From Closterium sp. NIES-65 (lineage: Eukaryota; Streptophyta; Zygnematophyceae; Desmidiales; Closteriaceae): a DNA stretch of 64,000 nucleotides. This document shows positions 1 to 64,000 of the stretch, in pieces; positions within the stretch are counted from its first letter, which is position 1, and every line of letters starts with the position of its first letter. The DNA is taken from assembly GCA_948144175.1 (NCBI GenBank), contig CANXME010000518.1, forward strand, positions 1 to 64,000, written 5' to 3'. The notes under the pieces are model-generated. The model saw nothing but the letters and a program-made list of their open reading frames with translations. It did no database searches and was not told the DNA's origin. The translations under genes were made by a program, and so were the position numbers.

Positions 1-8
1 GGCCGGAT

Positions 9-330
9 ATGCGCGAAGCGGATGATGATGTGATGATTGCAGCTAGAGGGTCGATATTTGTGGATTCCAAGGATGGTGACGCCATCACAGGATCTGGGGA
101 CCTTATTGAGCCTATCTCTAGTGGTGCTATACTGGTGGAGGACATTGGAGGAGACCTCTTCGAGCTATGTTCTGGACGTGTGCACGGGAGGAGAGCTAAT
201 GAGAAATACTGTGTTCAAGTCGAGTAGGATTGGCCCTAGAAGACCTTGTAGCTGCCAAGCTTGTGGAAGGATAGGGAATTGTAAGCAGTTCTTCCTGTTT
301 ATTCCAGAATGCTGGAAGTAATTAGGGGTA
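9..330 (+). other. possible decayed protein-kinase fragment
   Basis: One frame (from 37) reads LVVLYWWRTLEETSSSYVLD followed by VCTGGELM, which resembles subdomains IV-V of CDPK/CaMK kinases (LVxL...E(D/E)xxxxYLVxELCxGGEL). No other kinase motif follows, and the frame runs into a stop after about 95 codons. A second frame is also open to 227 and resembles nothing I know. It could be the 3' end of a gene lying left of the window or a chance match. Confidence 0.2.
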
Positions 331-805
331 AAATTGGCAAACTGATCCTATAGAAAGGGCCTACTTTACATATCAAGGATGGTTTCATATTAGCCCCGAA
401 TCACTGTGATGATTTCAATTAGTTATTGTAATTAGAAAATGTACCGTCTACAGAACATCGCATAATTTGTCATGTATTTCTCGTGACGTTTCAATTTCCT
501 TGAAATTGGCGCTCCACAATTAGTAATCCCAAGATGATCAGCGGCTCGAGAACTCCATTCTCGTCGAACCCAAGTGCAATCCCAAGGCCCAGCGCTGTCC
601 CCGCCGGTGATTCCGCGACAGCCCCCGCGCCGCGCTTCGGCTTGTGATGGCCCACTGCCAGTCCCTGCCAAGTACAAATGTGAGAATGGTTGGAAACGAT
701 CAGTCAGTCGCTCTCGCAATCACCAAGTCCAGCTCTCATCTGCTCAGACGTTGCCTTTGCCTGCCAAGAATCTGTGCGTAGCACTACATTTTCGTACCAG
801 CGACC
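331..805. other. no gene seen
   Basis: AT-richer stretch, then pyrimidine-rich sequence before the small open frame at 806. It could be the promoter and leader of that frame; no motif stands out. Confidence 0.4.
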
Positions 806-1243
806 ATGGCCGGCTCCAACAACGAAGTTAACGATCAGGCGTTTCACAGCAGGTCGAGGAGAAGCAGGTCGATGCTGTTGAATCTACTGAGAAGACTTCA
901 GAGGTACTTCGATTTTCAGCACGACTTGAAAGCTATATTTGGTCTCACCCCGAGAATGATGTTAACAACGACTCTACTTCTGCAGGAAACAAAGAACTCG
1001 GTAAAGGAAAAATCGTCGACGGACGTCAAGCCCTCCGCAAACGCGGACCAGGACAAGGAGAAGAAGGATGACGAGACGACACCTGACAGTGACGTTGTTG
1101 AAGTCGAGGCTGAAAGGACTCTGAAGTGGTGCTTCTGCGGATGCGGTCCTTCCACTACCGAAACGACTGCCACCATCTCGACCAAAAGGAAGGCTGAGGC
1201 GTCGGAGGACGAGACAGGCGCAAGAGGTCTGCCTAGAAGCTGA
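806..1243 (+). CDS. hypothetical small hydrophilic protein
   Basis: A 145-codon ATG frame in a good context (accATGg). The N-terminal 25 residues are Arg/Ser-rich, followed by a short hydrophobic-aliphatic stretch (MMLTTTLLL). The C-terminal half is charged, Lys/Asp/Glu/Thr-rich, with a Cys-rich patch (LKWCFCGCG near residues 111-119). I do not recognise a family. A second frame is open over 850-1070, so an intron near the start is possible. Composition of the 3' half (GC-ending codons, acidic/basic runs) looks coding, but nothing else supports it. Confidence 0.35.
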   Translation: MAGSNNEVNDQAFHSRSRRSRSMLLNLLRRLQRYFDFQHDLKAIFGLTPRMMLTTTLLLQETKNSVKEKSSTDVKPSANADQDKEKKDDETTPDSDVVEVEAERTLKWCFCGCGPSTTETTATISTKRKAEASEDETGARGLPRS

Positions 1244-1728
1244 AGCTTAGGTGGACCATGTGAAGCGAAGATACATACGAGATCCTTGAAAGGCTCAACA
1301 ATTTCTGACATTTCTGACTTGTAAAATTAAACATATCATCCTTCCATGTGCGTTTGATATTCAACTTGCTTACTTGTACCAATACTTACAGAATTATTAA
1401 TAACCAGCGCCAACTCATAAAAGACGAACGCATCTAATACATGTCAGTACGAAAATGCTCTACCTTCGAATAGACTCCAGGAGTTGACGAATCTGATCAA
1501 AGTGCAACCGCATGATGGACTCCTCCTGTGCAGTGTCCCTTGCTTGAACGTCCTGAACAAATAGTATACACCGCTTGACAGTGTTCAGCAACTCCTCTTC
1601 CCCTTGGAGATGTTTTCATGGTGATCAACTCCAGTTCTGGACAGGCTGCTTCATGAAGCTTTGGCTCTTTGGTGATTCCTCATCTGGAGGAGGAACTGAT
1701 TGGGAAGAAAAGTCTCCACGGGCTCTCC
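1244..1728. other. no gene seen; convergent 3' flanks
   Basis: AT-rich sequence between the end of the small + strand frame and the MSH3 stop codon on the - strand. It probably holds both 3' UTRs; no clear polyadenylation signal was identified. Confidence 0.4.
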
Positions 1729-4318
1729 TTAAGGAAGCAGCCTCGCTTTCCTGCTCTTTCCGCGCTCCAGCACATCATGCTCTAGCTTTGCAGCCATGGC
1801 AGCTGCTCGTTGCACGACGCTCTCAGGCACCTGCACACATTACCAAGGCCATGAGAAGAGGTCGTGGGAATAAAAGGACAATTACACAGCAGAAACCCAT
1901 GTATGAACCTGCTTGCGCGTCAGCAATTATCACCTGAGCAAGGCGGGCTACATTCAGGCCAAAACTGCGACTGGCAACCCACGGACGAGCTTGTACAAGA
2001 AGGTGACCTGCTGGTCCGGCTTCGCTCTCTCTTTTCTTCTTCTGAGCAGATGCACAGGATCTGACAATTGTTTTGTCCGCTAGCAGAAATTGGTAATGCT
2101 GATGATGGAGGGGGAAATGGTGGAGTGGAGGCGAGGAAGGACATGTGGAAGCTACCCATCGCTCCAGGAAGCTCCTTTTCCAGCTGAGCGATTCGGGATA
2201 GTGTGTGACGAAGAGTGTGAGGCAGCGCACTTTGGATAAAAGGTACTGTGGATAGGGCAGAGGGGGAGAGTGGGAGGGGCAGTGGGGGATTCAATGGAAA
2301 ACAGAGCGTGGCTTAGAAAAGCATCAGACAAGGCATGGAGGAGATTTCATAACGTGCCGAGAACACTTTGACAAGAACACTAGATAAGCTCACACACGGG
2401 ATGGATGGGACGGGCTTACATGCAGGGTGGCATAAGCGATGGCAAACCCATCATGCGTACTGGTGCCGCGACCCAGCTCATCCACTATCACCAACGACCG
2501 ACCCGTTGCCCGATGAAGGATCCAGAAGCTTCCCCAAGCTCCTCCAAGAAAAGAACGGACGTGCGGAGCACCAGGCTGTCATTGGCCGCTCCCATGCGCG
2601 TCAGAACCGAGTCCAATACGTGGAGGCGCGCTGAGTCAGCAGGCACGTAACACCCGATCTGAGCCATGATGCATATCAGCGCCACCTGGCGGATGTAACA
2701 GCTCTTGCCACCCATGTGGGACCAGTGATGACATGACACTTTCCCATCCGACATCAGCATAGTGTCATTCGGCACAAACTCGCTCCCCATAGTCACATCC
2801 AGCACAGGGTGCCTCCATTCGCTATAAGCACATTTGGGGCCCATCTTCGGGAAAAAACTCCGGCGAACATACCCTTAGAAGCAGAAACAGCAGCAAGCGC
2901 ACACAAACAGTCCAGCTCAGCAAATGCCTTAACAGCTTGCTTAGCTCCACATGCCCCCCTCCCTCTGTCCTGAACCTTCCAACAGCTCCTGCCAAGCCCT
3001 CCCTGCTGCCGCCGCCGCAGCTTCCTTGCCAGCGCCAGCCTGTCCAATCCCGCGAGGACAGCTGGCGGGTGGTAACGTGTAACGCCTCCGGCCTTGCCGG
3101 CCTTGACAGCGCTGTGCTTGAGCCAATCAGAGGGGACTCGGAGGGCTGAGGGGACTTCGATGAGGTGAGTGGCACCGGAAACGGAGAAGAAGGAGAGGGA
3201 GGGGAGACGCAGTTGGGACGGATGGCCGGGAGGAGCGAGTTGAGCTGCCCTCTGCCTCACACACTGCTTCTCTGCATGTCCAGAGCTCTGGAAACTGCAG
3301 GGAAGGCTCCACTGCTTCTTCTTTCCTTTGTCATCCAGGACGCCTCGAACGTGGTGATTGCTGTCATATGCTTACGCTCTTGCTGTGCTGACTATGGTGG
3401 GATGGGGCCGCGCACACAATGAGGTTCACCTTGTCGCCACGGGCTGCAGCATCAGCGTTCACAGCACTCAACATGCGCCGGGCGTGGCGCACCACAGCTG
3501 GCGACGCTGCTGCCCGCAGCAGTCTCTGCAGCAGGGCCGACTTCACCTTAGGAGTATCGTTGCTGCTGTCAGGGTCAGTATCAGCAGCAGTGCTGGCGGT
3601 GGTGCTGGCGGTGGTGGTATAGGGGGGTCAGGGAGAAGGGAGCGCAGCTGCTGTGCTGCAGACGCCAGGGCTGAGAGCACTCGCACGAACTGAGGGCCAT
3701 GTGCAGGGGGACGATAAAGGGGGTGGGTGATGGAGAAGCCTTGTGCATAGCAGACACGGGAATTAGGGTGCTTTGCTTCCTGCTTCAATTCAAACTGCCC
3801 TTGTTCTTTTAAACTTATGAACCCAGCACGCCTCACGCCCCGGCACGCCCCTCACACTCTCACCTCGTTGGGAGTGGCAGTCTTGTGCAGTATCCGCGTG
3901 ACTCCCCTCCTCAACATCCCCTACCCGAGCCAGTGATCCCAGCACCTCCCCGCACCACCTCCCCCACTCCCCCTCCCCCTCCCCACCCGCCCCTCTGCTC
4001 GCCGCCCCTACCGCTCCCCCTCCGCGCCACTCCCAGGAAACGTACGAGACACGCCGGTCAAGGGGAGGAGAGCGAGGGGGAGGATGATAGGAGCTCTGCG
4101 ACGGCCTCTTGGCGGAGGGTGATGTGGGGGAGGTGCGTGAGGGGGTGGGTGACCCAGTGGCGCATGAGTCGTCCCCCTGCCGCTGTGAGCGTGTGGTTGA
4201 GCAGCCAGAGGAGGGATCCGCGTGTGCTGCCGTCTGCACTATTGTGCATGATCTGTGACGTCCAGGGCGAAAACGGGGAGGAGGGGTGGGGAGGGGGGAA
4301 AGGAGTAGTCAATAGCGG

Positions 4319-4540
4319 GGCGCGCCTTGGTCCACGCGCGCGCCTTGGTCCACGCGCGCGCCTTGGTCCACGCGCACGCCTTGGTCCACGCGCGCGCTCT
4401 GGTTTACGCGTGCGCCTTGGTCCACGCGCACGCCTTGGTCCACGCGCACGCCTTGGTCCACGCGCACGCCTTGGTCCACGCGCACGCCTTTGTCCACGCA
4501 CACGCCTTGGTCCACGCGCACGCCTCTTGTCCATGCGCGC
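4319..4540. repeat. 18-bp minisatellite in an MSH3 intron
   Basis: About twelve copies of an 18-bp unit (GCCTTGGTCCACGCGCRC). Because 18 is a multiple of three it is open in several frames on both strands, but it lies between MSH3 exons and the peptides (LGPRAR repeats) are artefacts. Confidence 0.9.
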
Positions 4541-5324
4541 GCCTATGGTCCAGGTGGGTAAGTGTTTCTGAGAATATCTAAAAGGGGGCTTTAAGGGGCT
4601 TTAAGGCTCACCTCGAGCTGCTCGAGAGCATTGGAGGAGAGAGTCATCTGGTGGCCGGTGCAGAGAGGACGAAAGCCGCCGCCCAGAGCGAGCACGTGGT
4701 GGAGGTTGAACTCCCTCAGATAGTCCCACAGCAGCAGCGGAGCGCTCTGAGCAGCACTGGTGGCATGGAGAGCACCGCCTCCACTGCTGGGTCTACCTCT
4801 TGCAGCTGCTCATCCTGTTGACGCTCCCTCTCCTGCTGCTCCTCCCTCTCCTTCTTCCTCTCTCCATTCCCATCCTCATGCCCCTTGCCTGCGTCCTCAG
4901 TACAAGCAGCCCCGTTTGGCATCGTCGCAAAGAACTCTGCAAGAGCTGCACGCACCCCACACATGCTGCTGCCGCTGCCTCTGCTGCTGCTCCTGCCGCC
5001 ACCGCCCCCAGCCTTCCCAGGGCCTCCCCCAACCACGGCAGCAGCAGTGATCCCATCACCCCCTGCCGTGGTGACTCTTGGTGCGGGGTCTCGGCACGCA
5101 AGGTATGAGAGGAGCTGATGGTGGGAGCGGGGAGGGTCAGGGTGGGGGGGGGGATGGCGGAGGGGATGGGGTTGACGGGGGACGAGGGAAACGGGGAGAG
5201 GGGAGGCGGTAGGGGGAAGAGGTGAAAGTCAAGGGGGGAGGGCAGGACGGAAACGGGGAAACACAGAAGGGGGAAGGGGGAGCGAACTCTTCTGAAGCAC
5301 TGATAGCAGGGAGGGCAGAGAGAA

Positions 5325-5605
5325 CTCACCTTGTGCATGGCTGGCGAGATGGTTCCAGTAAGGACAATCTCAGTGGGGGCGAAGTGAGCGAGGTGGGTCT
5401 CCAGCTCTCCCGCAGCACGCCATCAGTGAAGCACCCCTGTGCCACGTCACCCGTTAAGTCGACTCAAAACACACCTCACCTTGTGAGTGGCTGGCGTAAT
5501 GGTTCCAGTAAGAACGATCTCAGTGGGGGCGAAGTGAGCCGAGGTGGGTCTCCAGCTCTCCCCGCAGCACACCATCAGTGAAGCACCCCTGTGCCACGTC
5601 CCCTG
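5325..5605 (-). repeat. MSH3 exon tail plus splice donor, duplicated (150-bp spacing)
   Basis: On the - strand an exon ends at 5480 (CACAAG^gtgagg). A second copy of the last ~125 bp of that exon, with its own donor (CACAAG^gtgagt), ends at 5330. The junction holds TTTTGAGTCGACTTAA (reverse complement of 5454-5470). No acceptor or plausible intron separates the copies, so the two donors would act as alternative 5' splice sites. Confidence 0.85.
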
Positions 5606-7323
5606 TTGACGTCTCCACCACCGCCACCAGCCCTATCCGCACATCGCCCTCCGAACCTGCTCTCGAGCCTGCTCCCGAGCCTGCTCCCATGCCTGCTGCC
5701 GAGCCTGTTTCCCAGCCTTGAGACGAGTCCAGATCCGTGGTTGATGGGGAGAAGCCGGGAGAGGAAGCAGCAGCAGCAGTGCTACCACCAGCATCTCCCT
5801 TCCCTCCTTCCCTCTTCCCCTTCCCTCCCTCCCCCAACACTCTCCTCTGCTATACACACCAGGTAACTACTCAGCCGTCCCCCCATCCCCCCTCCCCCCT
5901 CCCCCATTCCCGGCCCCTTCACCCCACTCCCCCTTCCCCTCCCTCCCCTCCTTCCCCTCCCAGATCCTCCCCCGCTTCCAACGTTGCCCGCGTGTATAAA
6001 GCCGACAGATGCCGCCCGAACGGGCCGGCCTTGTTGCTCCCGTGGGCTTTAATGGCCGCCGTCTCGCTCTGCCGCACCACGCCCACCTTAAAGCCCGCCT
6101 CCACGAGCCGCCTCACGTGCACGTGCAGGCGGAACGTGGGGATCGACGCCGTCAGGAAAGCCCTGTCCACGTGGCAGTAGATGCCGAGAACCCGCGCCGC
6201 CACGTCAGCATCGGCCCCGAAAAACCGGAACTTGTAGCCGACCTCGACCAATAGCAAAACGTCCGGGTGGAGGCGTTTCAGCGCCACGACCTGCTCTTCT
6301 AACGGGGTGAGCTTTGTGCCTGGAAGGGGCAGGCTTATACCGGGGATGAAATCGCTACCCTCTTTGGTGGTGGTAGTGGGTGCGGGGTGTGGAGCGGAAG
6401 GATGAGAAACAACTCTCTCGGAAGGATGGGAGTCAAGCCTTTTGAGAAAGCTGGCTCGAATTGCCGAGAGTGGGGCGGCAGAGGTGGCTGTGGGAGCAGC
6501 AGCAGCAGCAGCAGCATGGGCAGCAGGTGCTGCTACAAGGGTCTTGCCCCTTTCTCCTTCCGCCAATTCCGTTCTCCCCCTTTTCAGTTACATCCTCCCA
6601 TGTCCCTCCCCCTGCCCCTGCCCCCACCTCATCCTCCCCTTCAATTTCCCCCCTTCCCCTCTTTCTCCGCCTCTCTCCTTCCCCCCACTCGTCCTCCCCC
6701 ATCGGTGCCCCCATTTCTTCTTCTTCTCCCCCATCCCCCTCATCCGCCCCTCCATCCGCCACTAATCTCCGCGCTGCCCGCCTTCCCCCCGCCCGCTTAC
6801 GCTTGAACACAACTCCTCCGCCTTCCCCCTCCGCTTCTAGCTCATCCCCCTTCCCCTCCGCCTTCCCCTCCGCCACACCTTCCTTTCCGCCCCCACTCCC
6901 CCCCGGTTCTTCCCCGCTTCCTGTTCTCCGCCACCCCCGATCCTCCCCACGAGGCCCCGCGGCTCCCCCATTCTCAGTTTCCGCTTCCGCCGATCCGATC
7001 TCCTTCACCAATCCGCTATTGACACCGCCACCACCACGGCTACTACCGAAACCGCCGCCGCCGGCGGCGGGGGAGGCGCGCGGCGGGCGGAGGAGGGAGG
7101 ACGGAGTGGTGACGCGGACGGCGACTGGCGGCTGTGATGGGGACGGGGTGTGGGAGGGGGAGGTGGGAAGCGGGGTTGGTTGCGCTGGGGACGGCTTGCG
7201 CGCGAAGAAGCGAGAGATGGTTGCCTGCTGCCGCTTCATGGCTGTTGCTGTCCCGTCAAGCGAAGGTAATGGTATGATTTGTAATTGTATTTGCTCCAAA
7301 TGTGACAAGATGTTCAAAACCAT

Positions 7324-7395
7324 GGGTGCTTGGTCTAGTGGTATGATTCTCGCTTCGGGTGCGAGAGGTCCCGAGTTCGATTCTCGGAGCTCCCC
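7324..7395 (+). tRNA. tRNA-Pro (CGG)
   Basis: The 72-nt cloverleaf has a D arm with GGTCTAGTGGTATGATTC. The anticodon arm is CTCGC-TTCGGGT-GCGAG (anticodon CGG) and the T arm CCGAG-TTCGATT-CTCGG. The acceptor stem GGGTGCT pairs with AGCTCCC with one T-T mismatch. No intron. A short T run follows near 7403 (TTTTT, a possible Pol III stop). It starts 85 bp upstream of the MSH3 ATG and is divergent from it. Confidence 0.93.
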
Positions 7396-7851
7396 TAATA
7401 AATGTTTTTCTCTATGGGCTTTGTTTTTTGTTCGCGGCAGAGTTAACAGCGCAACTCCCCGCAACATTCCATGAGCGCATTTGATTGCACGACCCTGTAT
7501 CAGTCCGCCCTACGCTCCCTATTTCACCCAGCTTAGCATCTTGCTGGAAACTCATCCAATGTTCGGGGCTCTGGGTACAGACCCCCATTGTCCTTACACA
7601 CTTGTGACCGCGCTTGCACACGAGCGCAAAGAGGAAGCTCTCTGGCCGCTCGCGTTGCATTGAGGCGCGCGCTCCTTCGCACTTTGCACTCGCCTTCGCG
7701 CTTTGCACTCGCCTTCGCGCTTCGCCACTTCGCGCTCGCACACGCTGTAACGTTCCGGACAGTTGCACTCGCCGCACACGCCAGTGCTCGCTTCAACTGC
7801 TCGCGCGCTCACCTCCAGGCGCCTTGAATTCCAAGCCATCAGCGCAGCGCC
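7396..7851. other. 5' flank/leader of the aldo-keto reductase
   Basis: No gene. Contains short C/G-rich repeats (GCACTCGCCTTCGCGCTT-like, about 7665-7740) just upstream of the ATG at 7852. Confidence 0.5.
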
Positions 7852-10800
7852 ATGGATTTGACGTCGCACATCCGCCTCGCCAACGGCACCTCCATTCCCC
7901 GCCTCGCCTGTGCACCCTTCCCCTATTTAATCCTCCGCCCTTCCCCTATTCAATCCTCTGCTTTCCCCCTATTCCATCCTCCCCCTTCCGCCTTTTCCCT
8001 CTCCAATCCTCCTCTTTCCTCCTTACGACTCTTTATTCCTTACTCTTCCGCCTCCCCCCTGTTCCATGCCCCATTCCTCCGTATTGCCTGCACCTTCCCC
8101 TTTCCTCGTCCTTCCATTCATTCCCCCCTTCCGCCTTCCCCCCATCCCCCCTTCCCCCCATCTGCCCTTCCCCCATTCCCCCGTTCCGCCCTTCCCCCCT
8201 TCCCCCATTCTGCCCTTCCCCTCTTCCCCCTTCCCCCATTCTGCCTTCCCCCCTTCCCCCCTTGCGCTCTTCTGTCTGTGCGTGCATGTGCATGCATGCG
8301 TGCACGTGCTTCCAGTGGGCACATTTAAGGCCAAAGGTGGGGAGGTGAAGGAGGCAGTCAAAGCAGCACTGGCAGCGGGATACAGGCACATAGGTGAGCC
8401 CATGGGTGGCCCGCCCGATATTTTGCTCGCTGTATCACCCCATTCGTTTCATCTAAAGGCTGTTATATATTCTTTTAATGCAGACACTGCATCAGTGTAC
8501 AAGAACGAAGCGGAAGTCGGGGAGGCCATCAGAGAGTACGGCATTGCAAGGGAGGAGGTTTTTATCACCTCCAAAGCTTCGCCTTACGAGCATGGGTGAG
8601 GGTCATGCTGTGTGTAGGAATGTGCCCGTCAGTGCATACATGTGTGTGTGCTCAATCACACGCCTAGAGCGTGGACTGCGCATGTGATTGTGCACGTCAG
8701 TGCATACATGTGGACTGCATATCTTGGTGCATGCTTGTGCAGCACCTCCCTTACAGCCTGCTCTGCTCTCACCCACTCGCTCTCTCACTGCCTCACTCAC
8801 TCACTCTCCCTCTCCCTCCCTCACACCAGTTTCCAGCAGGCTCTAGCGGCATGTGCGGCGTCCTTGGAGCGCCTGCAAACAGACTACCTGGTGAGTGTGC
8901 GTCGAGTGAGTGAGAAAGAGAGTGTAGGAGTAAGGTGGCGCGCATGAGTTTGAGTGAGTGAGTGAGTGAGAAAGAGAGTGTAGGAGTAAGGTGGCGCGCA
9001 TGAGTTTGAGTGAGTGAGTGAGTGAGAAAGAGAATGTAGGAATAAGGTGACGTGCATGAGTTTGAGTGAGTGAGTGAGTGAGTGAGAAAGAGAGTGTAGG
9101 AGTAAGGTGACGCGCATGAGTTTGAGTGAGTGAGTGAGTGAGAAAGAGAGTGTAGGAGTAAGGTGACGCGCATGAGTTTGAGTGAGTGAGTGAGTGAGAA
9201 AGAGAGTGTAGGTGTAAGGTGACGCGCATGAGTTTGAGTGAGTGAGTGAGAAAGAGAGTGTAGGAGTAAGGTGACGCGCATGAGTTTGAGTGAGTGAGTG
9301 AGAAAGAGAGTGTAGGATTAAGGTGATGCGCATGAGTTTGAGTGAGTGAGTGAGTGAGAAAGAGAGTGAAGGAGTAAGGTGACGCGCATGAGTTTGAGTG
9401 AGTGAGTGAGAAAGAGAGTGTAGGAGTAAGGTGGCGCGCATGAGTTTGAGTGAGTGAGTGAGTGTGCGCATGTGCGGCGTCCTTGGAGCGCCTGCAAACA
9501 GACTACCTGGTGAGTGCGAGTGAGCTAGAGAGTCTCATGGTGCAAGGGTGTGTGAGTGAGTGAGAGAGTGTGCATGTGAGAGGTCAAGTGTGATTATGGA
9601 AGTGCGTGTGTGAGATGCTTACGGTGCCCACCTCCTTTCTCTTGCTCCACTCCACCGCTCGCACTCTCCCTATCAAGTGTGATTATGGAAGTGGGAGGGA
9701 CAGTGAATCCCTCCCACTCCTGCTCCCATTACTCTCCTCCCTCCCTCACTCACCCTCCCTCCATGTGCATTGACAACCCTCCCGCCCCTCGTCCCTTCTT
9801 AGGACCTCTACCTGCTGCACTGGTGCGTACCCCTCACCTGCCCTCGCCCTGAATCCTCGCCCTCATCCCTCATCCTTGCCCTCTTTTCCCTAGTCTTTTC
9901 TTACCCTCGTTTTACTCTGCCCGTTGACCACTTACCTTCCCAACTCAGATCACTTCATCTGTCAGTGCACCCCTGTGTTCACTGCCATTCTCCTCTCCCT
10001 CCTCGCTCCTCCCTCCCTGCTCTCCTCTCTCTCTCCTCTCTCCTCACTCTTCCCTCCTCCCTCCTCTCCGCTCCTGTTCTCTCCCCTCTCCCCTCTCCCC
10101 TCTCCCCTCTCCCCTCTCCCCTCTCCTCTCTCCCCTCTCCCCTCCCCTTATCCCCAGGCCCGGAGTGGCAAAGCTAGATAGGTGAGTAATCAACCCCTTC
10201 TTACTCCACTTGCCCTCCTCTGTCGTTCCTGCTCTCCCTGCTCTTTGTTTCCGCTTGTACCCTCGAACCTTACTGTATTGAGGCGTCTCAGGACTCTGTT
10301 ACCCCCCATTGACCTTCCTCCCACACGGCTCCCCGCCACCTGTCTTCCCAGGGCGTCTGAGAAGAATGCAGAGATTCGCCTGGAGTCTTGGCGCGCTCTG
10401 GAGCAACTTCAGAGGGAAGGTGGGGCGAGAGGGAGGAGCAAAGGGGAGTGGAGGGGTGTAGTGGAGACGGGGGTAGAAGGGGGTGGAGAGGGGTAGAGGG
10501 GCTGGGACGGTTTTTATAATTATTATTTTTCTTAGCACGTTATGGGCTTTTCCAGAATTTACATAACACGTGCCTTCCCTCCTCTTCCAGGTAAATGCCT
10601 CGCCATTGGAGTCAGCAACTTCACTGCCGCCCATCTCGACCACTTGATGACAAACTCTGCCACCCTGCCAGCTGTCAACCAGGTGGAGGTGCACCCGCTG
10701 CTGACTCAGCGGTCGCTGCGAGTCTACTGTGCTGAGCGTGGTATTTGTGTGGCAGCTTACTCACCCCTGGGGTGTGGCCAGGTGAGTCTCTGTTGTTATC

Positions 10801-11543
10801 AGGTGGGTCTCTGTTGCTACCAGGTGAGTTTCTGTTGCTGCCAGGTGGGTCTCTGTTGCTACCAGGTGAGTTTCTGTTGCTGCCAGGTGGTTGGCGTTTG
10901 AGCTGTGTGGCAGCGTCTGCACCTCTGTGGTGTGGTGACAAGTGGTGGCATTTGTGTGGAAATGTGCAGTTTGGATGCACTGTAGGTACCATGCAAGAGC
11001 AGATTGCTTACCTATTGCAATCAGCTGCTCAAGCAAATGTGCGTTTGCAAGTTGCTGCTCAATGTCTTACTCACTCGAGGTGCTTAGGATCACGTCAAGC
11101 ATATGTGGCACATACTCCGGTGAACTATCTGTTTTTGCTATATTTTATTCGTGTATGTTCTCAGCTGTTACAGCAACCAACTGTGCAACAAGTGGCCAAG
11201 GAAGTTGAGCAGTCAGCTGCTCAAGTGCTGCTCAGGTGGAGCCTACAGCATGGAATGGGTATGTTTCGTGTTGTCGATGCGTTTCAAACTGCTTGGTGCT
11301 TCTCGTTCCATCCATTATCTGACAGTTAATTTTGCTGCACATTGACTGTCCAATACAACCCCCCTCTCCCTGCCGTCCTTGTCATATTCGTGGCCAGTTA
11401 CAATACCCAAGTCTGTGAGCGCAAGCCGGATCGCAGAGAACGCTGACATATTCAATTTCTCATTGGACAAGGAAAAGATGGATGCATTGGATTCATTAGA
11501 TGAAGGTCGCCATTTTTGCTGGTCACCCATTGGGATTGCATAG
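7852..11543 (+). CDS. aldo-keto reductase, ten exons
   Basis: NAD(P)H-dependent carbonyl reductase of the AKR (TIM-barrel) superfamily, predicted 283 aa, probably cytosolic. Exons: 7852-7909, 8316-8393, 8484-8595, 8830-8890, 9803-9822, 10160-10183, 10352-10419, 10591-10781, 11165-11258, 11398-11543; all junctions are GT-AG and the phases join. The catalytic tetrad is visible: Asp in [13 protein letters not shown], Tyr in the same motif, Lys in VFITSKASP, His in DLYLLHWPG. The cofactor-binding signatures [15 protein letters not shown] and [10 protein letters not shown] are in order. There is no signal peptide, and it ends FCWSPIGIA. Introns 4 and 8 carry repeat arrays made of or bounded by exon-end sequence. 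The frame is intact, so the gene is probably functional; the substrate cannot be inferred. Confidence 0.92.
8891..9509 (+). repeat. intron-4 minisatellite bounded by two copies of the exon-4 end
   Basis: About ten copies of a 52-60 bp unit (GCGCATGAGTTTGAGTGAG... AAAGAGAGTGTAGGAGTAAGG) fill 8918-9460; copy length varies with the number of GAGT units. The array lies between exon 4's own end (8849-8890) and a 42-bp identical copy of that end at 9468-9509, each followed by GTGAGTG. Confidence 0.92.
10075..10150 (+). repeat. CCCCTCT microsatellite in the intron before exon 6
   Basis: Seven-base units CCCCTCT repeat about ten times directly before the acceptor at 10158-10159; it forms a very long polypyrimidine tract. 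Confidence 0.8.
10782..10889 (+). repeat. tandem 21-bp units, each GTGAGT/GTGGGT...CAG, at the exon-8 donor
   Basis: Directly after exon 8 (GGCCAG^) lie five 21-bp units, each starting GTGAGT or GTGGGT and ending CAG. Every unit boundary therefore recreates CAG^GTRRGT. The unit is seven codons and stays open ([21 protein letters not shown]), so each alternative donor would keep that reading phase. Confidence 0.88.
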
Positions 11544-12013
11544 AATGGTAGAGCCCTTTCTTGTATGTGTTAGTAGCTAGCTAACTTCAGCACCTGGACT
11601 TCAAACGCGTACGGCAAATAATTTTGAGGGGAATGGAGGGACCACTTCGCTGGCGTACGTGGCCCGTACCACGCCAGCATCCCCTCGTTCATGAGCTGGC
11701 CAACTTCAAGGTTTCGTCTGCTTGGGTCCACGCACTGCCCCTGCTTGGCCCCTGTTTCCCCCAGTTCTTCGACCTTCACTTTCTCAGCCAATCAGCGTCA
11801 CTGCTTTCGCATAACCTCTCTCACAATTGTTCCCAAATTCTTCAGCCAACATTTCTGCCAGTAATATACTTCATGTTGCTTCCTTCTCCTCCATAAAGTC
11901 ACCGTCACCGTGTTGTCTGACCGTCTCGCGTTCCGTATTCCGTCAGAGCTTGTCGTTTCTTCGGCAGGGTCAGGTTGGCTTGCTAGTAGGCTGACATCTG
12001 TGAAGAAGGAATC
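11544..12013. other. promoter/5' UTR region of the ascorbate peroxidase
   Basis: No open gene. It lies between the aldo-keto reductase stop and the peroxidase ATG and holds one 3' UTR and one promoter; no clear TATA box was assigned. Confidence 0.5.
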
Positions 12014-13669
12014 ATGCAGGCCCCTACGGTTGACGCGGATTACTTGAAGGAGATTGAGGCGGTCAGGCGAGACTTGCGATCGCTAATCGCAGAAAAGAGC
12101 TGCGCCCCGCTTATGCTCCGCTTGGCGTAAGACACTGGACTTCGTCGAATCTGTTTCAAACGGTCTATCGATTATTACGAGAGACAGCAATGCGATTGTG
12201 TTTTGTTCCTGCGCATGTGAATTGATTTTAGGTTTCATGATGCTGGCACTTATGACGCGAAGACGAGAAGCGGCGGACCAAATGCTTCGATAAGAAGCGA
12301 GCTGGAATACACTCATGGCGGAAACGCGGGGATGAAGATAGGCATCGACCTGCTTGGTGAGCTTACATGTCATTTTCGCAATTCACAGGGCTGGTAACGG
12401 ATTAGCACTCATTGCAGTGTTTCCTGTCTGCAGAGCCGGTCAAGGCGAAACATCCACGAGTATCATACGCTGACATCTACCAGGTGCAATCTTGGTTCCC
12501 ACCTTGTGTTTTGTGCGCATTTAACCTGTTATCAACCTTCTTCTGGCATTTTAACTCACTGCCGTCTTGATTGAGCAGCTAGCTGGCGTAGTAGCTGTTG
12601 AAGTAACTGGAGGTCCTACCATCCCTTTCAAGCCCGGCCGAAAGGTGAGCTCAAGCACACGCCTCCATAGTTTTCTTTCTGTGTGTTTTCTTGTGCTCAC
12701 AGCTCATTCTCTGGCTGTCCGGGCGCTGGTTGGGCAGGACTCCCTGGCTGTTACTCCTGACGGCAGGCTACCAGATGCTCATAAAGGTGCGTGAATTCAG
12801 GCGAATTGTCCACACCTAGTATTCGTGAACTTCACTTTGTGGTATTGGGGGCTTCGTGATTGTTTGTGTGAGCATGTGAGTCATCTTTTCCAATGCCGCC
12901 CTTCCGTTTCAGGATCTGCTCATCTACGAGATATATTCTGCCGCATGGGGTTCAGCGATCAAGACATTGTGGCATTGAGTGGATCACACACTTTGGTAAG
13001 CCACCGCTTAAACTCGCATTCCTGCAAACGCACGAGGCATTGTGTAATTAAATTCTGAATGTGGATGCAGGGGCGTGCACATAAGGATCGTTCTGGCTTT
13101 GAGGGGGCATGGACGCAGCAACCAATGAAATTTGACAACACCTACTACATGTGAGTTCAAAAACTGAGACAGAGTATGTTTTTGTTGTGTCAGAAGCGTG
13201 TCTTACTCAGGCAGTCTGTGTTGGCATACCTTTTCCTGTGCCCCTGCAACAGTGAGCTCTTGAAAGGAGACGCTACAGGACTACTCCAGCTTCCCACGGA
13301 CAAGTGCCTCGTAGAGGACCCCAAGTTTCGTCCATTCGTTGAGTTGTATGCAAAGGTAAGCAATAGAGGCAATTGTGATTGTTCCTAGAGTTGGGTTGGA
13401 GGGTGCAGAAGTACTTATGGGTCCATTTTGCCTTCTGTTGCTATTTGCAGGATGAGGAGGCGTTTTTTAGGGACTACACATCTGCACACAAGAAAATGTC
13501 TGAGCTTGGGTGCAAGGATACCTCTCCAGCGTTCTGGGAAGCTGATGCTGCAGCCAAGGAGACTGTTAGTGCATCCACCATCTTGGCCCAAAGTGCGTTT
13601 GGTGCTGTTGTCACTGCTGGAGTTCTTGTTCTGGGGTACCTGTATGAGCTCCGGCGGAAAGCCAAGTGA
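12014..13669 (+). CDS. APX: membrane-anchored (peroxisomal type) ascorbate peroxidase
   Basis: Class I haem peroxidase that reduces H2O2 with ascorbate; predicted 295 aa. Exons: 12014-12126, 12232-12356, 12434-12483, 12579-12644, 12738-12786, 12913-12995, 13071-13150, 13253-13355, 13451-13669, all GT-AG and in phase. Active-site signature [13 protein letters not shown] (Arg36, His40); proximal haem ligand in [13 protein letters not shown]; proximal Trp in FEGAWT and Asp in MKFDNTYY. The C-terminal [20 protein letters not shown] membrane span plus basic tail (ELRRKAK) is the layout of Arabidopsis APX3-type peroxisomal/ER enzymes. Oddity: the distal position that is Trp in canonical APX is Phe39 here, at the exon 1-2 junction. 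The gene is otherwise complete. Confidence 0.94.
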
Positions 13670-15377
13670 TTGCTGGATAATTTTAATCGTTTGGCAAAGC
13701 TTTACCAGCATGTGGCCACCACATTGCCACCACTATATGCCGTAAATGTTTCATGGACCTCCTCCGGATGTTTCTAGAATTTCAGAAATGTATAAATGAC
13801 GCTTGCTTGAAAATGTGTAGGTATTCCTGGATGATGGCGAACCATAAATTATTACCAAAGTATTTCTCTTGTCCTTTCAACATCCCATTTCTCTATGGTA
13901 ATGTTCTAATGTGTTCGAATGGTGAATCTGATGTCTTTCACAAATCGGAGGTATCGCGTGCGATACCGTACCGAGCCACGTTACAGCGAGAAACCGCTGA
14001 AAGCTTTCAAACTGCGACACTTTTGGCGCGCAATTTCTGTCCAATCAGCTCACGAGCATGACAGAAGGCTTCCACACCAACGAAGCGCGGGCCAGCCGAG
14101 CTGAATGCCATTCCCTTACCGTCACACGGCGGCAGCTTTGCTTTCCCCAGCGGCGGAACTCCCAAAGCATTCCCAATTTCCAATCCGAAGGCTTTCCTCC
14201 CTTCTCTGGTCAGTAGTCAGAATGCAAGTCACTGCACCTGGTACTAGCTCTCCTCGGAAGATTAGTCCTCCATGTTCCCGACTTAGGTCTCTTAGCTTCT
14301 GCAGCAGTACGGCTACGGTTCGAGCTGATTAGACCAAAAGAGTTACTATTTGTAGCCGGGTATTTCAATTTGTCTATAGCATGTGGTTCTTGTACTCGTT
14401 CTATCTGTTACTAGTCCACGGCTCATTAAGCCGTTACTCTATCTGTTACTGTTATACATTAAGCTCTATAACAAAGCTCTTATTGTCAACTTCATTTGGC
14501 GAGGGGTGATTTTCAGAAGAAACGACCAATTGCTGCTCGCGCTACTGTAGATTCGGCTAGGCTCAGCGTTGATACAGTTCATTATGAGAATGATTTCTCC
14601 CTGATGCACCATCCCACGCTGCTGTACGACGGTTACGACGGTTCGCGAAAAGCTTTGCTACGGATACGTCCCACAGCAACAAATCACAGCTCTAGAGGTA
14701 GCTGTGTAGTGCACCTTTTCGGGTTCCCGTCTACCTCTGCTTGCCCTCCAGCGACCTGCTAAACTTTAGAGTGGAGTGACGCGGCGACAAGACGACATGA
14801 CGCAACAGCTGACGTGTACCGGAGATGGTCTTTCGAATCATGAAAGGCTCGTGCGACGGGAGGCGGTTGTTCCAGCAAGTCTTGGAATAGAGCCAAGTTA
14901 TGCATCCTCCAGCCCGAGTGACGGAGTATTAGCTCCACCGTCGAAACTGGCAGTGTGAAGCAAACGTTTTTCAACCCCCGTGAGACTGGAAGCGGCAGGA
15001 GCAGCATCGACGACAGCCTCCAACCGGACGGAACCGACAATCGGCCGTCGAGATTGCTCGCACGCCCAGCCGCGGGAACAACGCAGCCTTTCTCGGAGTA
15101 CGAATAGCGGGAAGCAGCGTACACAGCTGTTCGCAAACGGCAGGAGTGTTCGCCGACCAGCATCGCAAGCAGCGCTTTTTCATTCCGATTTCTGGCCGTC
15201 AAGAGGTGGACGTTTCGATGCGTCAAGTTCAAGACCTCGCAAAACACGTTCCGAAGCAGCGTGACGCAGTTCGCGGGAGATTGTTCTCGGCCGTTCGCCT
15301 TGAGGATCGCGTTTGTTCGCATCGAGTTCCTCGGCGTTCCCTTGGATTTCGGTCGTGAACAATGAAGGATCATTCAT
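13670..15377. other. no supported gene
   Basis: AT-rich to 13930, then mixed composition. Short open frames occur on both strands (including one of 204 codons on the - strand, 14759-15373), but none has recognisable motifs. It could contain the first exons of whatever transcript the 15.4-20 kb array belongs to; I cannot support that. Confidence 0.4.
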
Positions 15378-16590
15378 GGTACGTAATAGCGAAGGCTGGT
15401 GGGGGGAATCATATAGGCGTCTAGGAGAGGAACGCCTAGAGAGTCTCGTCGCTTTCCCCGTTCGAGTCATGTTCAATGATACCCTTCCGCTAACGCGTGT
15501 ACCGTCCCTCTCCTCCTGTCCTCCTCGTTCTCCCATTTGCATTTGTGCAATTAAATCGGAGGCGCGGGATTCGGGTCGTATTAGCGTCCGGCTAAGGGTT
15601 GCGCCAAACACTGTTTGAAGCTCGCAAGCGTTCCTTAGGAGATCGTTGGCGATCAGAGGACGATAAACGGTATGTAAGAGCGAAGGGTGTTGGTGGGGGA
15701 TTCCTGTAAGCGTCTAGGAAAGGAACGCCTAGAGAGTCTCGTCGCTCTCCTTCGTCGCGTCATGTGCGTAATCACCCTCCCACTAACGCGTTTTACCGTC
15801 TTTCTCCCCTGTTCTCCTCCTCGTTCTCCCCCTGCATGTGCGCGTCCGAGCCACGGAATTCGAGCCGGCGCCATCGGTGCAGCGTCCGAACGAGGTCGCA
15901 GCAGACACCGCATGTGAAGTTTCGCCAAACGTCGCAGGCGTTACCTTAAATCTCGCACGCGATCAATGAAATGAAAGATTATAGGTACGTAAGCGGGACG
16001 GTTTGATGAGGGGATTCATGTAGGCGTCTAGGACTGCACCGCCTAGCGAGTCTCGTCACTTTCCTTCTTTGCGTCATGTGTGAATCTACCCTACCACTAA
16101 CGCGTCTGTTGTCCCTCTCCCCGCGTTCGCCTCGTTCCCCCTCTGCATGTGTGCGATTACTAATCGGAGGCTCGGGATTCGATCCAGCGCCATCGGTGCA
16201 GCGTCCGAACGAGATCGCACCAGACACCAGTGAAGAATCGGTAGAGGTCAAAGATTTCGCATGGGTTCCCTTCTATTTCAACGGTACTTATTAGCGAAGG
16301 CTGGGGGGGGGGAACACGTAGCAGTATAGGATAGGAATGCCTAGAGAGTCTCGCCGCTTTCTTTCTTCCCTTCGTATGGGAGATTACCCATCCACTAACA
16401 TCTGTGTTCTCACTCTCTCCCTGTCCTTACCTGTTCTCCCCCCTCTCCCTGTGCCATCGCTGCAGCGTACAAAGGAGTTGCTGCAGCCATTCTGAAAATC
16501 GCAAGCGTTCTTTCAAAGCTCACAAGCATTTGCCTGGAGATCGTTGACGATCCACAACGGTACGTAAGAACGAGACGGCTGGGGGGGGGG
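15378..16590 (+). repeat. tandem ~300-bp intron-plus-exon-like units, family A
   Basis: Five units start at a splice-donor-like motif: GGTACGTAA (15378), GGTATGTAAG (15669), GGTACGTAAG (15983), GGTACTTATT (16281), GGTACGTAAG (16558); spacing is 291, 314, 298 and 277 bp. Each unit after the donor shows CGCCTAGAGAGTCTCGTCGC-like sequence, a CTAAC branch-like motif (CCACTAACGCGT), a pyrimidine tract and, in units 2-4, TGCAG. About 100 bp of non-pyrimidine sequence then precedes the next donor. The segment before 16558 is open as VAAAILKIASVLSKLTSICL. No family recognised. Confidence 0.8.
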
Positions 16591-19500
16591 GGTGTAGTGA
16601 GTCGTAGAGCGTCGCCGCGCAGAGGCATGAGTCGTGTCTCTTGCTTTTGCCTGCGCCACTCTCCTACAGCTGTTTTTACCCCTCCCTTGTTGGTGCCGCT
16701 TCTGTGTCCGTGTCTCTCGCCCCGTGCGTGTGTGTGTGTGCCTCACGGCCTGCGAGCATGGGCAGCCGGAGCAACGGAGCAACCTGGAGCAACTTGGAGC
16801 AGCATACATGAAGGGAAGGCGTGGTGCAGGAGTGGCAGAGCAACGGACACAGTGTGGTACGCGGGAGGGGTTGCTTGCAGGGGGGAGTGTTGTGAGTCGT
16901 AAAGCGTCGCCGCGCAGAGGCAAGAGTCGTGTCCGTTGCTTGCAGGTCCATCACTCGCCACCTGCTGCTTCTTACCCTCCTATATTGCACTGCTTCTGTG
17001 TGTGTGTCTCTCTCCCCTCGTGTGTGTGTGCCTCGTGGCCTGCGAGACGGAGAGCAATGGCAGCACGTGGACGTCTCAAGTGAAAGCGTGCGCAGGAGTG
17101 GGAGAGTGGCGGGCGGAGCATGGTACGTGCCAGGGGGTGCTTGCAGGGGGGCAGTGAAGTGAGTCATAGGGCGTCGCCGCGCAGAGGCAAGAGTCGTGTC
17201 TGTTGCCCTTGCGTCCACCACACGCCTCCTGCTCCTTCTAACCCTCCCTTGTTGCATTGCTTCTGTGTCGCTGTGTATCTCTCCCCTCTCCCCATGTGTT
17301 GTGCCTCACCGCCTGCGAGACGGACGGGAATGGACGCAGCGTCCATTGCTGGCGCTCACGAGAGACAACCAGGAGCAGCACGCCTCAAGTGAAAGCGTGC
17401 GCAGGAGTGAGAGAGTGGCGGGCGGAGCATGGTATGTGCCAGGGGATGCTTGCAGGGGGGCAGTGAAGTGAGTCGTAGCGTGTCGCCGCGCAGAGGCAAG
17501 AGTCGTGTCTGTTGCTTGCGGGTCCATCACACGCCTCCCGTTGCTTCTAATCCTCTTGCAGCGCTCCTGTGTGGCTGTGTATCTCTCCCTTCTCCCCATG
17601 CGTGTGTGTGCCTCACGGCCTGGGAGGTGGAGGGGACCGCACTGAGTTGAGGGGCGATGGGCGGAGCTTCCATTGCCGGTTCGTACCAGAGACAACCGTC
17701 CAGCAAGGAGAAGGGGCAGGAACGAAGCTTTGACTGCTCCTTGACGCATTTAAGTATTTTCTTCTCTGTACTCTTTGCTTCGCCTCGTGTGTTGCCAAAC
17801 GCTCATCGCGCTGCATTACATCTGTCTGCATTACATTGCTTTCTCCTCTGAAATCTTTCCACTGGCTGCTCTGAATGTGCATGTGCAGGTGCGTGTGTGC
17901 GTGTGGGGGAGGGGTTGTGTGCATGCATGTGTGCGTGTGTGCATGCGTCTGTGTGTGTGCATGCCTGTGAGTGTGCCTCTCAGCCCGAGTGTGTGGCAGG
18001 TTGCTCTTTGGACGGTTGCCTGCAGATCGGTTGGGACAACAGGCTCCTTTCGTTTCCAATGCAAGAGGTACCTGGGATTGAAGACGCACCAGCAGGGCGG
18101 ATGCATCATGCGTTGCTTGCTCCTTGTCGTCTCAGTCCTGTCGCCCGCTGCCCTCTGCCATCTATTCAGCTCACGCCAGTGCTCTTTCACATCCAAAGTC
18201 TCGCATGTAATCGCTTCTCCTCGCCTTACTCAGACCGCCTCTTGTCTACATCCTTGCCATCCTTCTTCCCCTCTCCCCAGAGTAGCAAGAACTCACGCAT
18301 CACCAGTGCCTGCAGCAGCTGCAGGGTGATGGTGAGCACACAAGGAGTAGTGAGTTGATGAGACCGTCTAGTATACCACTTCTCCATTCACCCTTCTCTT
18401 GTTTTCTCGTGTGCACTTCTGTCATGTCTACAATCTTTCAGTTCTGTCAGTTCTGCATCGCAGCACACTGCATGGCACCGTAGCGCACCGCAAGGCACGG
18501 CAGCGAACCGCAAGGCACCGCTGCCCACCGCAAGGCAGCGCAACCCACCGCAGGGCACCGCAGCGCACTGCAAGGCACCACAGTGCACCGCAGCGCACTG
18601 CCCGCATGGCACAACAGTGCACCACAAGGCACCGCACAGCACCGCAACGCACCGCAGCTCATTGCAGCGCACTGCAGCTCACCGCAACGCACTGCAGCTC
18701 ACCGCAGTGCACTGCAAGGCACCACAGTGCACCGCAGCTCACCGCATGGCACAGCAGCGCACCGCAAGGCACCAAAGTCCACCGCAAGGCACCACACGGC
18801 ACCGCAGCGCGTCGCAAGGCACCGCAGCGCACTGCAAGGCACCACAGTGCACCGCAGCGCACCGCAGCTCACCGCACATCATGGCTCTGCCACCGCAGAG
18901 CGTGGCCGGCGGGGCAGTGCGGTGAGTCGTAGGGCGTCACCGCTCAAAGGCAAGAGTCGTGTCTCTTGCTTTTGCCTCCGCCACTCGCCTCCTGCTCCTT
19001 CTAACCCTCCCTTGGTTGTTGGTGCCGCTTCTGTGTGGCTGCCTCTCCTCCCATGCGTGTGTGTGCCTCACCTCACAGCCTGCGAGCACGGGCAGCGACA
19101 GCAACCGAGCAACCTGGAGCAGCACGCCTCAAGTGAAGGCGTGGCTCGTAGGAGCTAAGAGCGGCGGACAGAGCATGGTACGTGCAGGGGGTGTTTGCAG
19201 GGGGTAATATGGTGAGCGTAGGGTGTCGCCGCGCAGAGGCAAGAGTCGTGTCTCTTGCTTTTGCTCCGCGACTCGCCTCCTGCTCCTTCTAACCATCCCT
19301 TGTTGGTTGGTGCCGCTTCTGTGTGCGTGTCTCTCTTCTCATGTGTGTGTGTGCCTGACGGCCAACAAACGGGTAGTGGCAGCAACCGAGCAACCTGGAG
19401 CAGCACACATGAAGGGAAGGCGTGGCAGAGTGGGCGGACAGAGCATGGTACGTGCCAGGGGGTGATTGCAGGGGACAGTCTGGTGAGTCGTAGGGCGTCG

Positions 19501-20010
19501 CCGCGCAGAGGCAAGATTCGTGTCGTGTCTCTTGCTTTTGCCTCGGCCACTCCCCTCCTGCTGTTTCTAACCCTCGCTTGTTGGTGCCCCTTCTGTGTGT
19601 GCCTCTCTCTCCCCGTGCGTGTGTGTGTGTGCCTCACGGCTTGCGAGCATGGGCAGCCGGAGCAACGGAGCAACCTGGAGAAACTTGGAGTAGCAGGTGT
19701 GAAGAGAAGGCATGGTGCAGGAGTGGCAGAGCAGCGGACAGAGTGTGGTACGCGCCAGGGGGTGCTTCTGGGGGGGAGTGTAGTGAGTCGTAGAGCGTTG
19801 CCGCGCAGAGGCAAGAGTCGTGTCTGTTGCTTTTGCGTCCGCGACTCGCCTCCTGCTCCTTTTAACCTTCCCTTTTTGGTTGGTGCCGCTTCTGTGTGCG
19901 TGTATCTCTCCCCATGCATGCGTGGGCCTCACGGCCTGCGAGTCGAAGAGGATTGGCATGGAGAGGACGCGGAACGGGTGGGAGGAAAGGCAGCATCCGG
20001 GCTTTGACTT
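16591..20010 (+). repeat. tandem ~290-bp intron-plus-exon-like units, family B
   Basis: Eight units start at GTGAGTCGTAGRGCGTCGCC-like sequence near 16593, 16889, 17157, 17466, 18919, 19209, 19481 and 19781 (spacing 268-309 bp, with one 1.45-kb gap). Each contains a GAGTCGTGTCTSTTGC stretch, CTTCTAACCCTCCC (branch-like CTAAC), a pyrimidine/GT-rich tract ending GCCTCACGGCCTGCGAG, then a purine-rich segment (GGAGCAACCTGGAGCA...) and GCATGGTACGTGC. It continues family A, with which it shares the general plan. Some segments are open in one frame; no product is recognised. Confidence 0.8.
18440..18890 (+). repeat. degenerate 10-bp satellite (GCACCGCARN)
   Basis: About 45 diverged copies of a ~10-bp unit (CGCAAGGCAC / CGCAGCGCAC / CGCAGCTCAC) sit in the gap between family-B units. 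The repeat is open on both strands only because of its composition. Confidence 0.85.
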
Positions 20011-21569
20011 TCAAGGTTAGTATTACCTCCCCCGTCCTCTTTGTCATTTGTGTTGCGTTGTGCTTATCCCTCTGCGTCAGTTCATTGCACGTGCTTCACT
20101 TTACAGCTTACCCTATGCTTCCATCGTATGGTTTTTGCTTGCCTCCTCCTCATTTTACTCATGCTCCCCTTTTTCTTTGTCCTGTTACTTGGTTGCCTTG
20201 GTCTCCTCCCCACTCCATGTCCCATTGCTGCTGTTCCAACAGCTGCGGGGGAAGCAGTGGCAGCAATAGCAGCGCTGTGCATGGTGACGGGAGATTCCTT
20301 TTTCCACAGTGCCATGTGTCTTAGCTGCTGTCTTGCCAGATGTTATTGCCACTCTGCTCACCTCTCGAAGTCCTCCTTTCGTGTCCTCTCGCCTTCTCTG
20401 CTCGCCTCTCGTCTTCCCTGCTCGCCGCTCCTCTTCTCCTAGCCCTTGCGAACGTGCATTTCTCACTTAGTGCTTGCTTCACAACCTCTTTCTCCTACTC
20501 AGCTCCGCTTGTGTGCTGGTGTGCGCTTTTGCAGCTTGTAAGTGTCTCCCTGCTCACGTGGCAGTGGGTGGAACACCAAGGTCTCAAGATGTCGCGTTTC
20601 TGTGCTTGGCCATGCTTAGCTGTCCTTAGCTGTGCTTAGGTGTGCTTATCTTTGCTTAGGTGTGGTTAGGTGTGCCTATCTTTGCTTAGGTGTGTTATTT
20701 TGCAGTTGCGGTGTGCTGGGATGGGTCTACATGCTGTGGAATAGGTGGGTGGGGTGGGCACTGGGCAGCCTTCATGGCGCCTGCCTGGGCACAAACAAGC
20801 ACGCAAGCAGGACAGGGTACCCTCCTGCAGGTGCGGTGCCGTGCATGGTGTACCGTGGCATAATGCCCTGGCTCGGGTATGCCATGTCGAAGCGTGAGGA
20901 GGACAGGGTGGGCACAAACACCAAAGTAGGACAGACATGTGTCCTCCTGCAGTGCAGGCGCTGTGCCGCGCCATGACGAGACGTCCAGGCCCCTGGTGTG
21001 CCGTGAGACTGTCACGAGGAGGACGACCTGGCTGCGACAGGACAAGCCCTCGTTCACAGTGATGAGTTGAATTGAGGCGGAGCTAGCATGAGAGGCATGT
21101 GTACGGTGATGGGAGAAAGTGGAAGTGCAGGGCAAGTCAACCATGTGGAAGTGGAAGTGGAGCCAAGCCAACCATGTGCATGCATGCGGCATGCATGCAC
21201 GCACAGAGCCAGCCAGAGCCAGTCAGACAGGTCCTTAGCGAGTGGGGATGGCAGGGATTGACAAGACTCGGCAATTTCTCACATTTTGTGCAGTACAGGA
21301 ATGGTCAGAACTCGGGGTACTTGCTAACACCCCAAAACATAATGCAGGGCAAGGCAGTAAGCGCATGTAGCATTGCTACCAGGTACCGCAAGAGCATGGA
21401 GTGGGTGCTATCCAGTCTGCTTGCTGAGACAGACTGAACCAACCTCTTTGACATGGATGCTGTCTTCCGCAGTGGCAGCATGCCATGTCCAGCAGCTGTG
21501 GCGAAGACGTCACAGCCACCAGCCAAGCAGCCAATCCTGGATCCTCCTTGCTTAACACACATCCAATCA
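20011..21569. other. no supported gene
   Basis: Contains an 11-12 bp iteration of CTTAGGTGTG/CTTAGCTGTG (about 20605-20700) and two loosely similar segments near 20800-20850 and 20900-20960 (GGACAG...CCTCCTGCAG). Otherwise nothing recognisable. Confidence 0.4.
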
Positions 21570-24500
21570 TCAACTATCATCGTAACCTCCATGCTTTGCC
21601 TCCTTCACTGCCCGAGTCAGGCTCACCCAGCCTTCCCGCCGGTCCTCTTCGCTCTCCCGAGCCCCCTCATTCGCCACACCCTTTGCACCGCCCACAAACT
21701 TCTCCTCACCCACCACCACCCCTCCCTCCCCCACAGTAAACTTCCCCAACCCCACTCTCCCTCCTCCCCTCCTCCCTCCTCCACTCCCACCCCCTCCAAC
21801 AGGGTTCAACTCTTCCTTAACTTCTTCCAAAACAAAAGGCTCCATGAATTTCCATAGAAATTGAGCCGAGGCCCCCGAGAATCTCACAGCACGCTGCCCT
21901 TTGCTCCCCTTCCCCCTCTTGCTCTGTGCACAGTCAATCGTCCTCGCTTTAAGCGCCTTCACTATAAGCGCCACCTCCTTCGCCTGGTACATCCCCGCAT
22001 CCAGAATAATCGACCCTCCAGGCTGACCTTGCTTTCCCCGTTGACCGGGTTGACCGCGTTGACCAGCGTACATGTACCAGTAGGCGAGGGCGCGCGGGGT
22101 GAGCCACTTGTGCACGAGGCGGGGCACAACGGCCCGCCCATCCTGCTTCTCAGGGCGGTACTGGTGCAGGTAGAACACCAGCGAGGGGTGCGGCACCGTG
22201 CTGAACGTCAGCACCCGCTGCGTCCTGCCCACTGTGCTGCCCGAGCTGCCCATGCTGCCCGTCTCCCTGAAATTATCCACTGCCTGCTCCTTCCAGTCAC
22301 CCTCCTCGCTCTCTCTCTCCCCGTTCCCCCCCTCCTCCCTCTCACCCCCTTCCTCCCCTTCCTCCCTCCCCATCATCCTTCCAACCGCCTCCCCACTCAC
22401 CTCCCCGCCCTCCTCCCCACCCCCATCCACACTCACTTCCTCCTCCACGATGGGTCCAGCAGCCCACTCCCCAAACAACTCATACAGGTGCTCTATCACC
22501 CGCTCCCTCCTCTCCTCCCCCGCCGCCACTGCAAACCGCACCGCCGCCGTCGCGGCCCCGTCATCGCTCGCCACGTCAGCGCCAGCGAGGATCAGCCCAG
22601 ATAAGATCTGCCGCTGCTCCTGCGAGAGCTTCAGCCCTGCTGACTCGTCTGCTAGCAGACGACGTCTGCCGACCGCTCGCAGGGCGGCTTCCCTCGCCAA
22701 ACCGAGTAGTCTAGCTTTAAGCTTTGCGGGCGCGCTTCGCACCAGTGCCCCCCCTGCTTCATCCTCTTCTCCCTCTTCTTCCCCCTCTTCCTCTGTGTCC
22801 CCTACCTCGAAAGCAGCAGCAGAAGCACCAGCAGTAGGAGCACGGGCAGCAAGAGGAACACCGCCCCTAAGATCAGTATAGATGGATCGCACCGTGTCAA
22901 CATCACCAGCTGCACCAGCAGCAGCTATCACCATGTTGTACGTCTCCTGGTTCGGCCCGAACCTGACTGCCAAACCTCCTTCCAAACCCGACCCAATCAC
23001 CGTAACCCTCCCTGATTCACCCATCCCCTCACCCCCCTCTGTGCTCGTCCCTGCACCCGCCCCTACCCCCTTCCCCTTCTTCCTCCCCCCACCCTTGCTC
23101 TTCTCCTTTCTCTTCTTGGTTGCCTCATCACTGCTCTGCATCGCTCTGTACACCTTCATAGCTTCTCTGATCTCCCCAGCCTGGATCAACGCACGGATGT
23201 ACAGGTTCCAAGCCTCCTGGTTCGGCTCGCACCGAGCCTGAACCATGGTTCGGAAACACCCACCAACCGCATCCAAAGCCTTCCGTGCCTCGTCCCTACC
23301 CTCCCCTCCCATCCATTCCCCTTCCCCACCTTCTCCCATCCCCTCTCCCTGCTCTATCCCGTCCACTACCCCCCCTCCCCCTCCCCCACCCATCCGCACA
23401 TACCCTCTCAGCAGGGACAGATAAGCCTCCCTCAGGTGCAACCCAGGGATCCCCTCAGCTGCCATCTCCCCCACCACCTCCTCCGCCCTCCCCATCTCAC
23501 CTGCACCCACCACCCCCTCCACATACGCGTTATAAGCTCTCACCATCACCGCTTTGTCATCTGCTAGTCTATCTCGTGACCCCTGGCCCCCACCCTCCAA
23601 TTCCCGTTCCACCCCCTCCTCTTCCCCTTCTCCCCTCTCCCTTTCCTCTTCTCCCCCCTCCCCCCTGTCGACATCATCTTGTTTCACGCGCTTAGAAAAT
23701 TTGCTTCCAGCCTCCAGCACTCTCGGCCACACTTGCAAAACTTTTTCGTGCTGCCCGGCATGGTTGTAAGTTTCCATCAGCGCTGTCAGCACCACCTGCC
23801 CGGGCAGAAAACCTTCGCTTTCAAGCTCTTCAATCCCCTTTTCAGCTCTCTCTGCCAAACTCAACAGCCTTTCTCCTCCCCCGCCCTCTTTCATCCCCTC
23901 CTTACCTCCCTTTCCCCCACCCACCCCCCCTCCCTCCCAATCCTTCCTCCGCTTTCCGGCCAATGCACACGCGACAACTGGCGCCTCCAGGGCGGCGGAA
24001 TTCGGCGGTATTCCCACCGTCCGCATCCGCGAGAGCAGATTCTCCGTGCGTGCCACGTCACCTGCAAGGCCAGCATGGCGCAACAGTAGTGCATACCGGG
24101 CGGCACGCACACGAGAATCGGCGGGGGATCGCACCCTTTCCATTTCCTTATCCCCCACTTCACTCTCCTCCCCATCCCCCTCCCCCTCCCCTTCCCCTTC
24201 CCCGTCCTCCATCCCCTCCCCAGCCTCCATATCTCTCAACAGCTCTTCAGCCTTAACCAAGTGCCGCCCAGAGCCACCCCTGAGAGTGAGAACAGCCCAC
24301 AGCTCCTCCTGTATGGCCCTGCTGGGAGTGAGCTCTGCAAACTGCTTCATCTGCCGGTAAACCTCCCAACCCCTCTCCACCTCTGCCGCCTCCTTCTCAG
24401 CCTGTTTCATCTCCTTAAACCCCTTGAATCCCCCGGGCCCTCTCCCAGCCTCTCCACCACTCTCCACCGCTCTGCTCCTATCTTGACTGTCAAGTACCCC

Positions 24501-27440
24501 TCCGGTTCCGTCTTCCTCCTCCCCTTCCCAACTCGGACCCTTCCCCTCCTGCAACCGCCGGCTTTCTCGTAGGAACATTCTGATTAGCCCCTCGTAGTTT
24601 CTTCTAGGGGGCACCAGCCCGTGGGCCAGCATCATGTCGAAAAGCTCCTGCGCGCGTGGCACGTGCTGATTGGCCGTTGCTGCGTCCAGCAGGTCGGCGT
24701 AGAGGGCGGGGATGGGTGCGTAGAAGGCGGTTTGGCGCGCCCACTTGAGCGCCTGGAGAGGGGGAAGGGTTGAGAGAAGCAGGGGGGGTGAAGGGTTCGG
24801 GAGGTGGAGAATGGGGGAGTGGGGAAGCAATGAGTCGGGCAGGGAGGGGAGCAGGGGAAAAGAGTGTGGTTTGACAGCAGGTCAGCAAGGCCTACGGACA
24901 ATAGAAATAAAACCCTGAATCCGAACCCTGGATCAGAACCCCGAACCCCGAACCCTGAACCCGAAACCATGCCCAACACATACCCGAATTGCACGCAGAG
25001 TCTCCTTTCTCTCCAGCAGCCCTCTGACCACCCCCTCCACATGCTCCATCCCTATCCACGCCCGCTGCGCGTTCAGCAGCTTCACGATCGCTGCCGGCCG
25101 CAGCACCGCCAGCTCATCAATCAGCCACGCCACCTTTAACTTTGCCATGTCAGCCGCACCCTCCCGGTCCCTCTCCCCTAAACCCCCGCTTAAACCCTGC
25201 TCCCTCTCCCTCTCCCACTCCCTGCCCCGCTCCCAATCTCTGTCACTCTCAGCGTCTCTTCTCGCTCGCTTCTCCACCATTTTCCTTTGCCATTTTGCTG
25301 CATCGTCACGCACGTGCGGCACTGCTGGTCTCTCTAGAAGGGTTTGCCAGGGCGGCCTGTCAGCATCTTGGGGAGGGCGGTCTGGATTGAGATTCGATTC
25401 TCTCCAGATCTGCTGCTTCTCCTCAGCAGACAGACCCTGGGAAAATTCCTGGCGCTTAAAACCCTGAACCCCGTCGACCTTCATCCCAGTCTCTTTCCTT
25501 TTCCATCCTCTCTCCTCTCCCTCCTCCTCCCCCTCTTCCTCTTCATCCTCCTCATATTCTCCTTCTTCCTCCTCTTCCTCCTCTTCCTCCTCCTCCTCCT
25601 CCTCCTCCTCCTCCTCATCCTCTTCCTCATCCTCATCTTCTTCTTCTTCTTCCTCCTCCCCCTCATCCCCGCCCTCCATCCACCTCTCCCCATCCCCAGT
25701 GGTGCCAAGAGCGCCACTCACATCGCGCCGTCGATCCCTCCCCGTGCCCTTATACCCACTTCCACTCACCCAGAATACCCCCTTGTACCCCTCCTTCCCC
25801 TCCGCCGCCTCCGCCCCTTCTCCCCCTTCTCCCTTTTCCGCCCCTTTCACCCCTACCCCCCCCACCTTCCGCCCTCCTTCCGCCGCTCCCCTTATCCCAG
25901 CTCCAATCTCCCCCCACCCCTCTCTTTCCGCAGCTAGTATTGCTCCGGTTTCTCCCTCCCCCCACCTATTCCTCCGCGCGCCTGCCATGCTGCCACTCCC
26001 CCTGCCAATCTCCCCCATACTCTCCCCGTTCTCCATGTCCCCTCTGCCCCCCATGCCCCCTCCGCGCCCCCTCCCCCCACCGCTCCCTCTGGCCCCCCTT
26101 CCCCCCCTGCTCCCCCGTTCCCCCCAGCTGCTCCTCCCCCCACTGCTCCCCCTGCCCTCCCAGCTGCTCCTCCCCTCCCTGCTCCCCCTTCCTCCCCTTC
26201 CCCCTCTTCCCCCCCGTTCACCCCTGTCCTCCCTGCTCCCCCTGTCCTCCCTGCTCCCCCTGTCCCCCCAGCTCCCCCTGCCACCGCTCCCGCTACTTGC
26301 GCCATCCCCCACTCCTCGCCCCCCCTGCCCCATCCGCTCCCGCTTCTCCATCTCATGCTCTCGGCTGCTCCTCGACCCGCGCTGCTCCCATGATCTAACG
26401 CCGCCCCTCTCCCCCCGCCCTCCGCCACCCCCGCTTCTGTTCCCCCACTCTCCGCCACCCCCGCTTCTGTTCCCCCACTCTCCGCCCCCCCCGCTTCTGT
26501 TCTCCTCTCTCCCGTTCCCCCACTCCCTCGCCATTCCCCTCTTTTCCCACTCCCTCCCACCGCCGCTCCTACTCTCCCATCCCCTCCCCTCTCCCCTCCC
26601 CCTCTGTACCTCGCTGTCACCCCCAGCTCTACTCTCCCACTCCCTCCTCCTTCCCACACCCTCCCTATCTCCTTCCTTCCTGCCCTCCCACTCCCTGCCT
26701 CCCTCATTCCGCCTGTCCCACCCTCTCCCACCTCCCATTCTACCCCTCCCTCCCCCGTCGCTCCGTCTGCGATCCCCCTCCGCCGTCCGATCCCCCGATG
26801 AACGCATACCAGCCGTTTGATCTTTTGCATCTGAAACAGCCCAGCTGCTTCCAGCCGTCCGATCCCAGGGATCTTGGCCAAGCCGTTGGAATCCAGGCTT
26901 CGGATTCCGAGAGCGGAAGCTCTTAGTCCGCGGCTCTTCCAGGTTCGACTCGCCTCTCTCGCCTGCATCTGAAGCGGCAGCGGAGGCGCTAAATTCGCGC
27001 AAAAGCGGAAGCCCCGCGCAAAGCGGTGGTTGAGGCATCGCCAGCCGTTGGATCGGCTGCCGAGCCAATGTGGACGGCACAGATCCGCCGTTACTGGAAC
27101 CCCATACTTCACTGGTCCTCAGCAGCGTCACCGCTCCTGCTAAAGCCCCCCGGGATATGAATCCAGACCGTTGATCTCGCGCCAATAGCGCGCTTAGCGG
27201 TTGCGAAGGACCGTACAATCCGCATCTACGGACGCCAATTGGTGTGGATTCGTGCCAAGGCAAGGACCTAGCGACCCTCGGCAATCTACCCGCCGTGATC
27301 CCCGCCGTTGTTCCTGCCGTGATGCCAGCTGCCATTGTACCAGCCGTTGATTCGACGGAAGGCACAGAAGTCGAAATCAACGGTTGTCGTTCGTGGACCA
27401 GCGTAAGCGCGCGACGCGCGGACGCGCGAAGAGGGGCCAT
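21570..27440 (-). CDS. OTP51: OTP51-like PPR-LAGLIDADG organelle intron-splicing factor
   Basis: Two exons (27440-24984 and 24752-21570, phase 0) encode 1879 aa. The N-terminus is Arg/Ser-rich with few acids, as in an organelle transit peptide. Next come ~400 residues of Arg/Gly/Ser-Glu low complexity and a Glu/Asp run of about 60 residues (25520-25680). PPR repeats follow (EAWNLYIRALIQAGEIREAM, ETYNMVIAAAGAAGDVDTVR, AYNAYVEGVVGAGEMGRAEE). The C-terminal part has VPRLVHKWLTPRALAYWYMY, IILDAGMYQAKEVALIVKAL and LWKFMEPFVLEEVKEEL, the degenerate LAGLIDADG domain typical of OTP51. In angiosperms OTP51 is needed for splicing of a group IIa plastid intron (ycf3 intron 2); the domain binds RNA rather than making the protein mobile. 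The low-complexity inserts make it far longer than the usual ~800 aa. Family call is good; orthology is inferred from motifs only. Confidence 0.8.
24900..24970. repeat. telomere-like CCCGAACC tract in the OTP51 intron
   Basis: Degenerate 7-8 bp units (CCGAACCCTG, CCCCGAA, CCCTGAACCCGAAACC) lie inside the single intron just 3' of its donor. It resembles interstitial telomere-like sequence but does not match the plant CCCTAAA repeat exactly. Confidence 0.5.
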
Positions 27441-28451
27441 TATGGGCCAGCTAATTCTGGGGCCCGCTAAACTGGTGAAAAAATATCAAGCCTTTCCATT
27501 GTGGGCGTGATGTACGCGTTAGGGTGTGGAACAACATTCCGGGTTGAATCGAAGCTGGGAGAATATCGAGGCAGCACAAGATATATGGAGACCATTTGGG
27601 TGGTGCACCAACATACATTCCGTTATTTGCTCCGACAATAGGTCTTTGCAATCATTTATCGTATGCCTTTATTTAAGTGGAACCGTACAGTAAGCTTCCA
27701 TTTCTGAGTCCCCATTCTGCAATTCCCAACAACCTTGCGAACCGAGTCTTGTCATTCTGACGGCAGCCCAGCGAATATCCAGTCCCAGCCCTCGTCATTG
27801 GCGCGAAAAGCCACGTCAATCACGTGAGCATTTTCCAGCTCAGCCAAACCTCCGGCCAATGCTTGGTGTCAAGTCAGCCAATCGCTGTCGCGCTGGCGTT
27901 CTTCTGCGGCTCCCATCTGGAACCACGGCATGGCCTTGCTTGACGAATGCAAATCGTTACTGCATCAGTTCGCTCTTCCCTCCCAGCCAGCCATGTTGAA
28001 ATTCCATTTTCCTGGTCTATGTTCAGGCAGCCGCAAGTTCTCTGACCATCTTACTACCTCAATATCCGTAGCCCAGTTCTTCTCACGCTCACTCTGCTCA
28101 TGCTTTAGGTCTGTAAATGTCGATGCTTCTGTTGTTGCACTCGCCTGACTATCCTAGGACCATTACCTGGTGAAGCATATAACATACGGATTCTCGAGAC
28201 TCGTTTACCCTAAAACCAGTTTTCCGAATTTTATAAGGTCGCTCAAGCCGCTTTCTCTAGGTCCCCCGACGACAGCTTTCTCTGAACCAGGCTTTACGAA
28301 CAATAGAAAGCGGCTTGTACGATTGTAATAGGAGCAATGAGTGGATCTCCCTGTCACACGTAGGGACCCCAGCGGAATAGACATCTCCCACGACTGCTAC
28401 CAGTGGCGTATTGCTCAACCTTGAACACAAAACAGCCACACTTGAGCAACA
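27441..28451. other. divergent promoter region between OTP51 and ProDH
   Basis: About 1 kb separates two divergent ATGs. No open frame of note. AT-rich patches at 27500-27720 and 28150-28330. Confidence 0.5.
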
Positions 28452-31400
28452 ATGGCGGCGTCGATCAACGGAATGTCGTCGTCCTCACGTCATGCTCTCA
28501 GCGCAGCTTCACGACTCCACCACCACCTCTACCTCGCAGCCGCTCCAGCGACGGCCCTCCTCCAGAACTCCCTGGCCGCTCTTACCACGCTCGTTCAAGC
28601 CCCGCCTTCTGTTCCCTCCACCTCTGCACCGCCCTTGGGAACATCTCCTGCTCATGGAACCGCTACAGCCGCTACAGCTGCTACAACCGCTACAGCCGAT
28701 GGCCCAACAAGCAGTTTTCCCATCCCCTTCAGCGCGCCCTCAGGCGTCAGGCGCTTTCTTTCAACCCCGGCCTCCTCCTTTCCCTCTCAGCTCTCCCCTC
28801 TCGACCGTCCCGCGTGTTCTTTCCCCTCGCCAGCCGCCCTCTCCCGCCACGCTCTCCGCTCACCTCCTCGTCATCTGTCCCCCACATTCGCCGCGAGCGC
28901 CGCAAATCTCGTCCTTGACCAGCCCCTCTCCGCGCGTCCCTTCTTCTCCTCTCGCGGTAGCAGCGGTGGCGGCGACAAAGCTGACGTAGCGTCGTCCACG
29001 CTGGCAGATGCCGCGCGAAAGGCGGCGGGCGGGGATGCGGCGGCCGCAGCAGAGTCGCTCAATGTGGAAAACGTGCAGAAGCTGTTTCAACAGCTGTCCA
29101 CGTCAGAGGTCGCGAACGCGATCCTGAACCTCGAAATGGCGGCGCGGGAGATGGTGGTGGATGCCAGCTCAGCGCTGCTGACGTCACCTGTGATGCGGAT
29201 TCCGCTGGTGGCGGGGCCGGTGCTGTGGGGGGTGCGGAAGACGGCGCATAAGCACTTCTGCGCGGGGGAGACGCTGGAGGAGGCGGTTGCGACGCTCGAC
29301 CGCATGCAGCAACTCGGTCTCAAAGGCATCCTGGACTTCAGGTACTGTACATATTTCTTTTCGACAATTTATACGAATAAACGCCCTCAAAACAGTACAG
29401 TTGAGTGTATCTTGTAGCTGAACGATTTTACCGAAGCGAAGCGTACAGAGAGGAGGTGAAGCAAGCGAGGTCCGGCAAACTCAGAAGAACAGCCGTAGCT
29501 TGTAAGAGCGTTACTGCTTGCGGTTCTACCGTCCGCCAACGAGCCTTCAAAATTCTCCGCGAAGGGGTGCATTGGATTGCTGTTACGCGCGTTTGTTAGA
29601 GCAAAGCGTTATGGAAACGAATGCAGGTAGAACTAGTACATGGGACGAGCTAGAGAGGAAACAGCAAGAGAGGAAGCAGCTAGCTGTGCAGTCAGATGGC
29701 ACACCGAAGCGACAAAATAGAGCTTAGTGATCAATCATCTAGATGCTGTCTCCTCTAACAATGCCGAGGCGTGAAGCTTGTAGTCACTTTTCGATGCGTC
29801 GGATCAGAGCTATTTTTCTATCAGCTTTAACTGCATCGTGAACAGAAACTACGAGGGCAGCAGATCACTGACCTCCATAACGGTAGCTGGACAGCTATAC
29901 AATTCGTGTACTCTCGGCGGTTTGCTGGGGGGAGCGCGTGGCTTGCGTAGCAAGCTCTGAGTTGGACGTCACGTGCGCGTTTTACACTTCATGTCCCCAC
30001 CACTCTCCGCGTCCCCCCTAGTCCCCGCGCCCCCCCCTCTCTCCGCGTCCCCTATTCCTCGCCGCTGATTCCGCGCGTCGCTCCTGCACCGCCGCTTGCA
30101 GCATCAGCCGTTCCGCCAGCACACTCGACGCGTGCGCCCCCACGCTCGCGACGTTCGCGGTCGCCGTGGCCGTCACCGCCACCACCACCGCGCTCGTCGT
30201 AGCCGCGATGGCGCGCGCAACTGCGCGGAAATTCGCCTTTCTCGGCGACTCCACGGCATCCCCGCTGGTCCACGCGATGGCGGCGGTCGCGCCGAGAGCG
30301 GCGATCACGGCGACACAAGCCGTGTAGGAAGCGTAGGACGCGGTGAGCGATGACACGGCCGCCCATGACGATGCCGCCTCGGCCGCCTCTTTCAGTCGAC
30401 GAGGGTGTTCGTCCAAACGTGATTCGTGATCCGCCACCCCGTTGGCATTCGGGTTGGCGTTGTTGACGTTCCCATTAGCGTTGGCATTGGCGTTGCCGCT
30501 GGGGTTGGCGTTGGGGCTTGAGTCTCCGTTTACATTGGCACTCGCGTTTCCGTTTGCGCTCGCAACCGCGGGCGTAGCCGAGTTCGATGAGAGAGCTGCG
30601 GGATTCGCTCCTTGAATGCCTCCAGGTCCTGCGGGACCTACTAATAGGACGGATTCAGCGGAGGTGCCGTCGTGGGTCAAGCCGCCAGTTCGGCGCGCTG
30701 TGACCCGAGCTCCGCCACTGGCGGTAGGTCCCGATGATCCCGAGGTGCTCTCCATCCACGCGGCGTGATAAGCAAAATTATGCATAAGCTGTCGATGAGG
30801 GATGCAGGAATTGTGAGAGCGAGTAGATTGATTTGGGGGAGAAGAGTGGGTGCGAGCCTCGATTTGTACGAGGGAGGGAAGTGAGTGCTTCGGATTCTGA
30901 TGGATGGGGAAGGCTGCGGAACGGGCTTGGGGTGGTGGGTGGTGTGAGCGACGCGAATTTCAGAGGTCATTGAAAATCCCGAATTTCGGTCCACGCGGCT
31001 CGCGAAAGTGCCGGTTGGTATTCTGAACAAGGTTGGAAAGGTGCTACACCAAACTTATAACCTTTATATGTTAAGTTCATAACACTGATATTTCTAGTTC
31101 AACAACATTTAAGTTACACTAGTCTGTCATTCATATATGATTCGTAATCACGAGAAAATGCTTCATCATTTACGCCTTTTTTTACTTTACCCCCTTCCCT
31201 CCCATCTTCTTCCACCTCTACAACACAGTGTGGAGGACGCGTTAGATGATGAAACATGCGACCGAAACATGGAAGGGTTTCTGCGCACCATCAGAATGGC
31301 GTCGCAGTTGTCACCACCCATGGTAAGAGTTTCTTTCTGGTGATGCAAAAGAAGGCTCTCGAGGAAAAAATTGTGAAATGAACTAGAGATTGTGCAGACT

Positions 31401-33000
31401 AGTCGTAGGTTACCCACCCAGTGAAGTAGCAGAAATCTTCAACACCCATTGGGCTCGGTATATCTATTATTTCTGTTGTCCATTCCTAACCCATTTGCAT
31501 TCTACACATCCATCCATAGCCGGATCTCCTTTATAGCCCCCCTTCAAGGTCCCCTTCCCATTCAACCACGAGCCTTCTATACTCCATGCCCTGTTATGCA
31601 TACCAATCACTCCATGCAGGTGAGCTTCGCCTGTGTCAAGATCACGGCCCTCTGCCCACTCCCGGTGCTCGAACGAGTCAGCGAACTCCTGCGCTGGGAC
31701 CACAAGCTCTCCTCCTCTTCCTCCACCTCCTCGGCTGCCTCTGTCCCCATGCCGTGGCGCCGCCCCTCCCTCCCGATTCTAGCTCTCGAGTCCCCCACCT
31801 ACTTCACCCCCACCTCAGCACCTTCCCCTCTCACGCCCAGCGAGGAAGCTGCCATCACATCAGCTCACAATAGGCTAAGGAAAATCTGTGATGCCTGCGC
31901 TGACGGCCGCTTGCCACTCTTGATAGACGCGGAGTATCAGTCTGTGGAACCAGCGATTGATTACCTAGCGTATGCGTTAATGATGGAGTATAACAAGATG
32001 GGTGTGACTGTAACAGGAGGTGGGAAGGAGGGGAGCAAGACTGAAGCAGAATTGCCGTTGGTGTATTCCACAGTACAGTGTTACCTTCGGGATGCAAAAC
32101 CGAGGCTGGCCGCTAGCTTCGGCGCGGCACAGGAGGCTGGGGTTGGGTTCGGGGTGAAGCTCGTTCGGGGAGCATATCTGGTTCGAGAATCTGCCGAGGC
32201 GAAGAAGCGGGGAGCAACGTCACCGGTGCATGAGACAATCGAGAACACGCACAAGTGCTACGATGCATGTGCGGGGATGATGATTGATGCTGCCGGTGCA
32301 GCTGCTAAGAGGGAGTCTAAGGGGGAGAGTGGTCCTGCTGCTGGAGTGGTGCTGGCAACTCACAACTATGGATCAGGTATCTAGTGTGTCTCTTGTTGAC
32401 ACGGCTCTCCCTCTGCCTGTCTCGTTTTTCAGTTCCTTTTCGCTCGTTTGAGACGATTTTCATCACTCTTCTTATCACACTCATTCCTTCCTCCTCCGTT
32501 GTTTTCTTCTCTTGCCCCCCCCCTCCCACCCCACCCTTCAATTCCTGCAGGCCGGGTGGCAGTGATGCGAGCTGGCGGCGTGGGATTGGCTCGGACGGAC
32601 CCGCGGTTGCACTTTGCACAGCTCAAGGGGATGGCAGATGGGCTCTCCTTGGGACTTGGATTTGCTGGCTTCAACGCATCCAAGTATCTTCCGTATGGTC
32701 CCGTAAGGGATGTAATGCCCTACCTGCTGAGGCGAGCGCATGAGAACCGAGGCGTGCTAGGCAACACTCGCGACGAGCGACAATGGCTCAGGTAAGTTGT
32801 GGTCCTTTCCGTGGTAGTATCCAAAGTCCATTATTTGTCTTATTCAACTTTCCAGTAGCATACGGTGACAACCATATTGTGTGAATGTGTCAAGCCAAGG
32901 GATGCCATAGGCAACAAAATAGCGATGCTAATATTGTGGTGATGTTGATGCTTGCAGGGCTGAACTTATGCGCCGAATCCGCTCTGTATTTGGAGCTTAA
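28452..33000 (+). CDS. ProDH: proline dehydrogenase (mitochondrial, FAD-dependent)
   Basis: Oxidises proline to pyrroline-5-carboxylate at the mitochondrial inner membrane. Five exons (28452-29341, 31229-31322, 31620-32376, 32551-32791, 32958-33000) join in phase to 674 aa. The first ~160 residues are Ser/Ala/Pro/Arg-rich with almost no acids, consistent with a mitochondrial presequence. Family landmarks: FCAGETLEEAVATL and GLKGILDF; CDRNMEGFLRTI; VSFACVKITALCP; VKLVRGAYLVRES; VLATHNYGSG; LHFAQLKGMADGLSLGLGFA; SKYLPYGPVRDVMPYLLRRA; C-terminal LMRRIRSVFGA. This matches plant ProDH from end to end. A Ser/Pro-rich insert after LLRWDHK (residues ~350-400) is longer than usual. The frame is intact. 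Intron 1 (1.9 kb) contains an opposing open frame. Confidence 0.95.
30018..30785 (-). CDS. hypothetical membrane protein nested antisense in ProDH intron 1
   Basis: An uninterrupted 255-codon ATG frame runs opposite to ProDH within its first intron. The N-terminal half is Gly/Ser/Ala-rich with an Asn-Ala-Asn-Gly tract (about residues 78-115). The C-terminal half has two to three Ala/Val-rich hydrophobic segments (ASYTACVAVIAALGATAAIA; ATTSAVVVAVTATATANVAS) after a Glu/Lys-rich short helix, and an Arg/Gly-rich tail. No family recognised. The hydrophobic segments fit a small multi-span membrane protein. GC-ending codon use and length argue for a real gene; lack of homology argues for caution. 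Confidence 0.5.
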   Translation of the reverse strand: MHNFAYHAAWMESTSGSSGPTASGGARVTARRTGGLTHDGTSAESVLLVGPAGPGGIQGANPAALSSNSATPAVASANGNASANVNGDSSPNANPSGNANANANGNVNNANPNANGVADHESRLDEHPRRLKEAAEAASSWAAVSSLTASYASYTACVAVIAALGATAAIAWTSGDAVESPRKANFRAVARAIAATTSAVVVAVTATATANVASVGAHASSVLAERLMLQAAVQERRAESAARNRGRGERGGRGD

Positions 33001-34701
33001 TATCTGTTGGAGAGGATTATGTGATTGTATTACTGATTTGTCTATGGAAAGAATAGTGTGCGGATGGTTTTTCTCAATAGCGCACAGTTGACTGTTGATT
33101 GTCATTGTGCTGGACTCTGCTTGACTGGGAAAAATCGTCCGCACACCATCCACAAAGACTTTGGTGTCATGAATGCGCACTTTCAGCCATATGACAAACG
33201 GGTCGCTCTTGATGAGTGTCTTCCAGCGCATGCGACTACAGTATCACCACGACTTATCTGAGCCACAGAGTCGATGTCCTGTCAGGTCGAGCCGCATATG
33301 CAGCCTGTATAATTATTTCTTGACGCAAATAACGAGCACGCATGCAGCCCACTCGACTGGTTGTTCTTGCACCCCACCAGTAATACTAAAGCCTTTGCGG
33401 CAGCAGCCTCTGTTTGAAAAGAATGTACGAGTACAGTTCTGAAATGTTCTGCGGAACTGAGATCCCAAATTGATGGCCACAAGTTTCTTTACAATTGGAA
33501 AACAGCAGCCTCCGGGCAGACAAGGGCTTCATCCTCTTGTGGAGGCGTCCACCACAAAATCTCCCATACATGTACAGTAGCCGACCCTCTAATTTCGTGG
33601 CAGTTTCGTTTGGTTGGTATTCTACGTAGTTGTTTTGTTCGATTGGGTCAAATTTCAACTGACAGTTCATGGGTACTGTACATGGACATTGAGGGCGTGT
33701 CCAGCGTGTACGTTCACAGCGACCCCGCGCTACAGCTACCACTTTTTCGAATTGTAACCACATATTTACATCTTTTTTGGACACGAACACCTATGTAACA
33801 GCCCACACGTGCGCCGAATCGTTCACATGACGCGAAACGCACGTAACAAGCCTCAGAATCAGACTTGCACGCGTCCACATTGCTACAGTGACGGCTCAAC
33901 GAAGTCAAGGCCGAATATCGCGAGAATCCGGGGTTTCGCGAAACTGAATCTTGCGAATATTTCTGGGAATCGAATTGCCGCCCTTCTGGTTACAAAGTTT
34001 TGCTGTCGCCACTGTCGCGCAACATGATGTTCGGCTTGTGCTGAGGGGCGAATTGTGTCTTTCCGCACATTTTTGGACGCGAAACCTGAAGGGTACCTGG
34101 CGGTACTGTGTCTGTGAGTGATTCAAAATAGGTGAAAATTAAGTAAAATCCCAAGTGTACGCGCTGGACACGCCCTTATTCATTCTTCAGAGACATTTTG
34201 TTCGCATCCGACCCATTTTTGGCGATGACTGGACATCACCATTACTGGGTGCGTGGTACAGTACAAGGGCTCCGTTTCATTGCGAGAGGAACACGAATCA
34301 GACACTACAGCGAGGGATGGAGAACGAGTGGGAGACGACTGACCGCACAGAAGCATCACAGGATTGCCTAGGGGTAGCGAAGGATTGCAGCACTTGCCAT
34401 AGCGTCGCGTCGATTCCAAGTTCCAAGCCAACCCAAGAGCAGCAGCAGCAGCAAATGCAATGCAATGCAACCAGAGCAGCAACAGGCAACCAACAGCAAG
34501 TGCAGCAAGCAGCAGCAGTGGCAGTCACCAAAAACGGTTCAGCTAGCTTTCTCTCGCAACAACCATCAAGTTATGTCCATCGATGCTACTACTGCGACTG
34601 CCTCTACTTACATGTGACTTATGTACTTCAGAGCTACGTACTATCTATACTTCCAGCTCCATTAGTTTTCCGTTTCAAACTCCGCAATCTATCCTCCGCA
34701 A
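33001..34701. other. no supported gene
   Basis: ProDH 3' UTR, then AT-rich sequence with only short open frames. A CAG-rich patch (34437-34525) lies upstream of the gene at 34702 and may belong to its leader. Confidence 0.45.
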
Positions 34702-35907
34702 ATGGCGCTCGTGAGCTCAGAAGTTTCGCGCGACGACACCATCCGCAGCGGACCAGTTCCATACAGCGTTGGGGAAGGGGAGTATACCTCCGGGTTTTCC
34801 CCATTCGCGGAACAGCAGAATTGTCACGCAGTTCCGCACCTTGCGCTGATCAGCCCCCGCGAACAACGCGTCCGCGGCTCTTACGGTGCGACCGCCGAGT
34901 CTGGAGCACGATTCCGTTGTAACGATCTAGAAAACTCTACCGAGTCTAGCGCTAGCCGACGCGGGGAGAAAGAAAAGGTCATGATGGCAGCAGAAAACCC
35001 TAAAAGCGCTTCAGCCACGGCACCTTACGTGTCCGTTTCGGAACCGACATTACGCACCGCGGAGATTGAGCCCGATACGAGTGCGCATATTCCCTTTAGC
35101 GCGGTGGAGTTGCGCGACCCTAAAAACACGCGGCTCGAGGAAGATCCGCGGCAAAATCTAGCCGCCGCTCACGAATCAACGTCGGGAGGACATGGCAGCG
35201 ATTCAGAGACTATAAGCGAGCGCGAGCGGGCCTTTCTGCAGCAGCTTCGTCGTAACTCGCTGGAGTCGCGGCAGCGGATATTAACGAACGCCGCCGACTT
35301 GTGGCTTTCGCATCTGGAGTCCGACATGTGGCTTGGACAGCTTGAAACACTCGCTTCAGCGCAGCAAAAAAACGACAAACCTGTCGCTGAAACGAATAGC
35401 GGCAACGGTCAACAGCAGCATGCTACGTGGCGGACGGGGGGACTGTACAGGTTCGGCAGCGGAACCTTTCGCAAGCCGCATGTGGTGGTGGAAAAGCATG
35501 AGCAGGCGCACCAACCGCGGGGAGAGCGTACGCTCAAGCGGAGCGGGGAAAGCAGCAAGAGCACGCAGCGCGAGTCTTCTGCGCAGCAGCGGCACCAGCA
35601 ACAGCAGACGCCGCCGTTAGCGGTGGAAGATCCGAGGGGTTCGACTCCTGCAGCGCCAGCAGCGCGGGGGTTTTCGCGCGCCAGAAGCGCCTCTGGCGGC
35701 AGCGACACGGGGGGCGGAAGTGGTGGGATCTTCTTTCCGCGGTCGGTAGGGTTTTCGCGCACCAGCACCGCTTTCTCGGGGGGCGTCGGCGGTACTATCG
35801 TCGTTCCACGTTCGCCGTCGCGCGCATCTTGGTTATTCGGCTCCACTACTCGTTCTGCGCAGGAGCGCAGCACCAGCAGGCTTTCCACAGACGGCTCCAG
35901 TACATGA
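34702..35907 (+). CDS. unknown-family protein, paralogue A (MALVSSE family)
   Basis: Single-exon 401-aa frame with an ATG in the same sequence context as its paralogue at 43457. The family is not recognised. Shared blocks: N-terminal MALVSSE; a helical core at residues ~168-222 (ISERERAFLQQLRRNS, WLSHLES, WLGQLETLASAQQ); QQQHATWRTGG; HQPRGERTLKRSGESSKS; and a C-terminal ASWLFGSTTRSAQERSTSRL box. Between the blocks it is Ser/Gly/Gln-rich and probably disordered. No signal peptide or membrane span. Conservation confined to the blocks, in a different background, suggests selection on a short helical module with a basic C-terminal motif. Confidence 0.7.
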   Translation: MALVSSEVSRDDTIRSGPVPYSVGEGEYTSGFSPFAEQQNCHAVPHLALISPREQRVRGSYGATAESGARFRCNDLENSTESSASRRGEKEKVMMAAENPKSASATAPYVSVSEPTLRTAEIEPDTSAHIPFSAVELRDPKNTRLEEDPRQNLAAAHESTSGGHGSDSETISERERAFLQQLRRNSLESRQRILTNAADLWLSHLESDMWLGQLETLASAQQKNDKPVAETNSGNGQQQHATWRTGGLYRFGSGTFRKPHVVVEKHEQAHQPRGERTLKRSGESSKSTQRESSAQQRHQQQQTPPLAVEDPRGSTPAAPAARGFSRARSASGGSDTGGGSGGIFFPRSVGFSRTSTAFSGGVGGTIVVPRSPSRASWLFGSTTRSAQERSTSRLSTDGSST

Positions 35908-36700
35908 GCCTGAGCATAACCTCTCTGAGGTCTTCTTCCTCCACTATATCCTCCCCGTTATTTCATGGTAGGAGTGTGAGGGGAAAAGCTTCATGATTTG
36001 TTCAATTTAAATCCAGGCGTTTGCACTGCCAACTAGCTTCAAATTCTTAGCCGCTTGGCCGCCCGTCATGACTCAGCAATCACGGGTGTCACGCACGGTC
36101 TTGAATTTGTGCCGACAGCTATGTGAGGCTTGGGCTATGTTATTTGTTCGGATGGAAAGGTTGTGAAAACGGGAAGGCTATCTGATCTCTGGTGTTGCTC
36201 ACTTAGCCTAAAAAAATCAATTTATTGGGAACAAGTGTTCAATCTGTTTCTCTAGTGAAACTCGGAATGATGATGAAATCTCGGATCCACCAAGACGTAC
36301 AAGTAACTTCGGAGGGTCCACTAAGACGTATGTTCGTTTTTCTAAATGCTGCGAAAAAATTCCACCCCAGAGGCCAGAATGAGAGAAAGTTCGAGTGTTA
36401 CTCGCAGAAATGTTTTCGTACCCTTTTCGCGATGCTGGAAAACGAATGGCGAATTCTGTCACGGTAACGGATGCACAGTGGTAAAAGCCCGACAAATGGG
36501 GCGCTGGATTCGTCAAGCCTCGAGAGGATCACTTCCCCCATCTCTCGCCAGGCCATGGTTCCCAGTCAGTTCCCCCTACAACTGTGCTCGGGTACAGTGT
36601 AGTCTCACTGTATATGTTGAAACTGCCGTCACAACTTCTGTAGCAGCCTATATATTTTTTATGTTCATCAGGCGAACATTATATCGACTGCTCTAGGGAG
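35908..36700. other. no gene; left flank of the LINE
   Basis: AT-rich 3' flank of the preceding gene. The true 5' end of the LINE probably lies here but I could not define it from sequence alone. Confidence 0.4.
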
Positions 36701-37001
36701 TATCTCACTGGTGCAAGCGACTAAGCCCAAGGTCTGCGCGGGCTTCTCTAGGTGCTCTGCTGGCACTCTGGAACAACTACCAAGGGCTAACATTACTGGT
36801 GGTTTGGTTTACGTCTATGGACGCGATCCTGAGGTTCTATCCTCGGTTTCACAACACCAGAGTTACGAGCACTGGTCAGCTGTCTACGCTAACAATGGCA
36901 ATGGCAGGCTATATGTCAGTTCTGTGCTCAGACCACCGGCATATTCTCTTCATCAGCTCGTCAGCTCTGTGTTTTTGCCGTTTTTGGTTCATCATTGCAC
37001 A

Positions 37002-38477
37002 ATGCCGCCGAAAGGGTCACGCGCTAAGACCGCCATCGAAGTGCCGCCGTCTGAAACCACTTTGGGTGGGCCTGATGCTGCATCCAAGCAAACGACAACC
37101 GGCAAGTCAGACATTGAGAAGAATCTGCCATCTGAAGCTGAAGTCATTGCGGGTAGCTCGGGATTATCCATTGAGGATAAGCTGAAGGCGTTGGCTACGG
37201 TCGTACCTGATGACACCTTCATTGAGGACGACTCTGACGAAGAGTTGGAAATTGATCATAAGAAAGGATCGGCATCGCATCTTCGGTCCACGGCGATACT
37301 GCTCTTCCCGGTCATTCCGTCTCATGAGATTGCCTCTGTTATTATTACCGTCAGGATGCTGATGAAGCGTGTTTGGTCGCATATCTTTACTGACGGTGTT
37401 CTTACCACAGTGAAGTTTCAGGAGCTGTTGCCTGCATATGTCGCGAAGTCACGTTACAGCAGACTCCAGGTCTCCTTCCTGCACGAAGCAGATGCGAACA
37501 ATGTCAAGCAGATGAGTGTGGACCACAAGCGACCGAATGGCTTGACTATTCACTGCTTCTGGCTTCACCAGGAAGATCCGGCTTACGTTCGTACAAAGGC
37601 GGCTAACCCGCAGATGCTGGAAGTTTACTTTAAGGGTGTACCTGCTGACATTCCGCCGGAACTGGTCAAGGATGTGATGGCTGTCCACCAGCTGAAAGTT
37701 CGCAAGCGGTCCGCGTTCAGCGAGGGTCACTGCTTCCACCGCGTGCTGCATCCGGTCACGGGCGCTGACACTGATAAGATCAAGAGCTTGGTGATCCCGC
37801 ACGCGGGGGACAAGCATCGCTGGCGACACGAGTTTCGTCATCAGCTGCTCGGCGGGACGACGCTGCTGGCCCACTACCCTTTGCTATCTTGCACGCTCTG
37901 TGGCGGACATCACTATGACAAGTTTCATGATGTCTATGTCACGGAGCGTCAGAATAACATAGGGAAGTGGAGTCTCACAGTGGGTCGGGTACACAGGATT
38001 AACGGTAACAGCATCTTACAGTTCTGTTGTCGGGGTTGTTCTTGTTGCTTCTTACCTTCTTCGGCTTCTGACATCTCGCTTGCCTCTCGCAGCTGCTTCT
38101 CTTCGCACTTCTCCGCTTGTCACCCCTCTCCTCATGGATGTGGCCTTTGTTCTGATCTCGACGGGGAGCAACAGGGAGGAGTGGCTCTGCACCCAGGCCA
38201 GCTGTGGGAAAGCGCACGGCAAATCTTTCATGACTGCTGCAGACCACATCACTTCTGCAAGTCATCTGCTGGGGTTAGAGAAGCTGGGTGCTGCCACTCG
38301 TCTCTCCCTCGAGAAGCTGAACCTGAACACCATCCGCAAGGAGTACGGGATCTAACTGTTGACCTGGATCGGTTGACCAGTAGCTCTTCAGCTGTTCCCG
38401 TCATCTGTTCTGTCATAGCTGTTGCATGTTTCACCAGCCTGTGGATGAGGGGAGGCTATCAAGCAGTGATCAAATGA
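37002..38477 (+). CDS. LINE ORF1 protein (nucleic-acid binding)
   Basis: The ATG at 37002 gives MPPKGSRAKTAIEV. An acidic segment follows (DDTFIEDDSDEELEID), then a folded-looking region (LEVYFKGVPADIPPELVKDV) and a zinc-knuckle-like CTLCGGHHYDKFH. Beyond about 38000 the sequence turns Cys/Ser-rich and unlike the rest. In another frame, 38170-38355 reads WLCTQASCGKAHGKSF and LEKLNLNTIRKEYGI, which looks more like the true C-terminus and suggests one frame break. The stop at 38475-38477 overlaps the ORF2 ATG (ATGA). Confidence 0.75.
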   Translation: MPPKGSRAKTAIEVPPSETTLGGPDAASKQTTTGKSDIEKNLPSEAEVIAGSSGLSIEDKLKALATVVPDDTFIEDDSDEELEIDHKKGSASHLRSTAILLFPVIPSHEIASVIITVRMLMKRVWSHIFTDGVLTTVKFQELLPAYVAKSRYSRLQVSFLHEADANNVKQMSVDHKRPNGLTIHCFWLHQEDPAYVRTKAANPQMLEVYFKGVPADIPPELVKDVMAVHQLKVRKRSAFSEGHCFHRVLHPVTGADTDKIKSLVIPHAGDKHRWRHEFRHQLLGGTTLLAHYPLLSCTLCGGHHYDKFHDVYVTERQNNIGKWSLTVGRVHRINGNSILQFCCRGCSCCFLPSSASDISLASRSCFSSHFSACHPSPHGCGLCSDLDGEQQGGVALHPGQLWESARQIFHDCCRPHHFCKSSAGVREAGCCHSSLPREAEPEHHPQGVRDLTVDLDRLTSSSSAVPVICSVIAVACFTSLWMRGGYQAVIK

Positions 38478-41400
38478 GTACAAAAAAACTTCTCACAGTA
38501 GCAGGCCTGAATGTGAACGGCCTGGGGGACGGGAACAAGCAACAGCGTACGAAGAACTGGATCAGGCAAGCAGCTGATATCACTATACTCTCAGACTCAA
38601 GATTAGCAGACGACCACCCATACTGGAACTCTCTCAAACAGCCTAGGACTTTAGTTGCCTCACCAACTGCCAAAGCCGGCGGTGTTGCGCTGATCTGTCG
38701 CAGACAAGGTTTATCACTTCATAACATTTTGATTCACCCGTCAGGCCGACTGATCAAAGCGGACGTGCAGCTTGACGCCTTTCACATCACCTTAGTAGCA
38801 GTGTATTTCCCGGCGGACGTGACGGACAGGAAGTCCTTCATCCGTCGGGTCCTGGGCCCAGTGGTTGACGGTGTACCGCCTGGCGCTCACCTGCTTGTCC
38901 TCGGGGATCTGAATCTGGTGGAGGATCCGCTGCTGGACAGGACTTCCAGGAAGGGGACGACCAAGGAGAATGATGAGTTGTACCAGCGCTGCAGTGCCGT
39001 CCGTTTATCGGATGCCTTTCGCGTTCTGCATCCCTTCAAGCGGGAGTTCACTTTCTACTCACACGCCTGCCAGACCAGCTCGCGCATAGACCGCGCGCTC
39101 ATCTCGCAATCTCTGCTATTGCATGTTGAGTTCGCCTCCCACATCATGCCTGCCGACCCAATCTCGGATCACAGCTTCGCGATTAAGGTGGCCTTCAGGA
39201 TGAGCACGCAAGTGCAGACGGGACCGGGCCTCTGGAGGCTTCCTGCATACATGGTGGGGAGACCGGGTGTCAGAAAGGTGATTGAGCGGGTGTCGAATCA
39301 GATGGAGGAATCGGGTGGCAATTACGAGTTGCTAATCGCGAGACTGAACGCGGGGCTCAAGGCTTACGCCAGAGAGGAGAGTAAGAGGGTTCGCGCCACG
39401 TTGTCCTTTCTTCATCAGGCGGTTGCTGATCTGAAACAAGCGTGGCTGGGGGACCCGAGTTGCGTCCGGCTCAAGGACCTGCTGAGTGAAAGGGAGCTCC
39501 AACTGAGAAGCTATCAGCAGTCCCGGCAGGAGAGACTGCACGTGATGGCCGGTATGAAGGAGGTGACGTTGGGGGAAGTCGCATCACCTTTTTTATCTGC
39601 GAAGATTAAGGGCCGGAAGGCACGCACGCAAATCACGGAGTTAAACGTGGGAGGCACAATGGTTAGTGACAACAAAAGCATTTTGGATGCAGCCTCGCAG
39701 TACTACCGGCAGCTGTTTGGAGCAGACAGACAGACGGTCTTATCTGAGTGGGAACCCTCGGCGGACAGAAGGATGTCGTCAGCAGTGGCGGAGTCGCTGA
39801 CAGCTGAGTGGTCGGAAGAGGAGGTTAAGCGCGCGTTTCAGTCGATGACGAAAAATAAGGCTCCGGGTCGGGACGGCTTGCCAAAGGAGCTCTTTGAAGC
39901 GCACTGGGACATCTTGGGCAAACACTTCATGTTGCTGGTGAAAAGCTTCTCGGACACGGCGTCCCTTCCAACCTCCACGAAAGACGCGGTGACCATCCTG
40001 CTGCACAAGAAAGGGGGCAGAGATCAGCTGGAGAACTACCGTCCAATCACATTGCTCAGTTTCACCTACAAAGTGATAGCGCGTGTGGTAGCAGACAGGA
40101 TGAAGAAAGCGCTCTCGGAGGTCGTCTCACCGGAGCAGTTTGGCTTCTTACCCGGGAGGAGGTTGTCGGATGCTGTGGGGCTGGTGGCGGATATTATTGA
40201 AGCAGCCAAAAACAAGGACAAAGATTGGTACCTCCTGCTCGTTGACTTCAGGAAGGCCTTCGACTCTGTGTCGCGGGGATTCCTGTTTACGGTGCTGGAG
40301 AAGATGGGTTTTCCTCCCCGATTTGTCGGATGGATTCGGGGCCTGCATGAGAACACACGGACAAGTCTGTTGGTTAATGGTTGGATTGGTGAAGCGGTCG
40401 ATGTGGTCTCGGGGGTGCGCCAGGGCTGCTCCCTTGCACCTTACCTGTTTTTGTGCGCGGTGGAGCCGCTAGCGCAAGAAGCGGTGAACCGGAGGATAGG
40501 CGTTTCCGAGGGTGATCAGCGGCTGGCGTACCTTGGGTACGCCGACGATACAACTCTTATCCTGGAGGGGGAGGTGCAGATTGCAGAGGCAGAGAAGCTG
40601 TTAGAAGAGTTTGCAGGGGAGTCAGGTCTCGCCACTAACAAGGAGAAGTCAGTTGTCTTACCTCTGGGGTCGAATCTGGGCAGGCAGCCCTGGAAGACCG
40701 ATGGTTTCAAATGGGCGAAAGCCGATGAGGCAGAAAGGCTGCTGGGGGTGTGGGTGACTCCTGCTGGAAGCTGCAATCCTACATGGGAGAAGGCTTTCGC
40801 ACAGATTAAGCGGAAATTGTCGCAGTGGGAGGCGCAGCACCTTACAACTGGCGCGCGTGCTGCGGTGATCAACTGCTACGTCTCACCGATAATCTTCTTT
40901 CAGGCTCAGGTGTACCCGCCGCCGATGGATATCTGGGGGAGGATACTGAAACTGACGCACAATTTCATGTCGGGAAACCGGGCCTCTACCGACAAGGAAT
41001 TCATACTGTGGAGCAGAGAGCTGCTGTAGATGGCCAGGGAAGAGGGGGGCGTCGGTGTGAAGGACCCTGAAATTGCACTTACCTGCTTAATTGCCAGGAA
41101 GATCGGGCTGCTGCTCACCGAGACAAACGCGCTGAAACGCGACATCATGCTCCAAGCTGCGGACCTGCCGCTGGGAACGGACACTTTCGTCGCCCACGTG
41201 AAGCTGCTCAAATGCTGGCGCGGGAAAAGCGAGCGGTGGAAGCTTGCGTGCGCTAACTTCATGCAGTCGCCGCTCGCCAGCACGTCGCTTGAATTATCAC
41301 GGGAGGAAGCTGCGAAGGAACGGATCGTTTTCAACCGCCATATCCTGATGAATGGCACGACTCCAGTGGGCAGCCAGAAAGCCGCAGGAAAATTGTGGGA

Positions 41401-42364
41401 GGTGCGTCTGGGTAACCTGCTGGTCGCGGGTGAGGACGGGGGCTGGTGTGTGAAGGATGTCAAAACCCTAGCGAGGGAGCTCGGTGGCTCGAAGCAGGCA
41501 AAGCTTGCTCTACGGGCGTGGGAGGCTGCACCGCAGAGCTGGAAACTGCTTCTCCTCTCAGCCGAGCAATCCTGTGCACCCACCACCCAGCTCCGCACTC
41601 CGCTACAGCGCACAGCGGCTTTCAGTGGTGGGGGGATACCATCGCTGAAGGAGTTGAAGGGGAACTGGCAACAGTCGAAACATCAATCGGCCAAACGGGA
41701 GCTCTGGGCGGGCAGATGGGCAGGAGCCATTGCCTGGAAAAGGGTTGTGAAAATTCGGGACTCGCCGGTGACGCCGAACCGACCGCGGGATGTGCTGCTG
41801 AGAATTCACAGTCTCAACCTTCAGGTGGGCGAACGGCTTTCCTTCCTGAGTGGAAAGCCGGTCTGCCCGCATTGCGGGGAGTTTGAAACTCTGGAACATT
41901 GCCTCTACACCTGTCCAAGGATCCAGACGGTTGTGGGGGCAGTTCGGAAGGCTCTGCGCATGCTGAATCCGACGAGGCATGTTGACAGCTTGGGTGACCT
42001 ACTGTTTGGCAACACCGCTTCCACCTCAGCTTTTCCGGAAGCATCTCTCTCGGCAATCGCAATACACCAGATTTGGGCAGAACGGTGTGATTGCGTGTTT
42101 CGAGGCAAGAGGTTTCGGGCCAGGCGGGTGCTGAGGAGGATTGAAGCAGCTTTCAGGCTCCATGTGCGGGTGTACACTCGGGCAACAGGGATAAAGCTGA
42201 ACATGAAGGGTGACTTGAGGCAGGGCGGGAAGACATACGCGCTGGCAGAACAGGAGGGTCGGCTCCTTGGACGTGTCCGGTCTCTGAATGGCAAGGGCTG
42301 GAAATGGTCCCATCGCTTTGGCGCGCTGTGGAATCTTGCGCGAGGGGCACTGCATCCCCCTTAG
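38474..42364 (+). CDS. LINE ORF2: endonuclease, reverse transcriptase, zf-RVT (one in-frame stop)
   Basis: An ATG at 38474 overlaps the ORF1 stop; an in-frame ATG also exists at 38426. Endonuclease motifs: GLNVNGLGDG, LVLGDLNLVED, SRIDRALIS, PISDHSFAIK; the position usually QET reads SDS. RT motifs: KNKAPGRDGLPKELF, NYRPITLLSFTYKVIA, PEQFGFLPGRRLSDAV, LLVDFRKAFDSV, SGVRQGCSLAPYLF, LGYADDTTLI, TNKEKSVVLPLG. A TAG at 41027-41029 falls where relatives continue (ELL-stop-MAREEGGVGVKDP), and the same frame runs on to 42364, ending with CPHCGEFETLEHCLYTCP (zf-RVT). Apart from that stop the frame is open for over 1290 codons. Confidence 0.92.
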
Positions 42365-42485
42365 AGTCGTCCCCTGAGGCTGGCACGCTGCCGGGCCTCT
42401 CACGCTCAGTTACGACTGATATATGTTTGTATGCACTAGCATCATCGGTGTATATCTTAACATATTTTTTTTTTAAAAAAAAATT

Positions 42486-43456
42486 TCTGTACAGTTCCGT
42501 ACTGTTTTCGCGGCGGGTAGGCCTGGTTACTCTGTTGAGTAGAAGCGGTTGTACACAGGAGCTTGTGATGTGAATCTAGAGCGGTGACTCTTCTTCAACG
42601 TTTTGAACCGCTACGCACCAGCCCAAACAGTGTTCTGTACCATGAACTGTGACCGAACAAAGTTTGACCCGCCTACCCAGATTAACTGTGTATAGTGTCA
42701 GATGTACGACTGTACAGGTTTTGTACAGACTCGAATGCGGCTTTTACCGAATGCATGCAGATCTTGCTAGTGCAAGTTTGCGAGCGCATGCAATAGACGG
42801 TTCAGGCCAAAATGTCAACCTGCCGTCAAAATTACGCGGTTACCCGTGTTGAGGCTCCCACAGTCGCATGACATCCAGATGGGGTTTAGTTTTTTCTGAC
42901 CGCGGGCAGATACAGTCCGTCAGCCTCTTTCCCCTACGGCCGTCTATAGTATGCATCTGCATAATCGCACTGGCATGATTTGAATGCCGTTAAAAATGGC
43001 CCGACTCGAATGCCGCAGTGGTCCTTCCGTTTGTCGGCTAATGGTTTTGTACAGTTCCGACGAACGCCCTGATTGGTCTTTCCCAAGGCACAGCAGGTCC
43101 ACTGGATGTAACTGTACTGCTGTCTGCACTGGCACTTGCTGCACTCGCACTGTGTGCCAGAAAAAGCATTCTTCCGAGTTCCTCCAATGGTCTCTCCTCC
43201 GCTCCACTCTCCCCTCCTGGCCTGGCTCCACCTAGCTAGCACCAGCAGTAGCAGCCGCGATCCTCCGCTCCTGCACTCTTCTGAGATCCTATCCTACCCT
43301 ATCTCTAGCCTCTGTCATTTTCCTGGTCTAGTAGCATATGCTTTCCAAGCTCACATCTGTGTTCTTCTCGCTTTTCTAGTTACCTCTTAGCCTCACCTTT
43401 TATAGCAATCCGTCTGATTATTCGTTCCGTAACAGTAGACGCTGCCCAGAGGATTC
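42486..43456. other. no gene; 5' flank of paralogue B
   Basis: No supported open frame. Contains several CTGTACAGTTCC/TTTTGTACAG-type short motifs (42487, 42717, 43043) of unknown meaning. Confidence 0.4.
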
Positions 43457-44602
43457 ATGGCGCTCGTCAGCTCAGAAGACCCGCGCAGGAAACTCATCGG
43501 CAGCAGAACGGTCCTAACCAGCGCGTCGCCGAGCCGGAACCTCGGCTCCAGGCTCACCGCTGGCGCCGCTGGCCGCGCCGACAACCAAGTCTCCGATACC
43601 GGCGGTTGCAGGTGGGAGGAGATTCGATTCGACGTGTCGTCTTCACCTGCAAATGGGTTTCAAAGGCAGAGCGCGGGAGTCTACCACAGCGCGCCGTTCC
43701 CTGAGGCGACAGCGGCAGCGAAGCGGCGCGGCGCGAGCAGCGGCTCGATGCTGCCCGTAGACCTTCCTAGGTTCAGCATGGATGCCGGAGCGAGGAGTGA
43801 CGTGACTCGCGGTCTAGAGTCGCCATCTTCTGCGGATAATATCTCCGGCGTTTCAAATAGTAGTGATGATGATTATCGCGGCGGCGGCGACGGCGCCGGC
43901 GCCGGCGAGTCGGAAACCGCCGCGATAAGCGAGCGCGAGCGGCTCTTTCTGCAGCAGCTTCGTCGAAACTCCATCGCGACGCGGGAAAGGATTCTATCCA
44001 ACGTTGCTGACGTGTGGATTTCGCACCAAGAATCCGAGTCTTGGTTAGGGCAACTCGAGAAACTCGCTGCAGCTCAGCAAAGCGGCAAGCATGTCCACGT
44101 AACGAGCTGCTACGGCCAACAACAGCATTCCACGTGGCGAGCCGGCGGAAACCCTCGCAAGGCGCAGGGGACGGCGGAATGCGCGGAGGATCCGCAGCTC
44201 GGGGAAGTTCAAGCTGCGCACGAGCCGCGTGGTGTGCGCAAGCTTAAGCGGAGCGCCGAGAGCGCCAAATCAGCGCAGTTCGAGTATTCGACGCAGCAGC
44301 CGCTCTCTCCGCCAGCAGCGGAGCAAACAGGCGGAACCCGCGCGCAAATATTCGAGCGCACTAGCACTGCTCGTAGCGGCACCACCAGCACCACCACCAT
44401 CTCCAGCAGCAACAACCGCGTCGGCAGCGACAGCGGCAGTGGCAGCGTCAGCGTCAGCGGCAGCGGCGGCAGCGACGGACGTGCTACCGTAGTTACAAGC
44501 GCGCTTGCGCGCAAGTCGTGGCTGTTTGGCTTCTCGAGCCGATCCACGCAGGAGCGCAGCACCAGCAGGCTCGGCGCTTCTCCGCACGGCGGATCTTCAT
44601 GA
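43457..44602 (+). CDS. unknown-family protein, paralogue B (MALVSSE family)
   Basis: Single-exon 381-aa frame paralogous to the gene at 34702. Shared blocks: MALVSSE; helical core at residues ~151-208 (ISERERLFLQQLRRNS, RERILSNVADVWISH, WLGQLEKLAAAQQ); QQQHSTWRAGG; HEPRGVRKLKRSAESAKS; C-terminal KSWLFGFSSRSTQERSTSRL. The linkers differ almost completely (Ser/Gly/Asp-rich; an SGSGSVSVSGSGG tract near residue 335). Same strand and same block order show an old local duplication, later split by the LINE. Function unknown; nothing points to an enzyme or membrane protein. Confidence 0.72.
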   Translation: MALVSSEDPRRKLIGSRTVLTSASPSRNLGSRLTAGAAGRADNQVSDTGGCRWEEIRFDVSSSPANGFQRQSAGVYHSAPFPEATAAAKRRGASSGSMLPVDLPRFSMDAGARSDVTRGLESPSSADNISGVSNSSDDDYRGGGDGAGAGESETAAISERERLFLQQLRRNSIATRERILSNVADVWISHQESESWLGQLEKLAAAQQSGKHVHVTSCYGQQQHSTWRAGGNPRKAQGTAECAEDPQLGEVQAAHEPRGVRKLKRSAESAKSAQFEYSTQQPLSPPAAEQTGGTRAQIFERTSTARSGTTSTTTISSSNNRVGSDSGSGSVSVSGSGGSDGRATVVTSALARKSWLFGFSSRSTQERSTSRLGASPHGGSS

Positions 44603-44675
44603 CGAGGCTGCGCTGAGCCGCGCTGCGAGCGCAGCACAAGCAGGCTCGCCTGCGCTTCTCCACACGGCGCCGTTC
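44545..44675 (+). repeat. partial tandem copy of the paralogue-B 3' end
   Basis: The C-terminal coding segment GAGCGCAGCACCAGCAGGCT (44549 on) plus CGCTTCTCCGCACGGCG recurs as GAGCGCAGCACAAGCAGGCT...CGCTTCTCCACACGGCG about 80 bp downstream, just beyond the stop codon. Confidence 0.75.
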
Positions 44676-45172
44676 TTCGTGACTCGTTGGCGCGGATCTC
44701 TGACCGCCCACCCGTCCTCCATCGTCACCGCACCCTTCGTCACCCATCCAAGCCCTCCATTATCCATCCCAAGTTGAGGAAACCTTGCTCTGACCACAAT
44801 TGCCACCTGTATTTATGAACTGACGGTCGGGATTCATTCAGATGTATTTTGGGATCGCCATCGCAGAAAGCAATTGCGAGAATGTGGGCCACGTGTTTTC
44901 GTTCTGTATGTGCGAGATTACTTAGTATAGAACCATATGTGTTCATTCTTATTCAAAATTGGAGCCTTTAGAGGTAGCTCAGTGTACAGTAAAAATATAA
45001 CAACCTACAACTTCTGTAATAAATCAAACACCAACAATTCCAACACAAAGCTTTCAATATACAAGTAATATCATACATGCAACACAACAACCCATTAGCA
45101 AAATTACAATTATCTTCAAAATCTCTAAACCCTGGCGGGTCGAGAGGAGACGGCAACAGCACTTGCACCACA
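44603..45172. other. intergenic, two convergent 3' flanks
   Basis: Apart from the partial repeat above, AT-rich and without a supported gene. Confidence 0.45.
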
Positions 45173-45339
45173 TCATAAATAACCCTCGGAGCATTCAGCG
45201 GCGCCGGCAGCAGCAGCGCCAACAGCAGGGGCACCACCAGCAGCAGCAGCAGCAGCAGCAGCAGGAGGCGCCTTTTGAGGTGCCTCAAATGCAGCGGCAG
45301 GGGCGGGGAGAGCAGCAGTGGCAGGGGCAGGGAGAGCAG

Positions 45340-45525
45340 CAGCAGGGGTAGGGAAAGCAGCAGCAGGGGTAGGGAGAGCAGCAGCAGGGGTAGGGAGAGC
45401 AGCTGCAGGGGTAGGGAGAGCAGCGGCAGGGGTAGGGAGGGCAGCGGCAGGGGTAGGGAGAGCAGCGGCAGGGGTAGGGAGGGCAGCAGTGGCAGGAGCA
45501 GGGAGAGCAGCGGCAGGGGTAAGGG
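45340..45525. repeat. 21-27 bp coding minisatellite (ALPTPAA)n
   Basis: About eight units of GGTAGGGAGAGCAGCAGCAG-type sequence, read on the - strand as ALPTPAA repeats after the WRKY domain. The sister gene lacks this array. Confidence 0.85.
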
Positions 45526-45715
45526 CGTCGGTTCCATCCACAGGCCCGTCATGAATGATGGTGATGGTGACGGGGCGGGGGGGCGGCTTGGAGTGGTTGT
45601 GCTCGCCCACATACTTGATGCGCCAGTTGAAGGGGTTGTCGTTGCACCTCTCCGCCCACTTCTTTGCCGGACAGGGGTGGAAGCTGGTTGTCTTGTGCGC
45701 ACAGCGGAAGTAGCT

Positions 45716-45925
45716 CCTGTGAGAGAAGGTGGGAGGAGAGGAGAGGGTAAGCGGGGGGGGAGAGAATTATTGGCGGGACAGGGGTGGGAACCGGTGGTCT
45801 TGTGCGCACAGCGGAAGTAGCTCCTGTGGGTAGGGGAGAGGGGGAGAGAGAGGGGGGGAGGGTTGGAGGAAAGTTTTGAGATCTCAAAACTGCGCACAGC
45901 AAAAGTAGCTAGTGTGGAGAGGGGA
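45716..45925 (-). repeat. triplicated exon start with 3' splice site (WRKY copy 1)
   Basis: The start of the zinc-finger exon (CACAG^GAGCTACTTCCGC) occurs at 45716. A second copy lies 96 bp upstream and a degraded third (CTACTTTTGCTGTGCGCA) another 93 bp upstream. The third copy is cut by a perfect 18-bp palindrome GTTTTGAGATCTCAAAAC (45873-45890). Confidence 0.85.
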
Positions 45926-46332
45926 GGGGGAGAGGGAGGAAGGGGGGAGGCGGGGGGTTGGAGGAAAGTAGGGAAGAGGGAAAGGGTGTGTTCACAATGT
46001 GCTTGGTTCGTCAGTTGGACGAAACAGGGTGTTGTTGGCGGCGCTCTACCCATGTTACAACCGGGCATGGTGGGGATAAGAAAATGGAAAGAACGGGGCA
46101 GGAAAGCAAAGAGATGGAAGCAGAGCGAGGGCATTGGGCATGGAGGCACAACAGGGGAGGGGGGGAAGGGGTGGGGAGGGGTGGGGAGGGGTGGGGAGGG
46201 AGCGCCAGCACAAGAGCGTGGGAGGGGGAGAGGAGGGGGGTGAAATGGCGGCACAGCGAGTGGGCGGGGCAAGGAGAGCATTGGAGGCAGAAGGGCAAGG
46301 AGGGCGTGGGAGATGGAAACAGGGCAAGGCAG

Positions 46333-46402
46333 GTACCTGGGATAGGTGTGGCCGAGTGTGTCCTTGTGGCCGTACTTGTTTCAAGTCGACTCAAAACTTG
46401 AA
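46333..46402 (-). repeat. extra copy of the WRKY-exon tail with donor (copy 1)
   Basis: On the - strand TACGGCCACAAGGACACACT...CCCAG^gtacctg (exon-like end 46337) repeats the end of the true WRKY exon (46480). It is preceded directly by GTTTTGAGTCGACTTGAAAC (46381-46400). Distance between donors is 143 bp. Confidence 0.85.
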
Positions 46403-46613
46403 AACGGGGGGCATGGTAAGCAGCAGGGCAGCGGGGCAGCGGGGCAGCGGGGCAAGGCAGGGCAAGGCAAGGCAGGTACCTGGGGTAGGTCTGGTCGAGG
46501 GTGACCTTCTGGTCGTACTTGCGCCACTCCCACCCGTCCATTGGCATATCGGGCGCTGAGGGCATGCGTGGCATGCGCGGCCTGCCAGGGGGGGGGGGGG
46601 AGGGATAGGGGGG

Positions 46614-46815
46614 AGAGATCAGACGGGGGAAGGGCGGGATGAGAGATCAGACGGGGGAAGGGCGGGATGAGAGATCAGACGGGGGAAGGGCGGGATGAGA
46701 GATCAGACGGGGGAAGGGCGGGATGAGAGATCAGACGGGGGAAGGGCGGGATGAGAGATCAGACGGGGGAAGGGCGGGATGAGAGATCAGACGGGGGAAG
46801 GGCGGGATGAGATGC
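46614..46815. repeat. 28-bp minisatellite between WRKY exons
   Basis: About seven near-identical copies of a 28-bp unit (AGATCAGACGGGGGAAGGGC + GGGATGAG) lie in the intron directly upstream (gene sense) of the WRKY exon. Confidence 0.92.
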
Positions 46816-46845
46816 GCCACTCCCACCCGGTCACCACACGACACG

Positions 46846-47040
46846 CACCTCTTATGCAGCAGCACTACTGCCCCATCGTCACCATCCTCCTCTGCTCCAC
46901 CAGCCACCCCCCCCAGGGCCAACCCCACCACCACCAGCACCACAGCCGGCAGCAGCAACTGACTTTTGAGACGACTCAAGGCACGGTCACCACACGACAC
47001 ACACCTCTTATGCAGCAGCACTGCCCCATCGTCACCATCT
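46846..47040 (-). repeat. exon-2 tail and donor duplicated around a palindrome (WRKY copy 1)
   Basis: The tail GACGATGGGGCAGTRSTGCT-GCATAAGAG^gtgygtg ends at 47005 and again at 46849 (156 bp). Between the two lies CTTGAGTCGTCTCAAAAG (reverse complement of 46963-46980), a variant of the same palindrome. Translated, the block DGDDGAV..LLHKRCVSCGDR appears twice. Confidence 0.88.
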
Positions 47041-48321
47041 TCCTCTGTGCCACCACCGCCACCACCGCCGCCACCGCTGCCACTTCCGCCGCCACAGCCG
47101 CCGCCGCAGCCGCTGCCACCACCACCAGTCCCCACAGGGCCAAGCCCAACCCCACCACCAGCAGCACAGCCAGCAGCGGCAACAGCAGCACTCCGCTTTG
47201 TTCCCCCCCCACTCCCACCCCCTGCGCCTGCGCCTGCTTTTGCACCCTCAGCATCTCCCCCTTCACCCGCGCCCTTTCCCCCGTCCTTCCCCACCCTCAG
47301 CATCCGAGGCGCCTCAAAGCCCTCAAGTTGCCCCGCTCCTTCCCCCCCCGTTCCGCCCCCTCCCGCGGGCATCCATGCGCGCCGCGCTCCGCCTCGTCCT
47401 CCCTCCTCACCTTCCGCTGCCATAGGCGCAGGGGAGGGGGGAAGCGTGGGAAGCGGGGGAATCGCAGGAGGTGCAGGCACAAGGGGGAGCACGGGGGGAA
47501 GCGCAGGGGGAAGCGCAGGGGGAAGCGCGGGAAGAAGCGGGGGGGAAGGCGCGAAAAGCGCGGGGGAACCCATCCCCCCTGTGATGCCCCTCCCGCCCAA
47601 GCTTCCCGTTAACTGGGGGGGATGGTACAAGGTGTTATCCCACCCCCCGAGCGGAGGAAGCACAGGGGGACCAGCAATCCCCCGGCCTCCCCCCACTGCC
47701 GCCGGCGAACCCAAAGCTCCTGTCACTGCCGAGGCGTCCGAACCTACACCTCCCAAGCCTGCAGGTCCGGGTGGGAGAAGCTGCGGATGGGAGGAGCCTG
47801 GGGGGCAGAAAACGCCGTGCGGAGGAAGGACTCCGGGCGGGGGAAGGACTCCGGGTGGGGGTACCAGGGGAAACGCCGCAGGGGGAGACGGCCTTATCCT
47901 GTCAGACGGCCTTATCCCGTCACGGTTCAACTGGTGCAGCACTGAAGAGACTATGTTGCCCACGCTGCCGTCTGTATCAAGATTCACCTCGCCCAGCATT
48001 CGCAGATGCATCCGCACCTCCTCCGAGATTGGTACCCCCGCTGCCGCTGCTGCACGAAAGGCGGCGGAAGCGGCAGCGGCAGCGGCTGCACCGGCGGCGG
48101 CCGCACCGGGATTGCGAGTGACCGGAGCGGATGCGTCGGTTCCGTTGCCCGTAGCTGCAGCGGGAGAAGCGCAGGGGGCGGCAGCCATCAGTGATGGGAC
48201 GGCCGGTCGCACGAGAGAGGTGCACCCCGTGGGGTGGGTGGCGGGTTGGTTGTTTGTGTGGTCGGAGAGGAACAATTGCGCACTGGCGGCATCGTTGCGG
48301 TGAGACATGCTGTATCCATAC

Positions 48322-48394
<73 letters not shown>

Positions 48395-48949
48395 GTTGCA
48401 GCCGCTGCTGCCGCCACTGCTGCAGCCGCAGCCGCCGCCGCCGCCGCTGCTGCTGCTGCTGCTGCTGATGGCTCTGTTTGTGATTCTCATGCGGATTGTT
48501 GTGATGTTGCTGTTGCTGCTGCTCGTGCTGATGTGGATGCAACTCGGAGTTGTCCTGTTGATCCACGTGTTCCACCTCAGCAGAGCACGAAACGGGGGTC
48601 GATGCCACGTCAGCAGGAGGAGATTCCGCGTCAGGGTTCGGGGGTCAGAGAAGAGCCTGGCAGCTTCCCAGGGCCTCCATCGCTGATTGGACCAGATCTT
48701 GAGCTTCTGCCACGTCACTGCGGAAGGGAAAAGATATTGGGAGAGAGAAATCAATGAACCCTGGAAGAAATGACGAAAAAAACGAGGAAAAGAAAGTAGG
48801 TGGTACGATACGGACGACGCGAAAGGCATTGAGAAACTTGGCTCGTCGAACGCCCGGTAAAGGCGGCAGAAGTAAAGTACATGAGACATTGAGTCACCGT
48901 CGACATCTCAATGTCCAATCACACACCCGGAAATCCAAAAACGTGCTCC

Positions 48950-49205
48950 TTTCGCTCACCGGCTTTCATTCACGACCAAGACGGCTTGCTCCGGAAAACC
49001 GCTGCTTGCCTTGATTCTGACATAGACGAGACGGCTGCCCACTCACCACTGCTGAGGCTCTTGTCCCGGGTCCTCTTGTCCCGGGTCCTCTTGTCCCGGA
49101 GATTGAAATCGAGTCTGCTAATCTGAAGTCTAACAATCAGTCCACAACGAGAAGGCTGCTTACTCACCCGCTAAGGCTCTCATCAAAGTCCGGGTCCTCC
49201 TGTCC
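48950..49205 (-). repeat. exon-1 tail array with donors (WRKY copy 1)
   Basis: Three roughly 100-bp spaced copies of the exon-1 tail and donor: TTTGATGAGAGCCTTAGCGG^gtgag ending at 49168, and weaker copies near 49045 and 48957. Within the middle copy GGTCCTCTTGTCCCG is repeated. The sister gene has the equivalent array. Confidence 0.75.
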
Positions 49206-49346
49206 CGCGGATCATTGAGCGTTCTCGACGCGGCAGCACATGGTATCAGCGTGCTCCTTCAGCTTCGTGGCGTGCGAGTGCGCCCTCCTCGACGTGTCTT
49301 GTAGTCTCTCACACAGAATTCTTAACGATCTCAATTGCTCATCCAT

Positions 49347-50373
49347 GGTCGGAGCGTGGATCTGCTCGCAGGACGTTTAAGGTACCGTGTAGGCGCCTCG
49401 GCTGATATGTGGTTCTATGTATGACCTAGTTGTCATACGTTGTTAACACCTGCGACGGAAAGAGAAAGGACTTTAAGGTGCGGGAGGAGACTCGCCAGCA
49501 ACGCGAGCCCAAGCTGAGGCACACAACAATAACTTATTCCCAAAAGAGAAAAAGAAAAAAGAGGAGAGAGAAAAAAAGGAAAAGTTTTGGCAGTTTTCTA
49601 ATATACTACTAGCTGTCTACGCGGGGCGCCAAAAATTTTCACAAGCGGAAGCGCACATTCAGAATTACAGAGAGCACGACTGCACATTCACATCGATGTC
49701 CGTCTGATCTGGAGGCAGAATTTGGGAAAGAAAGCAGAAACAATGGCAGAGCAGGAGAGAGTCAAGACGTTCTTCTAGTGTCTCGGGATCTGCGAGCGGT
49801 CAAAGACGTTTGTGAGGGTTTGGCGAGTTCCCTCCCCGCCTCCACATCCGAGATGGCGTTCACAGAGGCGTTCACAGGTCTGGTAACTGGTTTGGTCTGG
49901 AGAGGCGAGGTGATTGGCCCTAAAGAATTGACAGCGTCAAGTCTGCTTGATTTTCCGAGGCGACTAGTGACCACTGACCAATCCCGTACCGCTCGAATCG
50001 AACCAGACCAGAGTCGAAATTCTTGTTCGGACCACCCAACCAGACTCCACATCAAAAGCGCGCCGAGCCAGAGGTGTGGTTTCGGTCCGCCCGCAGGTTC
50101 TCCAACTCGGACCACCCCCCGAAGTCTTTAGGGTGGATGAAAGGCTTGGTGTGCGGTGTGGGTAGGTTTCATCGAACCATGGTTCAAGTCAAGAAATATC
50201 GTGGATTTGTACTGTCACATCATTGAAACCCTAAACAAAATTCATACAGAGAATGAATTCTGCCTTACAGAATATGCCCACCAAAACCGACACTTTGTTT
50301 ATCTAGACCTGAACCATTGATTTATCGACCCCTAAACGACTGCTGCTAAGCCGTTCGGCTGTGAACACACCTC
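49347..50373. other. upstream region of WRKY copy 1
   Basis: No supported gene. The stretch 49620-49840 is very similar to 56250-56475 upstream of the sister gene (for example GTCAAGACGTTCTTCTAGTG and GGATCTGCGAGCGGTCAAAG), so the promoter was included in the locus duplication. Both copies keep an open frame ending TARRSRDTRRTS on the - strand, probably by chance. Confidence 0.6.
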
Positions 50374-53300
50374 TTACTCTCCTTTGATCTCCGGCAAGTC
50401 AATAGGCGACGGCAGCGGCGCCTGCGCCACGTCAGAAAAAACCCGGGCGGTATTCAGCGGCGACAGCATGTTAAACGGCGACTGCATCTGACCTGGCGAA
50501 TCCCTCCCCATCGGCCACCTGGCGCCGCCCGGGCCAATCAGAATCCGAGGCGAATCCCGAGGGAGGGAGGACATCCACATGGGCGTGGGGAGGGGACCTT
50601 GCATGAGAGCAGACGGGAGCGGGCCGGTATACCCGGGAAAAGGATTACTGGAGTTCCCAGAGGCGCCTGCAGAGGAGCCCATCCCAGAGGCGTCATTGGC
50701 AGAGGCCCATGCACTGGGATTAGATTGTGCGTCCCGCGGCTTGATGTCAATGCTTGGTTGGCTCTCCAACTCCTCCTCTCCTGTGCTCTCAACCCCACCC
50801 ACATTCCCACTCCCATTTTCAGCCCCATTCCCGTTCCCATCCCCGTTCCTGATACTTTCTTCCTTGGTGCGGTTGGTGTCAGCTCCCTCCTCTCGCTTCA
50901 TGTCTGCTTCTGCACTGTTATCTCCTCCTCCTCCTCCTCCTCCTCCTCCTCCTCCTCCTCCTCCTCCTCCTCCTCCTCCTCCTCCTCCTCCTCCTCCTCC
51001 TCCTCCTCCTCCTCCTCCTCCTCCTCCTCCTCCTCCTCCTCCTCCTCCTCCTCCTCCTCCTCCTCCTCCTCCTCCTCCTCCTCCTCCTCCTCCTCCTCCT
51101 CCTCCTCCTCCTCCTCCTCCTCCTCCTCCTCCTCCTCCTCCTCCTCCTCCTCCTCCTCCTCCTCCTCCTCCTCCTCCTCCTCCTCCTCCCCCTCCTCCTC
51201 CTCCTGCTGCTGCTGGTTTATCTGCTCCGGTCCACAGGCTTGCGGCCTTTGAACCATCCACGCCATCCACCCTATCCGCTTGATGACCTGCGGGATCAGC
51301 CTGGACTGTTGCTAACGTGGCACCACAATCACCACCACCTCCCCCTCCCTCTGACTGCTTCTGCTGCTGCTGCTTGCTTGTGGTCAGCCCATCAGAAGAC
51401 ACGGCAAGCCCCAGGCACGCTTCTTGCTGCTCACTCCTCTCTCCTGCCCGTGACTGCTGCGTCTGCAGCGTGGCTTGGGCACTGGAAGGAGGAGCACAGA
51501 CAACACCTGCAGCAGAAGCACCTGCAGCAGCAGCAGCAGAGGCAGCGGCAGCCCCACCAGTTACAGCAGCAGCACCACACCCACCACTACCACCACGCTC
51601 CACTTGCTTCCCCGCTTCCTCAACCGACCCTCTCGTTACTCCACTCCCATTGCTTTCACCGCTGCCCACTCCCTTCAACACCTCTCCCTGCCCAAAACCC
51701 GACAGGAAATCGCGGCCTTTGGGGGTGCTCTGCTGTTTCATCCCCCCATTCTCCCCACCAGTCGTCTCCCCTCCGTTCGCCCCACCTACCCTGTGACTCG
51801 CCCCCCCCTTGTCACTCCCAGGAGACGCGAATCCCTCGGAAAACTCTTCTCCCATGTCTGTAGGCTCGTGGCTGTGACTGTGACTGTGACTGTGCCCGTG
51901 ACTGTGCCCGTGACTGTGCCCGTGACTGTGACTCCCACTTGCTTCTACCACCACCCCTGGTCCTGCTTGCACCTCGCCTCCTCCACCCCCTCCTCCTCCG
52001 ATCTCTCCTCCTCCCAGCCGCACCTGGAGAATGTCAAAAGGGGGTTGCTTCACTGCCTGTGCTGCAGAGCCAATCGCTCCCGCGGCACAAGCAGCAGCAG
52101 GAGCTGCAGAGGTAACCTCGGGAGCAGCGGGCGCAGCTACAGCAGCAGCAGAACCCGCAGCAGCAGTAGAGTGGGGAGCGGGAAGAGCCAGGGAAGGCGG
52201 TGCAGCCGGGGCGAGAAGAGACAGCGGCGAGGGAGCAGCAAGAGCACCAGCACCAGCACCGGCACCACCACCACCACCACCACCGGCACCACCGGCACCG
52301 GTGGCACCGGCAGCACCAGCAGCGACGGCACCACCACCAGCAGCAGCAGCAGCAGCAGCAGAAGCAGGGGGAGGAGCGGGGAGAGCAGCAGCGGCAGTTC
52401 CATCCACAGGGCCGTCATGAATGATGGTGATGGTGACGGGGCGGGGGGGCGGCTTGGAGTGGTTGTGCTCGCCCACGTACTTGATGCGCCAGTTGAAGGG
52501 GTTGTCGTTGCACCTCTCCGCCCACTTCTTGGCGGGGCAGGGATGAGACCCCGTGGTCTTGTGTGCACAGCGGAAGTAGCTCCTGTGGGGGGAGAGGAGG
52601 ATCGGGGGAAAGCAGGGAGGAGAGGGAGTGGGGAAGGGGGGAAAAGGGGAAGCGGGAAAGGGGGAAGGGGAAAGGGGAGAAAGAGGGGGTGAGAGAGAGT
52701 GGGTGGTTATGCTCGCCAACGTATTTGATGCGCCACTTGACGGGGTTATCGTTGCACCTCTCCGCCCACTTCTTGGCCGGAGAGGGGTATTAGGGCGGAG
52801 GAGGATGGCAGCACAGTAATGGGGCGCATGGAGGCAGCACAGCAAGGCGGCGCATGGTAGGCAGCAGGGCAAGGCAGCTAGCTACCTGGGAAGGTCTGGT
52901 CTGGCCGAGAGTCACCTTCTGGCCGTACTTGTTCTAAGTCGACTCAAAACTTGAAGAAGGGGGGTATGGCAAGCAGCAGGGCAGCAGGGCAGGGCAGCAG
53001 GGCAGGGCAGCGGGGCAGAAGGGCAGGGCAGCGGGGCAGAAGGGCAGAAGGGCAGAAGGGCAAGGCAGGTACCTGGGGTAGGTCTGGCCGAGGGTGACCT
53101 TCTGACCGTACTTGCGCCACTCCCACCCGTCCATCGGCATCTCCGGCGCTGACGGCTTCGATGACGGCATGCGCGGCCTGGCAAGAGGGAAGGGAGGGCG
53201 GGAGAAAGAGGGTTAGAAAAGGACGGTACGGAAGTGTGGTGGGGAAGGGTGGAGGAGTCACACGTGCATGGGAGTTTTTCAAAGATCTTAGAGCACAATC

Positions 53301-55844
53301 ACGCAGACCACCTATGGCGCCTATGCATTAAACACCTCTCATGCAACACGCACCTCTTATGCAGCACTGCTCCATCGTCACCGTCCTCCTCTGCACAACC
53401 CCCACCACCGCCACCACCCCCACCGCCACCAGCAGCGCCAACAGCAGCAGCCGCAGCACTCCGCTTTGTCCCGCCCCCACTCCCACTCCCTGCGCCTCCG
53501 CTTCCGCCTGCTTTTACACCCTCACTATCTCCCCCCTCACCCGTGCCCTTGCCCCCGTCCTTCCCCGCATCCTTCCCCGCGCCCCCTCCCCCTCCTCCCC
53601 CGCTCCATCCCTGGAACCCCCGCCCTTCCGCGTGCGGGTGGTTCCCCGCGCCCCCTTTCCGCTGCCCCGGGTGCTGCCCCGGGTGCTGCCCGTGCTGCCC
53701 CGCGTGCTGCGGCGGCGCATGCACCTTCTGCGCGCCCTCGGTTGGCGGAAGCTGTTTCTGCGCCCCCCCTTCAACCCCCAGATGCGATTTCTGCGGCGCC
53801 TCAAAGCCCTGATGCTGCCCCGCGCCCCCTCCCGCCGTTCCGCCCCCTCCCGCGGACATCCATGCGCTCGCTCCGCCACGTCCTCCCTCCTTGCCTTCCG
53901 CGGACGGCACAGGCGGAGGGGGCGCGGGGGACCCCATCCCCCCTGTGCTACCCCTCCCGCCCATGCTTCCCCCCATCGGGGGGGGATGATGCATGGCGTT
54001 ATTTCCCCCCGGGCGCGGCCAGAACGCGAGCCCGTGCGGAGACATCCACATCGGCGGAAGCACAGGGGGACCTGGAACCCCCGCGCCTCCCGCTCCTGCC
54101 GCCGCCGAACCAGGGGCTCCGGGCGCCGCCGAACCTCCTCCGCCGGAGCTGCTCATCCCGTCCGCGTCCGAAGGCCCGGGGGCGGATCCGAGCGGCGGAA
54201 GCGGCGGGTGCGCGGAGCCCGGGGGGCGGAAGACGCCGTGCGGGGGAAGGACTCCGGGCGGCGGCATTGGGAACATCCCGGGCGGAAACGGCATCATTCC
54301 GTGGTGGCTCATTCCGGGGTGATTCATGCCGTGGTGATTATTCATCCCGTGATGATTGTTCATCCCGTGGTTCAGCTGCTGCAGCACTGACGCGACGACG
54401 TCGCCCACGCTGCGATCCGAACCAAGGTTCATGTCGCCAAGCATTCGCAAATGCATCCCCAGCTCCTCGGGAGTGGGTCGCCCCGACGCTCCCGCTGCCG
54501 CTGCCGCGCGAAAAGCGGCGGACGCGGCGGCTGCAGCAGCAGCGGTGCCGGGATTGGCCGGAGCGGATGCGTCGGTTCCGTTGCCCGCAGCAGCGGGAGA
54601 AGCGTTGGCGGCAGCAGCGGATGGGACGGCGGAACGCGCGGGAGAGGAGGGATGAGTGGCGGTCTGACCGTTGGGATGGTCGGGGGGGAACGATGCCGCG
54701 TTGTCGCCGTTGCTATCCCCGTTCTGCTGCTGCTGCTGCTGCTGATGGCTCTGATTGTGGTTCTGAAGCGGATTATTGTGATGCTGCTGCTGCTGTTGCT
54801 GATGAGGATGCGGATGCTGCGAGTACGAGTTGTCCTGTTGGTCCACGTGTTGCTCCTCAGCGCAGCGCGAGTGTGGGGGCGATGCCACGTCAGCAGGAGG
54901 AGATTCCGCGTCAGGGTTCGGGGGTCCGAGAAGAGCCTGGCAGCTTCCCAGGGCCTCCATCGCTGATTGGACCAGATCTTGAGCTTCTGCCACGTCACTG
55001 GGAAAGGGCAGGGATAACGAGAAAAAAAAAACAACGGAAATAAAGGAGGTGAACGACAAGACAAGGGGACGACGCGAAAGGCATTGAGAGGCTTTGTGCG
55101 TCGAACGCCCGTCAAAGGTGCCAGGAAGAGACACATTCGAACCACAGCGGACAACTATGCGAAGATTGTAAGCAGAGCTGTCGAAGCCTCGAACATCCTC
55201 GCCAAAGAAGACGAAGACAACGGCGAAGGCGACGGCGACGGTGAAGACAAAGGCCAAGGGGAAGACAAAGGCCAGGGGGGAGACAAAGGCGACTGCGAAG
55301 ACGAAGACAAAGGCGAAGACGACGACGAAGGCGAAGGCGAAGACGAAGACGAAGAACATTAGTTCGACTTCGGAAAGCCGCGTATTGAAAAGTTTGCATC
55401 AAGTAAAGCAAAGAACGTGCTCCTCAGCTCACCGTCTAAGGCTTTCATCGAAGTCCGAAATTGCTTGACCCGGAAACACAACCACTGCTTATCTTAATTC
55501 TGACAAAAGCCTCACAACGAAAAGGCTGGCCACTCACAGGCGGCGGCTCTCATCAAAGTCCGGGTCCGCTTGTCCCGGAAATTGCCGGCCTTCAACTTAT
55601 TATGACAGAAACTTAACAGTGAGAAGGCTACTCACCCGCTAAGGCTCTCATCAAAGTCCGGGTCCGCTTGTCCCGCGGATTGCTTCGCCATCTCAACACG
55701 TAGATACATCGTATTAGCGTGCTTCATCAGCACCTTGGTTTGCGAGTTTGCCAGCGTCGTCGCGTCTAGAAGCTTCTTACACAGCGTACTTAGCGACTCT
55801 AATTGGGTCTCCATGGTTGGAGCGTGGATCGACTCGCCGGACAT
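50374..55844 (-). CDS. WRKY transcription factor, intact copy, with long polyGly tract
   Basis: DNA-binding regulator of the plant WRKY family (W-box binding, nucleus). Exons 55844-55636, 54997-53354, 53177-53073 and 52582-50374 join in phase to 1388 aa. Exon 1 is helical (METQLESLSTLCKKLLDATT). Exon 2 has His/Gln runs (HPHPHQQQQQQHHNN), a conserved RMLGD-like segment and Pro/Gly/Ala-rich sequence. The single WRKY domain spans the exon 3-4 junction: DGWEWRKYGQKVTLGQTYPR, SYFRCAHKTTGSHPC, then IKYVGEHNHSK. The zinc ligands are spaced C-x9-C-x23-H-x-H, longer than the usual Cx4-5C or Cx7C. C-terminal of the domain are a His/Gly/Ser tract (HGHSHGHS) and an uninterrupted polyGly of about 95 residues. 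It ends DLPEIKGE. Introns carry partial exon copies. Confidence 0.9.
50926..51190. repeat. (TCC)n microsatellite coding polyGly
   Basis: About 265 bp of almost perfect CCT/TCC triplets inside exon 4 of the WRKY gene, read as Gly codons (GGA/GGG) on the - strand. It is open in every frame on both strands, so apparent polyPro, polySer and polyGlu frames here are artefacts. Confidence 0.97.
52690..52795 (-). repeat. partial upstream copy of the WRKY zinc-finger exon (copy 2)
   Basis: The segment encoding AKKWAERCNDNP..WRIKYVGEHNH in the true exon (below 52582) recurs about 225 bp upstream (gene sense) with substitutions and one frame change. It lacks the CAHKTTGSHPC start, so it is not a usable alternative exon. 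Confidence 0.8.
52882..52955 (-). repeat. extra copy of the WRKY-exon tail with donor (copy 2)
   Basis: AAGTACGGCCAGAAGGTGAC...CCCAG^gtagct (exon-like end 52886) repeats the end of the true WRKY exon (53073), 187 bp away. It is preceded by GTTTTGAGTCGACTTAGAAC (52931-52950). It has the same layout and palindrome as in copy 1. Confidence 0.85.
55425..55665 (-). repeat. exon-1 tail array with donors (WRKY copy 2)
   Basis: The exon-1 tail CGGACCCGGACTTTGATGAG with a following donor occurs at the true end (55636) and again about 94 and 200 bp downstream in gene sense (near 55540 and 55432), increasingly diverged. Confidence 0.8.
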
Positions 55845-58564
55845 TAATCTACAGTGTAGGCGGCTCGGCTGATTTCCGAAATAACTCTACCGGGTAGCTA
55901 AACGCTATCTTGCGTTTTCAAGTTGTGCGAGTCCAGGTCTTCGCACGATATTACGCGGTTGGTCCAGATCCAAACTCTCACTCAATTCAAATTCCTGCAA
56001 TATCCAGCTCCCCAAACCTTTTCCAATTCTTACTGACAGTAAAAGTTAAATTAGCTAAACGTTGCCAAAAAGGAAGGAAAATCTGGGGGGAAAGGTACGG
56101 GAAGAGACAGGATGACGAGCAGGTGCGGGGAGGAAGGGAGAAACGCCACCGAACGCGAGACAACAAGCCTAAGCTGAGACATACGACAAACAAAGTGGAA
56201 AAGAAAAGGAGATCCGGAAATCGAGTTCCTAAAATACTAGCCGTCTATGCGGGGCGCCATGACCCTTGCAAGCGGAAGCGCACATCCAGGGTTACAGAAA
56301 CCACAGCTCACCACACACAGGAGCACCACACGTTCACACATCAATCATCAAAACGCGAGAATTGGGAAAGAAAGCAGAAACAATGACAGAGCAGGAGAGA
56401 GTCAAGACGTTCTTCTAGTGTCTCGGGATCTGCGAGCGGTCAAAGACGTTCGTGAGGGTTTGGTGAGTTCCCTTTGCTCCCTAACCGCCAGGTCCAGGTC
56501 TGGTAACTGGTGGTGAGGTGAGTGGCCCCACCCGCGGCAAAGTTTTCTTGCTTGCTGGAGGTGACCAGTAACCACTGACCTGTCCGAGACTCCCCTAACC
56601 AGCCTACAGTACAATTTTATCTCGCCTCCCTCAACCAAGCCCGGTCTTCCCCAACCTGATCCACCCAGACCATATTCCACGTCAGGTGCTCGACGACGAG
56701 GCTGCAGTTCTTCATGGCTGCAGCTTGCCGAACCAGACTTGCTTAGTTTTGGGGGTGGAGGTAAGGCGTGATGTGTGGTGTGGATATGTTTCAGGGCCGT
56801 AGTTCGAGCCAGGAGATCATGTGGAGCTGTATCACCTGTCGACGCAGTCAAAGGGCGGTTGAAAGAGCTGTATCCGTCGATGTAGGCACTCGAACGGTGG
56901 AGATTATTTCTGAATACAGTAAACTGTATTAAAGTGTGGGATGGATAGTGGCTTGTACGGCTTGGATTAGCTGACAGGATTGCTTTGATCGGTGGCGATG
57001 TGCTTGCTGGCCAGGAGAGTCTGATTGGTCCAGAAAATTCCTGGGTTTCCAAGGGCAATAACAATCACTGGGAATCGTTGTCAAGTGAAAACCCTCGTGT
57101 ATTTTGAAGTGCAATGCGTTGAAGTCGACTTTGCAAACCCAGGTTGCTCCCAGGGGTTTGCCGTGCCAACGAAAACCCCAAGGGTCTAGCGCGAAACTGG
57201 GCGAAAGCAAACAGCCCAACTCACAACAAGTCAACTTCTTCTCCCGCCACCCAAAGGTCAACCCTACAAAGGTTGAACAATTTGGGCAGGGAATAATCAA
57301 AACCAATTCAGCTGCAGTATTGCTGAACAAACATCGCATATTTTGTCTCTTCCCTCCTTGAAAGGACATGCCCCCACACCCTCCCAGGTTTGTTTTCAAA
57401 CCTCTATCTCTGCTTCGGCAAAACCCACAAGTTCCAGTCAGCTATGTTGCTTTTTATGGACCGCGTGGTCTGTATCTGGACTTGTTTTGAAGAAAAGGGT
57501 GGCTACCCGAGCTCTAGAAAAAAGGAATTGGGAGAGTGAAATACAGCTGATGCTCACCCCATGCGCGCGAATTTGCCTTGCGCCGGATGGACACGCTGCA
57601 CCCGAGGTTGTTTCCCCAGCTTCATGCACCCACATTACAAGCGCGTCAAGCAGAAGAGACCGAAGTCAAGCAGAAGAGACTGAAGTCAAACTAGGTAACT
57701 AGGTAGCAGGGTCTTGTTTATAAGCACATGCGAATTCTTTTTAGCTTGCTGCGAAATTGACGAACTTATGCGAAACGCACGATACAGCTTATATGCCCCC
57801 TTCACAAGGCAACCGGGAGGGGCTCAAACAGGCATCAGGAGTACGTCAGCATTTGGTGGTTGTGGAAGTGTTGGAAGCTTCGGGCGGTCAAGTCCTTCAA
57901 CGCCACGGTGTTTGAGCTGCCCAGCAGTGACAGCGTGTCCAGAAAATCGTGGCTAAACCAATTCTTGATTGCCAGCACAGCGTGATCATGTAGCTAGCGT
58001 CGCAAGTCGTCGCCAGCCATGCTGTGCTGTACGTAGGACTAGGGAGTAATCCGTGTCGCCCCCACCCCTTCTTGGGAATTCTCGTTATTAGATCTGTGCT
58101 CTAAATCTCCGGATAACGAAACGTGTTTGCTCATTCCCATATTGAATTACTAAAGCATTCGTAACGGCTGGTACAACTTTTCGAAACGCGCGGTTCCGCG
58201 AACGGGGTTTCGGTGATATTGTACCCACCACCATGCGAATTCGTGGGGTTTCCTCTGTCGCCAATGACCTGGCCCGCGTGCGCCAAATTCGAGCCTCTGC
58301 ACGGTTTTGCACAGTCGGCATGTCGCTCCACCAGCCGAATCGCTTTTCAGAAATCCAAATTCCGAATTCGCTCCATGCAACCACCATCCCCCTAGTCTCC
58401 CAAAGCTCGGAACGAGACAAACAAAGATTACACAGCAGCAGAAATCAGCTCAATTTCCACAACAATTTCCAATGCGCTGGCTCATAGAATGCTCTTCTGC
58501 TTGACGCTCATCCCTACAAGTCCACTCACTCTGCATCCGAAAATCCTCGTCCGAAATCAGCTGC
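55845..58564. other. upstream region of WRKY copy 2; no supported gene
   Basis: The stretch 56250-56475 matches the upstream of WRKY copy 1. A 220-codon frame (57064-56402, -) and short frames around 57100-57960 have no recognisable motifs. A 21-bp direct repeat (AAGCAGAAGAGACYGAAGTC) lies at 57649-57692. 58090-58560 is probably leader of the gene at 58565. Confidence 0.45.
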
Positions 58565-59275
58565 ATGTCCGCTGCGCCCCACGGACATAAGCAGCCCGCC
58601 ATCATGGCGCTCCCGTCTCAACCCAAACGCGTTCGACATCGATACGGCCCCAACATCCGCAAGAAGCTTGACGCTTTGGGAAACCCCACGCCGACAACGG
58701 ATTTTCCCGCTGAACCTTCCATCTTCTCTTCTATCGCCTCCTGGATTTCTCGCCGCCTGCGTCCCTCCTCCAGAGACGCTGATAGTACTAAGCATCGTGC
58801 CACGAATTCCAAGCCGTCCATGCCCTTTTCCAGACGGAGAGGTAGAACGAGTGCGCCTCACGGGGACGGAAGCAGCGACGCCGTAACTCTGCACTCCGTT
58901 GGCGTCAGCGGGATGTACGACGACGAAGGCGAAGACTACGACGGGGATGAGCGAAGCGAGTGCTCTTCGTGGACGATGACACAGCATCCTGTCGCGTCGA
59001 CTCCAGGAACTGAGCGCCGCCAGTCGAGCCGGCGAACAAGGAGGTCGACGGCGAGAGCGACAACGAGTTGCTGGGATTCGCGGACGGCATCTGTGGGATA
59101 TTCTGTCAAAGGTAGTAAGCTCTTCGCTTACCCTGCAGCTTCTGCCCGCGTGTACGACGAGTCGCTCCTTTCGGACGATGAATCGATCGCGATTGGGAAC
59201 CGTGACGGTAACCAGGTACCCGGCTCGCCAATGAGCACCGCTTCGTCTGACAGTGTTTCGTGTGCTGGGAACTAA
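58565..59275 (+). CDS. hypothetical basic, Ser-rich protein
   Basis: Single-exon ATG frame of 236 aa, no recognised family. It opens MSAAPHGHKQPAIMALPSQ, then has a basic segment (KRVRHRYGPNIRKKLDALG) and an aromatic-hydrophobic patch (SIFSSIASWISRRLRPSS, a possible amphipathic helix). An acidic stretch (YDDEGEDYDGDERSE), an Arg/Ser/Thr-rich stretch and a Ser/Asp-rich C-terminus follow. No signal peptide or membrane span. Composition and length suggest a real but disordered protein. Confidence 0.6.
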   Translation: MSAAPHGHKQPAIMALPSQPKRVRHRYGPNIRKKLDALGNPTPTTDFPAEPSIFSSIASWISRRLRPSSRDADSTKHRATNSKPSMPFSRRRGRTSAPHGDGSSDAVTLHSVGVSGMYDDEGEDYDGDERSECSSWTMTQHPVASTPGTERRQSSRRTRRSTARATTSCWDSRTASVGYSVKGSKLFAYPAASARVYDESLLSDDESIAIGNRDGNQVPGSPMSTASSDSVSCAGN

Positions 59276-60445
59276 GGGAAGATGCGGCGTTATCCGTTCA
59301 CGAGCTTTTCAAATCGACAGTGTGTACAGCTGCTGAGTTGCAAGAGACACGACCTTGTTAGCAAGTGACGGTAGCATCACCTTGTGAAGACAAGCCCTCA
59401 GAATCTTCCCCTTTCCTTCTATTTCAGAAGATTCCCTATCTACATACATGATGGACGCTTGCAGCTGGTGTGCTGTGCTTTGGTAGTTCAGATATTAGGT
59501 AAGTACGATTTAGAAGTATCTGTGCATTCATTTCAACCTACTGCTTAGTTTGACATTCAGTTCAGGTGGAACTGATAGACTCTAAAAATATTACCTTGAC
59601 TCAATAAAAACATCTCATTAAAAGAAACAAGGATGTGTATGGTCAATGTACGTAAACTAACATGTTGCAGATCACAGGTGACACTCTTATGGGGTCTGAA
59701 ACTGTAGTATTGTACGAAACCACTCTATTGCTTTTGTTTCGCGTATAGAAAATACCGCTGAACAGTGAAGATGCTTCAGACGTTGCTGACATGGCATGAG
59801 GTTAGTGGCAACCAATTGACCAATAGCGAAGGGCTCAGAAAGGCATAAGCCACGTCAGAAACCTCTAAAATTTTTTATTTCTTTCCTCGCCTCTTCTAGT
59901 AACCATGCCGCAGCAGGTGCGAAAAAATGGTCGCAGGTCGCCAAAACTTTCACCAGCAGCGACAGGATTCCGTGAATCATGTAGAAGCAGTACCACGCCG
60001 CCATATGCTTTAGGGCGACGACAGGTTGTAGAACTTTTTGTACGCCCACTACGGTTAACTTCGTTTCAACACGGTGAAAAGCGGTAAGTTTCGAGAAACG
60101 CTTTTCACCGTGTTGGACCGTCCTGAACCATGTTATAAGAACCCATGTAGAAATGTAATCCACTTAGAGAAATGTGCTCCATGTTTGGAAGCCATGCCAG
60201 GAAGCTCCGCGGATCTTCAGCTTTCGAGTAATGAAGATGAGGTAATGTGCAGTGAAGCTCGTGCGATGTTGGATCTCGCTCCAAATGAGTTGGAACGAAC
60301 CCGAAATTTTAGTGTTAAGCGCCCTTAATCTCGTCGCGACTCTCTTGGACTACGTCGTGAACTGATTGAAAGGCGTAATACGGCTATAATAGATCCACAG
60401 GATTCAGTTCGTGCTGTGGCTCCCCCTATTGTCACATCAGCTGCA
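59276..60445. other. intergenic and NiCoT 5' region
   Basis: AT-rich to 59880. From 60194 an ATG frame (MPGSSADLQLSSNEDE) runs in phase with the transporter but meets TAA at 60326-60328, after which the same frame continues (SRRDSLGLRRELIERR) into the transporter. This could be a leader, an upstream ORF, or a coding extension broken by one stop. Confidence 0.5.
60067..60115. repeat. perfect 17-bp inverted repeat (hairpin)
   Basis: CAACACGGTGAAAAGCG (60067-60083), a 15-nt spacer, then its exact reverse complement (60099-60115). It lies in the 5' region of the transporter gene. It could be a transcribed hairpin or the remnant of a small inverted-repeat element. Confidence 0.85.
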
Positions 60446-63400
60446 ATGTTCGAGGAGACTGGCGATCCAAGTGTACATTGCGGCCACGGTCACAGCACTT
60501 CAGGTGCTTCGTCAGGTGTTTCTACATGTGCATTTTCAGATTCCCAGCCACAGAAATCCCAGCAATTCCCGGCCAATCAGCCCATAGGAGGCTCCCAGGA
60601 AGGATCAGACATCTGTTCTCTCAACGTGCGACAAAATCTCTCTTCCTTCAATCAATCGGTCGACACTTCTTCAATGGTGTCTGTCTCGAGTCCCACGTCG
60701 AATTCGTGCAATCTATTGGTTGACATTCCAACCGCCGCGTATGACTCGTTTCGCGCCGCTTCCCCCGACCCAGAAGCTTCTTCTTATGCCGAACCGCCAT
60801 TTACCAAAGCTTCCTCAGGCACTTCCTCACCGCTGCTTACCAAGCCTAGCTGGCTGGTCAAGGTCCGCGGCGCGCTCACCCCGCGCGAGTGGATAACCGT
60901 CGGATGCCTCGCCGCCGCGATCTGCGCGCTGCACGTTATTGGCTGGGGCACGCTGATCGTGTTCGTGGTTCCCGGGCATTACGCCTTGGCAGGCGGGGGC
61001 GGCACGTTCGGCGTGGGTCTGGGAGTGACGGCGTACATGCTGGGGATGCGGCACGCGTTCGACGCGGATCACATTGCAGGTACGTAAGAAGGACTTTGCG
61101 GGTAACTTGGGAGGCACGTTCGGCGTGGGTCTGGGAGTGGCGGCGTACATGCTGGGGATGCGGCACGCGTTCGACGCGGATCACATTGCAGGTACGTAAG
61201 AAGGACTTTGCAGGTAACTTGGGAGGCACGTTCGGCGTGGGTCTGGGAGTGGCGGCGTACATGCTGGGGATGCGGCACGCGTTCGACGCGGACCACATCG
61301 CAGGTACATATGAGCTTCATTGCGGGAAACTTTTGAGCCGCCTCCAAGGGTATGGGAGTGACGGCGTACATGCTGGGGATGCGGCCCGCTTTTGACGCCC
61401 ATCACACTGCATGTGAAGCAATCTTATTCGAATGCAACCCTTGTCCGAGATGGGAAATTCTGGGATTGGACACGTGGGAGAGTGAGAAAGGGGCGAGGGG
61501 GGGGACGGGGGAAGAGGGATGACGGAAGAGGGACGAGGAAAGAGGGACGAGGGAAGAGGGATGTGGGGGGTTGTGAGAGTGGGGGGAGTAGGGGGGTGTG
61601 AGTGGGTTGGGAGAGGTGAACTGTGACACTGGCTTCGCCTTACTCCCTCCTCCCCGACCCCCTTCCTCACCCCACACCCCCTACCCGCATCCCCCCCCTT
61701 TCCCTCCTCCCTCCTTCCCCTGCCTCGTCCAATCAGCGATTGACAACACGACGCGCAAGTTCCTAGCGGAGGGGAGGAGGACGCTCACAGTGGGGTTCTG
61801 GTCCGCCCTCGGCCACTTGACATATGAGCCCCTAGGCCACTCCTCCGTTGCCCTCCTCTCCACCAGTGAATTGTAGGGCGAATGGGGTGGCAAGCGGGGA
61901 GAAAGGACCCTACGCGCTCCTTCTCCTCCCCAACTCCACCTCAAACTCCATCTCATTCCCCTTCTTTAAACCCTCTTTTCTCCCCCTTTCCACCCCTTGC
62001 CACCCCCCCCCTCCCCCGGCCTGTCCCCTGCCTCGTCCAATCAGCGATTGACAACACGACGCGCAAGTTCCTAGCGGAGGGGAGGAGGACGCTCACTGTG
62101 GGGTTCTGGTTTGCCCTCGGCCACTCCTCCGTTGTCTTCCTCGCTGCGCTCATCATCGCTGTGGGCTTTAAGGCCTTTGCAGGAGAGGTAAAGATCGGGC
62201 TTTAAGCCCTTCTGGCGGGGTTCTGGTTCGCCCTCGGCCACTCCTCCGTTGTCTTCCTCGCTGCGCTCATTATTGCTGTGGGCTTTAAGGCCTTTGCGGG
62301 AGAGGTGATTAAATGTATGTGGCTTGCCTTTTGAGTCGACTCAAAATGTGGCTTGCCTCACTGGCTAGTCGTTGCTGTGGGGCTGTTTTTTATTTGAGTC
62401 GACTCAAAAACAGGCTAACCGAGCTAGTCGTTGCTGCGGGGCTGTTTTTTATTTGAGTCGACTCAAAAACAGGCTAACCGAGCTAGTCGTTGCTGCGGGG
62501 CTGTTTTTGATTTGAGTCGACTCAAAAACAGGCTAACCGAGCTAGTCGTTGCTGCGGGGCTGTTTTTGATTTGAGTCGACTCAAAAACAGGCTAACCGAG
62601 CTAGCCGTTGCTGCGGGGCTGTTTTTGATTTGAGTCGACTCAAAAACAGGCTAACCGAGCTAGCCGTTGCTGCGGGGCTGTTTTTGATTTGAGTCGACTC
62701 AAAAACAGGCTAACCGAGCTAGCCGTTGCTGCGGGGCTGTTTTTGATTTGAGTCGACTCAAAAACAGGCTAACCGAGCTAGCCGTTGCTGCGGGGCTGTT
62801 TTTGATTTGAGTCGACTCAAAAACAGGCTAACCGAGCTAGCCGTTGCTGCGGGGCTGTTTTTGATTTGAGTCGACTCAAAAACAGGCTAACCGAGCTAGC
62901 CGTTGCTGCGGGGCTGTTTTTGATTTGAGTCGACTCAAAAACAGGCTAACCGAGCTCGTCGTTGCTGTGGGGCTGTTTTTGATTTGAGTCGACTCAAAAA
63001 CAGGCTAACCGAGCTAGCCGTTGCTGTGGGGCTTCTGCGGGAGAGGTACCCAGCTGAATCTCAATCCAACAATATGACCTCATTTCTGTAAAAGTATATG
63101 TGCAATTTTTGTGTGAATATGTACGTTTGTACAGTATGTGTGTACATGTATAGTGTGATTGGGTGTACCATATCTACACCCACACCAGGTGGAATCGGAG
63201 GAGTCACAGCTGCATGTGATTCTCGGCCTTGTGGGTGCGCTCGTCTCGAGCCTCTTCCTTCTGCTTATAGGAGCCATCAATCTCCTCGTTTTGATCCACC
63301 TCGTTAAGGTACATGTCCAGTTTTGAGACGTCTCAGAACTAGTATTAGTTCACCATAACTTATTTTTAACCCTCTTCCTGGCGCTTTTTGTCGCAAACCA

Positions 63401-63755
63401 CCCTGTTGGAGTGCACTTCTTCAACCCCTCTTCACCCTACTCCACCCCTCTCCACCACTCTCCACCCTGCTCCACCGCTCTCCACGCCTCCAGGTGTTCC
63501 GTGCAATGCGCAAGGGCACAGCCAGAGAAACAGACTTAGAGGACCTGACATTACAAGGGGGGCTGTTCACCCGCTGCCTGGGACGGGTAGCAGCGCTGAT
63601 AAAGCACCCGCCCCAGATGTACCTGCTGGGGTTCCTCTTTGGGCTCGGCTTTGACACGGCCACGGAGGTGGCTCTGCTCTTCATGGCTGCTGGCGCTGCT
63701 TCCTCTGGCCTCCCTTGGTTTGCGATCCTCTGCCTTCCGGTCATCTTTGCTGCTG
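60446..63755 (+). CDS. NiCoT-family nickel/cobalt transporter (partial, runs off the right end)
   Basis: Secondary transporter of the HoxN/NixA type moving Ni2+/Co2+ across a membrane. Exons used: 60446-61079, 62045-62187, 63189-63308, 63494-63755 (phases join); the 3' end lies beyond the window. The first ATG after an in-frame TAA was chosen. About 135 Ser/Pro-rich N-terminal residues precede the first membrane span (ITVGCLAAAICALHVIGWG). NiCoT signatures: GMRHAFDADHIAAIDNTTRK (helix II, metal selectivity), GFWFALGHSSVV, and LGFDTATEVALL. Further membrane segments are FLAALIIAVGFKAF and LVSSLFLLLIGAINLLVLIH. Exons 1, 2 and 4 each have extra partial copies with splice sites. Only the first exon-1 donor keeps the frame (later ones read through GGT ACG TAA). 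Confidence 0.88.
60999..61415 (+). repeat. exon-1 tail and donor repeated four times (112-bp unit), NiCoT
   Basis: The last ~80 bp of exon 1 (GGCACGTTCGGCGTGGGTCT ... GACGCGGATCACATTGCAG) plus GTACGTAAG and ~25 bp of intron form a unit. It ends at 61079, 61191, 61303 and, diverged, near 61412. Spacings are 112, 112 and 109 bp. Confidence 0.95.
61733..62304 (+). repeat. three copies of NiCoT exon 2
   Basis: Copy A starts at 61737 after CAATCAG^, matches for ~75 bp, then carries an extra stretch and decays. Copy B (62045-62187) is intact, with CAATCAG acceptor and GGAGAG^gtaaag donor. Copy C (about 62215-62304) repeats only the exon tail and donor (GCGGGAGAG^gtgatt). Confidence 0.92.
62329..63045 (+). 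repeat. 59-bp palindrome-bearing minisatellite bounded by exon-end copies
   Basis: Eleven copies of a 59-bp unit (GAGTCGACTCAAAAACAGGC ... GCGGGGCTGTTTTTGATTT), spaced exactly 59 bp from 62401 to 62991, preceded by the palindrome TTTTGAGTCGACTCAAAA at 62329-62346. GCGGGAGAG^GT, the exon-2 tail and donor, stands immediately before (62304) and after (63045) the array. Confidence 0.96.
63320..63339. repeat. palindrome GTTTTGAGACGTCTCAGAAC just after the exon-3 donor
   Basis: A 20-bp near-perfect palindrome of the same family, 11 bp downstream of the NiCoT exon-3 donor (63309). No exon duplication is seen here. Confidence 0.8.
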
Positions 63756-63904
63756 GTACGCCCACTCTGCCCTGCCTGTATCCCACTGCCCTGCCTTCAT
63801 CCCACAGCCACGGAGGTGGCTCTGCTCTTCATGGCTGCTGGCGTTGCCTCCTCCGGCCTCCCTTGGTTCGCCATTCTCTGCCTGCCCGTCATCTTTGCTG
63901 CCGG
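63656..63904 (+). repeat. NiCoT exon-4 tail duplicated
   Basis: CCACGGAGGTGGCTCTGCTC ... GTCATCTTTGCTGCYG occurs at 63660-63755 and again at 63808-63903. The second copy is preceded by CCCACAG (a usable acceptor), but its donor region reads GGTTTTTGAG instead of GGTACGCC. Confidence 0.93.
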
Positions 63905-64000
63905 TTTTTGAGAATTTTCAAGAACTGGTGCTGCCTACGAATATTCGCCTCTGCATTACCCACCTCCCACCGTTCATTCACGAACTTCGCCCACAGCTGG

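Follow-up and report, generated by a model that had tools for sequence, protein, structure and literature searches.

Local duplication of exon pieces, in part around a dispersed short palindrome, in the nuclear genome of Closterium

The window, which is the whole stretch of 64,000 nucleotides analysed here, comes from the nuclear genome of a Closterium alga (Closterium sp. NIES-65). Exon models were built in this analysis from reading frames and splice motifs, with Closterium proteins P0004-P0006 bearing on the WRKY genes. The names MSH3, AKR (aldo-keto reductase) and NiCoT were taken from an earlier sequence-only reading and from the frames, not from a family search. Duplicated blocks, designated X, and palindromes were placed along these models as follows.

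5325..5607, minus strand: MSH3 exon tail with donor, two copies (5325-5455 and 5475-5607); X is 131 bp, 92% identity
5452..5469, unstranded: palindrome lying between the two MSH3 copies, with 3 mismatches and a truncated left arm; the right arm continues into CACACCTCACC
8849..9532, plus strand: AKR exon 4 tail with donor, copies 8849-8918 and 9468-9532 with a 56-bp array between them; no palindrome seen
10778..10890, plus strand: AKR exon 8, 21-bp minisatellite beginning at the donor; no palindrome seen
45660..45830, minus strand: head of WRKY1 exon 3 with its acceptor, present at 45660-45730 and again at 45767-45830 without an intervening palindrome
45803..45969, minus strand: WRKY1 exon-3 head with acceptor, X copies (about 45803 and 45891) flanking a palindrome, 78% alike; WRKY2 is the empty site
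45872..45891, unstranded: perfect 20-bp palindrome AGTTTTGAGATCTCAAAACT between these WRKY1 exon-3 X copies
46320..46521, minus strand: tail of the WRKY exon of WRKY1 with donor, copies 46320-46378 and 46463-46521
46379..46396, unstranded: palindrome adjoining the WRKY-exon copy of WRKY1, 2 mismatches
46828..47110, minus strand: WRKY1 exon-2 tail with donor, X at 46828-46956 and again at 46984-47110 (80%); empty site in WRKY2
46964..46981, unstranded: palindrome between the WRKY1 exon-2 X copies, 2 mismatches
52459..52786, minus strand: interior of WRKY2 exon 3, duplicated into the upstream intron (52459-52542 and 52703-52786); block without splice site
52860..53114, minus strand: tail of the WRKY exon of WRKY2 with donor, copies 52860-52931 and 53051-53114; palindrome at 52932-52949
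55440..55683, minus strand: WRKY2 exon-1 tail repeat, 55440-55585 against 55545-55683; no palindrome seen
60997..61411, plus strand: NiCoT exon-1 tail with donor, 112 bp repeated 3.7 times
61331-61348: weak palindrome-like sequence ahead of the last NiCoT exon-1 copy
61693..62125, plus strand: head of NiCoT exon 2 with its acceptor, present at 61693-61817 and again at 62003-62125; no palindrome seen
62100..62306, plus strand: tail of NiCoT exon 2, present at 62100-62189 and again at 62217-62306; every difference (4 of 4) falls on codon position 3
62317..62358, unstranded: clean insertion consisting of a 13-bp X, TTTGAGTCGACTCAAA and the 13-bp X again
62364..63033, unstranded: 59-bp array repeated 11.4 times, with 11 palindrome matches, one in each unit
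63321..63338, unstranded: palindrome in NiCoT intron 3, no detectable X
63655..63905, plus strand: NiCoT exon-4 tail, copies 63655-63757 and 63803-63905; codon position 3 in 9 of 10 differences
63906-63923: palindrome-like sequence behind the second NiCoT exon-4 copy, none being present between the copies

Self-alignment confirmed that the exon-tail duplications at MSH3, AKR, WRKY and NiCoT are real local duplications. The description of the pattern as duplication of exon tails fits 9 of the 13 window events placed on exon models, which span a 5' splice site, while 3 copy exon heads together with the 3' splice site and 1 lies in an exon interior, spanning neither. Similarly, most of the copies displayed do contain a donor-like string, as had been proposed, but the sequence is GCATGT in the last NiCoT exon-1 copy and GGTTTTT in the second exon-4 copy, so that a good donor is not restored every time. 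NiCoT exon 2 is indeed duplicated; its structure, however, is that of a full exon flanked by one head copy and one tail copy. The head of NiCoT exon 5 with its acceptor is also copied (64015/64251), just past the window end. A diverged gene copy was rejected as the source of the NiCoT exon-4 repeat, as only three near-identical contigs were found, with two matches each.

The palindrome TTTTGAG-nnnn-CTCAAAA lies between the copies in 4 of the 13 window events, or in 5 of 13 if one weak case is counted. It did not figure in the earlier account of this DNA. The palindrome at the WRKY exon occupies the same site in WRKY2 (52932) and is therefore older than the gene duplication. Two other WRKY1 events are matched in WRKY2 by sites with neither palindrome nor second copy.

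In the 874-Mb assembly, the exact palindrome pattern occurs at 30,327 places, compared with 4 for a reversed control, and the centres are self-complementary in 42 of 47 palindromes. An immediate X was found on both sides in 27 of 33 stretches against 100 of 600 random places, the 33 stretches containing all 50 palindrome places listed of the 30,327, with the first palindrome of each stretch scored. Across these 27 X-palindrome-X events, X measures 16-237 bp (median 36). In 164 kb made up of the window and randomly placed loci, the same rule held for 14 of 21 family members, for none of 12 lone half motifs and for 5 of 54 other palindromes of at least 12 bp. In the window and the next 10 kb, an immediate X accompanied no more than 3 of the 8 near-exact members; among the five without it, the one at 62329 has a 13-bp X, which is below the length limit. 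As a separate observation, two contigs bear an inverted repeat that spans about 1 kb and has a palindrome near each end.

When gapped local duplications were taken as the starting point (gaps of 0-120 kept), the palindrome, with at most 3 mismatches, was present in 16 of 61, arrays and the WRKY1/WRKY2 pair included, against 18 of 500 random windows. The other 45 spacers appear varied, judged by eye. The palindrome thus explains part of the pattern, because a minority of the window events have it and most gapped duplications have another spacer.

At L048, two tandem units are empty sites with a single X and no insert, whereas one unit carries 28 bp inserted with 16 bp duplicated and nothing lost; together with the two WRKY1 events, these sites show that the insertion and the flanking duplication arise together. 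The conserved insert and the empty sites led to the rejection of simple slippage for the gapped X-palindrome-X events, and the view that ordinary slippage is insufficient was borne out: slippage alone does not account for the pattern, and a systematic process operates. For the AKR exon-8 and similar minisatellites, slippage remains likely.

The junctions were examined in TCGA-centre events with an X identity of at least 0.85 (22 events), the loci L068-L087 among them having been chosen for one long arm. Clean truncated arms, with residues fitting the arm, were found at 34 of 44 junctions, 0-12 nt being kept beyond the core. Left and right arm lengths are uncorrelated (r = -0.14, 14 events), showing that the arms are truncated independently. 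Microhomology to the target amounts to 1.09 nt against 0.42 nt, a value equalled in 0 of 5,000 shuffles, so that the target ends share about one extra base with the template on average. The palindrome core itself is cut in a few cases (MSH3, L072, L073 and L075).

These features make it probable, in our judgement, that the exon-piece repeats arose by local duplication, in many cases with a gap (X-spacer-X), when staggered breaks were filled in and joined, with the palindrome as spacer in a large subclass. A staggered break would have its overhangs filled in, giving X, before the ends are joined. The palindromic spacer would then represent two inverted copies of one terminal sequence, placed head to head and each truncated at its own outer point; for the commonest centre, this terminal sequence reads outward as GACTCAAAAGTCACCTCGTTACnATGGCACACGA. 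The best reading is that the palindromic ends at such breaks are either templated or captured. Under templated end writing, both target ends may anneal to one short template, be extended to its end and be joined, and a template RNA would start GACUCAAAAGUCACCUCGUUAC. Selection would mostly remove an X within an exon, and exon tails and heads would prevail among genic survivors because an X over one splice site leaves the original usable and is tolerated.

A more far-reaching version is held only tentatively, namely that the palindrome is an ultra-short mobile insertion of a new class. An enzyme would nick the two strands at positions staggered by tens to hundreds of bases, and both ends, paired over a few bases with one small template, would copy it to its end and be joined head to head, yielding the palindrome and the target duplication at tens of thousands of places. 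The same process would also have seeded tandem arrays and duplicated exon borders genome-wide.

A rather less probable origin is that a palindromic DNA fragment existed beforehand and was captured through microhomology end joining, with no copying of a template at the broken ends. Junctions with trimmed arms and short microhomology are equally compatible with it, but it presupposes an abundant DNA fragment whose source it does not name. The rarity of trimming into the core is of no use against this explanation because the search pattern demanded an intact core.

It is improbable that the palindrome came first, as a hairpin-prone site that breaks and whose repair duplicates the neighbouring DNA. 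Such a course would suit the 6 of 33 stretches in which the strict rule detected no immediate X, and hairpin-driven expansion would be expected to give (X-palindrome)n arrays, in which many palindromes do sit. Against this, the empty sites, in two L048 units and in WRKY2 at two events, have neither the palindrome nor the second X, and X rarely adjoins other palindromes.

The proposal that the splice junction serves as the anchor, through an RNA- or R-loop-linked process in which breaks or copying begin at exon-intron borders, is now quite improbable. The motif GGTRAG, which is a motif and not a proven donor, occurs 3 times in 1,441 bp of the 27 palindrome-linked X against 17 times in 8,088 bp alongside. 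In a set of 111 duplications (25-260 bp, at least 75% identity, gap 0-300, with loci L024-L056 chosen for the palindrome), it occurs 20 times in 10,195 bp against 84 times in 40,110 bp alongside. Duplicated DNA is thus not enriched in donor motifs, 24 of the 27 palindrome-linked X have no donor-like motif at all, some copies span acceptors or exon interior, and many events have the palindrome in common instead.

The predicted clustering of duplication borders at donors nevertheless found partial support. Within copies, 16 of 20 GGTRAG motifs lie 5-40 nt from the 3' border, a range taken over from the sequence-only reading, where 10.3 were expected (p = 0.003); moreover, the MSH3 X ends at donor +5, and the similarity of the NiCoT exon 2 and 4 copies stops right at GGT. 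Control motifs near the 3' border showed nothing (4/9, 6/15 and 7/17), and no matching clustering was seen in the acceptor counterpart, with 3 of 5 (2.2 expected) and 6 of 11 (5.9 expected). However, 18 of the 20 motifs lie in copies less than 93% identical, leaving only 2 in copies of at least 93%. Loss of intron similarity with age could generate the donor clustering; since the acceptor test gave no clustering, this interpretation is not settled. The break model does not by itself predict this clustering, and splice anchoring survives in a weak form on account of the donor motifs close to the 3' border.

Selection for decoy donors, in which intronic exon-tail copies are retained as splicing regulators, appears very unlikely. 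The GT is often kept in the copies, and nearly all differences in the NiCoT exon-2 tail and exon-4 copies fall on codon position 3. This codon pattern, though, suggests that both copies are used as coding sequence rather than that one serves as a decoy, as a 53-nt GT..AG spacer in NiCoT is predicted to yield an in-frame repeat. Moreover, the donor is lost in some copies, and two single-base indels separate the MSH3 copies.

Assembly artefact through collapsed or mis-joined haplotypes is the least credible explanation and unlikely as far as tested: the assembly does carry three near-identical copies of each of three places tested, but the duplicated block 52703-52786 is read through in protein P0004 of strain Naga37s-1 (43 of 43 residues identical), contig C1809 agrees with the window over about 64 kb and contig C1165 from position 52,443 on, and one motif is common to the 30,327 sites. 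Counting against the insertion reading, these near-identical contigs showed no insertion differences over about 64 kb (C1809) and 20 kb (C1165), and no palindrome insertion was present among contig-to-contig indels of at least 8 bp.

Among known systems, tandem duplication at staggered breaks has reportedly been obtained in patch-mediated repair in rice and in paired-nick work in Arabidopsis. The abstract of PMC8355091 describes tandem duplication at staggered breaks through fill-in and end joining. The Closterium events resemble this in that the target between the overhang ends is duplicated locally and at variable length, with direct target repeats around a filler and a one-copy empty site. 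The filler in Closterium differs in being conserved, with its tens of thousands of exact copies, and a conserved palindrome insert is not reported in the abstract of PMC8355091.

LINE inserts are usually long. In twin priming, as outlined in excerpts of PMC4245944, two target ends prime on one RNA and give inverted pieces, microhomology and a target duplication, the latter peaking near 15 bp for L1 and near 5 for ZfL2-1. The Closterium insertions appear similar in structure, judged from their sequence, but the inserts measure a few tens of bases, their two pieces stop at one common terminus and the duplications extend to 237 bp. Additionally, the variable lengths of X and of the arms beyond the core are unlike the fixed-length target-site duplications and constant outer ends of TIR DNA transposons or MITEs. 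The introner elements of Amoebophrya are described in excerpts of PMC7789003 as short spreading elements with inverted and direct repeats, where the direct repeats measure 3-5 nt and the element itself constitutes the intron; the Closterium X is far longer.

Short palindromic repeats of several families, 11-79 nt long, usually with a TAAA/TTTA loop and often nested, are described in introns and spacers of Volvox carteri organelle DNA, and the authors think them inert in the nucleus (excerpts of PMC2670323). The Closterium palindrome is likewise a short hairpin-forming repeat dispersed in many copies. It is set apart, by description only, through its nuclear location, high numbers, self-complementary centres and long target duplications; the word 'duplication' is absent from the Volvox palindrome text (PMC2670323). 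Beyond that paper, no title or abstract start among the literature matches listed reports such a family, the exact palindrome sequences have no occurrence in the literature searched, and 'palindrom' occurs 0 times in the Closterium genome paper (PMC10407611).

Several sources were rejected. The window's own LINE makes a different insertion, with an A-tail and a TTCTGTA duplication. A larger element ending in a half motif does not agree with the scarcity of lone half motifs, of which 164 kb contain only 12; the longer half occurs 222 times. Concerning a viral source, the nCGn pattern was found in 11 IMG/VR stretches (scores 16-25), in none of which X abuts both sides. The 24-mer had 0 matches in GTDB genome contigs, and tRNA was the sole Rfam match at gathering scores. 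The palindromic insertion could not be matched to a known mobile element.

Exon-border patterns spotted by eye may stem from insertion and selection, which calls for caution in their interpretation. If the proposed reading is true, insertions of a very short palindrome, with target duplications that are long and variable, would be a major source of local duplication in the genome of Closterium, which belongs to the algal group closest to land plants. Such insertions would create exon pieces, extra splice sites and minisatellites, and they would provide a countable signature of paired nicking and end writing that could be tested between mating strains.

Self-alignment of the window bears out the local duplications listed by the sequence-only reading. 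Among those that could be placed on the exon models built in this analysis, 13 events were counted. Nine span a donor: MSH3, exon 4 and the exon 8 minisatellite of the aldo-keto reductase (AKR), the WRKY exon 1 tail, the WRKY1 exon 2 tail, the WRKY-exon tail (both paralogues), and NiCoT exon 1, exon 2 tail and exon 4 tail. Three span an acceptor (the WRKY1 exon 3 head twice and the NiCoT exon 2 head), and one, in WRKY2 exon 3, is exon-interior; the NiCoT exon 5 head, just beyond the window, adds one more acceptor case. Not every repeated block, therefore, ends at a donor. As read in this analysis, the MSH3 copies (5325-5607) carry one frame-shifting base each, at different places, which may reflect a pseudogene, odd splicing or a base error.

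The palindrome TTTTGAG-nnnn-CTCAAAA separates the copies of MSH3, WRKY1 exon 2, the WRKY-exon tail and the second WRKY1 exon 3 head, the last with two centre bases instead of four, and NiCoT exon 1 has a weak palindrome. The window holds 22 matches with at most three mismatches against 2.6 expected, 11 of them inside a 59-bp array, and this family accounts for most of the excess of long perfect palindromes in about 175 kb examined. Across the genome the exact pattern was counted 30,327 times and its backward reading 4 times; since each of three places looked up is present in three near-identical contigs, unique places may number about one third of this. The centre is self-complementary in 42 of 47 exact members, taken one per array (TCGA 24, ACGT 8, GCGC 8, AATT 2). 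Minisatellites with the palindrome or its half in each unit lie at window 62364-63033, at two fetched loci (L014 5680-6017; L017 71-389) and at G000:C43:1010347-1011036, as if insertions seeded arrays. On two further contigs (L092, L093), an inverted repeat about 1 kb across bears the palindrome and its long half at each of its two ends.

Most members are flanked by a direct repeat. Of 55 palindromes in the window and the loci fetched first, with array units counted one by one, 84% have a repeat scoring at least 40 across them, against 21% of 399 random places. The 50 listed places of the genome-wide search form 33 stretches, and at the first palindrome of each the repeat was found in 29, against 130 of 600 random places. 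Under a strict rule, by which the duplicated block (X) must adjoin the palindrome, these counts became 27/33 and 100/600, with X 16-237 bp long (median 36) and a median identity of 0.96. By the same rule, X was found at 0/12 lone half motifs and 5/54 other palindromes of at least 12 bp. Near-exact members, counted once per array, had it in 14/21 cases across 164 kb of the window and further sequence from this genome, and in 3/8 cases within the window plus the next 10 kb; places chosen for a long arm gave 13/20 at a lower score limit. Conversely, the palindrome occupies the junction of 16/61 gapped local duplications, against 18/500 random windows that carry it. The palindrome process is common, yet it explains only part of the pattern, because the remaining 45 gapped duplications have other spacers (32 of them listed).

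Empty sites indicate what an insertion does. Of three tandem units in locus L048, two have a single CGGCCCAGCCCCAAGC, and one has the 16-bp block twice around a 28-bp palindrome with no bases lost relative to the empty units. Where WRKY1 has its exon 2 and exon 3 events, WRKY2 has neither palindrome nor second copy; near the former site it has an 18-bp repeat of its own (53333-53367). Insert-free units also align in L032, L051 and L054, but loosely. In the clear cases, insert and duplication arise together.

Members with the commonest centre share a half that, at its longest, reads outward GACTCAAAAGTCACCTCGTTACnATGGCACACGA. Its 15-mer CTCAAAAGTCACCTC occurs 3,235 times (control, 1) and the longer half GTCACCTCGTTACnATGGCA 222 times (control, 0); at least five pairs among the 15-mer matches listed form a full two-sided 34-mer. 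Among the 44 junctions of 22 TCGA-centre events, 34 have cleanly truncated arms, and the length of the left arm does not correlate with that of the right (r = -0.14, 14 events). Microhomology between the end of X and the next template bases averages 1.09 nt against 0.42 when shuffled, with none of 5,000 shuffles as high. The inserts thus combine target duplication with inverted halves that share an inner end, have independent outer ends and join at microhomology. Such a structure is inferred to arise when a staggered break opens the target, both broken ends are primed on one short template, the two copies are joined head-to-head, and fill-in follows. Twin priming of LINE RNA (PMC4245944) and overhang fill-in by polymerase alpha-primase (PMC8355091) are the closest steps described in the papers searched. 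Capture of a ready-made palindromic fragment by end joining is a serious rival to this priming scheme. Among the papers listed, the literature search found no account of this insertion family, which does not exclude other papers. The window also holds a LINE, identified by domain search:

36642-42482: LINE with endonuclease and reverse-transcriptase domains

It is absent from the allele on contig C1809 and is a recent insertion; with its A-tail and short TTCTGTA duplication at the flanks, it is unlike the palindromic inserts.

The splice site had been proposed as the anchor of duplication, which it probably is not. Donor-like GGTRAG is not enriched in duplicated over adjoining DNA, either in the 27 palindrome-linked X (2.08 per kb inside, 2.10 beside) or in 111 duplications (1.96 and 2.09). 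Even so, 16 of 20 GGTRAG inside copies lie 5-40 nt from the 3' border, where chance predicts 10.3 (p = 0.003); none of three control motifs behaves in this way. Copies less than 93% identical contain 18 of the 20, a density of 2.25 per kb compared with 0.91 in younger copies. Such a pattern could result if introns lose similarity as copies age while selection holds exons. No matching effect was seen at acceptors (3/5 and 6/11, few cases).

Slippage alone is inadequate, as the sequence-only reading held. Assembly error is also unlikely, because the WRKY2 exon-3 copy with its intron sequence recurs in a Naga37s-1 protein (P0004, 43/43 residues) and empty sites exist. The window spans positions 1-64000 of contig C518 (G000:C518) in an 874-Mb assembly of 2,400 contigs, in which C1809 and C1165 hold near-identical versions of the region. 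Pfam identified one further gene:

21573-24881, minus strand: PPR/LAGLIDADG protein

Because this protein matches one protein each of Closterium sp. Naga37s-1 (78% identity) and Closterium sp. NIES-68 (56%, 66% covered), and the WRKY gene has matches in Naga37s-1, Yama58-4 and NIES-53, the window is Closterium nuclear DNA. The stretch that separates AKR from the PPR gene contains two arrays (16583-17626 and 18908-19942), whose units measure about 290-300 bp and are about 74-84% alike.

Some copies look constrained as coding, because their differences fall almost entirely at codon position 3: 9/10 in NiCoT exon 4 and 4/4 in the exon-2 tail. The other NiCoT copies do not clearly show this bias (exon-2 head 2/3, exon-1 copies 1/2 and 3/4). 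Splicing out a predicted 53-nt GT..AG spacer would fuse NiCoT exon 4 to its second copy (63755-63905) without a frame shift; no further relative of the exon-4 copy was found in the genome.

Loci L048, L032 and L052 have locally repeated exon-like tails and heads (frames read by the analyst). Because they were picked for the palindrome and not for exons, local duplication of exon pieces seems common in this Closterium genome. A better lead than splice anchoring is the family of palindromic insertions found across the genome, with its long target duplications.
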